Shown here piece by piece: positions 1 through 64,000 of a DNA stretch of 64,000 nucleotides. The DNA lies in IMG/VR virus record IMGVR_UViG_3300050821_006345, positions 1 to 64,000 of that record, one strand, 5' to 3'. A program made the position numbers and the translations under genes. The notes beneath the pieces are model-generated. The model saw only the letters and a program-made list of their open reading frames with translations. It was not told the DNA's origin and did not search any database. This DNA is from a virus. The first letter of the stretch is position 1, and each line of letters opens with the position of its first letter.

Positions 1-484
1 ACTCCAAGTTCGACCCCAAGTTCGACTCCAAGTTCGACCACAAGTTCGACCTCAAGTTCGACCTCAAGTTCGACCACAAGTTCGACCCCAAGTTCGACTC
101 CAAGTTCGACCTCAAGTTCGACTCCAAGTTCGACCTCAAGTTCGACCACAAGTTCGACCCCAAGTTCGACTCCAAGTTCGACCTCAAGTTCGACTCCAAG
201 TTCGACCACAAGTTCGACCACAAGTTCGACCCCAAGTTCGACTCCGTCATTTTTTTAATTTCAGGCCAGTGCTCTCGGAGTAGCTCGACAGCGATAAGTC
301 CGGTCATTGGACTATCAAACCAAAAGAACATGGGCTTTTGATTGCCGATGCATTGGTAAAAGAACGAAATTGATTCCTCGGTCGTCTTGCGGTCGGATGG
401 ATCGGTTGAACGACCAAACTTCAGTCCGTCTTCTTTATATTTCTCCAGAAGCAATTCCTGTTCTTGAGTCAGCTTGGAAATCAT
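1..484 (-). CDS. DUF6745-like tetrapeptide-repeat protein (3' end outside window)
   Basis: Reading leftward from an ATG at 484-482, the frame encodes an N-terminal region (MISKLTQEQELLLEKYKEDG, then a GRSTDPSDR segment and WFDSPMTG) of about 80 residues. It is followed by twenty tetrapeptides Ser-Asn-Leu-x, with x being Gly, Trp, Glu or Arg. The frame is still open at base 1, so the C-terminus lies outside. From memory, the 'TQEQ...Y...DPADR...DSPLxG' start followed by xQVxDQV-type repeats is the hallmark of DUF6745-like proteins of phages and environmental bacteria. Function is unknown. The gene at 509-865 is immediately upstream in the same direction and probably cotranscribed. Copy number of the repeat is likely variable. 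I am fairly sure of the reading frame, less sure of the family name. Confidence 0.75.
   Translation of the reverse strand, partial: MISKLTQEQELLLEKYKEDGLKFGRSTDPSDRKTTEESISFFYQCIGNQKPMFFWFDSPMTGLIAVELLREHWPEIKKMTESNLGSNLWSNLWSNLESNLRSNLESNLGSNLWSNLRSNLESNLRSNLESNLGSNLWSNLRSNLRSNLWSNLESNLGSNLE
6..245 (-). repeat. Coding 12-bp tandem repeat, 20 copies
   Basis: Twenty contiguous copies of a 12-bp unit, plus-strand AAGTTCGACNNC. Only the last positions vary (CCC, TCC, CAC or CTC). On the minus strand each unit encodes Ser-Asn-Leu-(Gly/Glu/Trp/Arg). Nine of the 12 bases are invariant, so copies are recent duplications, but the fourth residue is restricted to the four amino acids G, E, W and R. 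Confidence 0.95.
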
Positions 485-508
485 ATCGTTATTGTGAATC
501 GAAGTGAT

Positions 509-865
509 TTAATCTTGCACGTTCCGAATTGCCTGCGGATGATATTCGCGTTGTCTGGAAATCCTGTAGTTGCCGGACGGCAGGTCTATTGTTGAATGCT
601 CGTCATGGGTCACACATCCTCCAGACTCAAGACTGACAAATATTTCACCAGCCAGTGTAGGCGGCTTATCCAATGTTGAGGCAATTTCACCTTCTTTCCA
701 CCAATCTGCCGGATCTGAAACCTCCAGCTTGTGATGGTGACCAGTTACTTCTCCGTGGGCGAGGATGATGGACTTGGCCGGTTTTTGCTTCTTTGCTGTA
801 GACGGAATTGATTCAATCCGCTCAATCAGGACGTCGCCCTGCCGATAATGTTTATTCGATTTCAT
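509..865 (-). CDS. Conserved phage protein, partner of the DUF6745-like gene
   Basis: 118 residues starting MKSNKHYRQGDVLIERI. The pattern RQGDVLIERI, ILAHGEVTGHHH, VTHDEHSTIDLPSGNYR and RQREYHP matches a protein I have often seen next to DUF6745-type genes in phages and actinobacteria; its biochemical role is not known. It reads like a small all-beta protein. The ATG follows an A-rich leader without a clear Shine-Dalgarno sequence, and a TTGACA promoter lies 37 bp upstream. The repeat protein at 1-484 follows 24 bp downstream on the same strand. Confidence 0.8.
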   Translation of the reverse strand: MKSNKHYRQGDVLIERIESIPSTAKKQKPAKSIILAHGEVTGHHHKLEVSDPADWWKEGEIASTLDKPPTLAGEIFVSLESGGCVTHDEHSTIDLPSGNYRISRQREYHPQAIRNVQD

Positions 866-901
866 TTTTATTTCGGTTAATTGTTAATTTCAACTGCAAC
901 G

Positions 902-930
902 AGTCTGGCAAATAGTCGGCATCCTGTCAA
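902..930 (-). promoter_or_regulatory. Promoter for the 865-1 operon
   Basis: Minus-strand TTGACA (930-925), 17-bp spacer, CAGACT (907-902). It is preceded by the same AATTCAAG extension seen upstream of other phage promoters here (10039, 11707, 24071, 35685). It has no GAAGA hairpin in its leader. It overlaps the end of the intergenic space behind the terminase gene. Confidence 0.6.
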
Positions 931-939
931 CTTGAATTA

Positions 940-3669
940 TCAGCCAATAATGCTGCGGTTTCCCCGGTCGGATTGACCAAAGCGTTTGGGCGAGTTGGAC
1001 GGCATGATATACTGGATGTTGTTTGCGGCCATTTGAAAAACGCCGGACACCCCGTCCACCTGATCGTCATTCGCTCCGCGAGGAAAGGCTTCAAGCTCCA
1101 TCAGGAAGTCGATGTTCCAGTCTCCTTGCACAATGGCTATTTTCCCATTTTCGGCCATTGCTATCCACGGAAGGGCGCGCGTCATTTTATCTTTGTCCGC
1201 GCCGAACTCGGTGCAAGATATGTGCGGAGGCATGACTTCTACCAGGTTGGAAAAGGCGGTTTTGAAACCAGCCACGGCCTCAACTCCAATTCTTACCTTG
1301 TCCTTGATTGCGGCCATTTTTATTCTGTCCCGTGCGGTCGGCCACTCCCATTTTCCACGAATGACATCGACGATATAAAACGTGCCGCTTAAATGGTCTA
1401 GCCCGCCCAAAAGCCCAACGGTGTAGTCGGCTGTCTTCTTTTCACTGGTTGCCAGATCCCAATATCTGAACATCCGCAGGTCTTTGGGAACGTCCGATGG
1501 CTGGACGACTTTTATCTTGTCGGTTTTTATGTAATTTCCGCCACGAACAGTCGGGCGACCGCAATAAAGAGCACTCCACACAAACGACCCTCTTTCAGCC
1601 CTTATTTTTTTGAAGTCATTGGCACTAAACCGCTCTGGAAATACCGACTCTCCAAGCTCCCGGCCAAGCAGGTCGTCAGATTCATCGCATATTGCCGGAA
1701 GATTTACAACCTCCCACGCATCTGCGCCTTCCACACCGGCATCCTTTAATCTGCTTTGGAATTCTGGCGACAAAATCCTGCCAACAGGGTCGGTGCAATT
1801 ATGAACGGTAGAGGTGCCACACACAAAATCATGACTGTCGGTCTCAATATCAATCACCTCTCCATCATATTGCTCTTTTTTTATGGATTTAATTAGTGAA
1901 ACTAGATTTCCATCAACAATTTCCGAAAGCCGATGTCTCCGTGGCGGCGATGCATGGTTCATCCACGGCAATTCTGATTTGTGCGCTCGGATTTCCCACG
2001 ACGGGCCAGACACGGAGATTCGACCGGCAATAACCACATTGTGATAGCCAACCGATGCTTTCATAATAGAAGACGCCACTCCAATTCTTAAAAGAGCCAT
2101 TTGGAATGTGTTATTAAGGTTGATGGATGACGACCCCACGCGCAGAAAGTTTTTAACATCGCAACCATCGCCCATCCACCACCCATCAAACATTTCCTGA
2201 ATGAATCGCTTTGGCAGTCGCTGCGCCCAAAGCGGAAGTTTTTTATTTATTGCACTGTTTCCAAAGGCGGAGAGAAACTCGGCCATCTGAATTGAAGAGA
2301 AGCACACCACAATGCAATTGGCACTGTTCCGCTTAAAGGTCACAGGAATTCCATATTTTCCCATTATTCTTTTTATATCTTCGTGGTATTCTGTTTCTTT
2401 TCTGTGAAACGAAAACTGAATCCTTGTTTTCCGGTCGTTCCTCCTGCCTGTGGTTGTGTATCCTTCGGCCAGCCAATACCCAACAACGCGCCAAAATTCT
2501 GGATCAGCAACAATGTCACTGCTGATTGCCTGACGTTTATCCCTGTTTAGGCCGTAGTTTGTGATATACGGCAAAATGCTTCCTTTGCCGCCCGGAAGAT
2601 TAAAATGTGCAGCACACTCATCGTATGTTTTTCCAGCATCAAGCAGTTCCTCTAATTCTTTTTTGGGAATTTTTGTCGCCCATGGATGCTGCTTATGTGT
2701 TTTTGGCACAATGATTGGCCACAACGATTTTAGAAATTCGATTGTTGTTTCTGGAGCATCGTCAATTTTAACCACCATGCGATCTTTTGATGTCACATCC
2801 GACGCACGCCTCCATCCAGAGTCTGTGAATATTTCGTGGTCTGGAGTAACCACAATCTCCTCAGGGAATCCATAAACAGAAAAACGAATAACTTCTCCAA
2901 TGTGTTTGGAAACAACCTTGCGCTTAATTGGCTGCATTCCGCTCGACGTTAAAACATTTTCGCCAACTGTGGAATCCTTGATTGGAATAATGCCTCGTTC
3001 GGTTGTTATTTTGGTGTCTGGAGAAAGACACGACCACCTCGTCATAATTAGGATTACTGGCGCGCCCGGAGCAAGTCGAGTTAGGGCAGTGGATTGAAGC
3101 CAGTCCCAGATTCCATCTTGAACAATTTGACTGTTGGCTTCCTGAAAGTCTTTCACGAGGTCATCGAGTATGAGGGTCGTGGCCCCGCGCCCGGTAATAC
3201 CAGATCCAACACCAACCGACTTATACCTTCCACCTTCACGAGTGCCCCAATCATCCATCCTTGCATCGCCATCATTGACCTTTGTGTTTGGGAAAATTAG
3301 GCGATACATTTCGTTTTCCTGAATCCTCTGTCTGGTCGACCTGCTGTGGATATTGGCAAGGCTTTGTGCATAACTTCCTACGACTATGTTTTGAGTTGGG
3401 TCGCGCCCCATGAGCCAAGATGGAAATTCAATGCAGCAAGTCCTCGATTTTCCTATTCTAGGCGGAGTTGATATAATCAATCGCTTGCACCGACCTTCTG
3501 CCACATCCTGAAGTTTTCTTGCCAAAAAAACGTGTGCCTTTGATACAATAAACTTCGGATCGCAGGCTTTGATATAAAACAGGAGGTCATTTCTCGCCTC
3601 CTCCAATAGAGATAGCATCTCTGCATCTTCTGGTGTGGCGGCATTCGCTGACGCAACCGCGTCGGGCAT
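940..3669 (-). CDS. terL: Terminase large subunit with in-frame intein
   Basis: The DNA-packaging motor ATPase and nuclease. The 909-residue precursor contains an intein at residues 214-624; the mature protein would be about 498 residues, normal for TerL. ATPase half: Walker A-like STPPRIGKS (67-75), Walker B LILDD (166-170), motif III MTRWS (209-213). The C-terminal RNase H-like nuclease has RYWDLATS, an acidic VEAVAG segment and a DDQVDG segment near the end. The start ATG sits 6 bp after the stop of the 3676-3990 gene. It acts with a small subunit, for which 12730-13404 is a candidate. Identification as TerL is firm. Confidence 0.95.
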   Translation of the reverse strand: MPDAVASANAATPEDAEMLSLLEEARNDLLFYIKACDPKFIVSKAHVFLARKLQDVAEGRCKRLIISTPPRIGKSRTCCIEFPSWLMGRDPTQNIVVGSYAQSLANIHSRSTRQRIQENEMYRLIFPNTKVNDGDARMDDWGTREGGRYKSVGVGSGITGRGATTLILDDLVKDFQEANSQIVQDGIWDWLQSTALTRLAPGAPVILIMTRWSCLSPDTKITTERGIIPIKDSTVGENVLTSSGMQPIKRKVVSKHIGEVIRFSVYGFPEEIVVTPDHEIFTDSGWRRASDVTSKDRMVVKIDDAPETTIEFLKSLWPIIVPKTHKQHPWATKIPKKELEELLDAGKTYDECAAHFNLPGGKGSILPYITNYGLNRDKRQAISSDIVADPEFWRVVGYWLAEGYTTTGRRNDRKTRIQFSFHRKETEYHEDIKRIMGKYGIPVTFKRNSANCIVVCFSSIQMAEFLSAFGNSAINKKLPLWAQRLPKRFIQEMFDGWWMGDGCDVKNFLRVGSSSINLNNTFQMALLRIGVASSIMKASVGYHNVVIAGRISVSGPSWEIRAHKSELPWMNHASPPRRHRLSEIVDGNLVSLIKSIKKEQYDGEVIDIETDSHDFVCGTSTVHNCTDPVGRILSPEFQSRLKDAGVEGADAWEVVNLPAICDESDDLLGRELGESVFPERFSANDFKKIRAERGSFVWSALYCGRPTVRGGNYIKTDKIKVVQPSDVPKDLRMFRYWDLATSEKKTADYTVGLLGGLDHLSGTFYIVDVIRGKWEWPTARDRIKMAAIKDKVRIGVEAVAGFKTAFSNLVEVMPPHISCTEFGADKDKMTRALPWIAMAENGKIAIVQGDWNIDFLMELEAFPRGANDDQVDGVSGVFQMAANNIQYIMPSNSPKRFGQSDRGNRSIIG
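1798..3030 (-). other. Intein in TerL with LAGLIDADG endonuclease
   Basis: A 411-residue self-splicing insertion (precursor residues 214-624). It starts with CLSPDTKITTERG (block A) and has a TPDH block B (275-278). It ends ...TVHN before a Cys +1 extein residue, so it is class 1 with Cys at both junctions. The DOD endonuclease motifs are VGYWLAEGY (396-404) and FDGWWMGDGC (494-503). The insertion splits the conserved TRWS/CTD segment just after ATPase motif III, a typical conserved-site target. Both key splicing residues and the penultimate His are present, so splicing is expected. Confidence 0.93.
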
Positions 3670-3675
3670 CTGAAG

Positions 3676-3990
3676 TTACTCCAACTTGTCGCAGATCAGC
3701 TCATAACAGCACGCAATGTAGGCCGCGTGCTTGAGCGGGGTCAGCTTCTTCTTCCGGTGAAGGGCGGCGATGAACCAGTTGGACGTCTCCACGGCCCCCT
3801 TGTTGTCTTTTTTAATCTGCTCGGCCAGTTTGGACTTCAGCGGGTTTATCATGGCCTGATACTGAAGGTCTCCGAGTTTTGCATTCAGCCGGTCGCGGAC
3901 GTCCTTCATTTTTGCCACCGAGTTTTTGAGCATCAGGTTTGGTGATTCCCAATTTCCACCGGCACCTGGCGTGTAAAGCGTTGCGCTCAT
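3676..3990 (-). CDS. Hypothetical protein upstream of terL
   Basis: 104 residues from the ATG at 3990 (MSATLYTPGAGGNWESPN). I prefer this start to an in-frame upstream ATG because it overlaps the preceding gene's stop as ATGA. The middle (KMKDVRDRLNAKLGDLQYQ) and C-terminal parts look helical. It lies directly before terL, where many phages carry terS, but I see no clear HTH and cannot assign it. It could be a DNA-packaging accessory. Confidence 0.7.
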   Translation of the reverse strand: MSATLYTPGAGGNWESPNLMLKNSVAKMKDVRDRLNAKLGDLQYQAMINPLKSKLAEQIKKDNKGAVETSNWFIAALHRKKKLTPLKHAAYIACCYELICDKLE

Positions 3991-4199
3991 TCTGTTTTCA
4001 TTGGCCGGATTTTGCCGAAATTTGGAACGATGTCGGTTTTTGGCCTCTTGCCGCAGTCCATGCACCACTCGTCCGGCACATATCGTTCAAATGGGTTGCC
4101 AGACCACATCATCATCGGAGAGATAATCGCCCCTCCGCATTCTCCGCAAGTTCCAGTGATGTTGTGGTTGGCCTGGATTTGAACAGTTGAAACGCTCAC
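3987..4199 (-). CDS. Small zinc-ribbon protein
   Basis: 70 residues with a GTG start (MSVSTVQIQANHNITG). Two CxxC knuckles, CGECGG and CMDCGK, about 28 residues apart, suggest one bound zinc. GTGA overlap with the gene upstream and ATGA overlap with the gene downstream indicate translational coupling. Function unknown. Confidence 0.7.
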   Translation of the reverse strand: MSVSTVQIQANHNITGTCGECGGAIISPMMMWSGNPFERYVPDEWCMDCGKRPKTDIVPNFGKIRPMKTE

Positions 4200-4339
4200 G
4201 CTGATGCCCCGGGTTGTGCCGACGTTGGCGATTGCGGCGTTAAATCATCAGGATCTCCCAACGTCGGCTCTTCGGCGATTAAAACGATGAATCGCAGCCA
4301 GACCAGCTTCTGACGTTTTTGAATTTGCGTAGCCATCAT
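4196..4339 (-). CDS. Small hypothetical protein (47 aa)
   Basis: A short gene not obvious from length alone. It starts at an ATG-ATG pair (4339 or 4336) with sequence MMATQIQKRQKLVWLRF and ends in a Pro/Thr/Ser-rich tail. Its start overlaps the stop of 4336-4536 as ATGA, and its stop overlaps the GTG start of 3987-4199. These exact couplings on both sides are the main support. Basic and hydrophobic N-terminus; no recognised domain. Confidence 0.6.
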   Translation of the reverse strand: MMATQIQKRQKLVWLRFIVLIAEEPTLGDPDDLTPQSPTSAQPGASA

Positions 4340-4536
4340 TTCGCTGGAATATGGTTGAACTTCGGCAGGAAATACTCGACTGGAGACATCCAGCTTTGAG
4401 CCGTGTCATGGAGTCCGTCGTCCTTCCATTGCTGGGAAGCCACTACTCCGTCCTTGTCCACTGAAAGGACAAGATACGGCTGGTTGTTCTCAGTGGATCG
4501 CCACCATTGACCGGCTTTTACTAAAGATGCGCTCAT
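4336..4536 (-). CDS. Hypothetical protein (66 aa)
   Basis: MSASLVKAGQWWRSTENNQPYLVLSVDKDG... A compact beta-rich looking protein resembling an SH3-like or DUF1653-type fold ('GQWWRSTENNQPYLVLSV'). No catalytic motif. It is coupled by ATGA to the 47-residue gene downstream. Confidence 0.65.
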   Translation of the reverse strand: MSASLVKAGQWWRSTENNQPYLVLSVDKDGVVASQQWKDDGLHDTAQSWMSPVEYFLPKFNHIPAK

Positions 4537-4586
4537 AGATTTATTGTTTCGTCGACGCAGGAAGATGGCTTAAAATCGGCCGTTCG

Positions 4587-5393
4587 TCAAGCTCTTGTGC
4601 GTTTAGCCGATTCAAACGATGATTGTATCGTGGCCAAAAGCGATGCATCGGGAAAATCGGCTGGCTGCGGGCCTGCGGAATCAAACGGCCAAGATTTGCC
4701 AAGCATCGAGAAACAGGTCGGCTTTGCGGCTGGCTTGGAGTGGACGGCGAGTGATTTTTGGGCTTTCAACCAAGGCTTGTTTCGCAGCCATTTGGCCGCA
4801 AATTGGATATATTGCGGATTAACCCACCGCGCGTTGGTTTGGACATCCACCGAAACCGCGCGCAACAGAACATCAACCGCAGGCAGGAGACCGGAGGCTT
4901 GGAGTTTGATCCATTGCTCCAGAGCCTCTTGTTTGTTTTCCTGCTGCGGGTATCCCGCAAAGAATTTCTCAAAATCACACGCGCTTTCCTTCTGAGTGTG
5001 TTCTCTCTTTTCTCTCCTCTTATATGGTGTAGCCAACGAGTTCACGTTTTCTGTGAACTTGAGTTCACGTTTTTCGTGAACCACCTTCACGTTTTCTGTG
5101 AACTTGGGATTCAGTTTTAAGCCAACGCCAGCCTCAAGCGATCCGATTAGAAATCCTCTTTTCTTAAGGCTTGAAACCATGTTGGAAATCCGAGCGTCAC
5201 TGACGGCCATAAAAGACGCCAGATACTGCCTTGAGGCGGATGTCGCGTCCACCTCATCGCTCAATGAGTCAATTTCTGCCAGAAAGATGATTTCAGTCTT
5301 CTTCAAGTCCGGATGAAGCCATATTTCCTTTGAAATCCAAATTCCCTTGAACTTTCTGGAAGGAGGCTCTGTTTTGACACGATTCATTGGCAA
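4587..5393 (-). CDS. Winged-helix replication initiator-like protein
   Basis: 268 residues. The N-terminal winged helix spans about residues 15-90 (WISKEIWLHPDLKKTEIIF, then ISNMVSSLKKRGFLIG), a pattern of DnaD/lambda O-type phage replication proteins. A low-complexity linker (about 95-135) contains two KFTENV copies and YKRREKREHTQKES. The C-terminal half (EKFFAGYPQQENKQEALEQW...AKWLRNKPW) resembles the C-terminal domain of phage replication proteins. The DNA encoding the linker carries three palindromic repeats (5040-5103), as the lambda origin lies in gene O. The start overlaps the end of 5384-5860 by 10 bp. It probably recruits the replication helicase; no helicase gene is seen here. Confidence 0.75.
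   Translation of the reverse strand: MPMNRVKTEPPSRKFKGIWISKEIWLHPDLKKTEIIFLAEIDSLSDEVDATSASRQYLASFMAVSDARISNMVSSLKKRGFLIGSLEAGVGLKLNPKFTENVKVVHEKRELKFTENVNSLATPYKRREKREHTQKESACDFEKFFAGYPQQENKQEALEQWIKLQASGLLPAVDVLLRAVSVDVQTNARWVNPQYIQFAAKWLRNKPWLKAQKSLAVHSKPAAKPTCFSMLGKSWPFDSAGPQPADFPDASLLATIQSSFESAKRTRA
5040..5103. repeat. Three palindromic iterons inside the initiator gene
   Basis: Three near-identical 18-19 bp inverted repeats of the form TTCACG-TTTTC-TGTGAA at 5040-5058, 5063-5081 and 5086-5103, spaced 23 and 22 bp (about two helical turns). Next to them (about 5000-5034) is a strongly strand-biased pyrimidine-rich tract. This layout closely mirrors the lambda ori (iterons plus a purine/pyrimidine-biased unwinding region inside gene O). 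The spacing breaks the codon frame, so the repeat is conserved at DNA level and not for protein. Confidence 0.8.
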
Positions 5394-5860
5394 CCTCCTG
5401 CCTCAAAATATGCCTCAATCTCGCTAATATCGGCTTCCTCTAGCCGAAACCACTCTCCGCGAACTCGCGATCTTGAAAACATTAAATGAAGATCGCCCTC
5501 CACAGTTTTGGCAGCAGGCCAAAATTTAATCATGGCAACTTCTGGCTCTTCCGACTGAAGCGTGGCTTCTCGCGCTTGTGGATTTCTGGAATAACCGATT
5601 TTATAGAGGCCGTTTCTTTCGTTTTTCATTAAATAAACGAAGGATGGTCGTTCTGGTTCTAGGTTTGGCGGTCTCGGTGCGAACACAATTTCAGACGGCT
5701 CTTTATATTCAGGCACTCCCACAAAACCACGGCTGCGAAGCACTGCGTTGGCGATGGCAATCTTTGGAATCTCAATCTTGGAATAGCTGTCTATTCCCGG
5801 CCTAAATAATGCGTGTGCATTGCAATAATCGGCCATGCATCGGTCTAATTCTTCAATCAT
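5384..5860 (-). CDS. GIY-YIG / T5orf172-family protein
   Basis: 158 residues. The C-terminal half (about residues 73-145) reads FVYLMKNERNGLYKIGYS...REATLQ...MFSRSRVRGEWFRL, the pattern of the T5orf172/MUG113 branch of GIY-YIG nucleases. The N-terminal 70 residues are unassigned. The gene precedes the initiator gene with a 10-bp overlap. It may be a free-standing nuclease or a DNA-binding regulator. Confidence 0.7.
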   Translation of the reverse strand: MIEELDRCMADYCNAHALFRPGIDSYSKIEIPKIAIANAVLRSRGFVGVPEYKEPSEIVFAPRPPNLEPERPSFVYLMKNERNGLYKIGYSRNPQAREATLQSEEPEVAMIKFWPAAKTVEGDLHLMFSRSRVRGEWFRLEEADISEIEAYFEAGGCQ

Positions 5861-6071
5861 AAATAAAAACGCCAGCCGCTTCGGTGTAATGAAAGAGAGG
5901 CAACAGCGGCCCTACACCTAAACGACTGACGTAAACTTACTGCTGTTTAATTTACAGAAGCTTTCACACCTCTGGCAAGCAAATCTTGCGGTTAATGAGG
6001 CAACTTGGCTTAACCGCTCCGCCAAGTCAACTTCTGGCGAGAACTAAATTACCAAAAGGTCTCCTCTCGGT
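5861..6071. other. Divergent intergenic region
   Basis: No gene seen. It holds a hairpin (CGCCA...TGGCG, 6021-6040) and, on the minus strand, an AAGTTGACT element at about 6034-6026. That could serve the leftward operon, but I find no good -10 at the right distance. Confidence 0.4.
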
Positions 6072-6100
6072 TTGACTGAACCGATTTTGAGGCGTAGAGA
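6072..6100 (+). promoter_or_regulatory. Promoter for the 6125 glycosyltransferase
   Basis: TTGACT (6072-6077), 17 bp, TAGAGA (6095-6100), 24 bp before the ATG. The leader is A-rich and lacks the GAAGA hairpin. Confidence 0.55.
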
Positions 6101-6124
6101 TAAGACGAATTTAAGAAGATAATT

Positions 6125-6868
6125 ATGAGCCAATTTTACGGAAAATCAATCAGTCAATCGGTTTACGACGCGGACGCCCTGCGTTTTGAATACGTCACCA
6201 CCTGCGTCGGATTTGACGACATCCTCGACGAGACGCTCCGCGATAACATCCCGCAGGTGGACACTGCAATTGTGGTCACTTCCCACGCCGATAAAAGAAC
6301 GCAACGCGTCTGCCAGAAGCACGGCGCGACGGCAGTGCAAACAGACTTATTTTTTAAGGATAACAGATCTTTTAACAAGGGAGCCGCTGTAAATTCAGGG
6401 TTTAACTATTTTAGATTTTACGGCATGAGAGCCCACATGGATGTTGATGTTCTGCTGCCCGCGAAGTTCCGCCATATTTTATTCAACCACACACATCTTG
6501 ACCGCAATCATCTCTACGGATGCGACCGCGTGGACATCCTTGGGAAATCAAATCTGGCCAAATGGCGTCAGGGAAGGTTGCAGCACGAGGATCGGAAGAT
6601 TTCTGCCGAAGGAAACATCGGTCATCGGTGGGTGGACAACATCGACGGTTATCTTCCACTTGGTTTCTGCCAGATTTACCATGCGAGCAACCAGAAGCCC
6701 TACCCATTCTCGCTTGGAGATGCTTCCCACGACGACCTGATGTTCTCGGCGACGTGGCCTCGGTCAAACCGGATTCATCTGCCGACAATAATTGTGGGAC
6801 ATCTTATTCCAAACGCAAGTTTCGTCGGTGAAAATTGGGAAGGACGTAAATCAAAAAGACTACAATAA
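6125..6868 (+). CDS. GT-A fold glycosyltransferase
   Basis: 247 residues. RFEYVTTCVGFDDILDETL and VDTAIVVTSHADKRTQ look like the Rossmann start of a GT-A enzyme. FNKGAAVNSGF followed by HMDVDVLLP (about 95-112) supplies the DxD-type metal motif. HRWVDNIDGYLPLGFCQIYHAS fits the acceptor part. It would transfer a sugar from a nucleotide-sugar, on phage DNA, virion or host glycan; the acceptor is not visible. The stop overlaps the next ATG as TAATG. One of four glycosyltransferases in the window. Confidence 0.75.
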   Translation: MSQFYGKSISQSVYDADALRFEYVTTCVGFDDILDETLRDNIPQVDTAIVVTSHADKRTQRVCQKHGATAVQTDLFFKDNRSFNKGAAVNSGFNYFRFYGMRAHMDVDVLLPAKFRHILFNHTHLDRNHLYGCDRVDILGKSNLAKWRQGRLQHEDRKISAEGNIGHRWVDNIDGYLPLGFCQIYHASNQKPYPFSLGDASHDDLMFSATWPRSNRIHLPTIIVGHLIPNASFVGENWEGRKSKRLQ

Positions 6869-7135
6869 TGCCAAAACACACACCATTAAATTCAGGCCAG
6901 AAATTTAATCATTGGACTGTCATCCGCCGCGCCGAGGGAGTGGAAATAAAGGTTGGGTCTGCTTTATATTTGCGCGTGTAAATGTGGGTTTCGCAGGCTG
7001 ATTCCGGCACCACAACTAACCAGTGCCGGAACAAAACAATGCTTTCAGTGTGCTATTCTGGCGAAAACAGGAAGACCGCAGCCCGGCAAAAGAAAGACCC
7101 ATGCAGGTGATAAATTTGGGAAGTGGACACGCTCG
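6868..7135 (+). pseudogene. Frameshifted and truncated zinc-ribbon / AP2-HNH accessory gene
   Basis: From the ATG at 6868 the product reads MPKHTPLNSGQKFNHWTV then VIRRAEG, the start of a common phage module. The frame stops at 6982. The continuation (LLYICACKCGFRRL...KQCFQC) is in the +1 frame from about 6953, so one base change near 6953-6970 breaks it. A second copy of the module start (HAGDKFGKWT, about 7100-7130) then runs into the convergent gene at 7137. Either a real decaying gene or a sequencing error; no slippery site is seen. Intact relatives are often fused to HNH or AP2 domains. Confidence 0.6.
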
Positions 7136-7136
7136 C

Positions 7137-7298
7137 TCACTTATCGTCTCCTTCCACCCATAGAACTGTTGCTGAGCAAGCGCCACCGAGCGACTCCATG
7201 CACTCGTTCACCATGTTGACCATTTCCGTCCGTTCAGATTTGGTCGCCGGAGCGTTATCTGGTATGCCATCGCCGAGTATTTCAATTAGCATTTTCAT
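7137..7298 (-). CDS. Small hypothetical protein (53 aa)
   Basis: MKMLIEILGDGIPDNAPATK..., ending in SATVLWVEGDDK. The start (7298, or MLIEI at 7292) overlaps the 3' end of 7282-7512, as expected in this minus-strand operon. Acidic, no recognised domain. Its 3' end abuts the decayed plus-strand gene. Confidence 0.55.
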   Translation of the reverse strand: MKMLIEILGDGIPDNAPATKSERTEMVNMVNECMESLGGACSATVLWVEGDDK

Positions 7299-7512
7299 TA
7301 AAACGTTTTTCAGATGGAACCGGCCAAGAAGCTGCCATTACCGCCGCCGGCACCACGCCTGCCCGACGCCTCCCTAGAGGTGGTCTCGTCTTGCAGCGTT
7401 CGGCATACTTCAGGTCGTCAAGCCGGTCTTGCTCCGCCTGATTTGTTTTGACGCGTTCGATGGCAGCTTGGCGGCGTTGTTCGTATGTTCCGCGTTGTTT
7501 GGCTTGGCCCAT
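7282..7512 (-). CDS. MGQAKxRGTxExR-family small phage protein
   Basis: 76 residues from an internal ATG: MGQAKQRGTYEQRRQAAIE. The MGQAK-RGT-E-R opening is a recurrent start of short phage proteins of unknown role. The longer frame above this ATG belongs to the neighbouring 50-residue gene in another frame. Helical and charged N-terminal half, basic tail. Confidence 0.65.
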   Translation of the reverse strand: MGQAKQRGTYEQRRQAAIERVKTNQAEQDRLDDLKYAERCKTRPPLGRRRAGVVPAAVMAASWPVPSEKRFNENAN

Positions 7513-7514
7513 GA

Positions 7515-7667
7515 TTATTTGTCCTCCTTCTTCGGCACAACTCCGCCCGGCCAGACGATCCAGAGCGTGACACAGGGAATCAGGTTGATGCACAGACGCT
7601 TGTTGGCCGGAGACCAATGCGCTCCAATCCAGAGACTGCCGAGACGGAATAGCCAGCCGTGTTTCAT
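7515..7667 (-). CDS. Small Trp-rich phage protein (50 aa)
   Basis: MKHGWLFRLGSLWIGAHWSP, then NKRLCINLIPCVTLWIVWPGG. The WIGxHWSPxNxRLCINLIPCVTxWIV pattern is a small protein I recognise from many phage genomes, function unknown. It fits exactly between the rtcB stop (7670) and the next ATG (7512). The hydrophobic segment could be membrane-associated. Confidence 0.7.
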   Translation of the reverse strand: MKHGWLFRLGSLWIGAHWSPANKRLCINLIPCVTLWIVWPGGVVPKKEDK

Positions 7668-7669
7668 AG

Positions 7670-8851
7670 TTAATCTTTATACGGATCAAATTCATTTCCA
7701 GCCATTGCGACTCCGATGGGCGTCAGTTGGTGGATGATGTTGATGGTGTTCTTGTGAGCCTCCAGAACTTCGGAAAGGCGTTTATAGCAATGCGGCGATT
7801 CATCCACTCCTGCTCCACGAAGCTCGACTCCAGCGCCAGAGACCCATTCATCCATCATGGCCTGACTTACCTTGCCCTCGGAAACGCGCGTCTTCTTGCC
7901 CTGACGCCATTTTGATTTGCCAGCGGCCTCGGTGCGCGACATAAGCCTGCCCGCGCCGTGAACGGTTGAATGAAGCGCAAGTGTGGCTTCCACCGTGTCG
8001 CGGCCTTCAAGAATCACCGAGTTCTCACCCATCGTTCCTCCAACGAATCCTCGCTGAGTTGGAAAAGCCGGAGTAGCACCCTTACGGACGACCCACAGGT
8101 CTTCACCGTCATGTTTTTCCAGCCAAGCAAAGTTGTGGTGGTTGTGAACCGATTCAACAATGGTTGCTCCGAGAATCTTCGCCACGCGGTTGCAGACCCA
8201 TTCGCGGCCAGCGTAGGCATACTCTCCACAAAGCTTCATTGCCGAGATGTATTCTTGAAATAATTGTGGCTGTGTCTCGGCACTAATGACTGCCGGTTCA
8301 ACAAAGATGCCGTCTTTGCCTCTGGCCTCCTTCAAGAAGTGTGTGGCTGTCTTGTGGCCGAGTCCGCGTGATCCAAAGTGAACGCCGATCCAGACCGATG
8401 CTTCTTCGTCGTAGAAAACATCGACGTAATGATTGCCAGAACCAACCGTGCCAAGCTGCTCCCTCGCCAAGTCCTTAAGCGGAGACATTGATGGAATGTT
8501 CCAGTGCGGCAGGTCAAATAAAGAACTATCCACTGTCTCGTTATTCTTTCTGCCAACACCAAACGAGATGGTTTTGAAAATGTCGTCCATGATTGTGGCG
8601 ATGGACGATTTAATTTCAGCAACGTGGATGTCAGTCTTAACCGCCAGATTGCCGCAGGCAATGTCGAATCCCACGGCGGAAGGCGAGACGGCGTTCCTGT
8701 AGGCCACAACACCACCCACAGGGCAAGAGTAGCCGAGATGATGATCGCCCATCAACGCGGCTTTGTGCGCCGTTCGCAGGCAGGTCTTCATCTGGCCAAC
8801 TGCGTCCATCAGCGGTTCGCCCCATACTGGTATTCCATCAATGATTTGCAT
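7670..8851 (-). CDS. rtcB: RNA-splicing ligase RtcB
   Basis: 393 residues. RtcB joins RNA 2',3'-cyclic phosphate or 3'-phosphate ends to 5'-OH ends using GTP and Mn2+. Diagnostic motifs: GDHHLGY (35-41), GFDIACG (61-67, metal-binding Asp/Cys), GSGNHYVD (137-144), HFGSRGLG (158-165), HNHHNFA (236-242) and the guanylylated His in TVHGAGR (His298). Length is slightly short of the usual 400-480 but all core motifs are present. It sits 2 bp downstream of a second ligase (8854-9999), suggesting a phage RNA-repair pair against host tRNA- or mRNA-cleaving nucleases. Confidence 0.95.
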   Translation of the reverse strand: MQIIDGIPVWGEPLMDAVGQMKTCLRTAHKAALMGDHHLGYSCPVGGVVAYRNAVSPSAVGFDIACGNLAVKTDIHVAEIKSSIATIMDDIFKTISFGVGRKNNETVDSSLFDLPHWNIPSMSPLKDLAREQLGTVGSGNHYVDVFYDEEASVWIGVHFGSRGLGHKTATHFLKEARGKDGIFVEPAVISAETQPQLFQEYISAMKLCGEYAYAGREWVCNRVAKILGATIVESVHNHHNFAWLEKHDGEDLWVVRKGATPAFPTQRGFVGGTMGENSVILEGRDTVEATLALHSTVHGAGRLMSRTEAAGKSKWRQGKKTRVSEGKVSQAMMDEWVSGAGVELRGAGVDESPHCYKRLSEVLEAHKNTINIIHQLTPIGVAMAGNEFDPYKD

Positions 8852-8853
8852 AT

Positions 8854-9999
8854 TTATTCTGGCCGAAAGTGAAGTTGCTTGACCGTGCAGTCCTTTTCAT
8901 CCACGTCATCCCGCACAAATGTCCCGTTGTCATTCATGCACGGCGACGACTGGTAAAGGATGCCGGAGGATCTCAAAGCATAAAGGTAGCGGAGTTCGCA
9001 CAACATATTTGGACGAAGAGTCTCAATCAGTCCGCGTTTAAGCACCGTGGTCATGCCGCAGGAAACCCACTTCTTGCCATCGAGCAGTTCGCACTCAATG
9101 GAGTTCTTTCCATCGGGCTTGATGGCGAGGATGCGGGCGGTCAAACTATGCCAAAATTTCACTTTTAATTGCGAGCCAAGACTGGCCGGTCGACCTACCG
9201 TGAATGGTGCGTCTTTCATTTTGAACACGACACCTTCTCCGCCTTCCTTCTTAATCCGGTCAAACATTGCCCGCTTCTCGGCGGTCGTCCACGCCACTGG
9301 AACGAGCTTGATGTGCTTCAGGATCGGCTCCTCGTTCAGGATGGCCGCGAGCATCTTGTATCGCTTCTGGTAGCCCATTGGCCGGTAATCCTCCTTGCCG
9401 AGTTGCAGCAGGTCGTGGGCGTGGCAATCATCTCCTATTCCCTCGGACGGCATCACAAATCCAACGGCTATCTTCTCGGCGTCCTTGAGGACTTTATCCG
9501 GCAGAGCCACCACAAGGCCGAGCTTGTTGATGCCGTTGGTGACGCCGTTCTTGAAGATGGTCAAATTCCTTCCATCATATTTGGCTTGGGCGCAGTAGGC
9601 GTCGTCGGTGATATACGCCTCGGCCTCTTCCTCGGTGATTGGGTTAAGCAACTGCGGAAGATGACCGGAGGATTTCTTTTCAACCGGCGTGTAGGCCGAT
9701 GGCTCTTCGGAACGCTTGGCGGGAGACTTGGCCTTTGCCATCTCGCGGTCACCCTCAAGAACGCCGTCAGAAGATACAATCTTGTAGCCCTTCGCCAGCT
9801 TTTCTTCGAGGATGCTTCGGAAGACGTTCTCGCAGTTGGCCAGCGGCGCACCAACCAATTTTGAGCCTGTGTTTTGTGTTGAACCGATCCGCCCATAAGA
9901 AAAATTTACCGAATAAAGCCCGGCGGGCGTGGCGTCAATGCTCAGGCGGTAGCACTTGCAGCTGGGCGGAACCGTGTATTCTAGGTATGCTGATTTCAT
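8854..9999 (-). CDS. WGR-domain ATP-dependent polynucleotide ligase
   Basis: 381 residues. The N-terminal WGR-like domain (about 1-75) has SYGRIGSTQNTGS. After a Lys/Ser/Pro linker, the nucleotidyltransferase core carries QAKYDGR (139-143, Lys140 the adenylated lysine), SEGIGDDCHAHD (185-196), KEGGEGVVFK and KVKFW (motifs IV and V). This fits the ATP-dependent DNA/RNA ligase superfamily. WGR domains bind nucleic-acid ends in PARPs. The C-terminal OB-like region (ILAIKPDGKNSIECELLDG) is present. DNA versus RNA substrate cannot be decided. It is followed at once by rtcB. Confidence 0.85.
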   Translation of the reverse strand: MKSAYLEYTVPPSCKCYRLSIDATPAGLYSVNFSYGRIGSTQNTGSKLVGAPLANCENVFRSILEEKLAKGYKIVSSDGVLEGDREMAKAKSPAKRSEEPSAYTPVEKKSSGHLPQLLNPITEEEAEAYITDDAYCAQAKYDGRNLTIFKNGVTNGINKLGLVVALPDKVLKDAEKIAVGFVMPSEGIGDDCHAHDLLQLGKEDYRPMGYQKRYKMLAAILNEEPILKHIKLVPVAWTTAEKRAMFDRIKKEGGEGVVFKMKDAPFTVGRPASLGSQLKVKFWHSLTARILAIKPDGKNSIECELLDGKKWVSCGMTTVLKRGLIETLRPNMLCELRYLYALRSSGILYQSSPCMNDNGTFVRDDVDEKDCTVKQLHFRPE

Positions 10000-10015
10000 A
10001 TCTTTATCTGCGTTG

Positions 10016-10044
10016 AGCTTGGTTTATTTGGCGGCGGTTGTCAA
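10016..10044 (-). promoter_or_regulatory. Promoter for the ligase-rtcB operon
   Basis: TTGACA (10044-10039) with the ATTCAAG extension, 17-bp spacer, CAAGCT as a weak -10 (10021-10016). The ATG at 9999 follows a short leader ending AAAGATATG. No GAAGA hairpin. The -10 is poor, so activation by a phage factor is possible. Confidence 0.5.
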
Positions 10045-10052
10045 CTTGAATA

Positions 10053-10361
10053 TCAAGCCAGCATCTTGCCGTTGAGCGGATACTTGAACATCACGTCCTT
10101 GATGTATGATTCAGCAATGGCTACGATTCCAGCAACGGTCGGCTTGCGCTCGCGCTGCGTCCATCCGGCGAGGTTGAATGATTGGGTGCGGTATTTCAGC
10201 AGGACGCAGAAGCCGCCGATATATTTGTTCCGCGAGGCGACCAGAACAAGGTCTTCATTCGCGGCCAACACCAAGTCCAATGTGATTTCAGCCTCGTTGA
10301 CTTTGCGGGCGACCTGAAAGCCTTTCGTCAGGTGCGTTTTAATTTCCAATTTCGGATTCAT
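10053..10361 (-). CDS. Hypothetical protein headed by a GAAGA leader
   Basis: 102 residues, MNPKLEIKTHLTKGFQVARK, with a central stretch ITLDLVLAANEDLVLVASRN, likely alpha/beta. Not recognised. It is the only minus-strand gene here whose mRNA would start with the conserved hairpin (10378-10404), and it ends just before the promoter of the ligase operon. Confidence 0.65.
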   Translation of the reverse strand: MNPKLEIKTHLTKGFQVARKVNEAEITLDLVLAANEDLVLVASRNKYIGGFCVLLKYRTQSFNLAGWTQRERKPTVAGIVAIAESYIKDVMFKYPLNGKMLA

Positions 10362-10377
10362 ATATTATTTCTTTCTC

Positions 10378-10440
10378 GTTGCTCCGAGTCTTCCCCGCTG
10401 CAACTGTGGACAGCATGGACGAAGAACCGCTTGCCGTCAA
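10378..10440 (-). promoter_or_regulatory. Promoter plus 27-nt GAAGA leader hairpin (copy 1)
   Basis: TTGACG (10440-10435), 17 bp, CATGCT (10417-10412), 7 nt, then a hairpin at 10404-10378. Arms GUUGCAGCGGG and CUCGGAGCAAC enclose the loop GAAGA. Outer helix 5 bp, 2x2 purine internal loop (AG/GA), inner helix 4 bp. A 16-nt A-rich linker precedes the ATG at 10361. Same architecture as at 11707, 24071, 30199, 32418 and 35685. Confidence 0.8.
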
Positions 10441-10492
10441 CCGAAATAATCAAGAAAGACGTAAGTGTTTGACACTGAAACGAATGAAAACG

Positions 10493-11185
10493 CTAAAGAA
10501 GATAGCCTTGGCCGAGGCGATTGGCGATTTTCTCACAGTAATCTTTGGAAATTTCACTGCCGAGTGCTTTTTTACCAGCTTCCTTTGCCGCAGCAAGTGT
10601 TGACCCGCTTCCGGCGTAGGTGTCCACCACGGTCTCGCAAACATTGGTCAGGACAAACTCAAGCAAAAGGCTCTGGCTTTTTTCCGTGGGATGAAGTTGG
10701 GTCAAAGAACCGACGCGGTCTCGTTGAACGATGTCCTGCGGACGGCCTTTTGCCCACTTGTGGTTCTCCTTCGGCCAAAAAGCGCAAGCCTCCCACTGTT
10801 TCGCATAGGAGTGTTCGAGACTCCCTCCACTCCAGTTATTTTTCCACCAACCAATCAGTGAATCTGGCCGCAGGTCTTTCGGCCAATCAAAAAGGTTGTC
10901 CCACCGGCAGAACGCATAGGCCGCAACGTCTGAATTATTTACCAGCGTCCGGAGCGTCTCAAAGTCATAGGCATCGTCGCCGTGGATTGGATCGAAGGAA
11001 TTGATGCGGTGCCCGGATTTCCATTGGCAACCGTAAGGCGGATCGGTCAGAAGCACATTCCATTTCTTGACGTGCGGCAGAAGCAGTTTGCAATCGCAGT
11101 TAAAAAGCACCACAGAGCCGTCCTCGTAGAACGGAGCGATGCCGGGGTCGTCCTTGAAGAATGTGTCCATCCACCACTTGCTCAT
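10493..11185 (-). CDS. DNA methyltransferase (beta-class N4/N6 MTase)
   Basis: 230 residues. Motif IV TDPPYG (47-52) precedes motif I DTYAGSGSTLAAA near the C-terminus, the motif order of beta-class amino-methyltransferases. HPTEKS, the segment preceding motif I, is also present. It would transfer methyl from S-adenosylmethionine to adenine N6 or cytosine N4; DPPY fits both. No cognate nuclease is adjacent, so it is likely a solitary phage methylase for evading restriction or for regulation. The start ATG is at 11185. Confidence 0.9.
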   Translation of the reverse strand: MSKWWMDTFFKDDPGIAPFYEDGSVVLFNCDCKLLLPHVKKWNVLLTDPPYGCQWKSGHRINSFDPIHGDDAYDFETLRTLVNNSDVAAYAFCRWDNLFDWPKDLRPDSLIGWWKNNWSGGSLEHSYAKQWEACAFWPKENHKWAKGRPQDIVQRDRVGSLTQLHPTEKSQSLLLEFVLTNVCETVVDTYAGSGSTLAAAKEAGKKALGSEISKDYCEKIANRLGQGYLL

Positions 11186-11250
11186 GTGTCACAAACGATA
11201 GGAAAATAGAACTTGAAAGGCAAGGATTGATTCTGCACGATGGTCGGCCA

Positions 11251-11475
11251 ATGAAACAGAACCTATACGCCACGTCAGTCTCAATGGTTCGTGCTAATAA
11301 TCCTCAAAAGCACTTTGCCGGATACTTTGGTGCGGTCTCTGGCCAAGAGGCGATTGGAAAAGCCACTGAACGATGTCTGGCCGAAGTTAAAGACGGTGCG
11401 GTCAACGGAGCAATCGCCATTGAGGTTCCGCTTGATGAACTGAAGAAAATAATCGCCCAACACGAAACGCCATGA
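11251..11475 (+). CDS. Hypothetical protein (74 aa)
   Basis: MKQNLYATSVSMVRANNPQK, then VSGQEAIGKATERCLAEV and a C-terminal AIEVPLDELKKI. It resembles short phage proteins with an SxxxA-G-A helix, but I cannot name it. The ATG at 11251 is chosen over an upstream in-frame ATG because it begins at the conserved-looking part. ATGA overlap with the next gene. Confidence 0.6.
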   Translation: MKQNLYATSVSMVRANNPQKHFAGYFGAVSGQEAIGKATERCLAEVKDGAVNGAIAIEVPLDELKKIIAQHETP

Positions 11476-11690
11476 CCAAGACCATTGAAACAAAAGACGC
11501 GGTCGTCACCTACAGGTGCGATCAAGCAACCAAGGACGCTGTGTTTGAGCGTCTGGTTAAGTTCTTCGCCAACCACGAGGCGTTCTCCGGCGAGGCCATT
11601 TGCCAATGCGATGCGCCACAAATTGACTCCATTCAGACAATGGCCGAGATCGCTGACAACCTCATGGGATTTGAGATAACCGAAAAGTAG
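11472..11690 (+). CDS. Hypothetical protein (72 aa)
   Basis: MTKTIETKDAVVTYRCDQAT, acidic, helical. Start overlaps the preceding stop (ATGA). No recognised motif; two Cys (CQCDAP) are not arranged as a zinc site. Confidence 0.6.
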   Translation: MTKTIETKDAVVTYRCDQATKDAVFERLVKFFANHEAFSGEAICQCDAPQIDSIQTMAEIADNLMGFEITEK

Positions 11691-11706
11691 GCCGCGATTA
11701 TTCAAG

Positions 11707-11769
11707 TTGACAAGGTGGCCGATTCATGCTATCCTGTCCTCAATTGAAATGGCGAAGAGCCGAATCAAT
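11707..11769 (+). promoter_or_regulatory. Promoter plus 27-nt GAAGA leader hairpin (copy 2)
   Basis: TTGACA (11707-11712), 17 bp, TATCCT (11730-11735), 7 nt, hairpin 11743-11769 with arms AUUGAAAUGGC and GCCGAAUCAAU around GAAGA. Outer 5 bp perfect, inner helix 4 bp (one U-G), AA/AA internal loop. A 15-nt linker AGAAAGAAATAAAAT leads to the ATG at 11785. Confidence 0.85.
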
Positions 11770-11784
11770 AGAAAGAAATAAAAT

Positions 11785-12480
11785 ATGAAGCAAACGATTG
11801 GAAACGGTGTTCACTCAACCATAACGGTTGGCGATGTGATGCGGGTTAATGGCAATCTGCTTATTTGCTATAAATGGTCGGAAAGTTGTGCGGCGCTTCG
11901 GCCTTTGGCCAAACGCGTCCATGTCATCAAGCCTCGCGGGACGGACGCGCATGGCGACAAGGAAACCACGTTTGTCGCACCTGACATCCGAGTGGAACAC
12001 TTCAGCTCGATGACGCCGGGCCCGTTCGTGGCGCGCCTCGGCGACAACTGGCAGCAGGCCGACATCAAGACCGCTGTGCCGGGATTTGATGGCGAGCTAA
12101 ACGCGGTCGGCAAGACCAAGGTGGAGAAGGCCGTGGAAAAGCTGAAGAAGAAAACGCAGAAGCTCGCCACGGTCGCGCCGATGCCAGACGAAGCATTTGT
12201 TGCAGAAGTCGCATCTAAATTGAATCCTCCGCTGGCGAAGTTGGCAGAGAAGCTTTGGGATAAGCATCCGAACAATCCGAAGAATAAAAGCGACAAGCCG
12301 CAGGGCAAATGCGCCTTCATGCGAGCGATGCTGCTGGAGGCCAAATATACACGCAAGCAAATCATCGACGCAACGCTGGCCAAGTTCGGCGGCGAAGAAC
12401 TGGGAACCAGCCGCACGCTCTCCAGCCTGCCGAGCATCATGAAGAAGGATGGACTGGTTGGGAAATGGGTGGAGGCATGA
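11785..12480 (+). CDS. Hypothetical protein (231 aa) with C-terminal wHTH-like part
   Basis: Starts MKQTIGNGVHSTITVGDVMR. A central Lys-rich helix (KVEKAVEKLKKKTQK) is followed by a C-terminal part (FMRAMLLEAKYTRKQIIDAT, then SLPSIMKKDGLVGKW) that looks like a small winged helix. The end resembles phage proteins with 'R..L...YT..QI......F'. First gene of an operon with a hairpin leader. Function unknown; DNA binding is an inference. Confidence 0.65.
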   Translation: MKQTIGNGVHSTITVGDVMRVNGNLLICYKWSESCAALRPLAKRVHVIKPRGTDAHGDKETTFVAPDIRVEHFSSMTPGPFVARLGDNWQQADIKTAVPGFDGELNAVGKTKVEKAVEKLKKKTQKLATVAPMPDEAFVAEVASKLNPPLAKLAEKLWDKHPNNPKNKSDKPQGKCAFMRAMLLEAKYTRKQIIDATLAKFGGEELGTSRTLSSLPSIMKKDGLVGKWVEA

Positions 12481-12719
12481 GCGTCCACGGCCAAATTGAT
12501 TACGCACAGGTTGACGCTGCGATGCGAGAAGCCACGGAGAAATTCAATCGCAATCCAACGCTGCAAATACTTTTCAACAGGTCTAATTCGGCCTATCAAC
12601 ACTATCTTTCTAATGGCCGAAATAAAGATGACTGGCGTAAAAGCATCGGGGCCACAAGAAACCCGCACCGCTACGCTGAATACTGTAATGAGCTAGACGC
12701 GGAAGGGGTTGTGGTGTAG
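12477..12719 (+). CDS. Hypothetical protein (80 aa)
   Basis: MSVHGQIDYAQVDAAMREAT, helical, then ILFNRSNSAYQHYLSNGRN. ATGA overlap with the gene upstream sets the start at 12477. Not recognised. Confidence 0.6.
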   Translation: MSVHGQIDYAQVDAAMREATEKFNRNPTLQILFNRSNSAYQHYLSNGRNKDDWRKSIGATRNPHRYAEYCNELDAEGVVV

Positions 12720-12729
12720 ATTGGCCGAA

Positions 12730-13404
12730 ATGCCAGACGAACCAGTTTTAGCCGTAGCCACAACCACCGAGGATGATTCTCGCGGCCCAAGCGGGTCGCT
12801 GTTTCAAAGAACCGATGTTCAGCGGGCTGAAGACGATTCGCTGATTGCCGACCTAATCCAGAAGGGCGTTACCAACAAGCGCGAAATCTGGCGCAAGGTG
12901 AATGAGAAGAACTCTGGCCGCTACACGCTATCAGAGCAGACGGTCAAGAAGAACATGGCAATGATTGAAAAGCAATGGGCCAAGGTTCTCACTGGACGGA
13001 CACTTTCAGAATACAAGGCCAGCCAGTGGTGGAGGGCCGACCACCTGTTCACCGAGGCGATGGACGCTTGGGAGCGGAGCAAGCGCGAAGGCCAGACGAT
13101 GAGCGGTGCGGTGGGTGCGACTGGAGAGCCATCAGGAAGCCGGAGCGTGACAAAGACGAGACGAGATGGTGATCCCAGGTGGATTGAGGTCATGCTGAAG
13201 ATACTTGAGCGTCAGGCGAAGATTGTTGGCATCGATGCGCCGATTAAGCTTGAGGCGTCGGTCACTGGCGACACGAATAACCTTGAGGCATTGCGTCTGG
13301 CCTACCGTGAAAGAATCAAAGCCGAGGTCGTTTCTAACTTGCCTCGTCGACCAGAAAATGCCATAGTTGACGCAGTGGTGGTGGACAATAAGCCGCCGAA
13401 TTAA
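12730..13404 (+). CDS. Candidate terminase small subunit
   Basis: 224 residues from ATG 12730 (MPDEPVLAVATTTEDDSRG); a start 21 bp further upstream is possible. It has an HTH-like region (LIADLIQKGVTNKREIW...YTLSEQTVKKNMAMIEKQW, about 40-85). The C-terminal segment RDGDPRWIEVMLKILERQ followed by IVGIDAPIK is common in phage terminase small subunits and related proteins. It would bind packaging-initiation DNA for TerL. It is far from terL, so the call is tentative. Confidence 0.5.
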   Translation: MPDEPVLAVATTTEDDSRGPSGSLFQRTDVQRAEDDSLIADLIQKGVTNKREIWRKVNEKNSGRYTLSEQTVKKNMAMIEKQWAKVLTGRTLSEYKASQWWRADHLFTEAMDAWERSKREGQTMSGAVGATGEPSGSRSVTKTRRDGDPRWIEVMLKILERQAKIVGIDAPIKLEASVTGDTNNLEALRLAYRERIKAEVVSNLPRRPENAIVDAVVVDNKPPN

Positions 13405-13421
13405 AACGAAAGAATAACGAT

Positions 13422-13619
13422 ATGACAAAAGAACAAGAATCCGCACTGATTAAGTTTGGCGACAGTTATGATTGCGAGTGCTTTGAGTATTGGACGAATC
13501 CAGATGGAACTCCAAAACATGACGAAAACACGCAAGATGACCAATGCGGCAACGGATGCTTTGCTCCAGATGGAGTGTGCTGTCCAATTTGCAGCAAAAA
13601 TTATGCCAAACGAACTTGA
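13422..13619 (+). CDS. Cys-rich small protein
   Basis: 65 residues, MTKEQESALIKFGDSYDCEC. Six Cys including CGNGC and CCPIC suggest a zinc knuckle. Leader AAAGAATAACGATATG without Shine-Dalgarno. The 3' end overlaps the next gene by 17 bp. Confidence 0.6.
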   Translation: MTKEQESALIKFGDSYDCECFEYWTNPDGTPKHDENTQDDQCGNGCFAPDGVCCPICSKNYAKRT

Positions 13620-13761
13620 AAAAGAGCTTGCACTGAAAGGCATCGAAGAACTTTCAGACATTCACGCCACGCGACCTTGCGAACATATCGGGTCAATACA
13701 TGCGCGAATTAAGCGACTGGGAATGGATTTGTCAGAAATGCCACATGAAGAAGGATGGTAG
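13603..13761 (+). CDS. Small hypothetical protein (52 aa)
   Basis: MPNELEKELALKGIEELSDI, then RPCEHIGSIHARIKRLGMDL. Internal ATG at 13603 chosen because the frame above it is antisense-like low-quality sequence overlapping the Cys-rich gene. Confidence 0.5.
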   Translation: MPNELEKELALKGIEELSDIHATRPCEHIGSIHARIKRLGMDLSEMPHEEGW

Positions 13762-13794
13762 AATGGACAAGTTAATCAAAAGGAATCGAAAACC

Positions 13795-14064
13795 ATGAGT
13801 GGCGCTTGTTACCGTTGCGGCCAGCCCATTGAGGAAGGCCAGACCGAGTGCGATAACTGCACCAGAGGTATGCCGCCGGGCATGGCGCAAATGGGCGAGA
13901 TGCTGGCCGGTCTGAAGTTCGTCGAGATTGACTGGGACAAGATACGCTCACTTCCAGAGGCGGAGAGGACTGAAGCGATAATCACCATCGTCTCCACAGC
14001 CATTCCTGCGGTCGTCCGCAACTCGCCGCAATACTTTAAGATTTTGAAATATATTAAGACATGA
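13795..14064 (+). CDS. Zinc-ribbon protein (89 aa)
   Basis: N-terminal CYRCGQP...CDNC (residues 5-23) is a CxxC-x14-CxxC zinc ribbon. The rest (FVEIDWDKIRSLPEAERTEA...PAVVRNSP) is helical. Overlaps the next ATG by 4 bp. Function unknown. Confidence 0.7.
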   Translation: MSGACYRCGQPIEEGQTECDNCTRGMPPGMAQMGEMLAGLKFVEIDWDKIRSLPEAERTEAIITIVSTAIPAVVRNSPQYFKILKYIKT

Positions 14065-14468
14065 AAGTAACCAGATTGGCCGTTTTTGAAACGGTATCAT
14101 CCTCGCAACACTCTATAACTTTGTCCACCGGCGTTCCTTCTCGCGTGGATATGCTGCCGCGAAGCGACGATGGCTACCACATTTCAACCGGCGAGTTTGG
14201 ATGGGGAGTTGACCGATTCACCGATGCGTCGACCAAGGCTTCTTATTGCCTGACTGACAACAAAGAAAACCCAGAGCGGCTTCAGATGCTCCGTGAGACG
14301 CTGGAAGCTGAGGGCTTCGTCCCGCTTCACTTTGATGGCATGGACGACGGATATGTTGACCACCAAAGCGTCGGCACATCGGAAACTGCATTTGAGTCCA
14401 AGAGCAAGCTGCTGCGATTCATTTTCGATCCTCAATGCGTTTTGGAAATCAGCAACGACAACCTCTAA
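14061..14468 (+). CDS. Hypothetical protein (135 aa)
   Basis: MKVTRLAVFETVSSSQHSIT... beta-rich with a GYHISTGEFGWGVDRFTD segment. Immediately before a radical SAM gene with no gap, so possibly its partner. Not recognised. Confidence 0.6.
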   Translation: MKVTRLAVFETVSSSQHSITLSTGVPSRVDMLPRSDDGYHISTGEFGWGVDRFTDASTKASYCLTDNKENPERLQMLRETLEAEGFVPLHFDGMDDGYVDHQSVGTSETAFESKSKLLRFIFDPQCVLEISNDNL

Positions 14469-15341
14469 ATGCTCGCCCACTACACAACAGGAAACGTCAA
14501 GGTGACGCTGGCGTCGGACGGCACGTCCACGCGGGAGTGGCCGGATAATGAAAGGCCGCGACCAGAAAGTCCGTGTAGCGTGGATTTGAAGATTACGCAG
14601 CAATGCGATGGTGCAACAATTTGTAGGTGGTGCCATGAATCATCTCATCCGCGAGGAACACACGCGGACGCTGAAAGATTGATAAAAATTGTTGATGGAC
14701 TGCCGAATGGTGTTGAAATAGCCATTGGCGGTGGCAATACGTTCGCGCATCCGAGACTGCTTGATATTTTGGCCGCACTCTCAGATGGACTGATATGTAA
14801 TGTGACCGTTAATGCACAACACGTCGCCGCGAATCTTCAACTGATTAACTACTGTCGCAAGGAACACTTTATTCACGGACTTGGCATCTCATACATTCCA
14901 AAGTTTTTCAAAGACATGGTTTTGGCCACGGATTCCAACACCGTCATCCACTTCATTGCCGGAGTCCACAATGTCTGGGACGCAATTGAGTCTCCGTTTC
15001 CGAAGGTTCTCGTCCTTGGTTACAAGCACTTTGGATTTGGCGTAAAATACCACACCACTGCGGTGGACGATAATCTGAAGCAATGGCGGAACTGGGTGCA
15101 TCGGCTGTCAAAGAACCGGATCATCTCGTTCGACAATCTGGCCGTTGAGCAGCTTGGAATCAGAGAGCGCGTAACTGGGCTGGAATGGGAGAATCATTAT
15201 CTCGGAGACGATGGAGTGTTCTCAATGTATGTGGATGCCGTCAAAAATGAATACGCGGTGTCTTCAACGTCAGAACGAGTGCCAATGGGCGACCTGACGA
15301 TTAAAGAAGCATTTCAAGAGATGCGGAGGAACGCCGAGTGA
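14469..15341 (+). CDS. Radical SAM-like protein
   Basis: 290 residues. The segment SVDLKITQQCDGATICRWCHESS (about 38-60) carries Cys residues spaced C-x5-C-x2-C, followed by HPRGTHADAE. It aligns with the phage radical SAM proteins that read 'DLKITNYCD..C.(Y/W)CHEDS.P.G.HA'. The usual CxxxCxxC is stretched here. GVEIAIGGGN (about 80-89) fits the GGEP-type SAM motif. It would bind a 4Fe-4S cluster and cleave SAM to make a radical; the substrate is unknown. A second radical SAM enzyme lies at 16672. Confidence 0.7.
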   Translation: MLAHYTTGNVKVTLASDGTSTREWPDNERPRPESPCSVDLKITQQCDGATICRWCHESSHPRGTHADAERLIKIVDGLPNGVEIAIGGGNTFAHPRLLDILAALSDGLICNVTVNAQHVAANLQLINYCRKEHFIHGLGISYIPKFFKDMVLATDSNTVIHFIAGVHNVWDAIESPFPKVLVLGYKHFGFGVKYHTTAVDDNLKQWRNWVHRLSKNRIISFDNLAVEQLGIRERVTGLEWENHYLGDDGVFSMYVDAVKNEYAVSSTSERVPMGDLTIKEAFQEMRRNAE

Positions 15342-15475
15342 AAGATTTGCTTGGCCGAGAAAGAACCGTCGAGGAGGCGCGAGAGCTTGAAATCAAAGGC
15401 AAGAACTTTTGGAAGTTTCAACCTTCACTTGACGTGAATTGCAGATGGATACGGCTGTGGATTTGCCACGGCTAA
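15338..15475 (+). CDS. Short gene disrupted by the IS605-type insertion (candidate)
   Basis: GTG start overlapping the radical SAM stop (GTGA). It encodes MKDLLGRERTVEEARELEIK then KNFWKFQP before running into sequence antisense to tnpB, stopping at 15475. The first 29 residues look like genuine coding sequence and the remainder does not, so this may be the 5' stump of a gene split by the transposon. Confidence 0.4.
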   Translation: MKDLLGRERTVEEARELEIKGKNFWKFQPSLDVNCRWIRLWICHG

Positions 15476-16574
15476 TTACCTCCGCGTTTGGGTGATTGAA
15501 TGCACCCGAACCAAGAATGTCCAGCCCGCGAAGGCGGATGTTCTTGGCTCCGTTTTCGTCCGCACAGGACGCATGGCCGCAAAACAAACATTCAAACTCA
15601 TCGCGAGTCTTCCTGTTCTTTTTGTCGGTGTATCCGCACTTGCTGCACATCTGGCTGGTGTAACTTGGATCAACCTTGACCAATGGAACACCATTAAGCT
15701 CCGCCTTGTAGGATATGAATCCTCCAAGTTGCGCGAAGCTCCATCCATGCAGCGTCGCTCGCTCGCTCTTCCTAGCCTTTATCCGGTCGCGTATGCCAGT
15801 GAGTTCCTCAATGGCGATTGCACGTCCGGTGCATTTAGCGTTTTGAACGATTCGTTTGGAAATTGTATGATTCACGTCGCGGGCGAACCGTGACTCCTTA
15901 CCGCTTCTTTTCTTCAAGAGTCTCTTGGCAGACTTTGTGCCTTTCTTTTGCAGCTTGCGGCGCAGAGACTGGTTGCGGTGCAGAATTTTGTTCAGAGCGT
16001 TTCCACTGAACTTGTTTCCGTCGGAGTCCGCCGCGATTATCGCAATGCCGAAATCAACACCAAGCACATCGGTCGCCTTGATTTCCATCTCATCTGGCAG
16101 CGCGACGGCTACACTCAGAAACCACTTGCCATCCCGCCGAAGAACAAGGTCGGACTGCTTGATATCGCCTCTTTCTATGATTTCTTTCTGATAATCACCA
16201 CAAGCAAAAGGCATTCTTTCCCTTCCGCCCATTGTCCAAATTGAAACCTGATGTTTAGACATCAATATTTTCATATTGCGTGCATCAAAAGCAATGCTGC
16301 CAAGCGGCCTAAATTTTCGCTGCGTCTTCCTGTCCATCTTATAGGCATCGGCGACTTTTGAAAAAAGCCTTATGGTCGCCTCCGATCCAATTCCAAACCG
16401 CGAGCGAACCTCTCTGTAGAATCTTTTCTGAAGTTCAAACTGGTGGAAAACTCCGCATTCAAATCCCTGTTCAGAAGTCCAATCGGCGGCCTCATTGCAG
16501 GCAATCAGCGTATCGCGTAAGGCGAGCGACTGTTCCGCATTCGGCATCAGTTTCAACTGGACTGTAATCGTCAT
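15393..16574 (-). CDS. tnpB: IS605 OrfB / TnpB RNA-guided nuclease
   Basis: 393 residues from ATG 16574 (MTITVQLKLMPNAEQSLALR). TnpB proteins are RuvC-type nucleases guided by a transposon-end RNA. RuvC motifs: GVDFGIAI (first Asp), AIAIEELTG (Glu), ADENGAKNI (last Asp). The C4 zinc ribbon is CSKCGYTDKKNRKT...CLFCGH. All three acidic residues and four Cys are present, so it is likely active. The ATG is chosen because a near-perfect promoter ends 8 bp upstream; a longer frame reading through the promoter is unlikely. Confidence 0.9.
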   Translation of the reverse strand: MTITVQLKLMPNAEQSLALRDTLIACNEAADWTSEQGFECGVFHQFELQKRFYREVRSRFGIGSEATIRLFSKVADAYKMDRKTQRKFRPLGSIAFDARNMKILMSKHQVSIWTMGGRERMPFACGDYQKEIIERGDIKQSDLVLRRDGKWFLSVAVALPDEMEIKATDVLGVDFGIAIIAADSDGNKFSGNALNKILHRNQSLRRKLQKKGTKSAKRLLKKRSGKESRFARDVNHTISKRIVQNAKCTGRAIAIEELTGIRDRIKARKSERATLHGWSFAQLGGFISYKAELNGVPLVKVDPSYTSQMCSKCGYTDKKNRKTRDEFECLFCGHASCADENGAKNIRLRGLDILGSGAFNHPNAEVISRGKSTAVSICNSRQVKVETSKSSCL

Positions 16575-16581
16575 TTGTTCA

Positions 16582-16609
16582 AGTATAGAACGGAATCGGA
16601 TTCTGTCAA
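16582..16609 (-). promoter_or_regulatory. Strong tnpB promoter
   Basis: TTGACA (16609-16604), 16 bp, TATACT (16587-16582), close to the sigma70 consensus. Only 7 bp separate the -10 from the ATG at 16574, so the transcript would be leaderless or nearly so. Confidence 0.6.
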
Positions 16610-16671
16610 CTGCAACATTGTCATATATTGTGTTGATTGTATCACGGTTATTCTGCACATTATCAGGAGTT

Positions 16672-17697
16672 ATGAAAGATAAAATCATGAGCGCAAGAAC
16701 CACAATGGGCGGCAAGCCAGTATTTAATGTGCCTGGCAGAATCCTGAATCTGGACTCCGGATTCAAACACAAACTGCTTTGTGATGGGCCGACATTTAGT
16801 GCTGGAACAGCATGTCAGTATTCATGCTCGTTCTGCTATGTTCCTGCGGTGATGGCAAAGCTAGTGAGTGGAAAGTTTGACGCGAAACACGAGGACATCG
16901 TGATCCGCAGAGAGCGTGCAGTGGACACATTGCGAGGCCAACTGACTGATTCCAAAGGTCGGCCAAAGTATCTTGACCAGAACGATACTCGCGTGATTTA
17001 CGCTTCACCATTGGTGGACGTGGCATCCAACATGGAACTTGTGAACGAGACCATTGAGCTTTGCAACCTGATAGGAGAACTGACCAACTGGCAGATTCGG
17101 TTGTTGAGCAAGAGTAATTTGCTGCCAAAAATTGCAATGGGTGTTTCCGGCTATTATCAAAAACGAATCATCTACGGAGTCAGCACCGGGACTTTGGACA
17201 ACAAACTCGCGCAGGCGTTCGAGCAGGGCTGTCCGCTGGTAAGCAAGCGCATTGAATCGCTTCACTGGCTTCAAGACAACGGGTTCAGGACGTTCGGGAT
17301 GATTTGCCCGTCGCTGCCGCAGTCGCTTCCGGGATGCTCAACGGCAGAGGCATACGAGGATTTTGCTGGCGACATGGCCGAATCAATACGCGTCGACAGA
17401 TGTGAACACGTCTGGGCTGAAGTAATCAACCTTCGCGGCGAATCATTTACGCGCACTGAAAAAGCACTGCAAGATGCTGGCTATGGATCACTGGCTATGG
17501 AGTTGCGACGCGTAAGCCACGACAAAGACCAATGGGAAGAATATGCCAGATGCACGTTCTTGGCTCACACTCATTTTATTCCAAAAGAAAAACTTCGGTT
17601 CTTACAATACGTCAACAAAGACAACTTTGATTGGTGGAAGGAACGCGAGCCATTGGGCGCTGTGTTGCTTGGCAATATAACGCACACAGACGCATGA
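16672..17697 (+). CDS. Radical SAM enzyme, SPL/photolyase-related family
   Basis: 341 residues. TACQYSCSFCYVPAV (about residues 46-60) is the CxxxCxxC cluster motif with the aromatic Tyr after the last Cys. RVIYASPLVDVASNMELVNE and RLLSKSNLLPKI match the TIM-barrel pattern of the spore-photoproduct-lyase-like/Rv2578c group. It would make a 5'-deoxyadenosyl radical; substrate unknown, DNA repair or modification is possible. Start 16672 has a good AGGAG 3 bp upstream, unusual for this genome. Confidence 0.8.
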   Translation: MKDKIMSARTTMGGKPVFNVPGRILNLDSGFKHKLLCDGPTFSAGTACQYSCSFCYVPAVMAKLVSGKFDAKHEDIVIRRERAVDTLRGQLTDSKGRPKYLDQNDTRVIYASPLVDVASNMELVNETIELCNLIGELTNWQIRLLSKSNLLPKIAMGVSGYYQKRIIYGVSTGTLDNKLAQAFEQGCPLVSKRIESLHWLQDNGFRTFGMICPSLPQSLPGCSTAEAYEDFAGDMAESIRVDRCEHVWAEVINLRGESFTRTEKALQDAGYGSLAMELRRVSHDKDQWEEYARCTFLAHTHFIPKEKLRFLQYVNKDNFDWWKEREPLGAVLLGNITHTDA

Positions 17698-17972
17698 CGT
17701 TTAACGACATAACCATCGGCCTAAAGCTGAAGATTGGCGAGGCGTTCCACCGAGTCCATTCCAAGGATGGAAACATTTTCATCATGGTCGCGCCATCAGG
17801 AAGCGTCCAGAAGCTGGGCGACAAGATGGTCGACCTGTTCTGCGTGCAGATCACCGAGGCTGATTATTCACGGCTGTTCGCCGAGGAGGAAAACGTCAGG
17901 GAAAACGGCCACGAGCCTTATGTTATTTCAGTTGACAATTCGAAGAAGGGTTCGCAAGCTAGTCTCACATGA
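17694..17972 (+). CDS. Hypothetical protein (92 aa)
   Basis: MTFNDITIGLKLKIGEAFHR, then FIMVAPSGSVQKLGDKMVDL. Beta-rich. ATGA overlaps on both sides. Possibly a partner of the radical SAM gene, by position only. Confidence 0.6.
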   Translation: MTFNDITIGLKLKIGEAFHRVHSKDGNIFIMVAPSGSVQKLGDKMVDLFCVQITEADYSRLFAEEENVRENGHEPYVISVDNSKKGSQASLT

Positions 17973-18406
17973 AAATCATCACAAGATACGCCGCGAAAGA
18001 CGGAAGCGAGTTTGCATCTGAATCAGCTTGCACCGCTTACGAAAAGCTATGTCAGAAGGCCTCCAAAATCATGGTGCTACTTTCACCGCTGACGGCCAAA
18101 ATCAAATCTGGATTCAATTTTGCCAACGGCAGCGGATATATCCAGCACGACGCCTCAAAATTCAACGAGGCCAGAAACGATCTTTTGAAGCTGTTCAAAA
18201 CCAAGATTGACCATCACTGGATTGATGAATCAATGGACGGAAAAGGACATCCGTCGTATGTGGCCAGAGTGGTCGGTGAGTATGGCATTCGATGCTTTGA
18301 AGATGCGTGGCAGAGGATTCTCTGCACCGACAAATCATTTCGAGAATGGGGACAGCCCTATTACGCCAGTCATCCAGAAGAAGGAACGCAGAAACAATTA
18401 AACTAA
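17969..18406 (+). CDS. Hypothetical protein (145 aa)
   Basis: MKIITRYAAKDGSEFASESA, then a helical middle (ARNDLLKLFKTKID) and YGIRCFEDAWQRILC. The 'TRYxAxDGxEFxxxxxC' opening recurs in phage hypothetical proteins. It ends 2 bp before the AAA+ gene. Function unknown. Confidence 0.65.
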   Translation: MKIITRYAAKDGSEFASESACTAYEKLCQKASKIMVLLSPLTAKIKSGFNFANGSGYIQHDASKFNEARNDLLKLFKTKIDHHWIDESMDGKGHPSYVARVVGEYGIRCFEDAWQRILCTDKSFREWGQPYYASHPEEGTQKQLN

Positions 18407-18408
18407 TT

Positions 18409-20613
18409 ATGCCCACACAAGAACGCACATCGCCCTGCTTTGTTTCAGTTGAAGACCTCAACCGCGAGTCGGCTCCCGGTTATCAGTCAACCGAAGTCCA
18501 TCGCGTTCCAAATGGAACGCGCGTGGTTGTGGATGAAAACTTCAATCCAACCACCATTTTGCCTGATGGCACAATCGTTCGCAATCGGCCAGACACCGGA
18601 ATGCCTTTGCCTCCGCACATGGAAGATGAAGAACATCAACATCCGAATCCGGTCGACGAAGGCTCGACGGAAGTTCATGCGCTTCCTCGTCGTTCTCGTG
18701 GTATGTTCGGCCAGCAGGAGCCGGAGGTTGGAATTGTTGTTGAGACCACTGAAAACGACGCGTTCGAGAACCTGATTCTTTATCCTGAAGTGGTGAGCGA
18801 CATCAAGGACGGCCTGCGCCAGATTCAAATGCGCGACCAGCTTGAGGCGGTGTGGGGCATCTCCCGCATCTATCCAATGAGTGGACGCGTGGTTCTTTCG
18901 ATGTGGGGCAATTCGGGGTGCCATGCAAAAGGAACTAAAGTAATCATGTTTGATGGCTCAATAAAGAACGTTGAAGATGTTCGTGTTGGAGATTCGTTAA
19001 TGGGGCCAGATTCAAAGGCGCGCGAAGTGCTTGAGCTGTGTCGAGGGAAAGAAACAATGGCTCGCGTAAATCCACTACGAGGGGGAGATCCATTTGTTTG
19101 CAACATAAACCACATTCTTTCGCTTCGCAGAACAGGAACTGCGGTCAACAACCCATTTGGCGATGCAATTTTCAACATCAAAATCGCAGACTTCTTGAAA
19201 TTTACAAATCCACAGCAAAGAATGTTCAAGCTTTGGAGACCGGCAATGGTGCATTTCAAAGAACAGAATCTTTTGATTGATCCATATATCCTCGGCCTTT
19301 GGCTCGGAGATGGAGATTCCCGCGATCCGGTTATTACAACGATGGACAAAGAAATTAAGGATGCGTGGACTGATTTCCTTGCAAAAAACGGATGCGAATG
19401 CCGGATTTCAACAGACATGCGAGGAAACAAGTCGAAAAGATATTCCGCAACGATGGGGCAGACTGGTGGTGCGAAAAATCCTGTAAGGGAGCTTTTTAAG
19501 AAATACAACCTGTTAGACAACAAGCACATTCCAATTCAATATCTTACATCCTCAAAAGAACAGAGAATGAGTCTTTTGGCTGGCATCATCGACACAGATG
19601 GACACGCCAGCAACGGCACTGGATTCGATCTTATTCTCAAGAACAAGGCATTGGCCGATGGTGTGGTTTATCTTGCGAAATCACTTGGCATGCTTACCAG
19701 CATCCGAAAGGTTAAGAAATATTGCCAATACAAAGGACAAACTAGAACTGGAGAATATCACCGTATTTTTATTGGCGTCAGTCCTGAAATGATACCAGAT
19801 ATTCCAACCAGACTGGTTCGGAAGAAGCTGAACAGCTACAATACGCCACACCTCAGCCGTCTTGTCAGTGGATTTACCATAGACATTCTTCCGGAGGATA
19901 ATTATTACGGGTTTGTGCTTAACGGAGACCATCTTTATCTCTTGGGTGATTTTACAGTGACACATAATACAGGAAAAACCCGCTGTGCAAGAGCCGTGGC
20001 CAGAATGTTGGGCAAAAAATTGTATCAGGTGGACTACGCGCAGGTCGTCTCGAAGTATCTCGGAGACACCGCGAAGCACATTAAACAGGCGTTCACCAGA
20101 GCCAGACAGCTCGACGCAGTCCTGTTCTGGGATGAGGCCGACTCGCTGATGAGCCGACGGGTGGACATGGGCGAATCGTGCGCCACGTCCATTAACCAGA
20201 ACCGAAACACCCTGATGCAGGAGCTTGACCGCTTCCAGAATCCAGTGCTGATGACCACCAACCTGTTCGGTAACTACGACGATGCCTTCATCCGCCGGAT
20301 CGCCAAGCACATCGAGTTCAAACTACCCAACAAGGAGATGCGGAAGGAAATCTTCAAGAAGCACATTCCCGACCTGAATCGGGTGGACGCCGACCTTGAC
20401 CTCGTCGCTGCTGCTTCAGATACGCTTGCCGGTGGAGACATCTTCAATATCTGCCTGAACGTGATTCTGGCATCGAGCGTTGACGCGGATACGAACAACT
20501 GGCGAATGAAGCAGGAGACGTTCTTGGCCGAGATTCAGAAGGTTAAAAATGCTCGGACGGCCAACGCCACAAGCAGGGCGTCAAGGGTCGCAAGACCAGC
20601 CGCAGGAACGTAA
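18409..20613 (+). CDS. AAA+ ATPase with intein in the P-loop
   Basis: 734-residue precursor, 384 after splicing. N-terminal 120 residues are unassigned. The AAA+ domain begins near residue 120. Walker A is GNSG-TGKT, split by the intein at residues 171-520. After it come VLFWDEADSL (Walker B), LMTTNLFGNYDDAFIRRI (sensor 1 and arginine finger) and a lid domain (LPNKEMRKEIFKKHIP). It resembles the Cdc48/FtsH/spastin-type AAA group, so an unfoldase or remodelling role is likely; the target is unknown. ATG 18409 is preferred. The stop overlaps the next ATG as TAATG. Confidence 0.85.
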   Translation: MPTQERTSPCFVSVEDLNRESAPGYQSTEVHRVPNGTRVVVDENFNPTTILPDGTIVRNRPDTGMPLPPHMEDEEHQHPNPVDEGSTEVHALPRRSRGMFGQQEPEVGIVVETTENDAFENLILYPEVVSDIKDGLRQIQMRDQLEAVWGISRIYPMSGRVVLSMWGNSGCHAKGTKVIMFDGSIKNVEDVRVGDSLMGPDSKAREVLELCRGKETMARVNPLRGGDPFVCNINHILSLRRTGTAVNNPFGDAIFNIKIADFLKFTNPQQRMFKLWRPAMVHFKEQNLLIDPYILGLWLGDGDSRDPVITTMDKEIKDAWTDFLAKNGCECRISTDMRGNKSKRYSATMGQTGGAKNPVRELFKKYNLLDNKHIPIQYLTSSKEQRMSLLAGIIDTDGHASNGTGFDLILKNKALADGVVYLAKSLGMLTSIRKVKKYCQYKGQTRTGEYHRIFIGVSPEMIPDIPTRLVRKKLNSYNTPHLSRLVSGFTIDILPEDNYYGFVLNGDHLYLLGDFTVTHNTGKTRCARAVARMLGKKLYQVDYAQVVSKYLGDTAKHIKQAFTRARQLDAVLFWDEADSLMSRRVDMGESCATSINQNRNTLMQELDRFQNPVLMTTNLFGNYDDAFIRRIAKHIEFKLPNKEMRKEIFKKHIPDLNRVDADLDLVAAASDTLAGGDIFNICLNVILASSVDADTNNWRMKQETFLAEIQKVKNARTANATSRASRVARPAAGT
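18919..19968 (+). other. Intein in the AAA+ ATPase
   Basis: 350 residues. It starts CHAKGTKVIMFDGSIKNVED and ends FTVTHN before a Thr +1 residue. Block B-like CNINHILSL and LAGLIDADG motifs ILGLWLGDGDS and LLAGIIDTDGH are present. The insertion separates the fourth P-loop residue Gly from Thr of TGKT, so the ATPase cannot bind nucleotide until spliced. Its +1 residue (Thr) differs from the TerL intein (Cys), so the two inteins are separate acquisitions. Confidence 0.93.
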
Positions 20614-21818
20614 TGCCTATGCCAGCAGGAGATTGGCCATACCGTCCTTCATTTCCGGAGTTTCCTCCGTTTCCAGATATGCCGTCTCTACCGCAGGACG
20701 ATCCGTGGGATGACTTTCAACATCCTGCACCGAATCCTTGGCAACCATCAGCCATTGGTAACACCGATTTTATCCGCGATATTAACGACGGACGATACAC
20801 TCCATCTCGGCCAACGATTGCGGATGCGGTTTCAGATATTCATCGCCGCGCGGCACAGGATGGTGCGGCCATGTATCGTCGCGGACTCCAGAACCTGATA
20901 CTTGGCGTGCTGGCTCAAATAGACGAGGAGCTTCGTTCGGATGAATCTGATTATTTGAGCGGGATTCTGGATGACTTGAGGATTGCCATTGGGGGTGTAA
21001 ATGTTGAACACAACAAAGCAACGTTTTCAGCGGCAATTAAGACGCATCTTCCACCGCTGTCCGCAAACTTTCTTCTGTATCAATATCCAACCGCTCCGCA
21101 ACCAATTTCATTTCACATTGAAGACTGCTGGCAACGGGCTAGCGAGATGGGAGAGCCGGTTCTTCGAGACAGGGGTGCAGAATGCGTGAAAAACGCCATT
21201 GTTCTGGCAACGGTTGATTTTTATGGCGATTCAAGAGCCAGAACCAATCTCGATGGATTCATCCGCGAGATGTCCACCATCGGCAGCTTTGAGCCTCCAA
21301 TCGTGACGACCATTCAAGAAGCGACCGTGACGTTGCCGTCCGGCCAGAAGGTCGAGAACACAACCGTGACAATAACGGAGAAACAGAAGGAGATTGTTTT
21401 ATCCGAGGAGAAGGTGGAGATAATCACGCTCCACGCCGAGGCTGGTCTGGGTGCTTTGCTGAACGGAGAATACGACATTGCGGCAGTTCAGTTCCGGCTA
21501 GCTGCGGAGATTCTTGCGAAGGCGATAAGCAAGCAGGAGCCGGTGGTGAAGCCGGTTCAGATGAATGTGTCGGTTTCCAATCGCCGGAACAACCGAATCA
21601 ATCAATCCGCTAGAAACTCAATGGATGAATTTGCGGAGATGGCCAGACAATATGCCGAACAAAACAGAGCGAGAACTCTTGCCGCGCAACGTGGATATGC
21701 TGAAGAATCTTCGGCGGCAAGACGTGCCGCATCTGGTGGAGAGGGTGAATCACCACACGAAAACATTTTACGAAGATTGTTTTATGGACTCTTGAACGCT
21801 GACGAATTCGACCTTTAA
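20613..21818 (+). CDS. Hypothetical protein (401 aa), Pro-rich N-terminus
   Basis: The first 50 residues are rich in Pro, Trp and Asp (MPMPAGDWPYRPSFPEFPPF). Helical middle with a DAVSDIHRRAAQDGAAMYRR segment, a beta-like part (EATVTLPSGQKVENTTVTIT) and a tetratricopeptide-like LHAEAGLGALLNGEYDIAAV. The C-terminus is basic and disordered. It overlaps the AAA+ stop by one base, so it may be an adaptor or substrate of that ATPase. Family not recognised. Confidence 0.7.
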   Translation: MPMPAGDWPYRPSFPEFPPFPDMPSLPQDDPWDDFQHPAPNPWQPSAIGNTDFIRDINDGRYTPSRPTIADAVSDIHRRAAQDGAAMYRRGLQNLILGVLAQIDEELRSDESDYLSGILDDLRIAIGGVNVEHNKATFSAAIKTHLPPLSANFLLYQYPTAPQPISFHIEDCWQRASEMGEPVLRDRGAECVKNAIVLATVDFYGDSRARTNLDGFIREMSTIGSFEPPIVTTIQEATVTLPSGQKVENTTVTITEKQKEIVLSEEKVEIITLHAEAGLGALLNGEYDIAAVQFRLAAEILAKAISKQEPVVKPVQMNVSVSNRRNNRINQSARNSMDEFAEMARQYAEQNRARTLAAQRGYAEESSAARRAASGGEGESPHENILRRLFYGLLNADEFDL

Positions 21819-21855
21819 TTTCAAGTTGACTATCGGCCAACCATTTACCAACATC

Positions 21856-22545
21856 ATGAAGCAAATGAAAACGAAAAGCCGCCAACAATTATGGCAGGAG
21901 AAGCAAATCGCCGAGAAGCGGTGCGCGTCCTGTGCGTCGCAAGACAAGGAGACGCTTTCCGGGTCTCGACGCTGCGCCAAGTGCAAGTCCAAAGGCCGTC
22001 GCTGCTGCCGCCAGAACAAGCGCAACGAGCTTGGGTGCAATCCGTGGGTTGCCGGAGGCAGGGGAAGACCTCCGGTGAATAAGAAGGAGGTCTGCGCGGA
22101 GATGAAAGAAATGATCCACATCAATAGCATTGCCAGGGACATCGCTGCAATCGCCCACGCTGGTCAGAAGCGGCGCGGCGGAGTGGATTATATTGTTCAT
22201 TGTGACAGGGTTGCCGCAAAAGTTCCGACAAGGCTCAAGGCCGTCGCATTTTTACACGATGTCCGCGAGGACAATCCGCAGGTTGAAAATAATCCGAAAT
22301 GGATGGAGCTTCCGATTTGGGTTGTGAATCTGGTGAACACGCTCACTCGGCCATCAACAATAAGCTATCCAGACTATATCGAGAACATTTGCGACAGCCG
22401 AGATGCTCTGGCGGTTAAAATCGCCGACATGGAGGACAATCTGGCAGACAATCCGACTCCTAAACAATTAGCAAAATACAACGCCGCGCTGCCGGTTCTG
22501 AAAGCAGCCTTGAAAAATTATGCCCACAAACGCAAGACCATATAA
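21856..22545 (+). CDS. RSH/MESH1-like HD hydrolase with N-terminal Cys-rich region
   Basis: 229 residues. The C-terminal part carries IAHAGQKRRGGVDYIVHCDR, then VAFLHDVREDNPQVE and VKIADMEDNLADNP, the H...HD...ED...D pattern of RelA/SpoT-type (p)ppGpp hydrolases. The N-terminal 50 residues have clustered Cys (CASCASQD...CAKCKSKGRRCC), resembling a zinc ribbon. A synthetase domain is absent, so it would degrade ppGpp or a related nucleotide and dampen the host stringent response. A TTGACT element lies at 21826-21831 without a convincing -10. Confidence 0.75.
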   Translation: MKQMKTKSRQQLWQEKQIAEKRCASCASQDKETLSGSRRCAKCKSKGRRCCRQNKRNELGCNPWVAGGRGRPPVNKKEVCAEMKEMIHINSIARDIAAIAHAGQKRRGGVDYIVHCDRVAAKVPTRLKAVAFLHDVREDNPQVENNPKWMELPIWVVNLVNTLTRPSTISYPDYIENICDSRDALAVKIADMEDNLADNPTPKQLAKYNAALPVLKAALKNYAHKRKTI

Positions 22546-22915
22546 CGTCGCCGAGATTATCATGGCGCAGGGAACGCGTCCGTTCTTTCTCTTCACGCAG
22601 AAAGTCGGCCAGCAGACCATTGCCAAATCAGCTGGATGGGCGACGCTTTCATTGTCTGAGTCACTGCATCCATTGCTCGTCACGCTTGATGGCATCGGCC
22701 AGTTTTCACAACCAAATGACGATGGCGTCATCTCTGTGGATACGGCGACTGAACTTCGACTATTTCCGCGTCAGGCACTTGGCCGCCGATGGTTAAAGGA
22801 CTCAAACAATCCACTGATTGTCGCGGAAGCTCCTGTGCGTCTGGCAGAAACTACAATTCAACAGCCTCCGTCAATTCTCGAAAGACTGCTTGGCCGGCGA
22901 TTGCGGGCGACGTGA
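22520..22915 (+). CDS. Hypothetical protein (131 aa)
   Basis: MPTNARPYNVAEIIMAQGTR..., overlapping the HD gene's last 26 bp. Contains VDTATELRLFPRQALGRRWL and a basic C-terminus. Not recognised. Confidence 0.55.
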   Translation: MPTNARPYNVAEIIMAQGTRPFFLFTQKVGQQTIAKSAGWATLSLSESLHPLLVTLDGIGQFSQPNDDGVISVDTATELRLFPRQALGRRWLKDSNNPLIVAEAPVRLAETTIQQPPSILERLLGRRLRAT

Positions 22916-23136
22916 ATCCAATCTTCGCCATCCTTGCCTCTCTTAAGATCGATCCGATTATGGCAATGAACCGGCTTCAGGATGCCGGAATAGTGTCGGA
23001 CAACTGCGTTTCAATCGGCGAGATTCCTCCATCACTTCAGGACAAGGCTGCAAAGTTCCTGTTTGAATTTAACGAAAACGAGGAGAAGCCAGTGGTTAAA
23101 CCGAAGCCAAGACGCCACGACATTTTCAAGTTTTGA
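22912..23136 (+). CDS. Hypothetical protein (74 aa)
   Basis: GTG start overlapping the previous stop (GTGA). MNPIFAILASLKIDPIMAMN then RLQDAGIVSDNCV, basic C-terminus ending RRHDIFKF. Convergent with the minus-strand gene at 23126, overlapping it by 11 bp. Confidence 0.55.
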   Translation: MNPIFAILASLKIDPIMAMNRLQDAGIVSDNCVSIGEIPPSLQDKAAKFLFEFNENEEKPVVKPKPRRHDIFKF

Positions 23137-23404
23137 AGGAGTCTTTCTTCAATCGGGCGGCATAGAGGTCGGCTTCCGAACGAATCTTGCGGATGTATTC
23201 CCACACACGAGCCTGCACGTCCTTCGGCTGTTTGTTCACGAATTCTAGGATTGAGTTGCCAGCGCGCATTGCATGAAGCCCTCCAGCCAAGTCGCCGTCC
23301 ATCGTTTCCTCGGCAATGCATCGGATTTCGGCCTTCAAATACTCAGGCAATTCAGGCACTGGAGCCGGTTTCGGCCACAGCCAATCTTTAAGTTTCTTTA
23401 ACAT
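23126..23404 (-). CDS. Hypothetical protein (92 aa), Pro/Trp-rich start
   Basis: MLKKLKDWLWPKPAPVPELP, then helical ALHAMR... and VWEYIRKIRSEADLYAARL. Alternative starts at 23413 and 23467 exist. A lone minus-strand gene between rightward operons. Not recognised. Confidence 0.55.
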   Translation of the reverse strand: MLKKLKDWLWPKPAPVPELPEYLKAEIRCIAEETMDGDLAGGLHAMRAGNSILEFVNKQPKDVQARVWEYIRKIRSEADLYAARLKKDSFKT

Positions 23405-23475
23405 CGGCCACATAATGCCGTAAACAGGCCGCAAAGTCGAGGTCAAAGAAATCTGCATAAATCGCATTATTTAGG

Positions 23476-23504
23476 TTGACGAAGACCACCATGTAATCTT
23501 GTTT
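23476..23504 (+). promoter_or_regulatory. Possible promoter before the HNH gene
   Basis: AGGTTGACG (-35 at 23476-23481) with TTGTTT 17 bp later. A second TTGACT (23505-23510) has AATATT at 23528, only 5 bp before the ATG. Both are weak; I cannot say which is used. Confidence 0.35.
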
Positions 23505-23538
23505 TTGACTTAACGCAGTCATCTGCGAATATTGGAGT

Positions 23539-24074
23539 ATGAAAATTGGATCAAATAAAGGAAATCGCATCACGGGATATAGGGCATCTAGACCAGATGT
23601 TAAAACAGAGCACATCATATCTCTTTACGACAGCGGGATGTATTCAAACGAAATCGCTGAAAAATTAGGAATGACTACCAATTCAATTACGGCTAGGATT
23701 AGAAAGGCTGGCCACGCCCGGCGGATAAATGGAGGAAAGAGGCCAGTTGATCCAGATATTAAAATTAGCAAGAGGCTTGCTTCAGCAGCTCGCAATCGCG
23801 CTCGCGATGGAAATTATCCATGCAACATCACTTTTGAGGATATTCCGATTCCAGCCGTTTGCCCCCTTTTGGGCATTCCACTGACTTCTGGCACGCCTAC
23901 TCACAAAGACAATGCACCTTCAATTGATAAGATTATTCCAAGCAAGGGTATGTTAAGGGCAATGTCTGGATCGTAAGCTACAGGGCTAATCGCATTAAGA
24001 GCAACGCTTCGTTTCAAGAATTGAGAATGATGGCCGACGGAATCGAGACAAAATTAAATTCTTATTCAAGTTGA
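23539..24074 (+). pseudogene. HNH endonuclease gene broken by a frameshift
   Basis: The first frame gives an HTH-like N-terminus (EIAEKLGMTTNSITARIRKA), then CNITFEDIPIPAVCPLLGIP and DNAPSIDKIIPSKG, where it derails and stops at 23976. From about 23952 another frame continues with YVKGNVWIVSYRANRIKSNA and SFQELRMMADGIE, exactly the expected family continuation (KGYVxGNVWxVSYRANRIKS). Loss of one base in 'AAGGG(N)TAT' near 23945-23950 explains it. Homing-type HNH genes often decay; a sequencing error is also possible. The restored stop would overlap the next promoter's -35. Confidence 0.8.
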
Positions 24075-24133
24075 CTTTATTTCTGATTGTGCGATTCTGT
24101 CCTCAAGCCGAAACGGTGAAGAATCGGATTGGC
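24071..24133 (+). promoter_or_regulatory. Promoter plus 27-nt GAAGA leader hairpin (copy 3)
   Basis: TTGACT (24071-24076), 16 bp, GATTCT (24093-24098), 8 nt, hairpin 24107-24133 with arms GCCGAAACGGU and AUCGGAUUGGC around GAAGA. Outer 5 bp (one G-U), AA/GA internal loop, inner 4 bp (one G-U). A 14-nt linker precedes the ATG at 24148. Confidence 0.85.
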
Positions 24134-24147
24134 CAGAAAGAAATAAT

Positions 24148-24501
24148 ATGAAACTACAGATTGAAATTCCGGATGGTGTTGTTGAAAAGGTAATTCGCGG
24201 CATTATGGAAAACTTCCCAGAAGCTAGCAATGGATGCGCCTTAAGGTGTATTGGGTGGCAATACGAAACCATGAGCTTCGATTTTTATGATGATGAGGAG
24301 ACCAAGAGATACAATATCACCAACGCAACTCTGCTCGCTACCTTCCCACTTATATTCACCGACAAGTGGCCGAAGGGCTGCGCGCCTCCTCTGGCTTCAA
24401 ACAAATGGGAGCAGTGGGAAGAATGGCTTTGTAGGTGCGATGCAACCGATTTTGACGCTTTCGCGCAACTTGCCTGCTTGGGTGAAGTGATTTACGGATA
24501 A
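24148..24501 (+). CDS. Hypothetical protein (117 aa)
   Basis: MKLQIEIPDGVVEKVIRGIM..., then GWQYETMSFDFYDDEETKRY and C-terminal DFDAFAQLACLGEVIYG. Resembles phage hypothetical proteins with a 'D.D......Q.A.FGE..YG' ending. First gene after a hairpin leader. Function unknown. Confidence 0.65.
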   Translation: MKLQIEIPDGVVEKVIRGIMENFPEASNGCALRCIGWQYETMSFDFYDDEETKRYNITNATLLATFPLIFTDKWPKGCAPPLASNKWEQWEEWLCRCDATDFDAFAQLACLGEVIYG

Positions 24502-24536
24502 CCAACTAACCAACAACCAAAACGAAAGATACAAAT

Positions 24537-24911
24537 ATGAAATCAATAACCATGCAACTGGCTGAAGCCGCACTGAAGGCTGGCCTGCAAATCGCGGACG
24601 CGGGTGGCCACAAGGTCGACCGTCCAAAGGAAGACCGGTTCGAGCTGCTCGGCCAGACCATCGAGCAAATCGCCAACCTGCAACGCCACGAGATTGTGGG
24701 CGAGGTGGTGGTGGACGAGGACGACGGCACGGTCTACCTCCGCACCTACGGCGTCGAGCATTTCAAATCCATGAGCCGACTGGCCAGAATGTTGTCCAAT
24801 GTCGTCGGACGGAAGGTTCGCGCGTCCATCAACGACTGCAACGCCAGAAAAGAGGTCTTTGAGTTTGAAGACGAGGAACAGTTGTTTGAGGAGTTCGGCG
24901 CACGGCCATAA
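24537..24911 (+). CDS. Hypothetical protein (124 aa)
   Basis: MKSITMQLAEAALKAGLQIA then DRPKEDRFELLGQTIEQIAN. Contains an acidic beta stretch VVVDEDDGTVYLRTYG and an acidic C-terminus. Leader CGAAAGATACAAATATG without Shine-Dalgarno. Not recognised. Confidence 0.6.
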   Translation: MKSITMQLAEAALKAGLQIADAGGHKVDRPKEDRFELLGQTIEQIANLQRHEIVGEVVVDEDDGTVYLRTYGVEHFKSMSRLARMLSNVVGRKVRASINDCNARKEVFEFEDEEQLFEEFGARP

Positions 24912-24915
24912 TGCC

Positions 24916-25299
24916 ATGAAAATCATCGCCACAATTGCCATTACAGCCGTCCTGATGTCCGCAAGGACTGAAGTCACCGATTTGCAGGCAGAACGCGCCC
25001 TATACGGCGAGACGTGCGGAGAAAGTGCGCTCTGCAAGTTGGGAACAGCCGGGGCGTTAAGGAATCGGATCGCCAAATACCACGACCTTCGTGGCGTCTA
25101 TGGGAAAAGTTCACCGCTGCTTAATCACATCGACGCAAAAGCATGGTCGGCTTGCGTGATGGCGTGGAACGAATCGGCCACGAACAACATCGTTGGCAAA
25201 GCCTACGTGTGGGGCAGCAAAGATGACTTGCGGAAGGCATCGTTTTACAGCAGACTGACCAAAGTGGCCACGATTGGTGGCCACACGTTTTTTAAGTGA
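24916..25299 (+). CDS. Secreted SleB-like cell-wall hydrolase (candidate lysis protein)
   Basis: 127 residues from MKIIATIAITAVLMSARTEV, a signal-peptide-like N-terminus. The mature part shows RALYGETCGESALCKLGTAG followed by ALRNRIAKYHDLRGVYG, which lines up with the SleB/hydrolase_2 pattern 'A.YaEArGE......A..v.NRv......vcgV'; the Glu of YGETCGE would be catalytic. The ending KVATIGGHTFFK matches the family's terminal '..IGxHxFY'. It may act as a secreted endolysin. Shorter than typical and with an unusual Cys in place of Arg. Confidence 0.6.
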   Translation: MKIIATIAITAVLMSARTEVTDLQAERALYGETCGESALCKLGTAGALRNRIAKYHDLRGVYGKSSPLLNHIDAKAWSACVMAWNESATNNIVGKAYVWGSKDDLRKASFYSRLTKVATIGGHTFFK

Positions 25300-25305
25300 A
25301 TTTGG

Positions 25306-25415
25306 GCGAATGTGTGAACAGGATACGGGTTCGACTCCCGTTCGGGACACTGCCGTTCCGATGCTGTGGAGCTAGGCGATAGTCACCGAAGGTTTGACTC
25401 CTTCATCGTCCACCA
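25306..25415 (+). ncRNA. tRNA-like remnants (two T-arm-like hairpins, one CCA end)
   Basis: Two typical T-arms occur 63 nt apart: ACGGG-TTCGACT-CCCGT (25325-25341) and GAAGG-TTTGACT-CCTTC (25388-25404). The second is followed by ATCGTCC-A-CCA (25405-25415), a proper acceptor end. GGGCGAA at about 25311 pairs imperfectly with ATCGTCC, but the total length (about 105 nt) and the extra T-arm do not fit one tRNA, and I find no anticodon arm. Likely decayed or rearranged tRNA genes, or an unusual tRNA-like RNA. Confidence 0.45.
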
Positions 25416-25505
25416 ATTTTGGCACAATGTGCGCGGCCTTCATATTCCGCTCTTTCCGTTGTGCCTCCGCTGAACGACCGGATGCGGAGTCGTTCACATA
25501 ATTTA

Positions 25506-25628
25506 ATGCCGCAAGAAGTTAAAAATTGTTTCAACTGCGCCCACCGACTGGTTCGCAATCGCGGGAGGAGCGTGCGAGAATCTTCTGGACGCAGAGCAGA
25601 TTGCGCTGGACGCACTGAGGAAAGATAA
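25506..25628 (+). CDS. Possible small zinc-knuckle protein
   Basis: 40 residues from MPQEVKNCFNCAHRLVRNRG. The N-terminal CFNC is plausible. However, from about 25530 the +1 frame (APTDWFAIAGGACENLLDAE then QIALDALRKDK, stop about 25631) looks more like true coding sequence but has no ATG. One of the two frames is used, or the gene is frameshifted. The stretch 25416-25505 shows nothing else. Confidence 0.35.
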   Translation: MPQEVKNCFNCAHRLVRNRGRSVRESSGRRADCAGRTEER

Positions 25629-25644
25629 GTAAGATTCGCACCGC

Positions 25645-27060
25645 ATGATTCCTCCAGAATTCCCACAGCAGGCAGCACAATCCGCAATGATGTCCAAGCT
25701 TACTGGCGCGGCGTGGATTACCGCCGGAGTCGCGGCGGTGGCAGCGGGATGGAATTACTCACGGGCGTTCTTCCATTGGGCTGCAAGCCTGTTCATCGGC
25801 ACTGCGATTCTTGATGGCAAGACAGGTGAAGCTGTTCAGTTCTTCTGCTCTCCAGAAAGAATGAAGCGTTGGCGGATCGGCACTCGTTATTTTGGGGGTA
25901 TTGAGTCTTACGTCCACCCAAAACGCTGGACGGAGGTCGTCGGATACGAGGGAACAACCACCGAGCCGTTCCTTTGCTTTTACAATAAACATCCGATGCT
26001 GGTCAATCTTTACAACGGGCCTATTTCAAACGGCAATTACGACGGCGACCAGAAAATTCAGATTCGCTACTTTCGATGGTTCTTTGACTGTGACCGGTTT
26101 GCTGTAGAGGCTATCGAGGCGTTCAACACGCGGCAGCGGACGATAAAGAATGGCGGCGGAGAGGCCGCTCCAACCAGGCGATTCTCCATCACCCGATGCA
26201 CCGGCTCTAAATTCAACTTCATGGACGGAGGCCAAAAAGACTCAAAATCAGACAGCGTAATGCCCCATAAAATTCATTCCGTCAGCGGCGTTGAATCCAT
26301 GATTATGAGCGGCGTGTTTCGGCTTTTGAAATGGAAATGCGACGACCTGAAGCAGAAGCCGGAGGGCGGCGACACTCCGTTCACTGGCTATCCGTTTCCG
26401 CCGTCGGTGCAGGACGCCATCAAAGAAATTGATATGTGGCTCAAACACGAGAAGTGGTTCCGGAGCAAATCAATTCCATGGCGTCGTGGATTCCTTTTAC
26501 ACGGCCAGCCGGGATCGGGTAAAACCACACTCGTCCGTGCACTTGCCATGTCGTTTGATTTGCCGATATTTGCGATGGATTTGAGTGGCATGGGCAATGA
26601 TGATTTTGTGCGTTCGTGGGAGCAGGCACTTTCATCCACTCCATGCATTGTTCTCATCGAGGACATTGACAATGTTTTTCACGGACGCGAGTTCGTCGGG
26701 CCGGACGTCATGGGCAAAGGCCACATCACGTTTGACTGCCTGCTGAATTGCATCTCCGGCGTAAAATCGGCAGATGGAGTGTTTACTGTCATTACCACCA
26801 ACAAGCTGGAGCATCTAGACGAGGCGATTGGCATCCCGAACAAGAACGGTCGTTCAACCAGACCTGGAAGATTAGACAGAGTGATTGAGCTTGGATTGAT
26901 GCGGAAAGAGGAGCGCGCGATTCTGGCGAATCACATTTTGTCTGACTGTCCATCTAAAATAGCAGCAACAGTGAAGGCCGGAGAGGGTGAAACTGCCGCT
27001 CAATTTCAATCGCGTTGCGCCGATATTGCCCAAGCTGAGTTCTGGAGCAAGGCTAATTGA
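25645..27060 (+). CDS. BCS1-like AAA+ ATPase with N-terminal membrane segment
   Basis: 471 residues. Hydrophobic N-terminus (about 20-57, GAAWITAGVAAVAAGW and FFHWAASLFIGTAIL) suggests membrane anchoring. The middle is a BCS1_N-like beta region. The AAA+ domain has GFLLHGQPGSGKTTLVRAL (Walker A, about 288-295), CIVLIEDIDNVF (Walker B, about 334-345) and TTNKLEHLDEAI with STRPGRLDRVIELG (sensor and arginine finger), the BCS1 signature. BCS1-type proteins translocate or remodel proteins at membranes; similar genes also occur in bacterial defence loci. Its role in a phage is unknown. Convergent 8-bp overlap with 27053. Confidence 0.85.
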   Translation: MIPPEFPQQAAQSAMMSKLTGAAWITAGVAAVAAGWNYSRAFFHWAASLFIGTAILDGKTGEAVQFFCSPERMKRWRIGTRYFGGIESYVHPKRWTEVVGYEGTTTEPFLCFYNKHPMLVNLYNGPISNGNYDGDQKIQIRYFRWFFDCDRFAVEAIEAFNTRQRTIKNGGGEAAPTRRFSITRCTGSKFNFMDGGQKDSKSDSVMPHKIHSVSGVESMIMSGVFRLLKWKCDDLKQKPEGGDTPFTGYPFPPSVQDAIKEIDMWLKHEKWFRSKSIPWRRGFLLHGQPGSGKTTLVRALAMSFDLPIFAMDLSGMGNDDFVRSWEQALSSTPCIVLIEDIDNVFHGREFVGPDVMGKGHITFDCLLNCISGVKSADGVFTVITTNKLEHLDEAIGIPNKNGRSTRPGRLDRVIELGLMRKEERAILANHILSDCPSKIAATVKAGEGETAAQFQSRCADIAQAEFWSKAN

Positions 27061-27844
27061 ACATCTTCAGGATTTCATCTCGCCACGCGGTTCGATCCCA
27101 TTGATGGACAGCGGCGTATGGCCTGCCAGTGGCTCCGCAAATCAGTTTTTGATTCTCCCACCGGCATGGCGGATTAAGAATCCTGAAATGATGCCCCCCC
27201 ATCACCCAGTCATTGGTGTGCGGATCACATCGGATCGCTAAAGGCTCGTTTGAAAGATAGTTGTGAAAGATGTAGTTCAATGCGCCTTGGTCGGTTCCTG
27301 ACGCCATGGGAGACGACGTCAGCCAGAGCATGAGCATCAGGTCTTTAACCCTCTGTCGCTGACCGCCAAAATATCCGGCACAGACTGGATTCCAATTGGC
27401 TACTTTGTCTGGATGCACCCGGATTTCGTGCGGCAGTGAATTCTGAACATTGTTCTGGTCGCCGGTGTTCCATGGATCGTCTTTCATGACCGACCCCTCG
27501 CCTTGGACAATCAAGCTGTGGTCGGGAATGTCATCAAACGGGTTTCTTTGAAACAAAACGTCACGGGCATCGGAAAATATAATCTTGTCGTTTGGGTCAC
27601 CGTTCGAGTTTCTCCATCTCCTCAAATGAACGCTGAACCCAAGCCATAACGAATTGTAAACGGTTTTATCCTCGATGATTTCAAATCTGGACGGCACCTG
27701 TTTTAACATCTCCGGCGATGCGTCCTGACTTACGACCACCACCATTTCATCTTTTAGATGTGGCAGCAGACTCTGCCACGTCACATTATAGAACGAAAAC
27801 CACTCCGGCCTGGTCTCGTGGGTGTCGAAGTAGATGGTGTTCAC
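27053..27844 (-). CDS. Glycosyltransferase-like protein
   Basis: 263 residues. MNTIYFDTHETRPEWFSFYN, then DKIIFSDARDVLFQRNPFDD (about 86-105) holds the DxRD-type metal-binding motif of GT-A enzymes. VCAGYFGGQRQRVKDLM and SGTDQGALNYIFHN match the acceptor-side pattern (TDQ) of plant-like/GT77- or GT8-type transferases. Part of a minus-strand cluster with 27861 and 28196. Confidence 0.7.
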   Translation of the reverse strand: MNTIYFDTHETRPEWFSFYNVTWQSLLPHLKDEMVVVVSQDASPEMLKQVPSRFEIIEDKTVYNSLWLGFSVHLRRWRNSNGDPNDKIIFSDARDVLFQRNPFDDIPDHSLIVQGEGSVMKDDPWNTGDQNNVQNSLPHEIRVHPDKVANWNPVCAGYFGGQRQRVKDLMLMLWLTSSPMASGTDQGALNYIFHNYLSNEPLAIRCDPHTNDWVMGGHHFRILNPPCRWENQKLICGATGRPYAAVHQWDRTAWRDEILKMFN

Positions 27845-27860
27845 TGTTTTTTAATCGAAG

Positions 27861-28199
27861 TTAGCATGAATCAACGTCCTTCCATTGCCACAAAAATCCA
27901 TTGAAAATCGAATCTTTATGCTTGTTGCAGTGAGGTGCCATGTGGCCGCAGGACATACCAGCAGCTTTAGCTGCGGCTCGCGCGCTTGTAATCGGCCTTT
28001 TATCGTTTATTATGCTGCGATCACTTCTGTATCCCTTCATTCTTCGGTTTAAGTTTTTACTTTGCCCAACATACCATTTGCTGCTTTCCAAGCACAACAT
28101 AGCATATACTCCCGGCATCTTTGGAATTTCGGCAGATATGTCCGAAAGTTTAAAAGAGGTGCTTGCAGCAGCCGCGATATATGGCAGGGGAAGGTTCAT
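27861..28199 (-). CDS. GIY-YIG endonuclease-like protein
   Basis: 112 residues. MPGVYAML...KWYVGQSKNLNRRMKGY (about 28-56) is the GIY-YIG core, here GVY-YVG, with the catalytic Arg in NRRM. The C-terminal part (SARAAAKAAGMSCGHMAPHC) may bind DNA. It sits between two glycosyltransferase genes, typical of a free-standing homing nuclease. Four-bp overlap with 28196. Confidence 0.75.
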   Translation of the reverse strand: MNLPLPYIAAAASTSFKLSDISAEIPKMPGVYAMLCLESSKWYVGQSKNLNRRMKGYRSDRSIINDKRPITSARAAAKAAGMSCGHMAPHCNKHKDSIFNGFLWQWKDVDSC

Positions 28200-28987
28200 T
28201 GATCCACTGGATTGCAGTCAATGTCGCACTTAATCGGAATCGTTCCGTTAACGACTCCATGCGCCATTGCTAAATAAGAATTCACACCTCGGCCAGCGAC
28301 GTTTTCCTTCCATTTCTGATATTCTTTTTGAATGTTGTCAATATGATCGATGGGAATGTGAGGGACAAAGACGTTGATGAATCCCGCCTTTAAAGATCTG
28401 ATGGACATTATCACGTCATCCCACCCGTAATTTTCCGGTTGACAAAGATAGCCAACGGCATCCAGCAGTGCAGAACTGTGTGCAACGCACGTCCCCATTA
28501 TTTCAGAAGATTGCTCAACCATAATCCATCGCTCGCCGGGCGGGTGTGGAAGCATGATTAACTTTGTTCGATAGTCTGGATTATCGCACCACGGAGACTG
28601 TGAAAGGTCATTCCTTTTAAGTCCCGCCTGACCGATTTTTGGATCGCGACGGAATACTTCTTCTAAAACGTCCGGCCAATCACGATGATGGACAACGACA
28701 TCGTCATCAATTTTAACACAATGTTGTCCCGGCTTGCGCTGCGCCCATGCTCGGTTAACTGCGCGGGCAGTGCCAAGGTTTGATTCGTTGGTTATGATGA
28801 TTGCTTGGCCGTTTTTTTGCAGTTCAGCCAGAAATGGTTCGGTTCGCGGATCGGTCGAAGCATTGTTCACGATGAAAAGCTCGTGGCGTTTTAGGTCGAC
28901 CTGATGCATCAGGCTTTCAACCGTTTTTCTAGTGCAATCAAATCGTTGGTTTTCAATCGTATTAAATACAGCCATTCCTATGAGCAT
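28196..28987 (-). CDS. Family 2 glycosyltransferase
   Basis: 263 residues (start 28987, or 28975 at MAVFNTIENQR). The GT2 fold is clear: LFIVNNASTDPRTEPFLAEL (about 37-56), NESNLGTARAVNRAWAQRKP, HCVKIDDDVVVH (the DxD motif) and GWDDVIMSIRS (catalytic-base region). Transfers a sugar from a nucleotide donor. Its 5' end overlaps the 5' end of the divergent 28980 gene, so the two promoters must lie inside each other's coding sequence. Confidence 0.85.
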   Translation of the reverse strand: MLIGMAVFNTIENQRFDCTRKTVESLMHQVDLKRHELFIVNNASTDPRTEPFLAELQKNGQAIIITNESNLGTARAVNRAWAQRKPGQHCVKIDDDVVVHHRDWPDVLEEVFRRDPKIGQAGLKRNDLSQSPWCDNPDYRTKLIMLPHPPGERWIMVEQSSEIMGTCVAHSSALLDAVGYLCQPENYGWDDVIMSIRSLKAGFINVFVPHIPIDHIDNIQKEYQKWKENVAGRGVNSYLAMAHGVVNGTIPIKCDIDCNPVDQ

Positions 28988-30074
28988 GAGCGACGATAAC
29001 CGAATACCAATGCCACGTCAAACGCTGCTTGACGCCGATTTACCGATTGCTTACACTGATCCACAAGTGGAAACAATTCGCATTCACACGATTACAAACT
29101 CGGACGGAACTTCTTTTTACCGGTGCCTTGGGCCGCTGGCCGCTCTTCGTAAGCAGCATCGCAAGTCCATCGACTTTCAAATCAATCAGCTCACGCTTAA
29201 CCCCTGCGACTGGGCGACAATGGCCGATTGTGACATAGCATTTTTCCAACGACCATGTTTGGGCCACCATGTTACCGCCGCTGGTATTGCCAAGATGTGC
29301 CGCACCCCGCTTATTTTGGACTACGATGATGACCTTCTAAACTTGACGCCAGATAATCCGTGTTATGCAACCTACGGCAAAGACAAAATCCGCGACAATA
29401 TTCAAAAACTGCTTGGCATGGCTGACGTAGTGATTGTTTCCACTCCGGCCATATCCGAAACCTTCCAGCCGTTCACACCTAATAAAATTGTTGTTATTCG
29501 GAATTCGTGGGATGATTCACTTCGTCCGTGGGCTGACCCGATTGCCATCCGATCCAACCGATGCATCTGGAGGGGAAGCGCAACGCATTTAAAAGATTTT
29601 CTTGAGGTAAGCCATTGCGTCCATGACACCGCCGATCTGTTCTCGGATGTTAAATTTGCCTTCATGGGCTGGGAACCATTCATGGTGACTGAAAAATTGA
29701 AATGCGAAGTTTATCCAAAGCAAGAGGTGCTTGACTACTTTGACTCAATCCGGTCGCTTGCACCAAAGATTGTTTACGTCCCGCTTCACCTATCGCAATT
29801 TAACAGGGCAAAAAGTAATTGTGGATGGTTAGAGGCCAGCTACGCCGGAGCAGCTGTTCTCGCTCCCGAAGGTTTGCCAGAGTGGGAGCGTCCGGGCATC
29901 ACGCTTTACAACGGGCCGGAACACTTCGGCGACGTCCTTCAGGAAATGCTTAAAACGCCGTGGGAAGAACTGAAGACCCGCGCCGACGGCTCGCGAGATT
30001 ACATCAAGGCCAATCTGCTGCTTTCTAAAGTCAACGAACAGCGGCTTGCGGTCATTCGCCATCTTTTGCGTTAA
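28980..30074 (+). CDS. GT-B (family 4-like) glycosyltransferase
   Basis: 364 residues from MSMSDDNRIPMPRQTLLDAD. N-terminal domain: SFYRCLGPLAALRKQH, DIAFFQRPCLGHH and PLILDYDDDLLNL. C-terminal domain: CIWRGSATHLKDFLEVSHCV (nucleotide-sugar-binding Rossmann), KIVYVPLHLSQFNRAKSNCG and WLEASYAGAAVLAPEG, the end typical of GT4 and phage 'domain of unknown glycosyltransferase' proteins. Head-to-head with the GT2 gene. Together with 27053, 28196 and 6125 it suggests the phage decorates its DNA, virion or host surface. Confidence 0.8.
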   Translation: MSMSDDNRIPMPRQTLLDADLPIAYTDPQVETIRIHTITNSDGTSFYRCLGPLAALRKQHRKSIDFQINQLTLNPCDWATMADCDIAFFQRPCLGHHVTAAGIAKMCRTPLILDYDDDLLNLTPDNPCYATYGKDKIRDNIQKLLGMADVVIVSTPAISETFQPFTPNKIVVIRNSWDDSLRPWADPIAIRSNRCIWRGSATHLKDFLEVSHCVHDTADLFSDVKFAFMGWEPFMVTEKLKCEVYPKQEVLDYFDSIRSLAPKIVYVPLHLSQFNRAKSNCGWLEASYAGAAVLAPEGLPEWERPGITLYNGPEHFGDVLQEMLKTPWEELKTRADGSRDYIKANLLLSKVNEQRLAVIRHLLR

Positions 30075-30168
30075 AACGCAGCAGAACGCCTCCTAGAAGC
30101 AATGCGGCCACGTCAGGAAGTCCACTTAACGCCAGATAAGGCCGTTTTTAGACCAGTTATCGCGCCGT

Positions 30169-30197
30169 AAAGAATCTTCGCAATTCTTATTATTTCT
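30169..30197 (+). terminator. Possible weak terminator after 30074
   Basis: AAGAAT-7 nt-ATTCTT followed by ATTATTTC. The stem is AT-rich, so termination would be weak. The rest of 30075-30168 holds no gene that I can see. Confidence 0.3.
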
Positions 30198-30198
30198 C

Positions 30199-30262
30199 TT
30201 GACGGTTGGCGGCAAAACATGGAAAACTGTCTTCAGTGGCAAGGGTGAAGAATCCGAACCAC
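30199..30262 (+). promoter_or_regulatory. Promoter plus 27-nt GAAGA leader hairpin (copy 4)
   Basis: TTGACG (30199-30204), 18 bp, AAAACT (30223-30228), 7 nt, hairpin 30236-30262 with arms GUGGCAAGGGU and AUCCGAACCAC around GAAGA. Outer 4 bp, inner 4 bp (one G-U), purine internal loop. A 14-nt linker GAGAAAGATAAAAT leads to the ATG at 30277. Confidence 0.85.
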
Positions 30263-30276
30263 GAGAAAGATAAAAT

Positions 30277-30573
30277 ATGAAATCAAACGGAACAATTCAG
30301 TGTTGGAAATGTGGCGCATTTAACGAGTCTTCGCTTTGTCCTCATTGCCCCCCGACCACCAAGCCAATCGTGAAAGGCAGCATCGTAAAATATACCGACC
30401 AACATGGTGATGGCTGGTTTCGCGTATCGGCCATCATCGCCGGATCGGTCAATCTCAAGCAAATCTTCGGAAGCCACATTCTTCACAAGCGCGTTCCGCT
30501 GGCCGAGGTGGTCGAGGACGAGGCGGCGTGGTATAAGAACTGGCAGCAATCGGAAGCCTACCAATCAATGTAA
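30277..30573 (+). CDS. Zinc-ribbon protein with SH3-like part (98 aa)
   Basis: N-terminal CWKCGAFNESSLCPHC (9-24) is a zinc ribbon. The rest, IVKGSIVKYTDQHGDGWFRV then SHILHKRVPLAEVVED, looks like a KOW/SH3-like barrel. First gene of a rightward operon with a hairpin leader. Function unknown. Confidence 0.7.
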   Translation: MKSNGTIQCWKCGAFNESSLCPHCPPTTKPIVKGSIVKYTDQHGDGWFRVSAIIAGSVNLKQIFGSHILHKRVPLAEVVEDEAAWYKNWQQSEAYQSM

Positions 30574-30577
30574 ATTT

Positions 30578-30868
30578 ATGAGCGCACTAAAAGAAATGCT
30601 TAACCGCCATCGCGAGGAGATTGCCGAGCTTCTCAAGACCTGCGCCCACGAGCGCCTGAAACAGAGCGAAGACCGCAGTCAAATCGGACTTGGCTCTTGC
30701 TGGCCAAGAATTGACATCGTCTGCCGGAACTGCGGAACAATGAAAATCATATTCTTCCGCGACGAAGACGAGTATAATAACCGCGCGAACATTCTGAAGA
30801 CCTTGGCAATCCAGAAAGGCTTCAAAGACCAGCGCATGACAACAATCCAATACGAACACCAACTATGA
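30578..30868 (+). CDS. Hypothetical protein (96 aa) with Cys motif
   Basis: MSALKEMLNRHREEIAELLK, helical, then IDIVCRNCGTMKIIFFRDED. A single CxxC plus the Cys/His of KTCAHERLK could bind zinc. ATG at 30578, 4 bp after the preceding stop. Confidence 0.6.
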   Translation: MSALKEMLNRHREEIAELLKTCAHERLKQSEDRSQIGLGSCWPRIDIVCRNCGTMKIIFFRDEDEYNNRANILKTLAIQKGFKDQRMTTIQYEHQL

Positions 30869-31245
30869 GCAAAGAATTATTCAAAAACGACGAGGCCAAG
30901 ATTTCGTTTTGGGCTTGCGAAGATGGCGATGCAAAGCTTTTCGGCCAATGCGACGGAGTCGGGCCGGTATCAATCAAAATCAGTCCAGAGAACATGGACT
31001 CGCTTGCCCGCCAGTGGCTCGCGCACTCGGCCATCCGCGACGGCTACACGAAGGCGGAGCTGACTGCGGCCTTCGACAAGGTGAAGGACAAGACGCACTG
31101 GAAGAATCCCATCGACGCCACGATACCAGTCGCGGACGTGGACATCACGGCAAAGGCCAAGTTCTTCCGAAGTAGTCGTGCCGAAGATAAAAAAGTGATG
31201 ATGCACGTCACTGCGCCGGGTTATTATGCCGGGCCAGCGAATTGA
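30865..31245 (+). CDS. Hypothetical protein (126 aa)
   Basis: MSKELFKNDEAKISFWACED, then VSIKISPENMDSLARQWLAH. ATGA overlap upstream. No recognised domain. Confidence 0.6.
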   Translation: MSKELFKNDEAKISFWACEDGDAKLFGQCDGVGPVSIKISPENMDSLARQWLAHSAIRDGYTKAELTAAFDKVKDKTHWKNPIDATIPVADVDITAKAKFFRSSRAEDKKVMMHVTAPGYYAGPAN

Positions 31246-31295
31246 TGTTGACCACCGAACTAAAATTTAGCAAACTAACTAAAGAAAGAAACGAT

Positions 31296-31757
31296 ATGCC
31301 AAACGAAACGAACGAAAAACAGCTTTCAAAGATTGAGGCTGCCGCGCTTGCGAAGGCGGCACAGAAAATTGACGATGCCTCCACCGAATCAATCTCTGTC
31401 GGGAAACACGCCGGAATGATAACCGTTCGCGTGGCCTACGACCTGAACAAGGCTGAGGACTACGACACTGCGCCAACGGTGAACCTGCTCTCCAAGGCCG
31501 TGCTTGCCAAGGCACTGGTGATGAGCGGGATTCAGGCCGACAACTTCCTTGGTGCTTTACGGGATGCTGCGGTCGCTGCACTTCACGCGGGCGAGAAAGC
31601 CGCTGATATTCTGACTGAGGAAGATAGCAGAGTCTTGGCGAAGATGGACTCGCTGTTTGAAAGGGTCATCGCCGAGCTTCCGCGTCAGCCACGGGCTGGC
31701 TCAACCACCGGAAAGGTTCGGCTTGAGGTTGTTGATTCTGTTGTCTTGGCCGACTAA
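31296..31757 (+). CDS. Hypothetical protein (153 aa), helical
   Basis: Starts MPNETNEKQLSKIEAAALAK after the leader GAAAGAAACGATATG, the usual start context here. A TTG/ATG 54 bp upstream is less likely. Ala-rich helices follow. Not recognised. Confidence 0.6.
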   Translation: MPNETNEKQLSKIEAAALAKAAQKIDDASTESISVGKHAGMITVRVAYDLNKAEDYDTAPTVNLLSKAVLAKALVMSGIQADNFLGALRDAAVAALHAGEKAADILTEEDSRVLAKMDSLFERVIAELPRQPRAGSTTGKVRLEVVDSVVLAD

Positions 31758-31761
31758 ATCA

Positions 31762-32172
31762 ATGACGATTCGAGTGCCATTCGGCCTGTGGGCGAGAATA
31801 AAGTCGGAGGAAACCGGCTCCAGCAAGCCGGAACTCCGCACCCGTCTTCGGAAAAGAATGTTCATCGGCCACACGCCGGTCGTCCGCCAGAACCGCATCC
31901 GCGAGGTTATTATCAGCTGCAATCCCGCCGGGATCATGCGCTGGATGGACGTAAAAATGTCGGATGCTCTAAAACAGCGGGAGTGCGCCTGCGGCAGTCC
32001 AGGCATCATTAAAAACTCCGACCACACATGGACGTGCGCGGACTGCCAGATCAAGGAGTCAAAATACAGCCGATGCATCACATCGCTGGAACTGCGCCGG
32101 GAAAGAAACAAGCTTGAAAACGAAATTGAAGAAGCCAAAAGACTTCAAATCACTGCGCCAGATTGGAATTGA
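31762..32172 (+). CDS. Hypothetical protein with zinc ribbon (136 aa)
   Basis: Basic N-terminal half (VPFGLWARIKSEETGSSKPE, RTRLRKRMFIGHTPVVRQNR). C-terminal CACGSPGIIKNSDHTWTCAD followed by CQIK forms a CxC...CxxC zinc ribbon, then a coiled helix. Possibly nucleic-acid binding. Confidence 0.55.
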   Translation: MTIRVPFGLWARIKSEETGSSKPELRTRLRKRMFIGHTPVVRQNRIREVIISCNPAGIMRWMDVKMSDALKQRECACGSPGIIKNSDHTWTCADCQIKESKYSRCITSLELRRERNKLENEIEEAKRLQITAPDWN

Positions 32173-32500
32173 ACGTGGGTGGATTTCATCCGATCCACAA
32201 ATCCAGCGAAAAACCGATTCCCGCCACGGCCTGATCCGCCGCTACGTCCTGCATCTGGCAAAATCAATCCAATTCATGACGGTGGACGATCTGATGCCGT
32301 TGATGACTCGTCCGCAAGCCTACAGCGCGCTTCAGCAGGCCGTTAAATATGGTCAGATGAAGATTTATCAGAAAGGCAAGTCTGGGCCAACACCAAGAAG
32401 AACTTTATTTATTTCGGTTGACAATCAGGCGGTTTATGGCAGACTCTCCCTATCGCAGATGGCGAAGAGCCTGAAGCGAACTAAAGGCAAAATAATATGA
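32114..32500 (+). CDS. Hypothetical protein (128 aa), wHTH-like
   Basis: TTG start at 32114 or a later one near 32126. LIRRYVLHLAKSIQFMTVDD followed by LMPLMTRPQAYSALQQAVKY and GQMKIYQKGK reads as a winged helix. Its last 80 bp contain the next promoter and hairpin (32418-32479), so the same DNA is both coding and leader. Confidence 0.5.
   Translation: MKTKLKKPKDFKSLRQIGIERGWISSDPQIQRKTDSRHGLIRRYVLHLAKSIQFMTVDDLMPLMTRPQAYSALQQAVKYGQMKIYQKGKSGPTPRRTLFISVDNQAVYGRLSLSQMAKSLKRTKGKII
32418..32479 (+). promoter_or_regulatory. Promoter plus 27-nt GAAGA leader hairpin (copy 5)
   Basis: TTGACA (32418-32423), 16 bp, CAGACT (32440-32445), 7 nt, hairpin 32453-32479 with arms UCGCAGAUGGC and GCCUGAAGCGA around GAAGA. 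Outer 4 bp, GA/GA internal loop, inner 3 bp. A 17-nt linker leads to the ATG at 32497. It lies within the 3' part of the preceding gene. Confidence 0.8.
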
Positions 32501-33738
32501 ATGCGGAACTGATTCTTCGAGAAATATGCGCCCGATGGGATTTGGGCGTTGACCGCCTGTCTCGCGCCGAGGCGGTGCCAATCGAATCCAAGCGTCCAGA
32601 ATTCACCGAGCTTGCCGCGACAATTGGCCATGCCAAGCAGCTTCTGAACGGAGACTTTGATTATCTTGCACGACGGAATTCTGGACGCAAGAAGGCCGAC
32701 CTTTCTGGAGTGGACTGGAACAAGTCCAACCACCAGATTGCCGCCGAGACCGGACTTTGCTATGCTTCGGTTTGCGCCAAGCGGCCAGCAGACCGCAAGC
32801 CAATTGCGAAAGGGCTAAATCCAATTGACTGGAACGCCGTGGACTTTAAGCGCAGCGACCTTGACATTGCCGAGGAATTTGGAATATCTGGTGCAACGGT
32901 GCATAAAAACCGAGTCCGTCTCGGCCACCATTCTTCCACCAAACTGACCCGCCTCTTTGACTGGGCATCGGTTGACTGGTCAAAGAACAACGGAGAGATT
33001 GCCGCCGAACTTGGCACATCCATTAACAACGCCCGTAAATATCGGGCGAAAGCGGGTCGGAAGAATCCGTTTACAACGGATGCCAGCCGGCCACATCGGA
33101 AGGTGACCAAGGAGATGATTGAAACGGCCAACTGGCTGGAAGACCGAGACGTAGATATTTGCCAGCGGTGGGGCGTTACCAGAGAGCGCGTCCGTCAGCT
33201 GCGGATTGAGAACAAGAAGCCGGCGTGCATCTACAAAGATCGCCACGGTCTGCCAATGATGAAGGCAATTGCTGGCCTTCGCCATGAATTAACCGGCTTG
33301 GACTTGGCCGCCATCACCAACAGGCTGACTCCGGTGGTCGGAGCAATCCGGAGGCCTTCGCTTATCTCCGCGCTGAGATTCCTTGGAGTTGATTACGCAT
33401 CGAAAAAGATTCGGAATAAGCGCATGAAGTATCCGTATGATGATATGAATTGGGAATTGCCGAACTGCATTCTCAGCATTATTTATGACGCTCCAAAAAA
33501 TGTAATTGCCCGTGGCAGACATCTGAACTGCAAGCCTGCGCCGAATTGGACGATGGGCGGTGCATTTAACCGCAAGTTTGAAGACCGTGAATTTCAGGGG
33601 GCGGTCGCGCAGGAAATTTTGTTCGCCGAATCCAAAGGCTTCAATAACCGAATCGCCGCGAACGAATATCTGCTTGAAAGGAAGGCGGCGGCGGATGCTG
33701 TGGCAGAAAAACGCCGGCGAACCATCGCCGCATCATGA
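32497..33738 (+). CDS. Tandem helix-turn-helix protein
   Basis: 413 residues with repeated homeodomain-like units, each opening with a Val-Asp-(Trp/Phe) or similar: DWNKSNHQIAAETGLCYASV (about 71-90), DFKRSDLDIAEEFGISGATV (about 115-134) and DWSKNNGEIAAELGTSINNA (about 155-174). A fourth, DRDVDICQRWGVTRERVRQL (about 212-231), resembles a sigma-4-type HTH. The C-terminal 180 residues have LRFLGVDYASKKIRNKRM and no named domain. Several HTHs in a row suggest binding to a long or repeated DNA site. It heads an operon with a hairpin leader. Confidence 0.7.
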   Translation: MNAELILREICARWDLGVDRLSRAEAVPIESKRPEFTELAATIGHAKQLLNGDFDYLARRNSGRKKADLSGVDWNKSNHQIAAETGLCYASVCAKRPADRKPIAKGLNPIDWNAVDFKRSDLDIAEEFGISGATVHKNRVRLGHHSSTKLTRLFDWASVDWSKNNGEIAAELGTSINNARKYRAKAGRKNPFTTDASRPHRKVTKEMIETANWLEDRDVDICQRWGVTRERVRQLRIENKKPACIYKDRHGLPMMKAIAGLRHELTGLDLAAITNRLTPVVGAIRRPSLISALRFLGVDYASKKIRNKRMKYPYDDMNWELPNCILSIIYDAPKNVIARGRHLNCKPAPNWTMGGAFNRKFEDREFQGAVAQEILFAESKGFNNRIAANEYLLERKAAADAVAEKRRRTIAAS

Positions 33739-33968
33739 GCGAGAAGCGACACCTCTACGAGAAGCGGCAGAAGAAGCAGTTTGCCGAAATATGCGGCGCA
33801 ACTGGCAAGCGGATGTTCTCCACACACGAAGGCGCGCTGCTATTTGCCGGAAACATGAACGATCCACGTCGAGACACTCCGATGGAGTGGCGTGCATATC
33901 TTTGTAAATATTGCCAGGAATATCACCTCACAAGCCAGCCGTTAAGAACTTATGCAAGAGTCAATTAA
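33735..33968 (+). CDS. Small phage zinc protein (77 aa)
   Basis: MSEKRHLYEKRQKKQFAEIC, then RAYLCKYCQEYHLTSQ near the C-terminus, the CxxC...H pattern of a widespread small phage protein family of unknown role. ATGA overlap with the HTH gene. Confidence 0.65.
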   Translation: MSEKRHLYEKRQKKQFAEICGATGKRMFSTHEGALLFAGNMNDPRRDTPMEWRAYLCKYCQEYHLTSQPLRTYARVN

Positions 33969-34131
33969 ACAGCCAGGTGAACTGGAATTGCGGGCAATCC
34001 GCGACGCAGTATTTGAACATGGCTCCTCACAGGAGAACTGGGACGGGTGCATGGACAGCTGGATGCGTCCAGAGGAAACCAAGTGGCTTCAGGATGAATA
34101 CGCCAAGCTGAAGGCGAAGGAGGCCAAGTGA
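33952..34131 (+). CDS. Small hypothetical protein (59 aa)
   Basis: MQESIKQPGELELRAIRDAV, then FEHGSSQENWDGCMDSWMRP. Acidic, with a Lys-rich helical end. Overlaps the previous gene by 17 bp and the next by GTGA. Good coding character despite its size. Confidence 0.6.
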   Translation: MQESIKQPGELELRAIRDAVFEHGSSQENWDGCMDSWMRPEETKWLQDEYAKLKAKEAK

Positions 34132-34253
34132 AAAGCCCTAAAAAGTCATGGTTTATTGTGGCAATCAAGTCTGCCAAGTTTTCCTGCGACGACATCTGCC
34201 GCGATGCGAAGAAGGCTGGACTGACGCGGTGGTGCATCTGTGCCGAGCGATGA
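34128..34253 (+). CDS. Small Cys-containing protein (41 aa)
   Basis: GTG start coupled as GTGA: MKSPKKSWFIVAIKSAKFSC, then DDICRDAKKAGLTRWCICAE. Four Cys could bind zinc. Coupled to the next gene as ATGA. Confidence 0.5.
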   Translation: MKSPKKSWFIVAIKSAKFSCDDICRDAKKAGLTRWCICAER

Positions 34254-34492
34254 AGTGTTTAAGCCAGCGCGAATTGGACGAGTGTGTTGCGGCAATGAAA
34301 AATGCCGTGGCACGCGGAGATTATCCGGTTCGCCAGTTGCGGCAGGAAAAGTTAATCATAATGGACGCGAAACATTCAATGCAAAGAACCTGCATGCAGC
34401 GGCTGCGTGACTATCGTCGGTCAATTGGTCTAAACGCCCACGGTCTTCCCAAGAAGGATTTTAGGATTGGCCGTCCACGGAGGAAAACATAA
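34250..34492 (+). CDS. Hypothetical basic protein (80 aa)
   Basis: MKCLSQRELDECVAAMKNAV, then RQEKLIIMDAKHSMQRTCMQ and a basic C-terminus (RIGRPRRKT). ATG set by ATGA overlap. Possibly DNA binding. The stop overlaps the next ATG as TAATG. Confidence 0.6.
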   Translation: MKCLSQRELDECVAAMKNAVARGDYPVRQLRQEKLIIMDAKHSMQRTCMQRLRDYRRSIGLNAHGLPKKDFRIGRPRRKT

Positions 34493-34848
34493 TGGCCTGC
34501 CGATACTGCATTGACGTTCCTTCTGGCCAGTATTGCGATGGTTGCGGCCAGCTTGTCGTTAAGAATCACGGCCAGCACCAGATATTTCCACAGGACTCGT
34601 CGCGGTTTGGCCAGTCTCTTGGCGAGTATGATTTAACAAATCCAGAAAATTTAAGACGGCTTATGGTTCACGAACCAACGCTTCATGCCGTGCCGAATTC
34701 GATGAGATGCCAAGAAACCGCCCCAAGACGGAACGAGCCAAGTTATGGCCTTCGATGTGCGTTTCATCGCGACCATTCTGGGCCACATTGCACCAACGCA
34801 AATACGGCAGACCACTCAAGGCAGACGTGGGAAGAAGTGCCGTTTTAA
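34492..34848 (+). CDS. CxYCxDVP zinc-ribbon family protein
   Basis: 118 residues. N-terminal CRYCIDVPSGQYCDGCG (3-19) is the family signature. A second metal-like motif, CAFHRDHSGPHC (about 89-100), resembles the C-x3-GHxGxH motif of the 35074 and 38144 proteins. The middle is unassigned. Paralogues: 35074, 38144, 41693, 62998 and the broken 39755. Function unknown. Confidence 0.75.
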   Translation: MACRYCIDVPSGQYCDGCGQLVVKNHGQHQIFPQDSSRFGQSLGEYDLTNPENLRRLMVHEPTLHAVPNSMRCQETAPRRNEPSYGLRCAFHRDHSGPHCTNANTADHSRQTWEEVPF

Positions 34849-35073
34849 TAGATGTTGAATAGGCACTGAATATGCTGTGAATATGTTTTACAACAAACAT
34901 GGCTTGGCAGACACGAGACGTCAGTCCGTTTTCATTGGCGATTTATGAATTGGCGATTATTGCTTGTAAATCTTATGCACGGCTTATTCACAGCTTATTA
35001 AACTTCTGTTCAAATTTTCCACTTCTTATTTCGTTGAATTTCGGCCACAGAAAACGCATCATGTTTCATTGAT
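34849..35073. other. AT-rich intergenic region with DnaA-box-like sites
   Basis: No gene. It has TTATTCACA at 34984-34992, a match to TTATNCACA, and a looser reverse site TGTGAATAT near 34876, in a strongly AT-rich stretch with several TTATT words. Candidate replication origin or promoter region for the 35074 gene; no good -35/-10 pair was found. Confidence 0.4.
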
Positions 35074-35667
35074 ATGTCCTGCAAATATTGTTCCGATGTC
35101 CCGCTTGGCGCGTTCTGCGATGAATGCGGAGAGAAGCGGTCGTCTCCACTTATTGGCGATTCAATTGTTGGCCGACTTAATCCAAATTTAAGTCCGTGCG
35201 GCGGACATCGGGCATGTCTGGCGTTTGGCAACAGTGCTATTTACGACAATGATGAAAGAATGTGCCGCGACCATTCTGAAGGATACATTTGCACGCTTCC
35301 GGTCGGCCATAACGGAAATCATGTAGGATGCTCACGAGTCCGTCACAATAATCATTCATGGCCGAGAGTCGAAGCCATTGATAATCTCGACCGCGAGATA
35401 CGAAGATACAACGATGGATTGCCAGTGCGCGGAAATGGCCGATGCCAAGCTACGACCGCGAGTGGAATGATCTGCACCAGAACAGCCGAACACGACGGAA
35501 GCCATGCGTTCGCTTGGCCAGCAACGGCGGAGAATGTTCTGCGCGAACCACAACATCGGTGTCTGGCCGTTCACGCCGGTTCTGGAATGCAGTGCATCTT
35601 TGCACCGGGACACGAAGATTATCACCGAGTGGTTACGCCAGATGGCTCGGATTGGAGATGGCGTTAA
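35074..35667 (+). CDS. CxYCxDVP zinc-ribbon protein with C-x3-GHxGxH repeats
   Basis: 197 residues. Residues 3-19 are CKYCSDVPLGAFCDECG. It then has repeats of a Cys-x3-(G/E)H-(N/D)-G-(N/S)-H unit: CTLPVGHNGNH, CTRTAEHDGSH and CIFAPGHEDYH, each preceded by CxA or Cys 8-10 residues earlier. Such units likely coordinate zinc one by one. The repeats make this the largest member of the family in the window. Confidence 0.75.
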   Translation: MSCKYCSDVPLGAFCDECGEKRSSPLIGDSIVGRLNPNLSPCGGHRACLAFGNSAIYDNDERMCRDHSEGYICTLPVGHNGNHVGCSRVRHNNHSWPRVEAIDNLDREIRRYNDGLPVRGNGRCQATTASGMICTRTAEHDGSHAFAWPATAENVLREPQHRCLAVHAGSGMQCIFAPGHEDYHRVVTPDGSDWRWR

Positions 35668-35684
35668 ATAGTTGATTATTCAAG

Positions 35685-35745
35685 TTGACAATAAGCGGCC
35701 ATAGTGTATTCTGTTGGTAGCTGGACGCTGAAGAGGCGGAAGGCG
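35685..35745 (+). promoter_or_regulatory. Promoter plus 27-nt GAAGA leader hairpin (copy 6)
   Basis: TTGACA (35685-35690) with ATTCAAG extension, 16 bp, TATTCT (35707-35712), 6-7 nt, hairpin 35719-35745 with arms AGCUGGACGCU and GGCGGAAGGCG around GAAGA. Inner helix 4 bp, GA/GA-type internal loop, outer helix only 3 bp. A 14-nt linker leads to the ATG at 35760. The least perfect copy, but the loop and spacing are kept. Confidence 0.8.
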
Positions 35746-35759
35746 AGAAAGAACAAAAT

Positions 35760-35933
35760 ATGAAGCGGAAATTTACAGCGGCAAGACAGGCCGAGCGATG
35801 CAATGCGGTTGTTAAACTGGCCGATGGCTCAACGGCAGACTGTATGCGCCGCGCAATCAAGAACGGCCATTGCCACCAGCACGATAAAATATCAATGCAG
35901 CGTAAAGAAATGGCGGTGCAATCGTGTGCATGA
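35760..35933 (+). CDS. Small basic protein (57 aa)
   Basis: MKRKFTAARQAERCNAVVKL, then DCMRRAIKNGHCHQHDKISM. Cys/His content may allow zinc binding. Its place right after a hairpin leader, and ATGA coupling to the next gene, support it as real. Confidence 0.6.
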   Translation: MKRKFTAARQAERCNAVVKLADGSTADCMRRAIKNGHCHQHDKISMQRKEMAVQSCA

Positions 35934-36142
35934 CAGAACATCTTGGCGGAGTGAGGACGGTATCCGACAACTGGACGCCGTGTCTGTTTGGACAAGTCCT
36001 TATCGGCGCGAGAATCAAGCTTCAGCCGGACGGCATCGTTTACGTCAAGACCGGCTACGGCAAATACACGCGCGAAGGCCGCCATCCCAATTCAGAATGG
36101 CACTTTGGTTACATGGACATGGCGGTTCTGGTTGAAGGCTAA
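35930..36142 (+). CDS. Hypothetical protein (70 aa)
   Basis: MTEHLGGVRTVSDNWTPCLF, then GQVLIGARIKLQPDGIVYVK. Beta-rich. Start by ATGA overlap. Not recognised. Confidence 0.55.
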   Translation: MTEHLGGVRTVSDNWTPCLFGQVLIGARIKLQPDGIVYVKTGYGKYTREGRHPNSEWHFGYMDMAVLVEG

Positions 36143-36146
36143 ACCT

Positions 36147-36362
36147 ATGAATATACTTTGCTCAATGTTTGGCCACCAGCCTCCGGTCTATGCTCCGAAA
36201 GGATGGTTCTCGCCGGGAGAGGAATACGCGCGGCGAGTTGTGCCAATAGCGACCGATGGCATTGGCCGCGAACACGCATACGTTGAATCGGAGTGTCCTC
36301 GGTGTGGCGAGACGTTCACATTGTGTCGGATTCATCTGCCGACCAGAAAGGATAAGCCGTGA
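36147..36362 (+). CDS. Zinc-ribbon-like small protein (71 aa)
   Basis: MNILCSMFGHQPPVYAPKGW, then CPRCGETFTLCRIH. Resembles 'DUF1660-type' phage proteins that begin MxxxCxxxGH and carry one CxxC; the name is from memory. The 3' end overlaps the next GTG start. Confidence 0.6.
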   Translation: MNILCSMFGHQPPVYAPKGWFSPGEEYARRVVPIATDGIGREHAYVESECPRCGETFTLCRIHLPTRKDKP

Positions 36363-36598
36363 ACTCGCCACTTGAATACAGCGGTCGGCCAGCGGCGTTC
36401 AATCCGAAGTTTGGATTGGCCGTGGACGATGCCGGTGAGCCAATTTTAGCGCACGACGCAACATTGGTTCTGTGTGCTTGGCACGATGCGGACAAGTCGC
36501 TTACAAAGCAGCTGAAGGCTGCTGGCTACCAAGTATCGCATGGGATTTGCGCGGATCATTTGGCATCGGAAATGGCCACGCTCAAAGATGATGAATAA
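36359..36598 (+). CDS. Hypothetical protein (79 aa)
   Basis: GTG start overlapping the previous stop. NSPLEYSGRPAAFNPKFGLA, then LVLCAWHDADKSLTKQLKAA and GYQVSHGICADHLASEM. The CxWH...D...SHGIC.DH pattern resembles a small phage family often annotated only as hypothetical. Confidence 0.6.
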   Translation: MNSPLEYSGRPAAFNPKFGLAVDDAGEPILAHDATLVLCAWHDADKSLTKQLKAAGYQVSHGICADHLASEMATLKDDE

Positions 36599-36815
36599 AC
36601 CACTCCATTGCGGCAAGCTGTGTCAGCCGGTCATGCTGCGGCAGATTGTTTCCAAGCGTCCGTTCTTCAACTGCTGGATTCAATTCTTCCGCTGTCGGGT
36701 ATGCGGCGAGCAGTTTGTGCCATATCAAACGTCAGCCGATACGTCCTACATGGACTCGCTTGAGCCATTGAGACTTGCGGCCATTGCCGAAGAAACCATA
36801 CGCTACGGAACGTGA
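36588..36815 (+). CDS. Small zinc-ribbon protein (75 aa)
   Basis: MMNKPLHCGKLCQPVMLRQI, then FFRCRVCGEQFVPYQ. Starts at the ATG pair 36588/36591, overlapping the previous gene by 11 bp. Function unknown. Confidence 0.5.
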   Translation: MMNKPLHCGKLCQPVMLRQIVSKRPFFNCWIQFFRCRVCGEQFVPYQTSADTSYMDSLEPLRLAAIAEETIRYGT

Positions 36816-36892
36816 ATGTTATATCGCCAAATCTGGCTGAGAATAAAACAAGGCTTGATTCACAACCGGAGAAATAGCAGGCTTAAACCACT

Positions 36893-37042
36893 ATGAACAA
36901 CAACACCAAGAATCGGAAACGGCTAGAGCGCAAAGACGCCAAGTTCCAGCCCAGACTTTCCATGAAGCCAAAAGTAGCCGCCAGCGGCTGCAAGGACGGT
37001 CTTTCTCTGGGCGACCAGAAACGCATCTTTTACGGAGTATGA
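36893..37042 (+). CDS. Small basic protein (49 aa)
   Basis: MNNNTKNRKRLERKDAKFQP, then RLSMKPKVAASGCKDGLSLG. Highly basic at the start. No SD; about 75 bp of unassigned sequence precedes it. Confidence 0.45.
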   Translation: MNNNTKNRKRLERKDAKFQPRLSMKPKVAASGCKDGLSLGDQKRIFYGV

Positions 37043-37058
37043 CACCCTGAACGGAACG

Positions 37059-37193
37059 GTGAAACGGCTTCGCATGGCGTTAAGCGGGCTTGTTGGCGAG
37101 CAATGTGGCGTTATTGACGCGCCAGATGCGTTGGCAAACATAAATGCTGTGGCTAATGCCCAATCGGAATTTGACAGAATCAAGCTCGCCTAG
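37059..37193 (+). CDS. Possible small protein (44 aa)
   Basis: GTG start, KRLRMALSGLVGEQCGVIDA then PDALANINAVANAQSEFDRI. Codon content looks genuine. The open frame extends upstream without an ATG, so the start is uncertain (ATG at 37074 also possible). Confidence 0.4.
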   Translation: MKRLRMALSGLVGEQCGVIDAPDALANINAVANAQSEFDRIKLA

Positions 37194-37205
37194 TAAATTA
37201 ACTGC

Positions 37206-37598
37206 GTGCCGAACAACCTCGTAATTTGTCCCATCTGCGGTGAAGGCGATGCGGAGTGTCGAGTGGAAGGAGACGGCCAGATCATCCACTGCGAAAATCT
37301 GCGATGTGCTTCAAACGGTGGAACAAACGCCTCCAAGCTGCTTGCGTCAATCACACCTCAGACAGCCAGAGCCGGCAACCGCCCAATTGAGCCGTCACCA
37401 GACAGAGACATCGCCGAGGAACTTGGCCGCTTGTCCGCAGAACAGATGGATGAGCCGGAGATGTGCGGAGCTTGCTCTGCCAATCTTCGCATGGACGCCA
37501 TGAAACTGGCCGTGGACTCGTTCCACGACACGCCAACCACACAAAAGCTGCTGGATAGGGCGGAGTCCATATTCTGCTGGTGTCTGGACGTTGACTGA
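37206..37598 (+). CDS. Zinc-ribbon phage protein (130 aa)
   Basis: GTG start. N-terminal CPICGEGDAECRVEG...HCENLRC is a treble-clef or ribbon-like site. Second half: CGACSANLRMDA and helices ending in FCWCLDVD. Last gene before the bidirectional terminator. Function unknown. Confidence 0.65.
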   Translation: MPNNLVICPICGEGDAECRVEGDGQIIHCENLRCASNGGTNASKLLASITPQTARAGNRPIEPSPDRDIAEELGRLSAEQMDEPEMCGACSANLRMDAMKLAVDSFHDTPTTQKLLDRAESIFCWCLDVD

Positions 37599-37616
37599 CG
37601 TCCGGCAATGGCAGTT

Positions 37617-37648
37617 AAAACGCGCCAGAAGGCTTTCTGCTGCGTTTT
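37617..37648. terminator. Bidirectional terminator
   Basis: AAAACGC...GCGTTTT (37617-37623 with 37642-37648) closed by an inner CAGAA/TTCTG helix and a GGCT loop. It has A-tract on one side and T-tract on the other, so it can end the rightward operon (37598) and the leftward gene 37705-37956. Confidence 0.7.
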
Positions 37649-37704
37649 GATGCCAAAACCGCACGGAAACACCAGAAAGCGTCTCCGCACGGTTAAATGG
37701 CCGA

Positions 37705-37956
37705 TTACGCCGGTTGATGCTTGCCAAAGTTAGACCGCCAGACCGTGGCCTTGCGTCCAGCTCCCCGACGAACCATGCGAACCAGCTTGTGCCGCCACAA
37801 TGTTTCAATCGCGGCATTGATTGCGCCCCGATTAATGACCAACTGGTGGAAGTGGCTGTGAAGGCTGTGGATGACGTCCCCGGATGTGAATTTATCGCCC
37901 AGCTCGCCGGAGATTTGAACTATGCGATTCCTTAATGTTTTACGTTTTGTTTTCAT
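37705..37956 (-). CDS. Small winged-helix regulator
   Basis: 83 residues, MKTKRKTLRNRIVQISGELG. TSGDVIHSLHSHFHQLVINR followed by GAINAAIETLWRHKLVRMVR is a clear wHTH: helix, recognition helix, wing. It faces a 187-bp control region with direct repeats (38062-38103) that could be its operator. Confidence 0.65.
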   Translation of the reverse strand: MKTKRKTLRNRIVQISGELGDKFTSGDVIHSLHSHFHQLVINRGAINAAIETLWRHKLVRMVRRGAGRKATVWRSNFGKHQPA

Positions 37957-38061
37957 ATGTTGTGTTGGCCAGTTTTGACCGACATGAAGTAACGCAGCTA
38001 GTGTGCCAGTGTTTGGAGTGCCGGAATTTCAAAGAATAGGCCGTTTTTATCTATAAGGCCA

Positions 38062-38103
38062 TTGCAAATGACAAGATGTTTAATTGCAATAGACAAGGTT
38101 TAA
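38062..38103. repeat. Tandem 20-22 bp direct repeat (operator-like)
   Basis: Two adjacent imperfect copies sharing TTGCAA, GACAAG and GTTTAA (38062-38083 and 38084-38103) lie in the AT-rich space between the divergent genes 37956 and 38144. Such repeats are typical of operators for small autoregulators. Confidence 0.5.
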
Positions 38104-38143
38104 TTCCATTGATTTATGTCGGGAAAATTCGCACCATGGATTC

Positions 38144-38494
38144 ATGAAGTGCCGTTATTGTGAAGATGTTCCATCCGGAAGCTACTGCGATGGGTGCGGA
38201 GAGCTTCGGGTTTGCGACCGCGCGTCTGGGCACTCTGGCAATCATTCTGGCCTGATCCAGTGCGGCATGGATTATCGCTATGGAGATTACGCTCCGTGGC
38301 ACACCTGCACGCTGCCGATGGGACACGACGGCGCGCATGGACAGAATGCCGATACTCCGTTAACGAACGCAGTCGCAGATATTCAGGCGGCATCTACTCG
38401 TCAAAGTTATTCTGGTAGTGGATCTCGTCCGCCACAGCCAGACCGCACCTATGGAACCCAGGAAACGCGTCACGCCCAGCTTGTAAGGGATTAA
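38144..38494 (+). CDS. CxYCxDVP zinc-ribbon protein with GHxGxH units
   Basis: 116 residues. CRYCEDVPSGSYCDGCG (3-19), then CDRASGHSGNHSG and CTLPMGHDGAHGQ, two units of the repeat also found in 35074. The C-terminal 50 residues are disordered (Ser/Gly/Arg). Convergent with 38491 by 4 bp. Confidence 0.75.
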   Translation: MKCRYCEDVPSGSYCDGCGELRVCDRASGHSGNHSGLIQCGMDYRYGDYAPWHTCTLPMGHDGAHGQNADTPLTNAVADIQAASTRQSYSGSGSRPPQPDRTYGTQETRHAQLVRD

Positions 38495-38703
38495 GTCCTG
38501 CCGAAGTCCTCGGCAATGCCGATCCAAAACGACTCCTCGTCCTCCTTTTTGCACGAGTCAGCAATGGCAATCTTGCGGACAATCACCTTCTTCTTCTGTT
38601 CCGGAGTCATGTCTTTCCAGTGAAACCACACGCCGGCAATGATGAACGGCTCATTGGGCGACAGATTGCCATCAACCATTGGCTCAATTAATAATTTGTT
38701 CAT
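38491..38703 (-). CDS. Hypothetical protein (70 aa)
   Basis: MNKLLIEPMVDGNLSPNEPF, then IIAGVWFHWKDMTPEQKKKV. Longer starts up to 38772 would overlap the gene upstream. No recognised domain. Confidence 0.5.
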   Translation of the reverse strand: MNKLLIEPMVDGNLSPNEPFIIAGVWFHWKDMTPEQKKKVIVRKIAIADSCKKEDEESFWIGIAEDFGRT

Positions 38704-38753
38704 ACGAAACTTATGATGCCAAATAGCCGATGGAACATCAAGAACCATCGCGC

Positions 38754-39563
38754 CTACCATTGGTCTTGCCATCCATCGCCGCCCACATTGACGAACGGTC
38801 GGTGTGGGTCAAGCACGTCCACCAAGGCTTTCATGGCTGGATCGACCGGTCTGTCCAGAGGCGGCACATAATCCTTGCGGTGCATCGGGTGGCGAGGATC
38901 ACTGATTAACATCGGCCATTGGAAATCCGAAACCCATTCACCCGCATCCAAATACCGCTCGCGACCCGACTCCGGGTCGATGCGGGTTTCGGCATCCCGG
39001 CGTCTGGTGGATTCAGGCAAGTTAAGGCTTTTAAGGTATTCCTCATCGAAATAGCTTCCCTGAGAGCCAAGGTCGCTTGCGACCGCAGGTGTTTTGCCGT
39101 CGTTGTCTCTCTGTGTTCTCGTATATTCCGTCTTACCGTCTTCGTTAGTGGTCGGTTGAGTGTCTGCCGTTAGTCTGTCGTTAGTCGGCTGTCTGTCGTT
39201 TTGCCTGTCGTTTTGATTGTCCATCACATCCTTGCCATCTTCAGAAACCACGGTGAACAGGCGATTATCTAGCAGCCGACCGATTGTCCCTTTGTTAGTC
39301 GTTTTGAATGTCGCAAATCCCCGTCTCGCCAGATAGTCCTTGGCGGTTCTATACTCTCTCGAAGACATGCCGCAGTTTTCATAGTCTCCAAGGAAACATT
39401 CGCCTTTGCGAAGCTCGTGTCGGTTGTGTCCGTCCTTCCATCTGGATCGGATTGCCATGATGGATGCCAGTCTGAATGCGTTTGGGTGTGCCGCGATAAG
39501 CTCGAACAAGTCTTCAGTGCGACTCATTTTAACCCATCCGGTGTGGATGCCGTTTAATGCCAT
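38754..39563 (-). CDS. Second replication-initiator-like wHTH protein
   Basis: About 269 residues from MALNGIHTGWVKMSRTEDLF (start 39563; 39527 also possible). N-terminal FRLASIMAIRSRWKDG, GECFLGDYENCGMSSREYRT and AKDYLARRGFATFKTTN form a typical phage replication-protein winged helix. A repetitive linker follows (NQNDRQNDRQPTNDR). The C-terminal part is acidic with WVSDFQWPMLISDPRHPMHR. The linker DNA carries four 11-bp repeats (39162-39213). A paralogue in role, not in sequence, of the 4587 gene. Confidence 0.65.
   Translation of the reverse strand: MALNGIHTGWVKMSRTEDLFELIAAHPNAFRLASIMAIRSRWKDGHNRHELRKGECFLGDYENCGMSSREYRTAKDYLARRGFATFKTTNKGTIGRLLDNRLFTVVSEDGKDVMDNQNDRQNDRQPTNDRLTADTQPTTNEDGKTEYTRTQRDNDGKTPAVASDLGSQGSYFDEEYLKSLNLPESTRRRDAETRIDPESGRERYLDAGEWVSDFQWPMLISDPRHPMHRKDYVPPLDRPVDPAMKALVDVLDPHRPFVNVGGDGWQDQW
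39162..39213. repeat. Four 11-bp direct repeats in the second initiator gene
   Basis: GTCTGTCGTTA-type units at 39162, 39173, 39191 and 39203 (variants GTCTGCCGTTA, GTCTGTCGTTT, GCCTGTCGTTT). Spacing is irregular (11, 18, 12 bp), so frame is not kept. Candidate initiator-binding sites. Confidence 0.65.
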
Positions 39564-39754
39564 AGTGCTTGATACCAGTAAAAAGACCGTTGGAATGTGG
39601 TAATAAATCGGCGTCAAGCACTGCGCCACTGCCTTTCGGCCCACATCCGCAACGGTCTCAAATCTACTGAGCTTGATTTTAGAACGGTTTATTAAGCCGC
39701 GTCAATAGTTTTCCGCAGAAATCGGTTATTGCAACCAGAAGATTGTCCAGAAGG

Positions 39755-39999
39755 TCAGATTTCTTCCCACACGCCTTTTTGGACGTATTCCAAGCAGTCT
39801 GAAAGATTGTAGCCTAGTCTGGTTGGATTGTGTTCTCCATCATAGTGCATATTGTGTCCCTTGCTTCCATCTTTGGCTGGGAGAAACCTCGATGTGACTT
39901 ATGTTGCTGCCGTCTGGGAATCCTCCAATATGCCTGAACCGCCGTTTCAACGTCGCAGACCTGTCCGGCTGGAAGGTCGGTGCAGTAGATGCAGGTCAT
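39755..39999 (-). pseudogene. Broken CxYCxDVP zinc-ribbon gene
   Basis: The frame from 39999 begins CIYCTDLPAGQVCD and should continue GCG, but instead runs into unlike sequence and stops at 39814. A +1 frame carries family-like sequence (RHIGGFPDGSNISHIEVSPS), and a third frame from 39850 (MHYDGEHNPTRLGYNLSDCL then EYVQKGVWEEI) ends at 39755. Two frameshifts would join them. A decaying member of the family, or two separate tiny genes. Confidence 0.4.
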
Positions 40000-40002
40000 T
40001 GG

Positions 40003-40086
40003 TCAGATTCCGCTTGTCACGACGTGGGCATTGGCCGATTCACACTCGTTGGCCGCGTCTTCAAGTATCTGTTCTGGTGATTTCAT
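40003..40086 (-). CDS. Very small protein (27 aa)
   Basis: MKSPEQILEDAANECESANA, then HVVTSGI. It looks like authentic coding sequence, lies just upstream of the broken zinc-ribbon gene on the same strand, and its ATG follows an A/T-rich leader. Could be a fragment of a longer ancestral gene. Confidence 0.4.
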   Translation of the reverse strand: MKSPEQILEDAANECESANAHVVTSGI

Positions 40087-40223
40087 AAGAAAAGTGTGGC
40101 AAATCGGCCAATCAAAGTCAACGCAAGATAGCGGTTCTTTCGCGCGACGTTCGTTTATTGGCCATCAGAAGCTTCAGATTGGAGTTGCGTTCACGTCCAT
40201 GATTTCGCAGACTGGTTGCCGAT

Positions 40224-40499
40224 ATGCCAGATGAACCGTCCAAGCTTGAAGTGAAACAGAACATCTCCACCACAGTTATCGGCACATCGCGCCGTAACTG
40301 CAAGATCGAGGTCAATGGTGGCAACGCCATGTTCTCGCTTAAAATCGGCCAGATGCAGCGGGAAAACGGATCAATCCAGCGGGAGTCGGAACACTATCTT
40401 TACATGGACGAGCTTGACGTTCTGATCGATGGCCTGACCGAGTTCCAAAGGCTTCAGCTCAAATCAAAGATTGTTCCACCAAATGAACGTGCCGTTTAA
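40224..40499 (+). CDS. Hypothetical protein (91 aa)
   Basis: MPDEPSKLEVKQNISTTVIG, then ending DVLIDGLTEFQRLQLKSKIV. Beta-rich N-terminal, helical C-terminal. Not recognised. About 140 bp of unassigned sequence precedes it. Confidence 0.6.
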   Translation: MPDEPSKLEVKQNISTTVIGTSRRNCKIEVNGGNAMFSLKIGQMQRENGSIQRESEHYLYMDELDVLIDGLTEFQRLQLKSKIVPPNERAV

Positions 40500-40538
40500 C
40501 ATCAACGATTATGTGCGCGGCAAGCGATCCGTGACCGC

Positions 40539-40682
40539 GTGTTCAATGGAACTCTTAAACGACTTCCGTGCGAAGTCTGCGGTAATCCAGAAACCCACGC
40601 TCACCATGAAGATTATAGCAAGCCGCTTGAAGTGAAATGGCTTTGCCCGAAACACCACAAGGAGGTTCACGATGAAAAATGA
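40539..40682 (+). CDS. Small CxxC/HH zinc protein, start uncertain
   Basis: Encodes LKRLPCEVCGNPETHAHHED then YSKPLEVKWLCPKHHKEVH, a well-known phage zinc-binding module (CxxC...HH.DY.KPL.V.WLC..HH). The frame extends upstream to about 40500 (CARQAIRDRVFNG, also family-like) but without an ATG in frame, so the GTG at 40539 is a minimal start. The true N-terminus may be lost by a frameshift. Overlaps the next gene's ATG. Confidence 0.55.
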   Translation: MFNGTLKRLPCEVCGNPETHAHHEDYSKPLEVKWLCPKHHKEVHDEK

Positions 40683-41265
40683 TACGCCCGAAACTGACGC
40701 AGTTAAAATCCTAAAAGGATTACACGATTTTATTTCGGCGATGCCGATTAACTGCTTTGGCAGCGGTGACAACAATGGACAGGAATACCCGATTCGTGAT
40801 GAAGTTTTAGACAACATTTGCAAAGCTATTGCAGACGCCCGCAAACTCGAACGTGAACGGAATGCCTTAAGGCTAGTGCGTAATCCAAACGGAACAGCAG
40901 CAGCCATAATGGATATGCAAGCCGAACTCACCCAACTCCGCAAGGCGTGTGATGAATTGGCAGATTATCTTTCAGTTTATGTCAAACACGACAAAGAATT
41001 TGGCAGTGGTTGGCCAACAGCCGAAGAAGTTCTCGGCAATTACCGCACCCTATCACACACCATCAAAGCGAAAGGAAAAGGACGGAATCGCTTCAATGCC
41101 TGTATCGCGGCGGGCGTAAATGCCAGATTCGAGCCATACACGGGAAATGACCCGGCTGGATTTGTCGAAAGCGTCAACGACAGAAGGCGGCATTCATCGG
41201 AGCCAAGACGCGCAACGGCAGCAGCTCGGCGCCCAAAAAGAAAGTCTTTCTCTCGCCAAAGCTAG
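40672..41265 (+). CDS. Hypothetical protein running into a ParB-like region
   Basis: 197 residues with a perfect AAGGAGG 7 bp before the ATG. Residues 1-140 are a helical phage protein (ERNALRLVRNPNGTAAAIMD, RKACDELADYLSVYV). From about 145 the text changes to ARFEPYTGNDPAGFVESVND then RRRHSSEPRRATAAA, which matches the ParB/Sulfiredoxin-like motif 'DP..FV.S.N..RRHL...QRA..AA'. The frame then loses similarity and stops, while the 41120 frame continues it. Suggests a gene fusion followed by a frameshift. Confidence 0.55.
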   Translation: MKNDTPETDAVKILKGLHDFISAMPINCFGSGDNNGQEYPIRDEVLDNICKAIADARKLERERNALRLVRNPNGTAAAIMDMQAELTQLRKACDELADYLSVYVKHDKEFGSGWPTAEEVLGNYRTLSHTIKAKGKGRNRFNACIAAGVNARFEPYTGNDPAGFVESVNDRRRHSSEPRRATAAARRPKRKSFSRQS

Positions 41266-41476
41266 CAAATCGAAGGATTCCAGCATTCCGTCGACCAGAT
41301 TAGCCGCCAAAATTCTGGCCGCAGATCCGGCGGTCGCCAAGCTGGTATCTGATGGAGAAATATCATTGCCAGAAGCGGCCAGACGAGCTAAAATCGAAAC
41401 CGTGAAACCAAAACCATCCAAATCCGCACCCAAAGAAAGTCAAACCAAGATTGTCCAACCGCTTCGTGAAATTTAA
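41120..41476 (+). CDS. C-terminal part of a ParB-like protein in another frame
   Basis: The later half (STRLAAKILAADPAVAKLVS then DGEISLPEAARRAKIETV) matches the 'A...V..G.......V..G.(I/V)S...AA..A' part of ParB-like phage proteins, whose first half is in the 40672 frame. The first 50 residues of this frame are probably not translated. Likely one frameshifted gene, 40672/41120. Its 3' end carries AACCGCTT repeats. Confidence 0.45.
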   Translation: MPDSSHTREMTRLDLSKASTTEGGIHRSQDAQRQQLGAQKESLSLAKASKSKDSSIPSTRLAAKILAADPAVAKLVSDGEISLPEAARRAKIETVKPKPSKSAPKESQTKIVQPLREI

Positions 41477-41517
41477 CTAACCGCTTGGAGAATAATTCTG
41501 TAACCGCTTGGACAATA
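41457..41517. repeat. Three AACCGCTT iteron-like repeats
   Basis: AACCGCTT at 41457, 41479 and 41502 (spacing 22 and 23 bp). The last two share a longer core, TAACCGCTTGGA(G/C)AATA. They straddle the end of the ParB-like gene, a plausible place for its DNA-binding site. Confidence 0.5.
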
Positions 41518-41709
41518 TGCCATCGCCGGATTATACCAATCCGCTTCGCACCAAGACTGGCCAAGCATCGAGCGAAGGATAATGCGAAGAAAATCGGCCA
41601 TCAGAAACCACCTTAAAGAGCCTTTCCAGAGCGGATAGACGACCAACAAAGAATGGCCAGAATAAACGAGAATCGGCCAACAATCAACGACGTCAGTGTC
41701 CACGCCCAT
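41473..41709 (-). CDS. Doubtful ORF (78 aa)
   Basis: MGVDTDVVDCWPILVYSGHS..., hydrophobic with many Trp and Leu. It overlaps the end of 41693 by 17 bp, as a coupled gene would, but overlaps the iteron-like repeats and shows no family resemblance. May be spurious. Confidence 0.3.
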   Translation of the reverse strand: MGVDTDVVDCWPILVYSGHSLLVVYPLWKGSLRWFLMADFLRIILRSMLGQSWCEADWYNPAMAYCPSGYRIILQAVS

Positions 41710-41899
41710 CCGTGGCTATATAGCTAGGAATCCTTGCATGTTGCCAATACCAGATCTTCCCATGCTCATCCTGCTCCCACGGATAATCATCCATCTCGCG
41801 GCTACGCCACGTGCCAAACCATCGAGACTTGCGACGAATCAACTCACCACACCCATCGCAGAACTGCCCCGCCGGAACATATTTGCAGTAGTCGCACAT
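41693..41899 (-). CDS. CxYCxDVP-family zinc-ribbon protein
   Basis: 68 residues, CDYCKYVPAGQFCDGCG (2-18), then a Trp-rich part (GTWRSREMDDYPWEQDEHGK). An alternative start at 41929 adds MAVNVIRFKL. A short member of the family without GHxGxH units. Confidence 0.65.
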   Translation of the reverse strand: MCDYCKYVPAGQFCDGCGELIRRKSRWFGTWRSREMDDYPWEQDEHGKIWYWQHARIPSYIATDGRGH

Positions 41900-41929
41900 A
41901 AGCTTAAAACGAATAACGTTGACGGCCAT

Positions 41930-42338
41930 TATGAGTAATAAACAAAGCCACGTCAACGAACAACGGACAACTGCGGACGGAGGCGGATAATGGAAGCGGC
42001 CACGGAGCGGAGACAACTCGGCATCATGCGCGCACGAGCGTCCTGCTGGTTCGGTCGGCTCCCTCGGTTCTCGTCTTCCGCCATCGGTTCTCGTCCTCAA
42101 TCACGTTTGTTCGCTTTGTCGGTTTGGCGTGAAAGCTATCGTAGCCATCTCTCCGCCTTTCCCTGCCGTCCTTCGTCCTCTTTGTAATGCTTTCCGCTAC
42201 GTCCTTGTGGCGTCTTCGCCTAAACCGTTTGTATTTAACCAGTTTTGGCTCTTATGGTTGGCCGATTTTCTTGTGAGTTGTTTTTCGGATGTTGCTGTTC
42301 CGATTTTTGGCGGGTTTGACAACTTCTGGCAACACCGG
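41930..42338. other. Intergenic region without a clear gene
   Basis: Open frames on both strands look unlike phage proteins (Ser/Phe-rich). It has two direct copies of TCGGTTCTCGTC about 20 bp apart (about 42062-42093). No promoter or RNA could be identified. Confidence 0.4.
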
Positions 42339-42836
42339 TCAGAAGTCTTCTGCTGTGGCGTTGGTTCGGAACCGTCTTTCGGCAGCGGTCGATCTGTGGG
42401 CGCCTATTCTGTTGTTGGCCGATTCTCGCGCATCTTCATAACCACAATCGCAGGCCAGCAGACATAATCCGTCCGAATTAGTAATAACTGAAGCGCAGTT
42501 TGATTTGTGGCCGCTTGGATGGGTCTCGTTGCCTCCTGATTCCTCCGGGCTGAACATATCCACGTTCTTTCCTTGATACGTTCCTTTGTAACACCATCCG
42601 AAGCCTGAGACTTTCTTTAGGCCGATTTCGGCCAAAGCTGGCCACAGACCATCGAAGTCAATCTTTGGTGATTGCCTGATTCTGTATAAAACGATGTCGC
42701 AATCCTTCCTCGCTCCTTGTTTGTAGAGCAGACCTCCGGTCAGGGCGATGTGACAACCGAATCTTGGGCAGATCTTCTCAATCTCGACGCACAGGTCTAT
42801 CGCGTCGCTCCATAGCCACATATCTTCCTGATTCAT
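42339..42836 (-). CDS. Nucleotidyltransferase-fold phage protein
   Basis: 165 residues from the ATG coupled (ATGA) to the gene upstream: MNQEDMWLWSDAIDLCVEIE. CHIALTGGLLYKQGARKDCD followed by IVLYRIRQ is the GG...DxD nucleotidyltransferase core seen in a common phage protein family. VDMFSPEESGG follows. Substrate unknown. The C-terminal 50 residues (SNCASVITNSDGLCLLACDC) look less conserved and may reflect read-through of an altered end. Confidence 0.7.
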   Translation of the reverse strand: MNQEDMWLWSDAIDLCVEIEKICPRFGCHIALTGGLLYKQGARKDCDIVLYRIRQSPKIDFDGLWPALAEIGLKKVSGFGWCYKGTYQGKNVDMFSPEESGGNETHPSGHKSNCASVITNSDGLCLLACDCGYEDARESANNRIGAHRSTAAERRFRTNATAEDF

Positions 42837-43045
42837 TCGTTTAACGGGTTTGGCGGCATCCTGAACCACGAGAATCCTTTATCGCCGTGTTTTATTGGCC
42901 GAATTTCTGATTCTTTGAAAAAGAGAACGAACGGAAGGTTGTGGAACTCAATGCCGAAAGGATTCTCCTGCTCCGGTTTGATTTCTTTAATCGTTCCGGT
43001 TTCACCAAACCTCACGCTCACCGATACTTTATCGCCGATTTTCAT
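42833..43045 (-). CDS. SH3-like small protein (70 aa)
   Basis: MKIGDKVSVSVRFGETGTIK, then EQENPFGIEFHNLPFVLFFK. KOW/SH3-like 'GDKV.V....ETGTI' opening. Coupled to the nucleotidyltransferase gene. Confidence 0.65.
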   Translation of the reverse strand: MKIGDKVSVSVRFGETGTIKEIKPEQENPFGIEFHNLPFVLFFKESEIRPIKHGDKGFSWFRMPPNPLNE

Positions 43046-43211
43046 AAAATTTCTTTCCGATTCGTTTGCAAGTCCGGCATTTGAAACAGCTTGGACACAG
43101 GCCTCGCGCCTCGCTGAACACGAATCCGCACGAAGAACACGGCTTGTCGTATGGCATCGCCGCTCCGTTCCACATCCCGTGGCGTCCGTTGGTTGGGCAA
43201 TAAGGTTTCAA
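43029..43211 (-). CDS. Cys-rich zinc-binding protein (60 aa)
   Basis: MKPYCPTNGRHGMWNGAAMP, then CSSCGFVFSEARGLCPSCFK followed by CRTCKRIG. Seven Cys in CxxC pairs form a double zinc knuckle. Overlaps 42833 by 17 bp. Confidence 0.6.
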   Translation of the reverse strand: MKPYCPTNGRHGMWNGAAMPYDKPCSSCGFVFSEARGLCPSCFKCRTCKRIGKKFYENRR

Positions 43212-43263
43212 TTGCTATTTATTGTGCCGATAATCGGCGTTTTAACTATCGCCGCCCGCGCCG

Positions 43264-43551
43264 TTAATGTGGCACAGACATTGAATCGTCTGGAGCTGTA
43301 TCCGCCAATCTCGCATAAGCACGCTCAAAGTCAGCTTTTAAATCGTTTCGTTCCGCAGCCAGTTCGTAATCAGCCAGAACCATTGTTTCATTTGGCTCCT
43401 CGCCGTCCCGCAAATGAAAGTTGGCCTCGTGGACGATGCGGGTGGCTTCGGCCAGATTGTATTGCCCGGCCTCCGGGCGGCATTTGGTGTAGCCGCAGGC
43501 CGATGGCCTCCACCACGCGGCGTGTTCGTTTGACCATATCAAGAAGTTCAT
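43264..43551 (-). CDS. Conserved phage hypothetical protein (95 aa)
   Basis: MNFLIWSNEHAAWWRPSACG, then AGQYNLAEATRIVHEANF and PNETMVLADYE. The 'LIWSNEH..WW....GYT....AG.Y...EA..I' pattern is a widespread phage protein of unknown role. ATGA overlap with 43548. Confidence 0.7.
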   Translation of the reverse strand: MNFLIWSNEHAAWWRPSACGYTKCRPEAGQYNLAEATRIVHEANFHLRDGEEPNETMVLADYELAAERNDLKADFERAYARLADTAPDDSMSVPH

Positions 43552-43793
43552 AGTTGCGGATGGATGATTTGTTGGATTTGATTGGCCAGTTTTGCCGCCG
43601 GAGAAGCGTCTGGCGCACCGTCAAGGTAGCCGTCAATAAAAAGGTCGACTTCAGACAGTCTTCGGATTGCTGCCTCGCCAGCCAGCAGGATTAAATTAAG
43701 CTTGTCAACCGCGTTGCCGCTTATTTCTCCGTCTTTGGACGGTTGCAGGTCAGAGACAATCTTTAGCGTTCGCGGAGATGTTAGGACAATCAT
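43548..43793 (-). CDS. Hypothetical protein (81 aa)
   Basis: MIVLTSPRTLKIVSDLQPSK, helical centre LILLAGEAAIRRLSEVDLFI. Leader GATAAAGATATG. Not recognised. Confidence 0.6.
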   Translation of the reverse strand: MIVLTSPRTLKIVSDLQPSKDGEISGNAVDKLNLILLAGEAAIRRLSEVDLFIDGYLDGAPDASPAAKLANQIQQIIHPQL

Positions 43794-43805
43794 ATCTTTA
43801 TCGTT

Positions 43806-43895
43806 TCACGGGTGGTGGCGTGCTATTTCCACTAATAAGCGGCCACAGATAACCAGCGCCGAAAATAAAATAATTGCCACTAAATTTTCTTTCAT
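43806..43895 (-). CDS. Single-pass membrane micropeptide (29 aa)
   Basis: MKENLVAIILFSALVICGRL, then LVEIARHHP. One hydrophobic segment (5-17) with a charged C-terminus. ATGA overlap with the phosphoesterase stop and a promoter 21 bp upstream support expression. Could be a holin-like or regulatory peptide; function unknown. Confidence 0.5.
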   Translation of the reverse strand: MKENLVAIILFSALVICGRLLVEIARHHP

Positions 43896-44524
43896 ATCTT
43901 TATACTTTCGCCAATAGCTAAACAAATAAACCGAGTTCTGTCAACCACAATATCAAGGTGTTGGTGGTGGTGGCCGAAAACCACCAGCTTTGGCCTGCGG
44001 GCTTCAATCATCGCCTGGAGCAGCTTCCGTGTGATACAGCGGCTAGGAACTCGCAAATAGGCTTCAGCGATTGATTGCGGGCAATCGTGGGCGATGATGG
44101 TCTCGCACTCGGACGTTTTCCACTGAAAAAGACAATCGTCGGCCTGCAACTGATTCAGTTCCTCGTCGCTCCACCAGCTAACGCCTTCCACCCTTGCCCA
44201 CTGGTCGTGAGACTGCGCTCCAGATACAAAGAACACGTTCTCGAACTCGCCATAATCACCGAGGCAAGATTTAAGCTTCTTGGCCAGTTGCCTGTTATCA
44301 TGGTTGCCAACAAAGAAATGAAAGTTCTTTGGCAGCTTCTTGACCACGTCAAATACAGGCCATCCTGTGTGCTTGAACGGAATGCCTAAAAACGGCGGGA
44401 CATTAAATCCGATGCCCAAGTCTCCAATTTGAAGCACGGTGTCCGTGTGTCCTTTCTTCGTGTGCTTCTTTGCAACACAAAGGCAGGTGTTTATATCGCC
44501 ATGGACATCGCCGAGAATTATCAT
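43892..44524 (-). CDS. Calcineurin-like metallophosphoesterase
   Basis: 210 residues with all family motifs: GDVHGD (5-10), GDLGIG, VGNHDN, a His in IIAHDCPQ and VFGHHHQH. Two-metal phosphatase or nuclease; substrate unknown. The length is normal for small PPP-like phage enzymes. A second, different one lies at 51111. Its 3' end holds the promoter at 43916-43944. Confidence 0.85.
   Translation of the reverse strand: MIILGDVHGDINTCLCVAKKHTKKGHTDTVLQIGDLGIGFNVPPFLGIPFKHTGWPVFDVVKKLPKNFHFFVGNHDNRQLAKKLKSCLGDYGEFENVFFVSGAQSHDQWARVEGVSWWSDEELNQLQADDCLFQWKTSECETIIAHDCPQSIAEAYLRVPSRCITRKLLQAMIEARRPKLVVFGHHHQHLDIVVDRTRFICLAIGESIKI
43916..43944 (-). promoter_or_regulatory. Internal promoter for 43895-42339 operon
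   Basis: TTGACA (43944-43939), 17 bp, TTAGCT (43921-43916), with leader ending AAAGATATG. Same class as the promoter at 10039: no GAAGA hairpin. Confidence 0.5.
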
Positions 44525-44562
44525 CGCGGCAAATGATGAGATTTAACCGGCCAGAAATCAAG

Positions 44563-45003
44563 TCATATTGTGCCGGTTAAATCAAATTGGCCGATGAGCA
44601 GTTCGTCCTTCGTGCCGACGAAGCCGTGGGCGTTCAGCCGCTCCTTAATGGCGTCCACCAGCGGACGCGAGAAGGCTGCGTAGTTGTCTGGAATGTTAAG
44701 GCAATAAACCTTCTTGCTTGGGTTGGAGCATTTAGCAACCAGATGGCGCACTCTTGGCAGGTGTTCTTCATCTGCGACCACAATCACATCCGCCCATTCA
44801 ACGAGAACCCTGTCAATGACGATTAGCGCGTATTCCTTTGCCACTCCGCAGTTCCTCGTGTTGCAATTATAGGGAGGCTGGCCAAGCACCCATGCTGTTG
44901 TGCTACTCCTCAAAATTCCGGCACTGCAAACGACCAGACACTTAAGTCGCGGCGATTGCCATGGGTTCTTGGTGTTTTCTAAACGGCCATTCAGGTCATC
45001 CAT
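44563..45003 (-). CDS. Low-molecular-weight phosphatase-like protein
   Basis: 146 residues from MDDLNGRLENTKNPWQSPRL. CLVVCSAGILRSSTTAWVLG (about 21-40) contains the C-x5-R-S phosphate loop of low-molecular-weight protein tyrosine phosphatases. DVIVVADEEHLPRVR and VYCLNIPDNYAAFSRPLVDA fit the phage branch of this family, in which the usual DPY motif is replaced. It may dephosphorylate a host protein. Confidence 0.7.
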   Translation of the reverse strand: MDDLNGRLENTKNPWQSPRLKCLVVCSAGILRSSTTAWVLGQPPYNCNTRNCGVAKEYALIVIDRVLVEWADVIVVADEEHLPRVRHLVAKCSNPSKKVYCLNIPDNYAAFSRPLVDAIKERLNAHGFVGTKDELLIGQFDLTGTI

Positions 45004-45004
45004 A

Positions 45005-45301
45005 TCAGTTATCGTGTTTTGCGGTTCTGGCCGCATCTATTGCCTCCACTGCGGCGGTTAAATACTTGTCGCGCTCGTCATCGTCAAATCCTCCGTCTCC
45101 GTTTGGGTGCGCTTCATAAACCGTGACGGTTTCTCCCTCCGTCCAATCGGCGCGGAACCAGCCATGGCGGAGGCGCAGGTAGCCGACCTCCCTGTCGCCA
45201 TCGAACACGTCATATTGTTCGGGACACATTCCGCCGCCTTCGAGTCTGTATTTTCCTATTTGCACGCCGATTACAATGCAATTTTCGTTCTCTTTCCGCA
45301 A
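45005..45301 (-). CDS. Conserved phage hypothetical protein (98 aa)
   Basis: GGGMCPEQYDVFDGDREVGY, then LRLRHGWFRADWTEGETVTV and GGFDDDERDKYL. The 'CPEQYDVF...G.LRLRHG.FR.....VY.A.P.GDG.FDDDER..YL' pattern is a frequent small phage protein, function unknown. The start at 45301 is the first ATG; a later one is possible. Overlaps the phosphatase frame by a few bases if the longer start is used. Confidence 0.75.
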   Translation of the reverse strand: MRKENENCIVIGVQIGKYRLEGGGMCPEQYDVFDGDREVGYLRLRHGWFRADWTEGETVTVYEAHPNGDGGFDDDERDKYLTAAVEAIDAARTAKHDN

Positions 45302-45348
45302 GGCAATTCGTCGTTTTACTTGGCCGATTTTTAGTTTACGTTGTTTCC

Positions 45349-47274
45349 ATGAAGTTCACCAAGAATTTTGCCAGCACAAACATTTTCGGCCACAAACCGA
45401 ACGGAGCCATCACGTTCCTCAATGCCAAAGGCCAGATGGTCGGCAAGCATCCTCCGACCGTCAATCCACCAGCACCCAATAGCGAGGACGTCGGCCCGCT
45501 GGTTCCGACCCTGCCGGTTGTTGACTGGACGTTCGCTTCAAACTACAAATGCTATCCGATTGACACGAAACCAGTTGATGGCGGAGTTGTGGTTCGCGTC
45601 GGTGGTTCAGTGGACGCCTGCCGTGGTCTGGTGTTCAAAGACAATCCTTCTGCGATTAACTACGGAAAGCAAATCTGCGACTACTGGGAGACGGGAACGC
45701 TGCCTCCTGCACCAGATGGAGTTGTTTCTGACGATGAAACGATTCGGAACTCAAGAACCGCGTTGTTAAATGCCGGAACATCTGCTGGCGTTCTTAAAAG
45801 CTGGATTGTCCGCCGAATCGGAAGCGGTGAAAAAGTGAACAGCTTTCAGGCCAGAAACGCAGCACACGCCAAAGAAAAATACGAGGCGTTCCACGGCAAA
45901 CCACTTCCGAAAGATTTAGAGGTCGTGCCACATTCAGAAGTCGTGGCCGAAAAGAACGATTACAAAGACTGGAAGACTGGATACGGTCTGCACAATTCAG
46001 AACAAGTTCTGAACGCCGGAACCAAGGAAGGCTTCAAGAAGGCACTCGACACCAGATCGGCTACAGGAGCCAAGAACGCCGCCTCCTCTGCCGTCCACTT
46101 CAAGAACGAGGCCAAGCGTCATTCATCGGGTCTGTTCGTCAAGGGCAAGAAGCCAGATTTGGAAAAGGCATCGAAAGCGGCGAACCTCGCAACCGGAGCC
46201 GCAGTAGTGGCTGATGCTTCTGCCCGCGAAGCTGACACTGCTCCTGCCTACGACCAAGCCATCATCGCCCACCAAGCGGCAGCCGACGCACACAAAGCCG
46301 CGCGGGGAGGCGTGAAGGGCGACCATCAATCACCGTCGAGAACCAAAGAGTCGGCGCACCTGAGGTCCATTGAAGACCTCAAGGGATTGAAGCAGACGAT
46401 TTCAAACTCGGCCATCTTAAACGCTGGAACAAGTGCTGGCGTTTATGAGGCATGGCAGACTCGTCGCGGAAATGTTTCACAAATCATCAAGGCCAGAGAC
46501 GACGCATCAAAGATGGAGGCATCGCCACAGCGGTTTCCGGCATATAATCGCTCGGTTGATGCGTGGAAGGCGACACAAAAGGCCGAGCAAACAGGAACGG
46601 CGGAAGACCACGGTGCGGCGGCACAAGCACACCACGAGGCTGCCCGACAGTTTGACGGGAGAAACAAATCACACGATGAGGCGTCTCTTGCTCACGAGGC
46701 CAAATTGAAAGAACTGAAGCAGGCCATCACCAACTCACGCATTTTGAACGGCGGGCCGGGCAGTGGCAGAAAACCGGGAGGCAGCCGTTGGTTTGACAAT
46801 CGTCATGGTAGTGGGCCAAATCCAAATCTTTTTGAGGTGAAGGACGGAGAGCAGAAAGGTGGTCGCGTTGAATACGGTGGGCCGAAAGATTATCACCACG
46901 ACCCCAACCACAGCGGCCAAGGCCGTCCAGTGCCACTAAAGTTTCTGGAAGATGGAGCGGCCAACGAGGGCCATCTACGCGAATTAAACCTTGGCCACGG
47001 GCCGACTCCAGAAGGCCTGTTGCGGCACATCAAGGAGAGTGACGACGCGATGTACTCATCGAAGACACCGGAGCAGTTCGCAGCACACAAGGCATCGCGC
47101 GATGCGTTTGAAGCGACGGATAAGCATGGTGTGTCGGAAGCCTCCCATGCGGCGCACGACTATGCTGCTTCGCTTCATGAAGCTCGCGGCAACCACGACC
47201 AAGCATCGGTTCATCGTGATTTCGCCAAGCTCCACATCCCCTATAACGTGGACAAATACGGTCGCCGAATCTAA
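45349..47274 (+). CDS. Head-region structural protein with internal repeats
   Basis: 641 residues. Repeated LNAGTSAGVLKSW / LNAGTKEGFKKAL / LNAGTSAGVYEAW segments and one NGGPGSGRKPGG divide it into modules. The same NGGPGSGR occurs in 49149. Later modules are Ala/His-rich helices (DHGAAAQAHHEAARQFDGRN; HAAHDYAASLHEARGNHDQA) of a type common in phage capsid-assembly proteins. These repeats may be processing sites or linkers. First gene of the head block; no portal or protease domain recognised. Confidence 0.65.
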   Translation: MKFTKNFASTNIFGHKPNGAITFLNAKGQMVGKHPPTVNPPAPNSEDVGPLVPTLPVVDWTFASNYKCYPIDTKPVDGGVVVRVGGSVDACRGLVFKDNPSAINYGKQICDYWETGTLPPAPDGVVSDDETIRNSRTALLNAGTSAGVLKSWIVRRIGSGEKVNSFQARNAAHAKEKYEAFHGKPLPKDLEVVPHSEVVAEKNDYKDWKTGYGLHNSEQVLNAGTKEGFKKALDTRSATGAKNAASSAVHFKNEAKRHSSGLFVKGKKPDLEKASKAANLATGAAVVADASAREADTAPAYDQAIIAHQAAADAHKAARGGVKGDHQSPSRTKESAHLRSIEDLKGLKQTISNSAILNAGTSAGVYEAWQTRRGNVSQIIKARDDASKMEASPQRFPAYNRSVDAWKATQKAEQTGTAEDHGAAAQAHHEAARQFDGRNKSHDEASLAHEAKLKELKQAITNSRILNGGPGSGRKPGGSRWFDNRHGSGPNPNLFEVKDGEQKGGRVEYGGPKDYHHDPNHSGQGRPVPLKFLEDGAANEGHLRELNLGHGPTPEGLLRHIKESDDAMYSSKTPEQFAAHKASRDAFEATDKHGVSEASHAAHDYAASLHEARGNHDQASVHRDFAKLHIPYNVDKYGRRI

Positions 47275-47275
47275 C

Positions 47276-49021
47276 ATGAACCTGCGGCAGATATTCAACG
47301 CGGATGCTCCAGACGTTGTTCCAGAAACCAAAGACGCCAAGCACGAGCTTTCGCTTTTAGATAAAGCACTCCTTGCATTCGCTGCTGCCCTTGCCATTGA
47401 CCTTGCCTTCATTCGTGACCGCGTAGATTCGGCCAAAACATCGGAAGATTATCAGAAGATTCACGAGGAGCTTCCGAATCTGCTTGAAGAAGCGTTAAAG
47501 AAGAAAGCGGCGCAGAAAGCATTGGCTGATTCAATGGCGACCTTCTACCACAACGGCATGGTCGATGTGAATGACAAGCTGGAAGAAGCAGACCAAGCGG
47601 ACGCCGAGTTGATGGACGAGGTTCAGTCAGCTGGTAAAGTTCCGGGACGCATCTTATCCGAAGAGCTTCTAACCGACCACTCGCTAGTTAAGCAGGACAT
47701 CAACGACATTTTGGACCGCGCAAACTGGGCGGCGGCGGCAACCAAGGCATCCATTGTCGATGAATGGAAGGGAATTGATGCGGAGAATAAGCCGTCAATC
47801 GCCGCATATTTTGCGGAGGATGCTCTGGCCGAGAATCCGAACGTTTCTATTGCCTCGGACACTCAGCACAAGATGGCCGAAGGACTTGGAGAACAACGCG
47901 AGCTTAACGAAAACATAAAAGCATATCCATGTCAGGAATTTTATAGGGAAAGCCCGCGCGAAGTGTGGCGTAACTGGCCCGCCAGATTTTTGCGCGGCGG
48001 GGGAACGCTATACCCAGACGAAGATGGAAGCGCAGACTACGCAGAAGGCCGCATGATTGCTCCGGTCGGTGATTCTGTGTGGCTTCGCATCTCCCGCTTT
48101 GGCACGCCGTTCGCTCCTTTTGATTACCGAAGCGGCATGAATCTTCGCCCAATCGCACTGAGCCTTTCGTCTGAGCTTGGCGTTCTGAACGACTACAAAG
48201 AACCGCCGAAGCCAGTCACTGAATCCTTTAATCACAATGTCCAATTCTCTGCCGCCATTTCACCAGCGTTAAAAGAAGTTCTGCTTGGTTACTTGGGCGA
48301 TTCATTCTCCGATGCTTCGGGCGTCATTGCCAACTCAAAGCACAATCCAGACGTGCTGCTTAATTCAAAAGATTTACTTCCAGATGCGCTGGCCAGATGC
48401 AAGAAGTGTGGCGGAATAGCCAACCTAGCCAGAGAGCCGGAAATATCCATGGGCGCAGTTGCGTGTCCAAAGTGCAAAAGCCCGGTGACGCAGGCCGACC
48501 TAATGCAAAAAAATCCACGGACGGATTACTCAGCGTCCAAGGAAGTTTTACTCAACGGTGCGCCGATTGGAAACGATAACGCATCAAGAGACCACCATAC
48601 TGCCATGCGGTCTTGGACAATGCGCGGCATTGGAGAGAAGGCTGCATTGGTTGGAAACTGCGGAAACTATGCGGAAGCGTTACGCGAGGCAAAAGGCGGA
48701 GGACAAATCGTTCAGTTGCAGCAGACGCACCCAACAACCGAATGGCATCAAGCGTTGAAGCACAACGGGAAGTATTACGATGCGGCCACTCATTCTGGTG
48801 TGGAAGATCCGAAACAACTTGGATTCTTCAAGCACGTCAACAAATGCGAAGCAGACGTTAAGATTGCTCCAGAAAGAATTGTAAAAGAATCGGTAGCCAA
48901 CAGCCTTTCTTCCGTGTTCCTGCCGCCGGACAAATACGCACAGACCCTCAAGGAAATTGAGGTTGTGTGCAACAATCGGCCAAAAGAACCGCTCCCACCA
49001 GTCGGAGGACTGTTCAAATGA
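47276..49021 (+). CDS. MuF-like minor head protein with C-terminal papain-like domain
   Basis: 581 residues. Residues 200-300 (YPCQEFYRESPREVWRNWPA, SVWLRISRFGTPFAPFDYRS then GMNLRPI) match the conserved C-terminal part of phage Mu gpF-like minor head proteins ('FPAQEL.R...PR.W...W...GG....RM.A..D...W..ISRFGNP..PFD..SGM'). A zinc knuckle CKKCGG...CPKCK (375-401) follows. The last 120 residues carry GNCGNYAEAL (Cys462) and WHQALKHNGKYYDAATHSGV (His491, Asp502), the order of a papain-fold Cys/His/Asp triad. This resembles MuF polymorphic toxins. Confidence 0.7.
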   Translation: MNLRQIFNADAPDVVPETKDAKHELSLLDKALLAFAAALAIDLAFIRDRVDSAKTSEDYQKIHEELPNLLEEALKKKAAQKALADSMATFYHNGMVDVNDKLEEADQADAELMDEVQSAGKVPGRILSEELLTDHSLVKQDINDILDRANWAAAATKASIVDEWKGIDAENKPSIAAYFAEDALAENPNVSIASDTQHKMAEGLGEQRELNENIKAYPCQEFYRESPREVWRNWPARFLRGGGTLYPDEDGSADYAEGRMIAPVGDSVWLRISRFGTPFAPFDYRSGMNLRPIALSLSSELGVLNDYKEPPKPVTESFNHNVQFSAAISPALKEVLLGYLGDSFSDASGVIANSKHNPDVLLNSKDLLPDALARCKKCGGIANLAREPEISMGAVACPKCKSPVTQADLMQKNPRTDYSASKEVLLNGAPIGNDNASRDHHTAMRSWTMRGIGEKAALVGNCGNYAEALREAKGGGQIVQLQQTHPTTEWHQALKHNGKYYDAATHSGVEDPKQLGFFKHVNKCEADVKIAPERIVKESVANSLSSVFLPPDKYAQTLKEIEVVCNNRPKEPLPPVGGLFK

Positions 49022-49143
49022 TCCGTCTCATTCAATCTTTAATCGCAGCAGGACTTGTTTTCATCTCCGGATGCCACGGCGTTCCAGCTTACGGTAAAGT
49101 CGCAGTTGAGCAAGCGGTCAAACAAGCTACTTTGAACAAGTAA
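49018..49143 (+). CDS. Small lipoprotein (41 aa)
   Basis: MIRLIQSLIAAGLVFISGCH. Charged start, hydrophobic core and an ISGC lipobox give a predicted mature lipoprotein of about 23 residues. ATGA-coupled to the MuF-like gene. It might be an outer spanin, a superinfection-exclusion lipoprotein or an immunity partner for the MuF C-terminal domain. Confidence 0.65.
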   Translation: MIRLIQSLIAAGLVFISGCHGVPAYGKVAVEQAVKQATLNK

Positions 49144-49148
49144 ACATT

Positions 49149-49949
49149 ATGAGCAACCTGAACATTTTCAAGAACGCACTTGCCGAGCGCAAGGCCGAAC
49201 AGACGACCATCACCACGCCCAGCGGCTACCACTCGCTGCTCAACGCCATCAGGCACGAGGTGAAGATTGTTAACGGAGGGCCGGGAAGCGGTCGCAGGGA
49301 TGGATTTTCTTATCATTCAGAATATGGTTCTGGCTCTGTGCCGCATGAATCAGAATCCGATGCGTTATCATACCACCAAAAAAAATATCCAAATGCTTCA
49401 TTTGGTGACTGGGAGAACAATGGAGGCAATAGCGAGCGAAAATTGGTTTGGGAAAACAATAAAGATTCTGAAAACGATGATGGAAAAAAGGCCGTGGCTC
49501 AAATTGTAAGAAAATCGGCCAATGTTTCAAACTCCACCTACACCAACCCCGACGGCTCGTTCAAAATCGTGAACGGCAGCCAGATTGGCGCGGCGACCGC
49601 ACTTTTCATGGAAAAGGGCCACAGCGAGGAATCGGCCACAAGGATGGCAAAATCACTTCTGAACGCCGAAACCGACAACGTATGTCTGCCCGGCACTGCT
49701 AATGGCCTCGCTACGGCCTCCAGCAAGGCCGCTGATGCGTCAGAAGCAGCAGAACGCACCGGAACGGCCTCCGACCATTTTGCGGCCAAAAATGCCCACG
49801 AAGTCGCAGGAAACCATGCCGCACGGCTTGGCTGCACAGAAAAAGCTTCCCACCACGCTAAAAAGGCTTCTGAACACCAAGCCAAGGGAGTAGCGGCTTA
49901 TCCGAAGGGACAAACCGATAAGCAGAACGCTGGCTCACCGAAGGCTTGA
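49149..49949 (+). CDS. Structural protein related to 45349 (NGGPGSGR)
   Basis: 266 residues. VKIVNGGPGSGRRDGFSYHS (about 38-57) shares the NGGPGSGR element with 45349. ANVSNSTYTNPDGSFKIVNG is beta-like. The C-terminal Ala/His-rich helix (AADASEAAERTGTASDHFAA, then HAKKASEHQAKG) is the same type as in 45349. Probably a capsid-associated or scaffold protein. Its end overlaps a convergent gene. Confidence 0.6.
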   Translation: MSNLNIFKNALAERKAEQTTITTPSGYHSLLNAIRHEVKIVNGGPGSGRRDGFSYHSEYGSGSVPHESESDALSYHQKKYPNASFGDWENNGGNSERKLVWENNKDSENDDGKKAVAQIVRKSANVSNSTYTNPDGSFKIVNGSQIGAATALFMEKGHSEESATRMAKSLLNAETDNVCLPGTANGLATASSKAADASEAAERTGTASDHFAAKNAHEVAGNHAARLGCTEKASHHAKKASEHQAKGVAAYPKGQTDKQNAGSPKA

Positions 49950-50055
49950 AGCTTTCTTCGTTCCATTCGCAGGCAATCACATGTTGCAGTAGCTGACGTC
50001 CATCGGAAATGGTGATCAAACGAATCTCGGAAGATTTAACTGTTAGCTTGGCCAT
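49858..50055 (-). CDS. Small hypothetical protein (65 aa)
   Basis: MAKLTVKSSEIRLITISDGR, then QLLQHVIACEWNEESFKPSV. The N-terminal 40 residues look genuine. The last 30 are antisense to 49149, so the stop may be late through divergence. Not recognised. Confidence 0.45.
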   Translation of the reverse strand: MAKLTVKSSEIRLITISDGRQLLQHVIACEWNEESFKPSVSQRSAYRFVPSDKPLLPWLGVQKPF

Positions 50056-50058
50056 CTT

Positions 50059-50613
50059 TTAAGATAGCACAGTCTTTGGCCGATATTTGTAAAAGTGTTT
50101 CATAAACAGCTTCTCGGACTCCAGTGGTGAAAGCGGAATGATTTTGTCTGGAAGCGGTGGATACTCCTCCTGCAATCTCCAAGGATGGTCGGTCTGCGTG
50201 CAAATGTCCCGCCGCTCGGTCATCAATGCAGTATTGTCTGCTCGTTTAACTTCTGGATGGAACACAGAATTTATTCCAAACACATCGGCAATCACCAGCC
50301 ACAACTTGTCCTCTGCCGCGCAATAATCAGGCATTGAAATCTTTAGCGGACGAACCATGTCGCCAAGAGCGTATTCTGTGGCGTCGTGCATCAATCCTTG
50401 GAATGTGGCTTGAGTGCAGATCTGGCTGACGATTACAGAATGTTGAGCGACAGAATAAAACTGTCGGCAATGACCACCAAATCTACAAATATTAGATAAT
50501 GCATGGGCGATGTCCTCGATGCAGATGTCTTCCGGCTGCGGGTCGAGCGGATGAAACTTCTTGCCGGTGAACGTGAGAAACCAATCTCCGATTAACTGCT
50601 TATCTTTATTCAT
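50059..50613 (-). CDS. HD-domain nucleotide phosphohydrolase
   Basis: 184 residues. FGGHCRQFYSVAQHSVIVSQ and GLMHDATEYALGDMVRPLKI (about 46-95) give the H...HD...D pattern of YfbR-like phage HD hydrolases. TFTGKKFHPLDPQPEDICIE precedes it, the usual N-terminus. It likely hydrolyses dNMPs or related nucleotides. Leader without Shine-Dalgarno. Followed in the operon by nothing on the 3' side except 49858. Confidence 0.85.
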   Translation of the reverse strand: MNKDKQLIGDWFLTFTGKKFHPLDPQPEDICIEDIAHALSNICRFGGHCRQFYSVAQHSVIVSQICTQATFQGLMHDATEYALGDMVRPLKISMPDYCAAEDKLWLVIADVFGINSVFHPEVKRADNTALMTERRDICTQTDHPWRLQEEYPPLPDKIIPLSPLESEKLFMKHFYKYRPKTVLS

Positions 50614-50618
50614 ATTCG

Positions 50619-50897
50619 TTATTCTGGCCGTTGATGGTCTTCAGCAAAAAGCAAATAGGCCCGCGCATCCAAAAAATTGTCGCCGTGAAATACTCTGGCC
50701 GACCGCTGCGTCTTGAAATCCACCATCATAAGCTCAACCATCCAGCTTGGTAGCGGATGGTCAAGCCGGATGCCGTAATGCTGCTGAATCAATCCAGTCC
50801 ACGCAAGGCCAATGTTCTCGTGCGAGAGTTTTGGGTCGCCGTAAATCTTGCCGCGTTCTTTGATTGTGTCTGAAACGACATCGTTATTTTTTGGCAT
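50619..50897 (-). CDS. DUF6378-like phage protein
   Basis: 92 residues: ERGKIYGDPKLSHENIGLAW then TGLIQQHYGIRLDHPLPSWM, WMVELMMVDFKTQRSARVFH. This matches a very widespread phage family (I believe DUF6378) of unknown function, possibly a nucleotide pyrophosphohydrolase-like all-helical protein. Confidence 0.8.
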   Translation of the reverse strand: MPKNNDVVSDTIKERGKIYGDPKLSHENIGLAWTGLIQQHYGIRLDHPLPSWMVELMMVDFKTQRSARVFHGDNFLDARAYLLFAEDHQRPE

Positions 50898-51114
50898 ATT
50901 TTTTATTCACACGATAGGCTGGCACGGTGTAGTTGCCAACCTTTTTCAACACCCTTTCCAACTCGCCGGACTCGACCTTGATTTTAACCAGCTCCCGCAC
51001 ATAACTTCCGCCGCGTCCTGTGGCCTTGGCTATTTCCGCGACGGTCTCGGCGGTCTGGTCGGTTTCTACGCGGCCAATAAGCTCGCTGGCCATCATGGAA
51101 GTCCAGTGCTTCAT
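50884..51114 (-). CDS. Small winged-helix protein
   Basis: 76 residues. AETVAEIAKATGRGGSYVRE followed by LVKIKVESGELERVLKKVGN is a MarR/ArsR-like wHTH. Overlaps both neighbours (51111 by 4 bp, 50897 by 14 bp). Possibly a transcription regulator. Confidence 0.65.
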   Translation of the reverse strand: MKHWTSMMASELIGRVETDQTAETVAEIAKATGRGGSYVRELVKIKVESGELERVLKKVGNYTVPAYRVNKKYAKK

Positions 51115-51857
51115 TTATATTCAACAATGTCGGATGGTAAAATCCAGTTTCCGTCGATGGATTCCGCCTGCCATGTGTGGTATCGGCCTGTCCGCATATT
51201 AACCACTCCGTAGGCAAAGCCATTTGCCTGCCGCAGCGTGTTGGGATTGCGTTCGTTATACTGCATATCAAGTTGACAGAGCGCGCCAATGTTTCTGGCA
51301 ACGCGTCGGTCAAGCCCTCCAATTGAATGCTCATCAATGACGTGTGTGTGGCCGAACAATGCCGAACCATAGATTAAAGCAGTCTGACGAGCTGCGAATA
51401 CACCACAGTGGAATCCATGCAAAACCTTGAGCGATCCAATCCTCATTACGCCATCGCGCTTGTGGTATGGATACATTTTGCACTTCATATCTCGCGCAAT
51501 TTTTTCAACCTCAATCACGCCAAGTTGGGCATAATCTGATAATGCGCCCCGGTCGCTTTCTGCTGTCTCCCAAAGCCTAGAGTCGTGATTTCCAATTAAA
51601 AAGTGATGAGGCTTGAATTTGTTCATCCAGACAACGCCAGCATCGTAGTCTTTCCTCATTGATTCGCGCCGCTCTTCCTCGCTTGCACCCTTTCTTAAAC
51701 ACCTGAAGTCCCAAAGGTCTCCGGCGAAAACCCTGATGTCTGGCGCAAAATCGTCAACGAACTTAAAGAATACATTGTTAGACGCGATGTCCTGCATATC
51801 ACCGTGGACGTCGGAACCAACTATAAACTTGACCCACCGTCTGGTTATGTTAGGCAT
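51111..51857 (-). CDS. Calcineurin-like metallophosphoesterase
   Basis: 248 residues. GSDVHGDMQD (14-23), FAGDLWDFRC, LIGNHDSRLW, VLHGFHCG and LFGHTHVIDE are the five metal-binding blocks. Phage members often act as phosphodiesterases; the substrate is unknown. Unlike 43892 it has the 'DLWD' form. Head of the 51857-50059 operon. Confidence 0.85.
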   Translation of the reverse strand: MPNITRRWVKFIVGSDVHGDMQDIASNNVFFKFVDDFAPDIRVFAGDLWDFRCLRKGASEEERRESMRKDYDAGVVWMNKFKPHHFLIGNHDSRLWETAESDRGALSDYAQLGVIEVEKIARDMKCKMYPYHKRDGVMRIGSLKVLHGFHCGVFAARQTALIYGSALFGHTHVIDEHSIGGLDRRVARNIGALCQLDMQYNERNPNTLRQANGFAYGVVNMRTGRYHTWQAESIDGNWILPSDIVEYK

Positions 51858-51865
51858 GATTATAT

Positions 51866-51952
51866 CTATGTGAACAACCTTCGAACAACTTTTAGATTAT
51901 TGACTTGATTCATTGCGAATGCAAGCGTTATTTGAAATCCGACGAGCGTCAT
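51866..51952 (-). CDS. Possible membrane micropeptide (28 aa)
   Basis: MTLVGFQITLAFAMNQVNNL, then KVVRRLFT. Hydrophobic N-terminus and basic end. Lies in the 125-bp gap between 51857 and 51983 and may be spurious. Confidence 0.3.
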   Translation of the reverse strand: MTLVGFQITLAFAMNQVNNLKVVRRLFT

Positions 51953-51982
51953 AGCCAAAAGTAAATTATCATCGTCGACATA

Positions 51983-53113
51983 CTACTGCGGATAAACCCA
52001 ATATACACCATTGCTGTTCCAGATTTTATATTCCGCCGCGCCATTGCTGTTCGCGAAGTTCGCAAAGCAACCCAACGCGAGATTGTTCGTGGCGTTGTAA
52101 AAGGCCAGCGGCCACGAATTCGACAGGCTCACGAAACTGCCCAGCGCACCAACCGTGGCCGTCAGATTTGAAAGGCCAGCCGTGTTTGCATCCATTTGAG
52201 CCGAATGCAGATTGCCTTCCACCTTCAAATCTCGAACCGTGAAATCGTGGCCGTGAAACGGATACGGCACGCCGATGTCTTTTTGATGTTTCACGTTGTA
52301 AATTGCCAGCGATTGCAGGCCGCCCGGAGGATGGTTCGTGGCCACCGTCACCAGCGCGACGTAAAGCTGGTTTGTCGTTTGCGTGTTTCCAATCTGCCAA
52401 AAGTTCGTGCCGTCACCGGACACATAAAGCACGCTGGGCGAATAAACATTCGTCATCGCCAGTGAAAAGGCCGTGATGTTCGTCACCGAGCCGAGCAGTG
52501 TCAGGCCGGGTTGCGAGAAGCCGGAATAAAATGCGTTTGAATTGAGGTTCACCGTGAGCGGATCGCCAAAGATTCCGTTCGTCGGGTTTCCATAAATCGC
52601 CAGATACCCGCTCACCGCGTTCGTATAACCATTGGTCAAAATCGTCAACGTCGTCGGGTCGGCATTCGTGGCGATGACGGATGAACTCCACAGCACGGAC
52701 ACCGTTGTATAGTTCGTGATGCTCACCAGCGAATTGCTCCAAATCCCCTGCACCGTGCCGAGATAGTTTGAGTCCGTTCCCCACACGTTCGTGAACAACG
52801 ATGTCACCAGCGGATTCAACACCGGCACGTTGTTGGAAATCCATGCGGCATGATTTGTGATTTCAGATTGCAGAAAGGCGTTGTTGGCATTCTGCTTGAT
52901 GCGCACGGTCGCCAATGAATCGCCCACCGAGATTCCGTTGGTATCAACGGCTGTGTATGGCGCATTGGTGGCCGCGCCAGCAATCCAGATATACGCCCCC
53001 GACTGGCTCTGCGAATAATTCGTGAACGTCGTCGTCGTGTCGAGGTTGGTGATTTGCGCGGACGCGGCACAGCAGAGCAGCGTGGCGATCAATGAGCTGA
53101 TTTTTGTTTTCAT
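51983..53113 (-). CDS. Secreted Asn/Thr-rich protein, tail-fibre-like
   Basis: 376 residues with a signal-peptide-like start (MKTKISSLIATLLCCAASAQ). The rest is very rich in Asn, Thr, Ser and Tyr with many 'TN' pairs (TNAPYTAVDTNGISVGDSLA; GDGTNFWQIGNTQTTNQLYV). HDFTVRDLKVEGNLHSAQMD resembles the stalk before a fibre tip. It ends the tail block, where fibres are expected, but a signal peptide is odd for a virion protein. Composition recalls Verrucomicrobiota secreted proteins, so it may be captured from the host. Confidence 0.65.
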   Translation of the reverse strand: MKTKISSLIATLLCCAASAQITNLDTTTTFTNYSQSQSGAYIWIAGAATNAPYTAVDTNGISVGDSLATVRIKQNANNAFLQSEITNHAAWISNNVPVLNPLVTSLFTNVWGTDSNYLGTVQGIWSNSLVSITNYTTVSVLWSSSVIATNADPTTLTILTNGYTNAVSGYLAIYGNPTNGIFGDPLTVNLNSNAFYSGFSQPGLTLLGSVTNITAFSLAMTNVYSPSVLYVSGDGTNFWQIGNTQTTNQLYVALVTVATNHPPGGLQSLAIYNVKHQKDIGVPYPFHGHDFTVRDLKVEGNLHSAQMDANTAGLSNLTATVGALGSFVSLSNSWPLAFYNATNNLALGCFANFANSNGAAEYKIWNSNGVYWVYPQ

Positions 53114-53388
53114 AATTTAGGCCATTTGTTTTCAGGGCAATCTTCCGTCGTCAAAAAAGCCTTGTGCAGCATCAATCCATCCATCCAGCAGTTGCACTTG
53201 TTGCAAAAGCGCGCCGTGCCGTCTTTTGACACGGACATGAATTCACACTTCATGCAGACCGCCATCCGCGCCGCGATCTGTTCCGGCGTGCAGCGCGTTT
53301 CCTGTCCCGCCAGTTTCGCGCCAGCGTAACGCACGACGGCTCCGCTGCCATTGACGGCTTGCTTGATGATTTGTCCACAGCACGGCAT
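53110..53388 (-). CDS. Cys-rich tail-region protein (92 aa)
   Basis: MPCCGQIIKQAVNGSGAVVR. CMKCEFMSVSKDGTARFCNK followed by CNCWMDG gives four or more zinc or Fe-S-type Cys, as in a small phage tail protein family ('C..C......C..CGC......T....CP..KW'). Internal ATG at 53388 chosen over a frame that overlaps the upstream gene. ATGA overlap with 51983. Confidence 0.65.
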   Translation of the reverse strand: MPCCGQIIKQAVNGSGAVVRYAGAKLAGQETRCTPEQIAARMAVCMKCEFMSVSKDGTARFCNKCNCWMDGLMLHKAFLTTEDCPENKWPKL

Positions 53389-53392
53389 AAAA

Positions 53393-56300
53393 TCAGATTC
53401 CAAGTCCCCCGCCATCGGCACCCGGCAACGCGCCTGTGCCGGACGGTTCCGCCAATTGGCCGTTGCCCGGCGGTTGGATAAATCCGCTGGCGAGCGGCAG
53501 GACATATTGCACATTCACCGCGCAATGATCGTGCGTCATTTCACGCCAGTCGGCGCACGCCATATACTGCGAGTAAATCGAAACCAGTTGCGTGGTTGCG
53601 ACATTGGCAGTGCAACCGCCCAGCGAACCGAGCCGTCCGGCGTCACCGGCAAGGGCAGGCATCGTCGTGCCGCTTCCGTATGGGCCGCCAAACGTCACGC
53701 CAACCGCCAATCCCGGCGCGCCGGCGGGAAGTCCGATCACAGGCTCGACAAGCGGATGAAAACGATAATAGGTGATCGGAACCAGCGTGTCGGTTTCTGA
53801 CGGGCCGTCCGTGCATGGCGATGGCTGCATCCGCAAGAGCTTGCTGCCAGTGCCGGATTCAGAGGCCGAACATTGCTGCGGCGCAAGCCAAAACGGATCG
53901 GCCACGGCCGGCAAAAATGCGCCATGCCACTGGCTTGGATCGAAGCACGATTCGTAGGCGATGTTGCCAAATGGCAGCCGATAAATCGGAACGCCAGCGG
54001 GAAAAGATTCCGCATTCGGCGAACACAGCAGCACGCTCGGTTTGCCCGAAACAGGCGCGAGCGTTCCTTGAACTTCAGAATATGCCGTGCCGCCGTTTTG
54101 CCGATACGTCGTCTGCCACGTCTGCGCGACGAACTGGTGACGCGAACAGGTGTAATCCCATTGCGCCGTATCCTGCATGATGCCCGCGCTGGCGATGAAG
54201 CCGCCGCCAGTGTAGGGCTGCGTCACGTCCAATGTTCCCGCCACGGTCAAAGTGTTCGAGTCCGGCGTGGCCGTAACCACCGTCTCGCCGTCGCCAAGGC
54301 CGGCGATTTTGTAAAAATCAATCTTGTCCGTGTAACCGTGGCCATCGCCGTTGCCGCAAAGCCAATGTGGTTCGGTCGTGGTGAGCGTTATGACACCGGG
54401 ACTCGTCTGGACGGCGGATGAAATTCCGATGACCGAACCAATCGCGCGGCACGTTGGAAACTTTCGATAGCCGTAAAAATAATTCGTCGGGTCGAGGCAA
54501 ATTTCGCTCGCGCCGGGCGTATAATTGCGGGCATCAATGCCGTTGCCGCCGCCAACGCACGTCGGATTTTTTACCGCATCCGGCGGCGCGGCGCTGTAAT
54601 CCACGACGAACCGGTCGCGTCCGAACGGCCGCGCCAGATTCACCGATGGCCACGCCTCCAAAATTTCCGCCCATTTGTAAAGCATCAATCCCTCTCCGGC
54701 CACAAGCTGGACCAGCGAGCCGCCGGTGACGGGACAGTAATTTCCGTCGGTCAGCGATGTCCATTGCGTCGCCGTCTTTGGCAGCGGCGCGGCAGCCCAT
54801 TGTCCCCATCCGGTCTGGCAAACTCCGCAGCCGCCCGATTCGGATCGCAAATCGCAAATCTCCTGGACACTCTGGCTGAAATTGTAGCAATAGTCATTGT
54901 CCACAGACTGCGGCACGCCGATAAGCTTGCCGGTATATTGAGACCACGATGGGTTATATGTGATACTGCCGCTCCTGGCTCCGGTTATCACTCTCGTTTG
55001 CACCGTGCCGTCAGGAGAAGTGGTTGTCACGTCCGATGGTGTCCAAGGCGTCGTGCATTCACCGAGGCTCAATGGATAAGTCGGACCTGCGCTCACAGCA
55101 TCGCGCGTTACTAGCGGCACGAGCCACGTCTCGCCGTCTTGACGCCACGGATAAACAACGTCATCACCGAGATTCCACGCCGTCGCGATTGCCGCCGCGT
55201 CATTGTGGACATCGGCAAAGGTGTGGGGATCGCTCAAGGAAACCGAAAATTCATAATCGTAGGAAACACTGTCGTTGAATTGGTTGACAATTGCGCCCGT
55301 TGAATCTGTGTCAATCTGTGTCCAGGTGGAACTGCCCGTGATTGTAAAACCAAATCTTTCAGTGTCACCAAAAGCCACCAGACTGCCGACACATACAAGG
55401 CTCAAAGAGGATGTGCCGCCCCATTGATTTGAGCGGCCACTGTAGTTAAAATCAGGGTCGGAATTGTAGGCGTCAAAATTAAACAAGCGCACGGCGTTGA
55501 TCTCGTCAATCGTTCCAATAAAAGTGAAACCCCCGGATGGATTATTGGCCTGACTCGTAGGCGCCGGAACGATGTATCTTCCGCAACTACTGGACGACAT
55601 CGAAAGCGGCACGGAAGGAAAACTGGGCGCGGGAAGGGATGTTTGATATCCGGCCACGCCAATGGCATCGCCCGGATTGAAACCATTAAGCCCGCAATCG
55701 TCCTCCAAATCAACCGTTGCGATGTTTTTGAAATTGTTGCTGACTTCGTTGAAAAGTGACGTGGCCTTGGTGCTTGACGAGATGCTCGCGGAATTGGTCG
55801 GATTTCCGAAAAGATCCACGGAACTTGTCGCGGTCAGATTATATTTCGCCGTGCCGGTGGAATTGCCGACGTTCGCCCCGCGCAGTTCGTAAAACTTGCC
55901 AGCATAGGTGACGCTGCCCGAACTGATCTGGACGGCAGTGCGGTATTTTGTCTGCGGATTTCCCAGCGTCGGGCAGCATTGTCCGTCGCCCGGGTCGTAA
56001 AATCCAAAAATCCCCGGCCACGTTGCCCGGACCGCCACGCCTTTCCAGCCGGGCAACTGGCATTTCTTTTGCGGCTTGTAAGCCGGGTTCAATGTCCACA
56101 CGTTTTGACCCGTCAGGTTGCCGGGAGCGGTCTCAAACCCGCAGGAAATCATGGTCGAATCCGTCGCGGTCGGATTGTAGGATTTGCCGCAGTTCGGTCG
56201 CCCCAGCGGAAAACCGCAGCCGTCGGTTTCTTCGTTGCCGCCGCAGGATTGCCACGGTTGCAGGAAGCCGCCGAACGCCGTCCGAATGTCCACCGTCACG

Positions 56301-56398
56301 GAAGAGCCATCCGCTTTCTGCAACACCACCGTCGGATTGTCCAGATACTTCGGCGGCGGATTCGGATCGCAGCAGCAACATTTATTGAATCTTCCCAT
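53393..56398 (-). CDS. Large Cys-rich tail protein
   Basis: About 1001 residues from MGRFNKCCCCDPNPPPKYLD. No named domain. About 40 Cys are spread through it, and it has many beta-rich stretches (VITLTTTEPHWLCGNGDGHG; GETVVTATPDSNTLTVAGTL). CCCCDPNPPP near the start recurs in large proteins of environmental phages. Position after the baseplate-like genes suggests a tail tip, fibre or adhesion protein. ATG 56398 chosen; an in-frame ATG at 56452 would overlap 56400. Confidence 0.65.
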   Translation of the reverse strand: MGRFNKCCCCDPNPPPKYLDNPTVVLQKADGSSVTVDIRTAFGGFLQPWQSCGGNEETDGCGFPLGRPNCGKSYNPTATDSTMISCGFETAPGNLTGQNVWTLNPAYKPQKKCQLPGWKGVAVRATWPGIFGFYDPGDGQCCPTLGNPQTKYRTAVQISSGSVTYAGKFYELRGANVGNSTGTAKYNLTATSSVDLFGNPTNSASISSSTKATSLFNEVSNNFKNIATVDLEDDCGLNGFNPGDAIGVAGYQTSLPAPSFPSVPLSMSSSSCGRYIVPAPTSQANNPSGGFTFIGTIDEINAVRLFNFDAYNSDPDFNYSGRSNQWGGTSSLSLVCVGSLVAFGDTERFGFTITGSSTWTQIDTDSTGAIVNQFNDSVSYDYEFSVSLSDPHTFADVHNDAAAIATAWNLGDDVVYPWRQDGETWLVPLVTRDAVSAGPTYPLSLGECTTPWTPSDVTTTSPDGTVQTRVITGARSGSITYNPSWSQYTGKLIGVPQSVDNDYCYNFSQSVQEICDLRSESGGCGVCQTGWGQWAAAPLPKTATQWTSLTDGNYCPVTGGSLVQLVAGEGLMLYKWAEILEAWPSVNLARPFGRDRFVVDYSAAPPDAVKNPTCVGGGNGIDARNYTPGASEICLDPTNYFYGYRKFPTCRAIGSVIGISSAVQTSPGVITLTTTEPHWLCGNGDGHGYTDKIDFYKIAGLGDGETVVTATPDSNTLTVAGTLDVTQPYTGGGFIASAGIMQDTAQWDYTCSRHQFVAQTWQTTYRQNGGTAYSEVQGTLAPVSGKPSVLLCSPNAESFPAGVPIYRLPFGNIAYESCFDPSQWHGAFLPAVADPFWLAPQQCSASESGTGSKLLRMQPSPCTDGPSETDTLVPITYYRFHPLVEPVIGLPAGAPGLAVGVTFGGPYGSGTTMPALAGDAGRLGSLGGCTANVATTQLVSIYSQYMACADWREMTHDHCAVNVQYVLPLASGFIQPPGNGQLAEPSGTGALPGADGGGLGI

Positions 56399-56399
56399 A

Positions 56400-56984
56400 T
56401 CAAGTTGGGCAGCCAGAGAGGTTGAACCAAACCGATGAGGTATTATCTCCACCCTTCAAACACGTCCATAAATCAACTCCGGGAGTGGCGTCGTTGATAT
56501 GCGTGATGTCGAGATATGTGTCTGGCGGCTGGGTGGCCAGATAGAATGTTGCGCCAGAACCGCCCCCGATGATGTTTGTGGCCGATGCTGGAATGGATGG
56601 GTAGGCAGAGTAAACACCATAATCATTGGTGCTAAAGTCCAGCAATGCTCCGGTCGGGTCCACATTGTCCGCAATTAGTATAAGTGCGGATGAAAATGTT
56701 CCTCCCACCACAATCATCGTATCGTCTTCTGCGTATCCAGAGCCGGAAGATGCGAGAGATGCACCAAGCACCCATCCCCCGGACGCGCCGCAGTATTTTC
56801 CGTTTCCTGCCAGCAGGACATCGGATGTTCCTCCGCTGGCAATGTTTGGTTTTCCGACACCAATAAACATTCTTTGAGTCAGAACAAACTGATCGGAAGG
56901 AATGCTGATGATGGCCGGCGCATTGCCCACCACCGCATGGGTTGGCCGGAACCTTGCAGTTGGAGTCTGTGGAAGGGTGGCCAT
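56400..56984 (-). CDS. Tail fibre/tip protein
   Basis: 194 residues. VLGASLASSGSGYAEDDTMI followed by VVGGTFSSALILIADNVDPT and PSIPASATNIIGGGSGATFY match the 'GSGYAxGDxxxxxGGT...GAGATF' pattern of phage tail fibres. Adjacent, one-base overlap, to the tail protein at 56984. Likely host-contacting. Confidence 0.65.
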   Translation of the reverse strand: MATLPQTPTARFRPTHAVVGNAPAIISIPSDQFVLTQRMFIGVGKPNIASGGTSDVLLAGNGKYCGASGGWVLGASLASSGSGYAEDDTMIVVGGTFSSALILIADNVDPTGALLDFSTNDYGVYSAYPSIPASATNIIGGGSGATFYLATQPPDTYLDITHINDATPGVDLWTCLKGGDNTSSVWFNLSGCPT

Positions 56985-59215
56985 TAGTTATTCAGCGATT
57001 GGTTGTTAATCAAATCTTGCAGTGCCAAATTTAACACACCATCTCCTTCTGGCAACTCCGACTGCGATTGTCTTCCGGTGATCCTTAATCCGGCGGTGGC
57101 CGTGTTGGAATCCATCTGCGCGGTTATTTTTTGTGGGTCTGATGGATCAAGCGAGTTGGGGTCTTTCACCTGCGAAGCGCCAACCACCACCGACACGTTG
57201 CCGTTGTGGTCGGCCTGTGCGACTGGCGAGTATATTCCAAGGCCCACGCTCTCTGTTGCGTATGAACCGCTGTTGTCGCTAAACCTGAAGGTGATTATTC
57301 GGTTGCGAATGACGCGGACAAGCTCAACCAAGTCAGATGCCCCAAGATTTTTCTTCGGGCCGAACGATACTTGCGTGGTTCCTTGGTCGACGTTCTCGTC
57401 AATTTGAACCACCATGGCGTTCATATCCTCCCAGTTTGGCGACATGTTAAGCACCTGCCCCAACTCAACTATTCCGCTGCATTCATCCTCCGTTATCGTT
57501 ATCTCGCCATCATATTGCAGTGCCTCCACCGATTCGTAGAGCAGCTTAGCCAGTCCGACTGGAACCGGCTCTGCATAGGTTATTCCCTGCGAGTTGTTAT
57601 ATGTGCCGCTGGCAGCCGACGTGGATTGAAGTGTGGTCTGAATGGGTGCGATGATCTGCTGGCCTCCCAATGTGTGGTAAAAAATGGTTGCTGTGACCTG
57701 TTCGCGGGAAGAGTAAACGCTCATCCAGTCGGCGATGGAGCCGGATATAAGCTCGTTGGGAAGCAGCGTGTAATCAATCGGATTCCCGTTTTCATCCACC
57801 GGATTCCGGCCGTTGAGCGTGATGGAGTCAACAATGACATCCGACTGACGGGCCAGCGGCCACTCCTTCCTCCCCTTCCACCAGTTAAAGGCGTCTCCAG
57901 AAGTAACCGACAGTCCATCCTGCATATCCGGCAGCGGGCTGGTCACCAAGTCCGCGTATGCTCCGGAGCTGTATCCGCGCAGGTCGATGGTGTTTATCAT
58001 CGCGCAGAATCCGTAGGTTGGCGATCCTGCGGGATAGACATCCACCACCCGCGTCATGTAGTTGAGACCATTCACGGTGTTGTTCTGCTCGTAATTAATT
58101 CTGACGAACGGGACTTTCAGGTCGTAGCGAGGATTGATGGAAACAGCGGACACGTCGGCCCCGCCCAATATCGGAACCAACTGGTCTGTTTCATTTCCAC
58201 TTCCTGAAGTAAGCTCGATGACCCCGAAATTAAACAATCCCGGAATAAGCACGGCATCCAGCGAGCTTCTTTGGTTGATGTGGAATGTGGGCGGCGTGGT
58301 TGAATAGTCAAACCACGCGACGGCATCTGGAGACCAACGCAGCTGGTTTCTAATAACCTCCGCCACCGATATATCGCGCTGTTCGGACACCACTGCCGGA
58401 ACTTCTGGAGAAACCGTGGCCGACCTATAATACGGCTTAGCCTGTGCCTGACTTGTGAGAACCGTGGGCGGAACCGTGGATGGAACGGTCTGGACTGCGC
58501 CCATCTGAAAAGCTGGCGAGCCAAGAATCTGGGTCTGGGCGTCCTGTGCATTCAGCAGTGCCTGCGTTATCTGCTGGCCAGTGTCCCTTACAAGACCGGA
58601 AAAATAAGTGACGCCAAACGAGCTTGTTATCTCCACGGTCTGCACCCGTCCATAGCTGTCGAAAATCCACGAGTTAAGGAAAACATGGCTGGTTGGCTGG
58701 AATCCGAATATTGCACCATCTGCCGCCCGAATCAAAAGATTGCCGTTGTTGTATGGAATGGCCGTCTTAAACCACGAAGGCCAGTTATGTGTGTGTCCGT
58801 CCGTGCCGACATACGTTCCGCCTACAATCGTTGACTGGTAGTCAGAGGATTGCGGGACGGCTGGGGGTGTCAGGTTTCTGATGTTGGTGATGAATCCAAC
58901 ATAGGTTTGCTCAAAAATCTGGTTCTCGAAGAAATACCACGGCCCGGATACCTCGTAGGAGTGTGACTCCTCCTGCGATGTTCCCTTCACCGGCGTCTTG
59001 GTTACGGTTCCTTGGAACCACGGAACTGTGTTCTTGTAAATGACGACCTTATCGCCAAAGTTAAGCTGGTTCGCGGCGTCGATGTTCTGGCCTTCGGCAT
59101 CAAAGGTGCAAGTATCAACGCCCTGCGACACCAGCTTGCGATGCATGTTCACAAAGAACCACGACGCAAATGACTGGGCTGGATGACCGTTCTGTGATAA
59201 AGTCCAAGTGGCCAT
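56984..59215 (-). CDS. Tail hub / baseplate-like protein
   Basis: 743 residues. N-terminal FGDKVVIYKNTVPWFQGTVT then ESHSYEVSGPWYFFENQIFE (about 52-105) resembles gpD/gp27-type tail hub domains. VELGQVLNMSPNWEDMNAMV and VQIDENVDQGTTQVSFGPKK continue the pattern. The C-terminus, SYATESVGLGIYSPVAQADH, is smaller. Lies directly after the tape measure, the usual place for distal tail/hub proteins. Confidence 0.7.
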   Translation of the reverse strand: MATWTLSQNGHPAQSFASWFFVNMHRKLVSQGVDTCTFDAEGQNIDAANQLNFGDKVVIYKNTVPWFQGTVTKTPVKGTSQEESHSYEVSGPWYFFENQIFEQTYVGFITNIRNLTPPAVPQSSDYQSTIVGGTYVGTDGHTHNWPSWFKTAIPYNNGNLLIRAADGAIFGFQPTSHVFLNSWIFDSYGRVQTVEITSSFGVTYFSGLVRDTGQQITQALLNAQDAQTQILGSPAFQMGAVQTVPSTVPPTVLTSQAQAKPYYRSATVSPEVPAVVSEQRDISVAEVIRNQLRWSPDAVAWFDYSTTPPTFHINQRSSLDAVLIPGLFNFGVIELTSGSGNETDQLVPILGGADVSAVSINPRYDLKVPFVRINYEQNNTVNGLNYMTRVVDVYPAGSPTYGFCAMINTIDLRGYSSGAYADLVTSPLPDMQDGLSVTSGDAFNWWKGRKEWPLARQSDVIVDSITLNGRNPVDENGNPIDYTLLPNELISGSIADWMSVYSSREQVTATIFYHTLGGQQIIAPIQTTLQSTSAASGTYNNSQGITYAEPVPVGLAKLLYESVEALQYDGEITITEDECSGIVELGQVLNMSPNWEDMNAMVVQIDENVDQGTTQVSFGPKKNLGASDLVELVRVIRNRIITFRFSDNSGSYATESVGLGIYSPVAQADHNGNVSVVVGASQVKDPNSLDPSDPQKITAQMDSNTATAGLRITGRQSQSELPEGDGVLNLALQDLINNQSLNN

Positions 59216-62200
59216 TATCTGAACATCCTCCCTTGGTCAACCGTCTTTTTAATTCCTGCAACTTCTTCGTTGGTAGCCGCGAGCGACCGCAATAGCGTGT
59301 TCATGGTGTCTGGAATGATGGCCAGTGTTTTTTGAATCGCCGCGAGCATGGTCTGAACAGATTGTGTTGCGCCATGAGCGGCGTCGAGTGCCCCGCTGCC
59401 GTGCGGTGTGTCGCGATGCGCCGGAAAATCACGGTGGTATTGAGCGTCCTCTGATGGAGGAGTTCCGTAAGTTTTCTTGTGATCCGGAGATGTCCATGTG
59501 CCATCTCCGTTATCGATGTCTCCACGATCGCGATGGAATTCACGAACGCGGACGGCTGAAGCCTCTTTTCTGGCTGCCGCTTTAGCCTGCCAATCAGCTC
59601 CACCAAACTCCTGCTCCCACTCCTTGTCACGCCTTTCTTTATCTGATGCGGCTTGAGATTTATAGAACGCATCCCTTTCAGCCTCCGTGGTCGTTTTCCA
59701 CCCATTCTTGGCGGCATCAGCAGCGGCCTGCTTCTTGTAAAAGTCATCCTTTTCCTGACCAGACATATGTATATTCCATTTGTTTTTTACTGCGTCTGCC
59801 TCGCGTTGTTTTTCGTAAAAATCATCTTTTTCAGATGCGGTCGGATTTAGCCATCCATTTGTTTTGGCATCGTCTGATGCCTGTTTGGCGTAAAACGCGC
59901 GATTCTCTTCGGCAACCTGCGATTGAGACTTCCCAGAATCGTCCCTCCAACCGTTTGTGGCGGCGTCAAACTCAGCCCATTCAGCCGCTGATGAAGGAAT
60001 CTTGTTCTTATACTTAGCCACCACATCCGATGGAACAACGATTTCACCCTTGTGAACGATTCCGGCCACAGCGTCGGGATGACCATCTCCTGTATATCCG
60101 CCGTCGGCGAAGCCAGGAAGACCAGAAGTGGATGGCTTTGTAACATCCGGACTAGCAGCACCCTTGACAGCCAATTCCAGCCTAATAGACTCTAGAATCC
60201 TGATAATTTGATACTGCTCGCCGGCCAGTGATTGCTTGTCCTGATCCACTGCAAGGCCAGGTGTTCCGGCGTTGTTGTCCGGATTAAACACGGCCGCGTG
60301 CTGGCGGATTATGTCTGCAATCGGCGCGCCCTGCTCGCCCAGCGCGCGAATCAAATTAAGCAGGTTTTCTCGCCCTTTTTCAAATTCAACCAGCTTCAGC
60401 TGCATCTCAATCATCTGGTTGTCACGGTCGGTGCGTATTTCTGGACGCTTCGCCAAGGCGTCGGCTGCCGCAGTGTCTATCCTATCCTTGGTATATCTGA
60501 GATTGTTCAGTTGATGAATCTTGTCGATGGCCGATGTTCCAGCCGCAACAATCTGCGGCACGGTCTCCGTCTTCAGCACCTCCTTAAGTGATTCATTGGC
60601 CAGCGTCAGCTGCGCCTGCCTGAACTGCTTGTCAAATGCGGTCTGGCGGGCGGCCATTTCGCCAGCATAAATCGGATCATTCTTTCCGCGAAGCGGGTCG
60701 TTGGCGTTGCCGTAAAGCTTGTCTTTTTGCTGCTGAAGGGCGTTTAAATTTTCAGGAGTGAGAACGTTTGCCGCATTTAACGCTGTTGTATTAAGACTGG
60801 CGGCGGCGATGTCTGCCGCTGCTTGCGCGTTTCTTACTGGTGCCAATTCCTCCCATAACTGAGACCTTTGCAAATAAAGCTGCGTTATCTTTGCCAAATC
60901 CTGTTTTTGCTCCTGAAGCGCATAAATCAGTTTAACGGTGTCTCCAGCGTTGCCAATCTGACCAGTCGCTCCTTGGTTTGATTGATTGTAAAGCGCCGCT
61001 GCCGCTTCGGGGTGGTCTTTGGCCAAATCTTGAACAGCTTGGTTGATGCTTTTTATAGGGCCTTCGCCCATGTTCTTGTATTTATCTAGCGCGTTAACAA
61101 TTGCCGGAAGATTGTCGGATATGGCCTTTGGCAACTCGGCCTTTTTACTCATCATCTTGTCCGTCGGAGACTGCGTTGAATCAAGCAGTGACTGGATATA
61201 CTCCTGTTGTGCCGCCGCCTTCGTCACTTTCTGCCCCTTGTTCGTCAGAGCGATTCCGGCACCCTTCATTTGCTCCGCAAACTCTGGCGTTCCGTTAAGC
61301 AAGTCGCTTATGGAATCATCTGTTCTTTTAAGGTTTGTTGTTGTGTTTTCAGCTTGGCGAGCCCTGTTCTCGGCAACTTTGTTGGCAGCATCATAGGCAG
61401 CTTCCGCCGCCGGAACTGCGTTCCTTGCATCATCAATCTCTTTCTGCTTGGCGGCAATGGCGGCCTCATCAGTTTTATTGGCCGCATCCATCTTGTTGCG
61501 GGCATCCTGTAGCGCTGTTTGCGCCTTCTCCTTTGCCGCCTGATCGTCGTTGATTAGTCCCAATGTCCGCATCAGCTCAATGCGCGTATTCAAAAGATTT
61601 ATCTCGCCTGTTTCGTGGGAGGTAAGCTCGGCAAACTGGGCATTGATGGCATTGGTGGTGTTGGCCATCTGCGTCTGAAGCACGTTTGTGTCCTTCATTA
61701 TCCTCTGAATCTCTAGATGAAATTTATACGCGCTCTCGGAGATCTTATCATTCATCTCCCTGACTCCGTTCAGGTCGCCAACCAGACCTGGAACATGAAT
61801 GGCTTGCCCCATGAAGTCTTCAAACGCCTTGTCCGCCTCTTGGGTGCTTTCCTTTATCTTTCTAAATATGCCCTCAATCGCAAAGAATCCAACCGATGCA
61901 GCTGTAAGTGCCGGAAGAACCCCTGCGCCCTTCAGCCCAAGAGATGAAAGAAGGAGTCCAAGAGAACCGGGCGTTCTTGAAACATTGCCCGACATCAACT
62001 CGCGCGTAATCACCATCGCCTCGCGCATGGCCACTGTGTTTCCGTGGGTTGCGCCGGTTTCAGCGTGTTGCCCGGCTGCTGCTGCGAGCGCCGCTTCAGC
62101 AAGTTGTTTCTTGACAAGTGCCGCCTCGCGTTCCGCGATGGTATCCCTGATCTGAATCGCACTGGAAGATGCCAAAACCGTCGCATACTTGGCTTGCGTC

Positions 62201-62937
62201 GCCTCCAGTGCCACAGTTTCAACACCCGCAGCCTTCATCACTGGCAGCTTGGCAGATATTGCATCGTGCGCCTTCTTGATGGCAAGATACTCGGCCTCGG
62301 TGGAAATCGTGAACGCGGCGGCAGCAGCCGTTGATGTGGTCTGTGCCTCGGCAACAGATGCAACCGATGTCGCCAAAGCCTTGTTGTCTGCTATGGTCAT
62401 CTCGACATATTTGTCGTAGTCCTCCAGCGCGCCTTCAAGCTGCTCAATGCGGGCTTTCTGCACAACTGTGGCCTCTGATGCCTTGGTTCTCGCCGCCACT
62501 AGCTTGGTTAACTGGTCTAATTCCACCAGCGCGGCGGCCTGTTGGAATTTGTTTCCAATGGCCAGACCTTCTGCGTTCGGCGACGACGGCGGAGGATTTC
62601 TATATTCTGATAATGGCGTCCTTGGACTTGGATCACCCATTGCGATATTTACCGGAAGGCCATCTCCTCCAGCGTGCGACCCAGTGATTTTGATGTTCGC
62701 TTCACGCTCCGCTTTTAACTCCCGCCAAGCAACCAACTGTGCTTCCAGTGATTCGGTGGTCTTGGCGATGGCCTGATCCTCGGCTGCACTGATGGTTAAC
62801 GAAGAATCGGCACGCGACTTGGCCGCAGCTTCAGCCGCCTTGTTTGAAGCGGCAAGCTGGTCGAGCGTGGACTTTGCTTCCTTAGCCGCCGCTAAATCGG
62901 CAGCTGTAGAAACTTTAATGATTATTTCATCTGGCAT
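59215..62937 (-). CDS. Tail tape-measure protein
   Basis: 1240 residues, helical and Ala/Lys/Gln-rich, with a hydrophobic segment (GSLGLLLSSLGLKGAGVLPA, about 320-350) and long coiled coils, typical of tape measures. Near the C-terminus are four repeats (59.65-59.96 kb). It determines tail length: at about 1.5 angstrom per residue, around 185 nm. Longest gene of the window and the anchor for the tail block. Confidence 0.85.
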   Translation of the reverse strand: MPDEIIIKVSTAADLAAAKEAKSTLDQLAASNKAAEAAAKSRADSSLTISAAEDQAIAKTTESLEAQLVAWRELKAEREANIKITGSHAGGDGLPVNIAMGDPSPRTPLSEYRNPPPSSPNAEGLAIGNKFQQAAALVELDQLTKLVAARTKASEATVVQKARIEQLEGALEDYDKYVEMTIADNKALATSVASVAEAQTTSTAAAAAFTISTEAEYLAIKKAHDAISAKLPVMKAAGVETVALEATQAKYATVLASSSAIQIRDTIAEREAALVKKQLAEAALAAAAGQHAETGATHGNTVAMREAMVITRELMSGNVSRTPGSLGLLLSSLGLKGAGVLPALTAASVGFFAIEGIFRKIKESTQEADKAFEDFMGQAIHVPGLVGDLNGVREMNDKISESAYKFHLEIQRIMKDTNVLQTQMANTTNAINAQFAELTSHETGEINLLNTRIELMRTLGLINDDQAAKEKAQTALQDARNKMDAANKTDEAAIAAKQKEIDDARNAVPAAEAAYDAANKVAENRARQAENTTTNLKRTDDSISDLLNGTPEFAEQMKGAGIALTNKGQKVTKAAAQQEYIQSLLDSTQSPTDKMMSKKAELPKAISDNLPAIVNALDKYKNMGEGPIKSINQAVQDLAKDHPEAAAALYNQSNQGATGQIGNAGDTVKLIYALQEQKQDLAKITQLYLQRSQLWEELAPVRNAQAAADIAAASLNTTALNAANVLTPENLNALQQQKDKLYGNANDPLRGKNDPIYAGEMAARQTAFDKQFRQAQLTLANESLKEVLKTETVPQIVAAGTSAIDKIHQLNNLRYTKDRIDTAAADALAKRPEIRTDRDNQMIEMQLKLVEFEKGRENLLNLIRALGEQGAPIADIIRQHAAVFNPDNNAGTPGLAVDQDKQSLAGEQYQIIRILESIRLELAVKGAASPDVTKPSTSGLPGFADGGYTGDGHPDAVAGIVHKGEIVVPSDVVAKYKNKIPSSAAEWAEFDAATNGWRDDSGKSQSQVAEENRAFYAKQASDDAKTNGWLNPTASEKDDFYEKQREADAVKNKWNIHMSGQEKDDFYKKQAAADAAKNGWKTTTEAERDAFYKSQAASDKERRDKEWEQEFGGADWQAKAAARKEASAVRVREFHRDRGDIDNGDGTWTSPDHKKTYGTPPSEDAQYHRDFPAHRDTPHGSGALDAAHGATQSVQTMLAAIQKTLAIIPDTMNTLLRSLAATNEEVAGIKKTVDQGRMFR
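59650..59960 (-). repeat. 25-residue tandem repeat in the tape-measure C-terminus
   Basis: Three to four copies with the pattern Asn-(Gly/Lys)-Trp-x8-(Glu/Arg)-(Lys/Asp)-Asp-(Asp/Ala)-Phe-Tyr-x-(Lys/Ser)-Gln-x3-Asp, period about 25-26 residues. The first copy (SQVAEENRAFYAKQASDDAK) is the most diverged. Confidence 0.75.
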
Positions 62938-62997
62938 CTGGCCGTAAGATTAAGCCAGATTCAGCCAAGACACAACCAGCCGATTACCGCGAGAAGA

Positions 62998-63351
62998 TTA
63001 GAACGGAGCCTGTGGGTCGGATGAAGATGTGCCGGATGAAGTCGTGTAGAATGGACGGACTGTATTGTTGTTAAAATCCACTTCCTCTGCCGGATTGTAA
63101 TTCGGAATTGGCTGAACTGTCGGCCAAGGCGATCTCGGCACAATTTGTGGGCGACCTGGCGGGATGTTTCGCGCCGCGTTGGTTTGTCCGGCACGACGAA
63201 TCAATTCTGGCTCTGCAAACGATGGTTTATTGCGCTTCTTTGGCCTCTTTTTGCCGCACTCATCGCAATAGTGGCCGGGAGGCACGTCTGGACAATAACG
63301 GCACTTCTCGGAGACTGGGGCTTCAACCGAAATGTTGGCGTCACTTGGCAT
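62998..63351 (-). CDS. CxYCxDVP-family zinc-ribbon protein
   Basis: 117 residues from MPSDANISVEAPVSEKCRYC; CRYCPDVPPGHYCDECG (about 17-33) then a Lys/Arg-rich stretch and a Pro-rich, disordered tail. The only member inside the tail block. Start 63351 overlaps the end of 63341-63490, which sets it. Confidence 0.7.
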   Translation of the reverse strand: MPSDANISVEAPVSEKCRYCPDVPPGHYCDECGKKRPKKRNKPSFAEPELIRRAGQTNAARNIPPGRPQIVPRSPWPTVQPIPNYNPAEEVDFNNNTVRPFYTTSSGTSSSDPQAPF

Positions 63352-63490
63352 CGAGGTCTTTAATCTTTGGCTTCGGCACGGTGAAGCACTCGAAGCAATG
63401 AGCGCATCGAACCCGTTCTCCGGCCTCAAACTTCTGGGCGTCGACTGGTTCCATGACCAGCGTGCAGTTGGGACATTTGATTTCACTCAT
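63341..63490 (-). CDS. Small zinc-ribbon protein (49 aa)
   Basis: MSEIKCPNCTLVMEPVDAQK, then GERVRCAHCFECFTVPKPK. CxxC-x25-CxxC ribbon. Its frame is distinct from the longer open frame covering the same DNA, but fits the ATG after an A/T-rich leader and overlaps the next gene's start by 11 bp. Confidence 0.65.
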   Translation of the reverse strand: MSEIKCPNCTLVMEPVDAQKFEAGERVRCAHCFECFTVPKPKIKDLDAK

Positions 63491-63575
63491 AATTAAAAAG
63501 GCGACTGGCGGCAAACACGAACCTTACTTAAGATTTCAGGTCGCAATTGGCTTGCAATCACCAGTCGCCAAACTT

Positions 63576-64000
63576 TTACCGCATCCGCGCCCATTCGTCA
63601 AGTTGATTTGAAAACTTGGCAATGGTTTCATTTCCGGCCAGACGAAGATTCTCCAGATCTTCATCGCTTACACCGTCAATCGGAAACGGATGCTTCAGCA
63701 CCGGCTGGATGCGGACGTAATCCTTTCCAATCATCTGCTCCATTTGATAGTCCACGTCCTCGCTTCCAGCCTCAAACAGCATTTGAACAGTGGCAGCGGC
63801 GGCTCTTATCGCTCCGCCGTTTATCATCTTTTCGGGATTGATGGATGCGGAAGACGAGCCACAGCCAAGCGAAAGGATTTTTACATTAAAATCGTCTCCC
63901 CAGAGCTTCACCGCATCGGCATAGGCGCACAGCGAAGGATTATTTGCGACATTCCCACCGTCCCAGAACACCTTGTCGCTCCAAGCATCTGGGCAGGAAA
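63576..64000 (-). CDS. Patatin-like phospholipase, C-terminal part
   Basis: Open to the window edge, so the N-terminus (with the GxSxG and oxyanion motifs) is outside. Visible: VFWDGGNVANNPSLCAYADA (the DGG catalytic Asp and 'ANNP' typical of patatins), then VKILSLGCGSSSASINPEKM and a helical C-terminus. Patatins hydrolyse acyl esters of membrane lipids. In phage it could aid lysis or exclusion; related patatins act as CBASS effectors. No cyclase is visible. Confidence 0.8.
   Translation of the reverse strand, partial: SCPDAWSDKVFWDGGNVANNPSLCAYADAVKLWGDDFNVKILSLGCGSSSASINPEKMINGGAIRAAAATVQMLFEAGSEDVDYQMEQMIGKDYVRIQPVLKHPFPIDGVSDEDLENLRLAGNETIAKFSNQLDEWARMR

What the first reader, a model, noticed from the sequence alone, without database searches (positions are those of the whole stretch)
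10378..35745. Six operons share a 27-nt 5'-leader hairpin with invariant GAAGA loop and covarying arms
At 10404-10378 (minus) and, on plus, 11743-11769, 24107-24133, 30236-30262, 32453-32479 and 35719-35745. Each is 27 nt: two 11-nt arms around GAAGA. Arms: AUUGAAAUGGC/GCCGAAUCAAU, GCCGAAACGGU/AUCGGAUUGGC, GUGGCAAGGGU/AUCCGAACCAC, UCGCAGAUGGC/GCCUGAAGCGA, AGCUGGACGCU/GGCGGAAGGCG, GUUGCAGCGGG/CUCGGAGCAAC. Outer helix 3-5 bp, inner helix 3-4 bp, both with compensatory changes; between them a 2x2 purine loop (AA/GA/AG opposite GA or AA, consistent with tandem sheared G-A pairs). Distance from the -10 is 6-8 nt and to the ATG 14-17 nt, so the hairpin sits at or next to the mRNA 5' end, followed by an AGAAAGAAATAAAAT-type linker. 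I know no named RNA family of this form; it may stabilise mRNA, enhance translation or bind a phage or host protein.
Basis: partly seen in the sequence, partly recalled or inferred. Interest (0 to 1): 0.92.

Follow-up and report, generated by a model that had tools for sequence, protein, structure and literature searches.

The report
Repeated hairpin at phage mRNA starts
A phage of (very likely) Verrucomicrobiota bacteria puts the same small, well-defined RNA hairpin at the very start of seven of its messenger RNAs, a new RNA family that probably lets one RNA-binding protein control all seven operons together; the hairpin is real, but what binds it and what it does are still inferred.

Summary
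The stems covary: 54 of 56 stem cells pair, 19 with changes on both sides (shuffled mean 6.3). Outer-stem sequence is randomised (27% identity) while the GAAGA pentaloop is invariant in 7 of 7. Departures are strand-specific (8 G-U, 0 A-C), so the mRNA is what folds. Spacing is fixed on both sides: 34-37 nt from TTGAC, 41-44 nt from hairpin start to ATG. Other promoters of the same class in this phage lack the hairpin, so it marks a subset of operons. No Rfam family matches. No genuine copy turned up in 63 related phage records, or in 289 (covariance model) and 388 (pattern) Verrucomicrobiota genomes; Verrucomicrobiota is the likely host phylum. GAAGA is the lambda boxB (GNRNA) loop, but boxA is absent, the closing pair is not conserved and there is an extra purine internal loop, so it is not a nut site. 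Best reading: a new leader-RNA family that serves as a protein operator, probably post-transcriptional. Rivals: passive 5'-end stabiliser, or N-like antitermination.

The parts
10378..10404 (-). Leader hairpin 1: GUUGCAGCGGG GAAGA CUCGGAGCAAC
   Evidence: 32.7 bits
10412..10449 (-). Promoter of hairpin 1: TTATTTCGG-TTGAC ... CATGCT
   Evidence: consensus match
10362..10377 (-). A-rich linker to ATG at 10361 (gene 10053-10361, 102 aa, unknown function)
11743..11769 (+). Leader hairpin 2: AUUGAAAUGGC GAAGA GCCGAAUCAAU
   Evidence: 31.6 bits
11698..11735 (+). Promoter of hairpin 2: TTATTCAAG-TTGACA ... TATCCT
11770..11784 (+). A-rich linker AGAAAGAAATAAAAT to ATG at 11785 (gene 11785-12480, 231 aa, unknown)
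24107..24133 (+). Leader hairpin 3: GCCGAAACGGU GAAGA AUCGGAUUGGC
   Evidence: 35.5 bits
24062..24098 (+). Promoter of hairpin 3: TTATTCAAG-TTGAC ... GATTCT
24134..24147 (+). A-rich linker to ATG at 24148 (gene 24148-24501, 117 aa, phrog_2355, unknown)
30236..30262 (+). Leader hairpin 4: GUGGCAAGGGU GAAGA AUCCGAACCAC
   Evidence: 36.7 bits
30190..30228 (+). Promoter of hairpin 4: TTATTTCTC-TTGAC ... AAAACT
30263..30276 (+). A-rich linker to ATG at 30277 (gene 30277-30573, 98 aa; homologue in relative G304 has no hairpin)
32453..32479 (+). Leader hairpin 5: UCGCAGAUGGC GAAGA GCCUGAAGCGA (competing fold predicted); lies inside the 3' end of ORF 32126-32500
   Evidence: 33.3 bits
32409..32445 (+). 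Promoter of hairpin 5: TTATTTCGG-type -TTGACA ... CAGACT
32480..32496 (+). Divergent linker ACTAAAGGCAAAATAAT to ATG at 32497 (gene 32497-33738, 413 aa, weak HTH matches)
35719..35745 (+). Leader hairpin 6: AGCUGGACGCU GAAGA GGCGGAAGGCG
   Evidence: 29.0 bits
35676..35712 (+). Promoter of hairpin 6: TTATTCAAG-TTGACA ... TATTCT
35746..35759 (+). A-rich linker to ATG at 35760 (ORF 35760-35933, 57 aa, phrog_36569, unknown)
36893..37042 (+). Speculative partner: 49-aa basic ORF MNNNTKNRKRLERKDAKF..., in register with lambda N residues 1-18; downstream of hairpin 6, beyond a minus-strand ORF call
   Evidence: P = 0.02 in the N-terminal register (post hoc), P = 0.56 position-free; no family or PDB match

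Best explanation
Seven operons of a (very likely) Verrucomicrobiota phage carry one new family of 5'-leader RNA element: a 27-nt hairpin starting within about two bases of the predicted transcription start, with two covarying helices, a purine internal loop and an invariant GNRNA-type GAAGA pentaloop, followed by a 14-17 nt A-rich single-stranded ribosome landing site without a Shine-Dalgarno. I infer that it is an operator for one trans-acting RNA-binding protein, more likely phage- than host-encoded, which reads the pentaloop and purine loop while the stem only presents them. Binding 14-17 nt upstream of the AUG, at the edge of the initiating 30S footprint and on the mRNA 5' end, would control translation and/or 5'-end decay of the seven operons together; the commonest precedent is timed shut-off of a gene set, as with T4 RegA. 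Shown: structure, covariation, strand, position, restriction to a subset of promoters. Inferred: the protein, the step it acts on, and its sign.
For: Loop invariant in 7/7 while the outer stem is at random identity (27%) yet paired. G-U but never A-C departures: the transcript folds. Hairpin-ATG distance 41-44 nt in all copies. Predicted leader fold leaves linker and AUG side open in six of seven. Same-class promoters without the hairpin exist in the same phage, so it is not a general feature of its transcripts. GNRNA pentaloops, and GAAGA in particular, are read by a protein (lambda N) in a known case (PMC12027372). Phages do control sets of mRNAs post-transcriptionally: RegA acts on about 30 T4 mRNAs and gp43 binds a leader hairpin with a conserved loop (PMC3014915).
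Against: No binding protein identified: the only candidate is weak. No orthologous copies in relatives, so no conservation across phages. The linker lies between hairpin and AUG, so a repressor would act only at the edge of the ribosome footprint. Transcription starts are predicted, not mapped.
Confidence: 0.5

Rival explanations
1. Passive 5'-terminal mRNA stabiliser or translation booster: the hairpin blocks 5'-end-dependent decay (RppH/RNase E or RNase J type) and keeps the A-rich landing site open, without any dedicated protein.
For: Position at the predicted 5' end, stable fold and open linker. 5'-terminal stem-loops are known to stabilise bacterial mRNAs (Emory, Bouvet and Belasco 1992; papA, ompA, aprE leaders; cited in PMC3997798).
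Against: Such hairpins need only a stem: an invariant five-base loop and a kept purine internal loop on otherwise randomised stems are unexplained. GAAGA is not one of the extra-stable tetraloops (own knowledge).
Confidence: 0.24
2. N-like antitermination: the hairpin is a boxB-like site at +1, bound by an arginine-rich-motif protein that modifies RNA polymerase so that it reads through downstream terminators.
For: GAAGA is the wild-type lambda boxB loop and fits the GNRNA rule. Arginine-rich-motif proteins bind boxB through their N-terminus (PMC5386594). A 49-aa basic ORF aligns in register with lambda N 1-18. Some operons are long (8 same-strand genes after hairpins 2 and 7).
Against: No boxA above chance and no room 5' of the hairpin. 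Closing pair U-A in only 3 of 7, although lambda N needs it. No excess of intrinsic terminators in 10-46 kb. Fixed distance to the ATG is not needed for antitermination. Hairpins 5 and 6 sit only about 3 kb apart. The ORF match is post hoc.
Confidence: 0.15
3. Recognition by RNA or a small molecule: the pentaloop pairs with a phage or host RNA, or the leader is a tiny riboswitch.
For: An invariant loop could also be kept by pairing; leader position fits.
Against: No expression platform (no alternative fold shared by the copies, no terminator), and 27 nt is small for a ligand pocket; first genes share no pathway.
Confidence: 0.06
4. DNA-level element: a dyad operator or initial-transcribed-region signal read as double-stranded DNA.
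For: It lies immediately downstream of the promoter at fixed distance.
Against: Arm sequences vary freely and only their pairing is kept. Departures are G-U only and never A-C, which points to the transcribed RNA strand.
Confidence: 0.03

Closest known systems
lambda nut-site boxB hairpin (target of N and HK022 Nun)
   Same: Small hairpin near the start of early phage transcripts with a GAAGA (GNRNA) pentaloop (PMC12027372; PMC5386594).
   Different: No boxA, closing pair variable, purine internal loop four pairs below the loop, starts at about +1, fixed distance to the ATG, seven copies in one genome; no N homologue found.
T4 gp43 translational operator hairpin and T4 RegA operators
   Same: Phage leader sites through which one protein controls translation; the gp43 operator hairpin has a conserved loop; RegA acts on about 30 mRNAs, so a gene-set regulon has precedent (PMC3014915).
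   Different: gp43 operator has a UAAC loop and serves one gene; RegA sites are unstructured A+U-rich sequence overlapping or next to the AUG; here the site is a structured hairpin ending 14-17 nt upstream.
5'-terminal stabilising stem-loops (ompA, papA, aprE leaders)
   Same: Hairpin at the mRNA 5' end with a single-stranded ribosome landing site behind it (references in PMC3997798).
   Different: Those are individual leaders without a shared invariant loop; here seven leaders share loop and internal loop while stems change.
ANTAR-protein target hairpins
   Same: Protein-read loops on variable stems in leader RNA (PMC3369931, listed).
   Different: From my own knowledge ANTAR sites are paired hairpins with six-base loops that overlap a terminator; here there is one hairpin, a five-base loop and no terminator.

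Membership tests
lambda-type nut site / boxB | GNRNA pentaloop on a short stem | tested here: met
   GAAGA in 7 of 7, four-pair inner stem
lambda-type nut site / boxB | U-A loop-closing pair needed by lambda N | tested here: not met
   UA 3, CG 2, GC 1, UG 1
lambda-type nut site / boxB | boxA element accompanying boxB | tested here: not met
   Best 8-base boxA core match 4-6 of 8 in all leaders, as in random stretches; no transcript 5' of the hairpin
lambda-type nut site / boxB | Cognate N-like arginine-rich-motif protein in the phage | tested here: inconclusive
   49-aa ORF 36893-37042: P = 0.02 in the N-terminal register, P = 0.56 position-free, no family or PDB match
lambda-type nut site / boxB | Terminators downstream to be read through | tested here: inconclusive
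   Intrinsic-terminator-like sites not above shuffles (23 vs 21.1; 26 vs 22.2); Rho-dependent sites not testable
Any Rfam 15 family | Match at the family's gathering score | tested here: not met
   None in the window; nothing relevant at E <= 10 around hairpin 4
5'-terminal stabilising stem-loop | Hairpin within a few nucleotides of the mRNA 5' end | tested here: inconclusive
   Predicted start within about two bases, from promoter consensus only; starts not mapped
5'-terminal stabilising stem-loop | Longer mRNA half-life conferred by the hairpin | not testable with these tools
   Needs decay measurements
Protein-bound translational operator | Structure conserved with invariant unpaired bases | tested here: met
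Protein-bound translational operator | Site overlaps or abuts the ribosome binding region | tested here: inconclusive
   Ends 14-17 nt upstream of the ATG in all seven, at the edge of the usual 30S footprint (own knowledge)
Protein-bound translational operator | Specific binding protein | not testable with these tools
   Needs pull-down or binding assay

The most novel reading that the evidence does not exclude
A phage-encoded RNA-binding protein of a new type coordinates seven operons at the RNA level through a +1 leader hairpin that combines a boxB-like GNRNA loop with a purine internal loop: a post-transcriptional regulon in a phage of Shine-Dalgarno-scarce Verrucomicrobiota.
Probability: 0.4. 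Interest if true: 0.8.

Novelty: new variant of a known kind. Interest (0 to 1): 0.6.

Why it matters
Phage regulons are usually defined by promoters and transcription factors. Here one RNA structure marks a subset of operons that share a promoter class with operons lacking it, which would be an RNA-level regulon. It lies in a phage of a little-studied phylum in which translation often does not rely on Shine-Dalgarno pairing, so it also bears on how such mRNAs are started and protected. If the cognate protein is found it would add a protein-RNA pair beside lambda N-boxB and MS2 coat-operator, which are widely used tools.

Tried and rejected
Covariance-model hits in Verrucomicrobiota genomes (up to 28.8 bits) had no promoter-leader context on inspection and were judged chance. 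Two pattern hits in 388 genomes do not exceed the reversed-pattern control (three). Hits in records related by head protein had no promoter-leader context; the best lies inside the head-protein gene. TerL, DnaB and two first-gene queries gave no or only distant relatives. A DNA operator was rejected because departures are G-U only and the arms vary freely. A restriction/methylation reason for GAAGA (the MboII site, own knowledge) was dropped: GAAGA is not rare in the genome (399 sites) and it would not explain the stems. ANTAR-type and kink-turn readings do not fit the loop size or the lack of a bulge. Widespread terminators needing antitermination are not supported. A first run of the lambda N comparison timed out and was redone.
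Full report
1. Observation. All six 27-nt elements are present as described. The window is bases 1-64000 of a 132,191-bp IMG/VR virus record, G000. Scanning the rest of the record with a criterion taken from the six (GAAGA with paired arms) found one more leader-type copy, at 125258-125232 on the minus strand, GCGTCGAGGGT GAAGA ATCCGAAACGC, again between a TTATT..TTGAC..CATCCT promoter and a GGAAAGAAAATAACGATATG linker.

2. More than chance. On the ungapped seven-sequence alignment, 96.4% of stem cells are standard pairs (shuffled mean 61%), 7 of 8 pairs show changes on both sides, and 19 cells carry double changes (shuffled mean 6.3); the covariation score is 1.07 against 0.30, with 0 of 500 shuffles reaching it, and slid pairings fall to 29-43%. 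The outer stem has 27% pairwise identity, that of unrelated sequence, yet 27 of 28 of its cells pair; the loop is 100% identical and the purine core 71%. Recent duplication therefore cannot explain the invariant loop. Of 56 stem cells, 8 are G-U and none A-C, so the folded molecule is the transcript. The canonical fold is the minimum-energy structure in six of seven leaders, and in those the linker stays single-stranded. A covariance model finds exactly these seven in the genome (E <= 1.4e-5), with the next hit at E = 0.16; it was built from the same seven, so this shows specificity rather than independent confirmation.

3. Anatomy. Distances are fixed on both sides: from the first T of TTGAC to the hairpin start 34-37 nt, from hairpin start to ATG 41-44 nt, from hairpin end to ATG 14-17 nt. 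With the -10 hexamer ending 6-8 nt before the hairpin, transcription should start within about two bases of it (inference from the promoter consensus). The internal loop is purine against purine, with A at alignment column 22 in all copies; a strict tandem G-A occurs in three of seven. The linker is AGAAAGAAATAAAAT-like in six and divergent in 32453. A census of TTGAC..NANNNT sites before genes shows further promoters of the same class in this phage (for example at 930-, 4590-, 10044-, 93549-, 108448-, 117289-, 119374-, 126679-) whose short leaders lack the hairpin. The hairpin thus marks a subset of operons. The first genes are mostly small proteins of unknown function.

4. Context. The major head protein (G000:86027-86929, phrog_1005) is 55-71% identical to proteins on nine viral contigs, and an alignment of these found 63 related loci. 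The same alignment matches 28 of 388 Verrucomicrobiota genomes at E <= 1e-10, many at E < 1e-100, and 0 of 149 Planctomycetota genomes, so the host is very likely in Verrucomicrobiota (inference; only these two phyla were tested). The phage shows no Shine-Dalgarno enrichment before its genes, which fits the report that some members of that phylum are Shine-Dalgarno-scarce (PMC10783764).

5. Distribution. No genuine copy was found in the 15 related phage records examined first, in 48 further related records, in 289 Verrucomicrobiota genomes by model, in 388 by pattern (two hits against three in the reversed control) or in 17 genomes of one order. The model does find all seven in G000 under the same search (positive control). 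In the largest relative, G304 (105 kb), promoters look similar but leaders are unstructured ACACCAAACACC-type repeats, and the homologue of the hairpin-4 gene starts a few bases after its promoter.

6. Mechanism. The loop is constant while the stem sequence is free, which is the signature of a site read at its loops, most simply by a protein. GAAGA is a GNRNA pentaloop, the class preferred by lambda N, and is the wild-type boxB loop (PMC12027372). Membership of the nut/boxB family fails: no boxA, closing pair U-A in only three of seven, an added internal loop, and a fixed distance to the ATG that antitermination would not need. A 49-aa ORF, MNNNTKNRKRLERKDAKF..., lines up in register with lambda N residues 1-18 (lambda, P22 and phi21 N sequences taken from own knowledge) and scores best of all called genes at that register (P = 0.02 against shuffled proteins), but the comparison is post hoc and the position-free version is not significant (P = 0.56). 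It is a lead, not evidence. The element works like a protein operator in a leader, as in T4 gp43 or RegA control (PMC3014915), and I put translational or 5'-end-decay control by one protein first. A passive 5' stabiliser is the main rival, because such stem-loops are known; it leaves the invariant loop unexplained.

7. Verdict. Observation confirmed and extended; function inferred. A new RNA family, so far restricted to one phage, with no Rfam match. Known kind: a leader hairpin acting as a regulatory site. New: its +1 position, composite loop architecture, seven-operon spread and host phylum.

Noticed in passing
L306-L311 (relative G304, 105 kb), for example promoters at 12325-, 5875-: Several leaders of this relative consist of ACACCAAACACCAAACACT repeats before the ATG: another lineage-specific leader type where the window phage has the hairpin or an AACAATAACGATATG linker.
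   Followed up: partly
L313 (relative G305), promoter near 15837 (minus strand, offset on the reversed sequence): A leader starts with a different 8-bp hairpin (CGGTTGAA ACAG TTCAACCG), so 5'-terminal hairpins may recur in this clade with other loops.
   Followed up: no
940-3669 (minus): Terminase large subunit of 909 aa whose homology is split (about 14-224 and 650-884) around a stretch of about 430 aa absent from other terminases; probably an intein.
   Followed up: no
15393-16772 (minus): IS605/TnpB-like transposase gene inside the phage (phrog_506); no guide-RNA search was made.
   Followed up: no
G000:86027-86929 (outside the window): Head-protein family present in 28 of 388 Verrucomicrobiota genomes, up to four copies in one genome, and in none of 149 Planctomycetota: a widespread prophage group of that phylum.
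   Followed up: partly
12730-13404 (plus): Matches a PHROG labelled 'RNase E' (phrog_645), but homologues in relatives G304 and G305 lie next to the terminase large subunit gene, so it may be a small terminase; the label looks doubtful.
   Followed up: no
1-60: The record starts with a tandem repeat of a 12-base unit (CAAGTTCGACNC).
   Followed up: no
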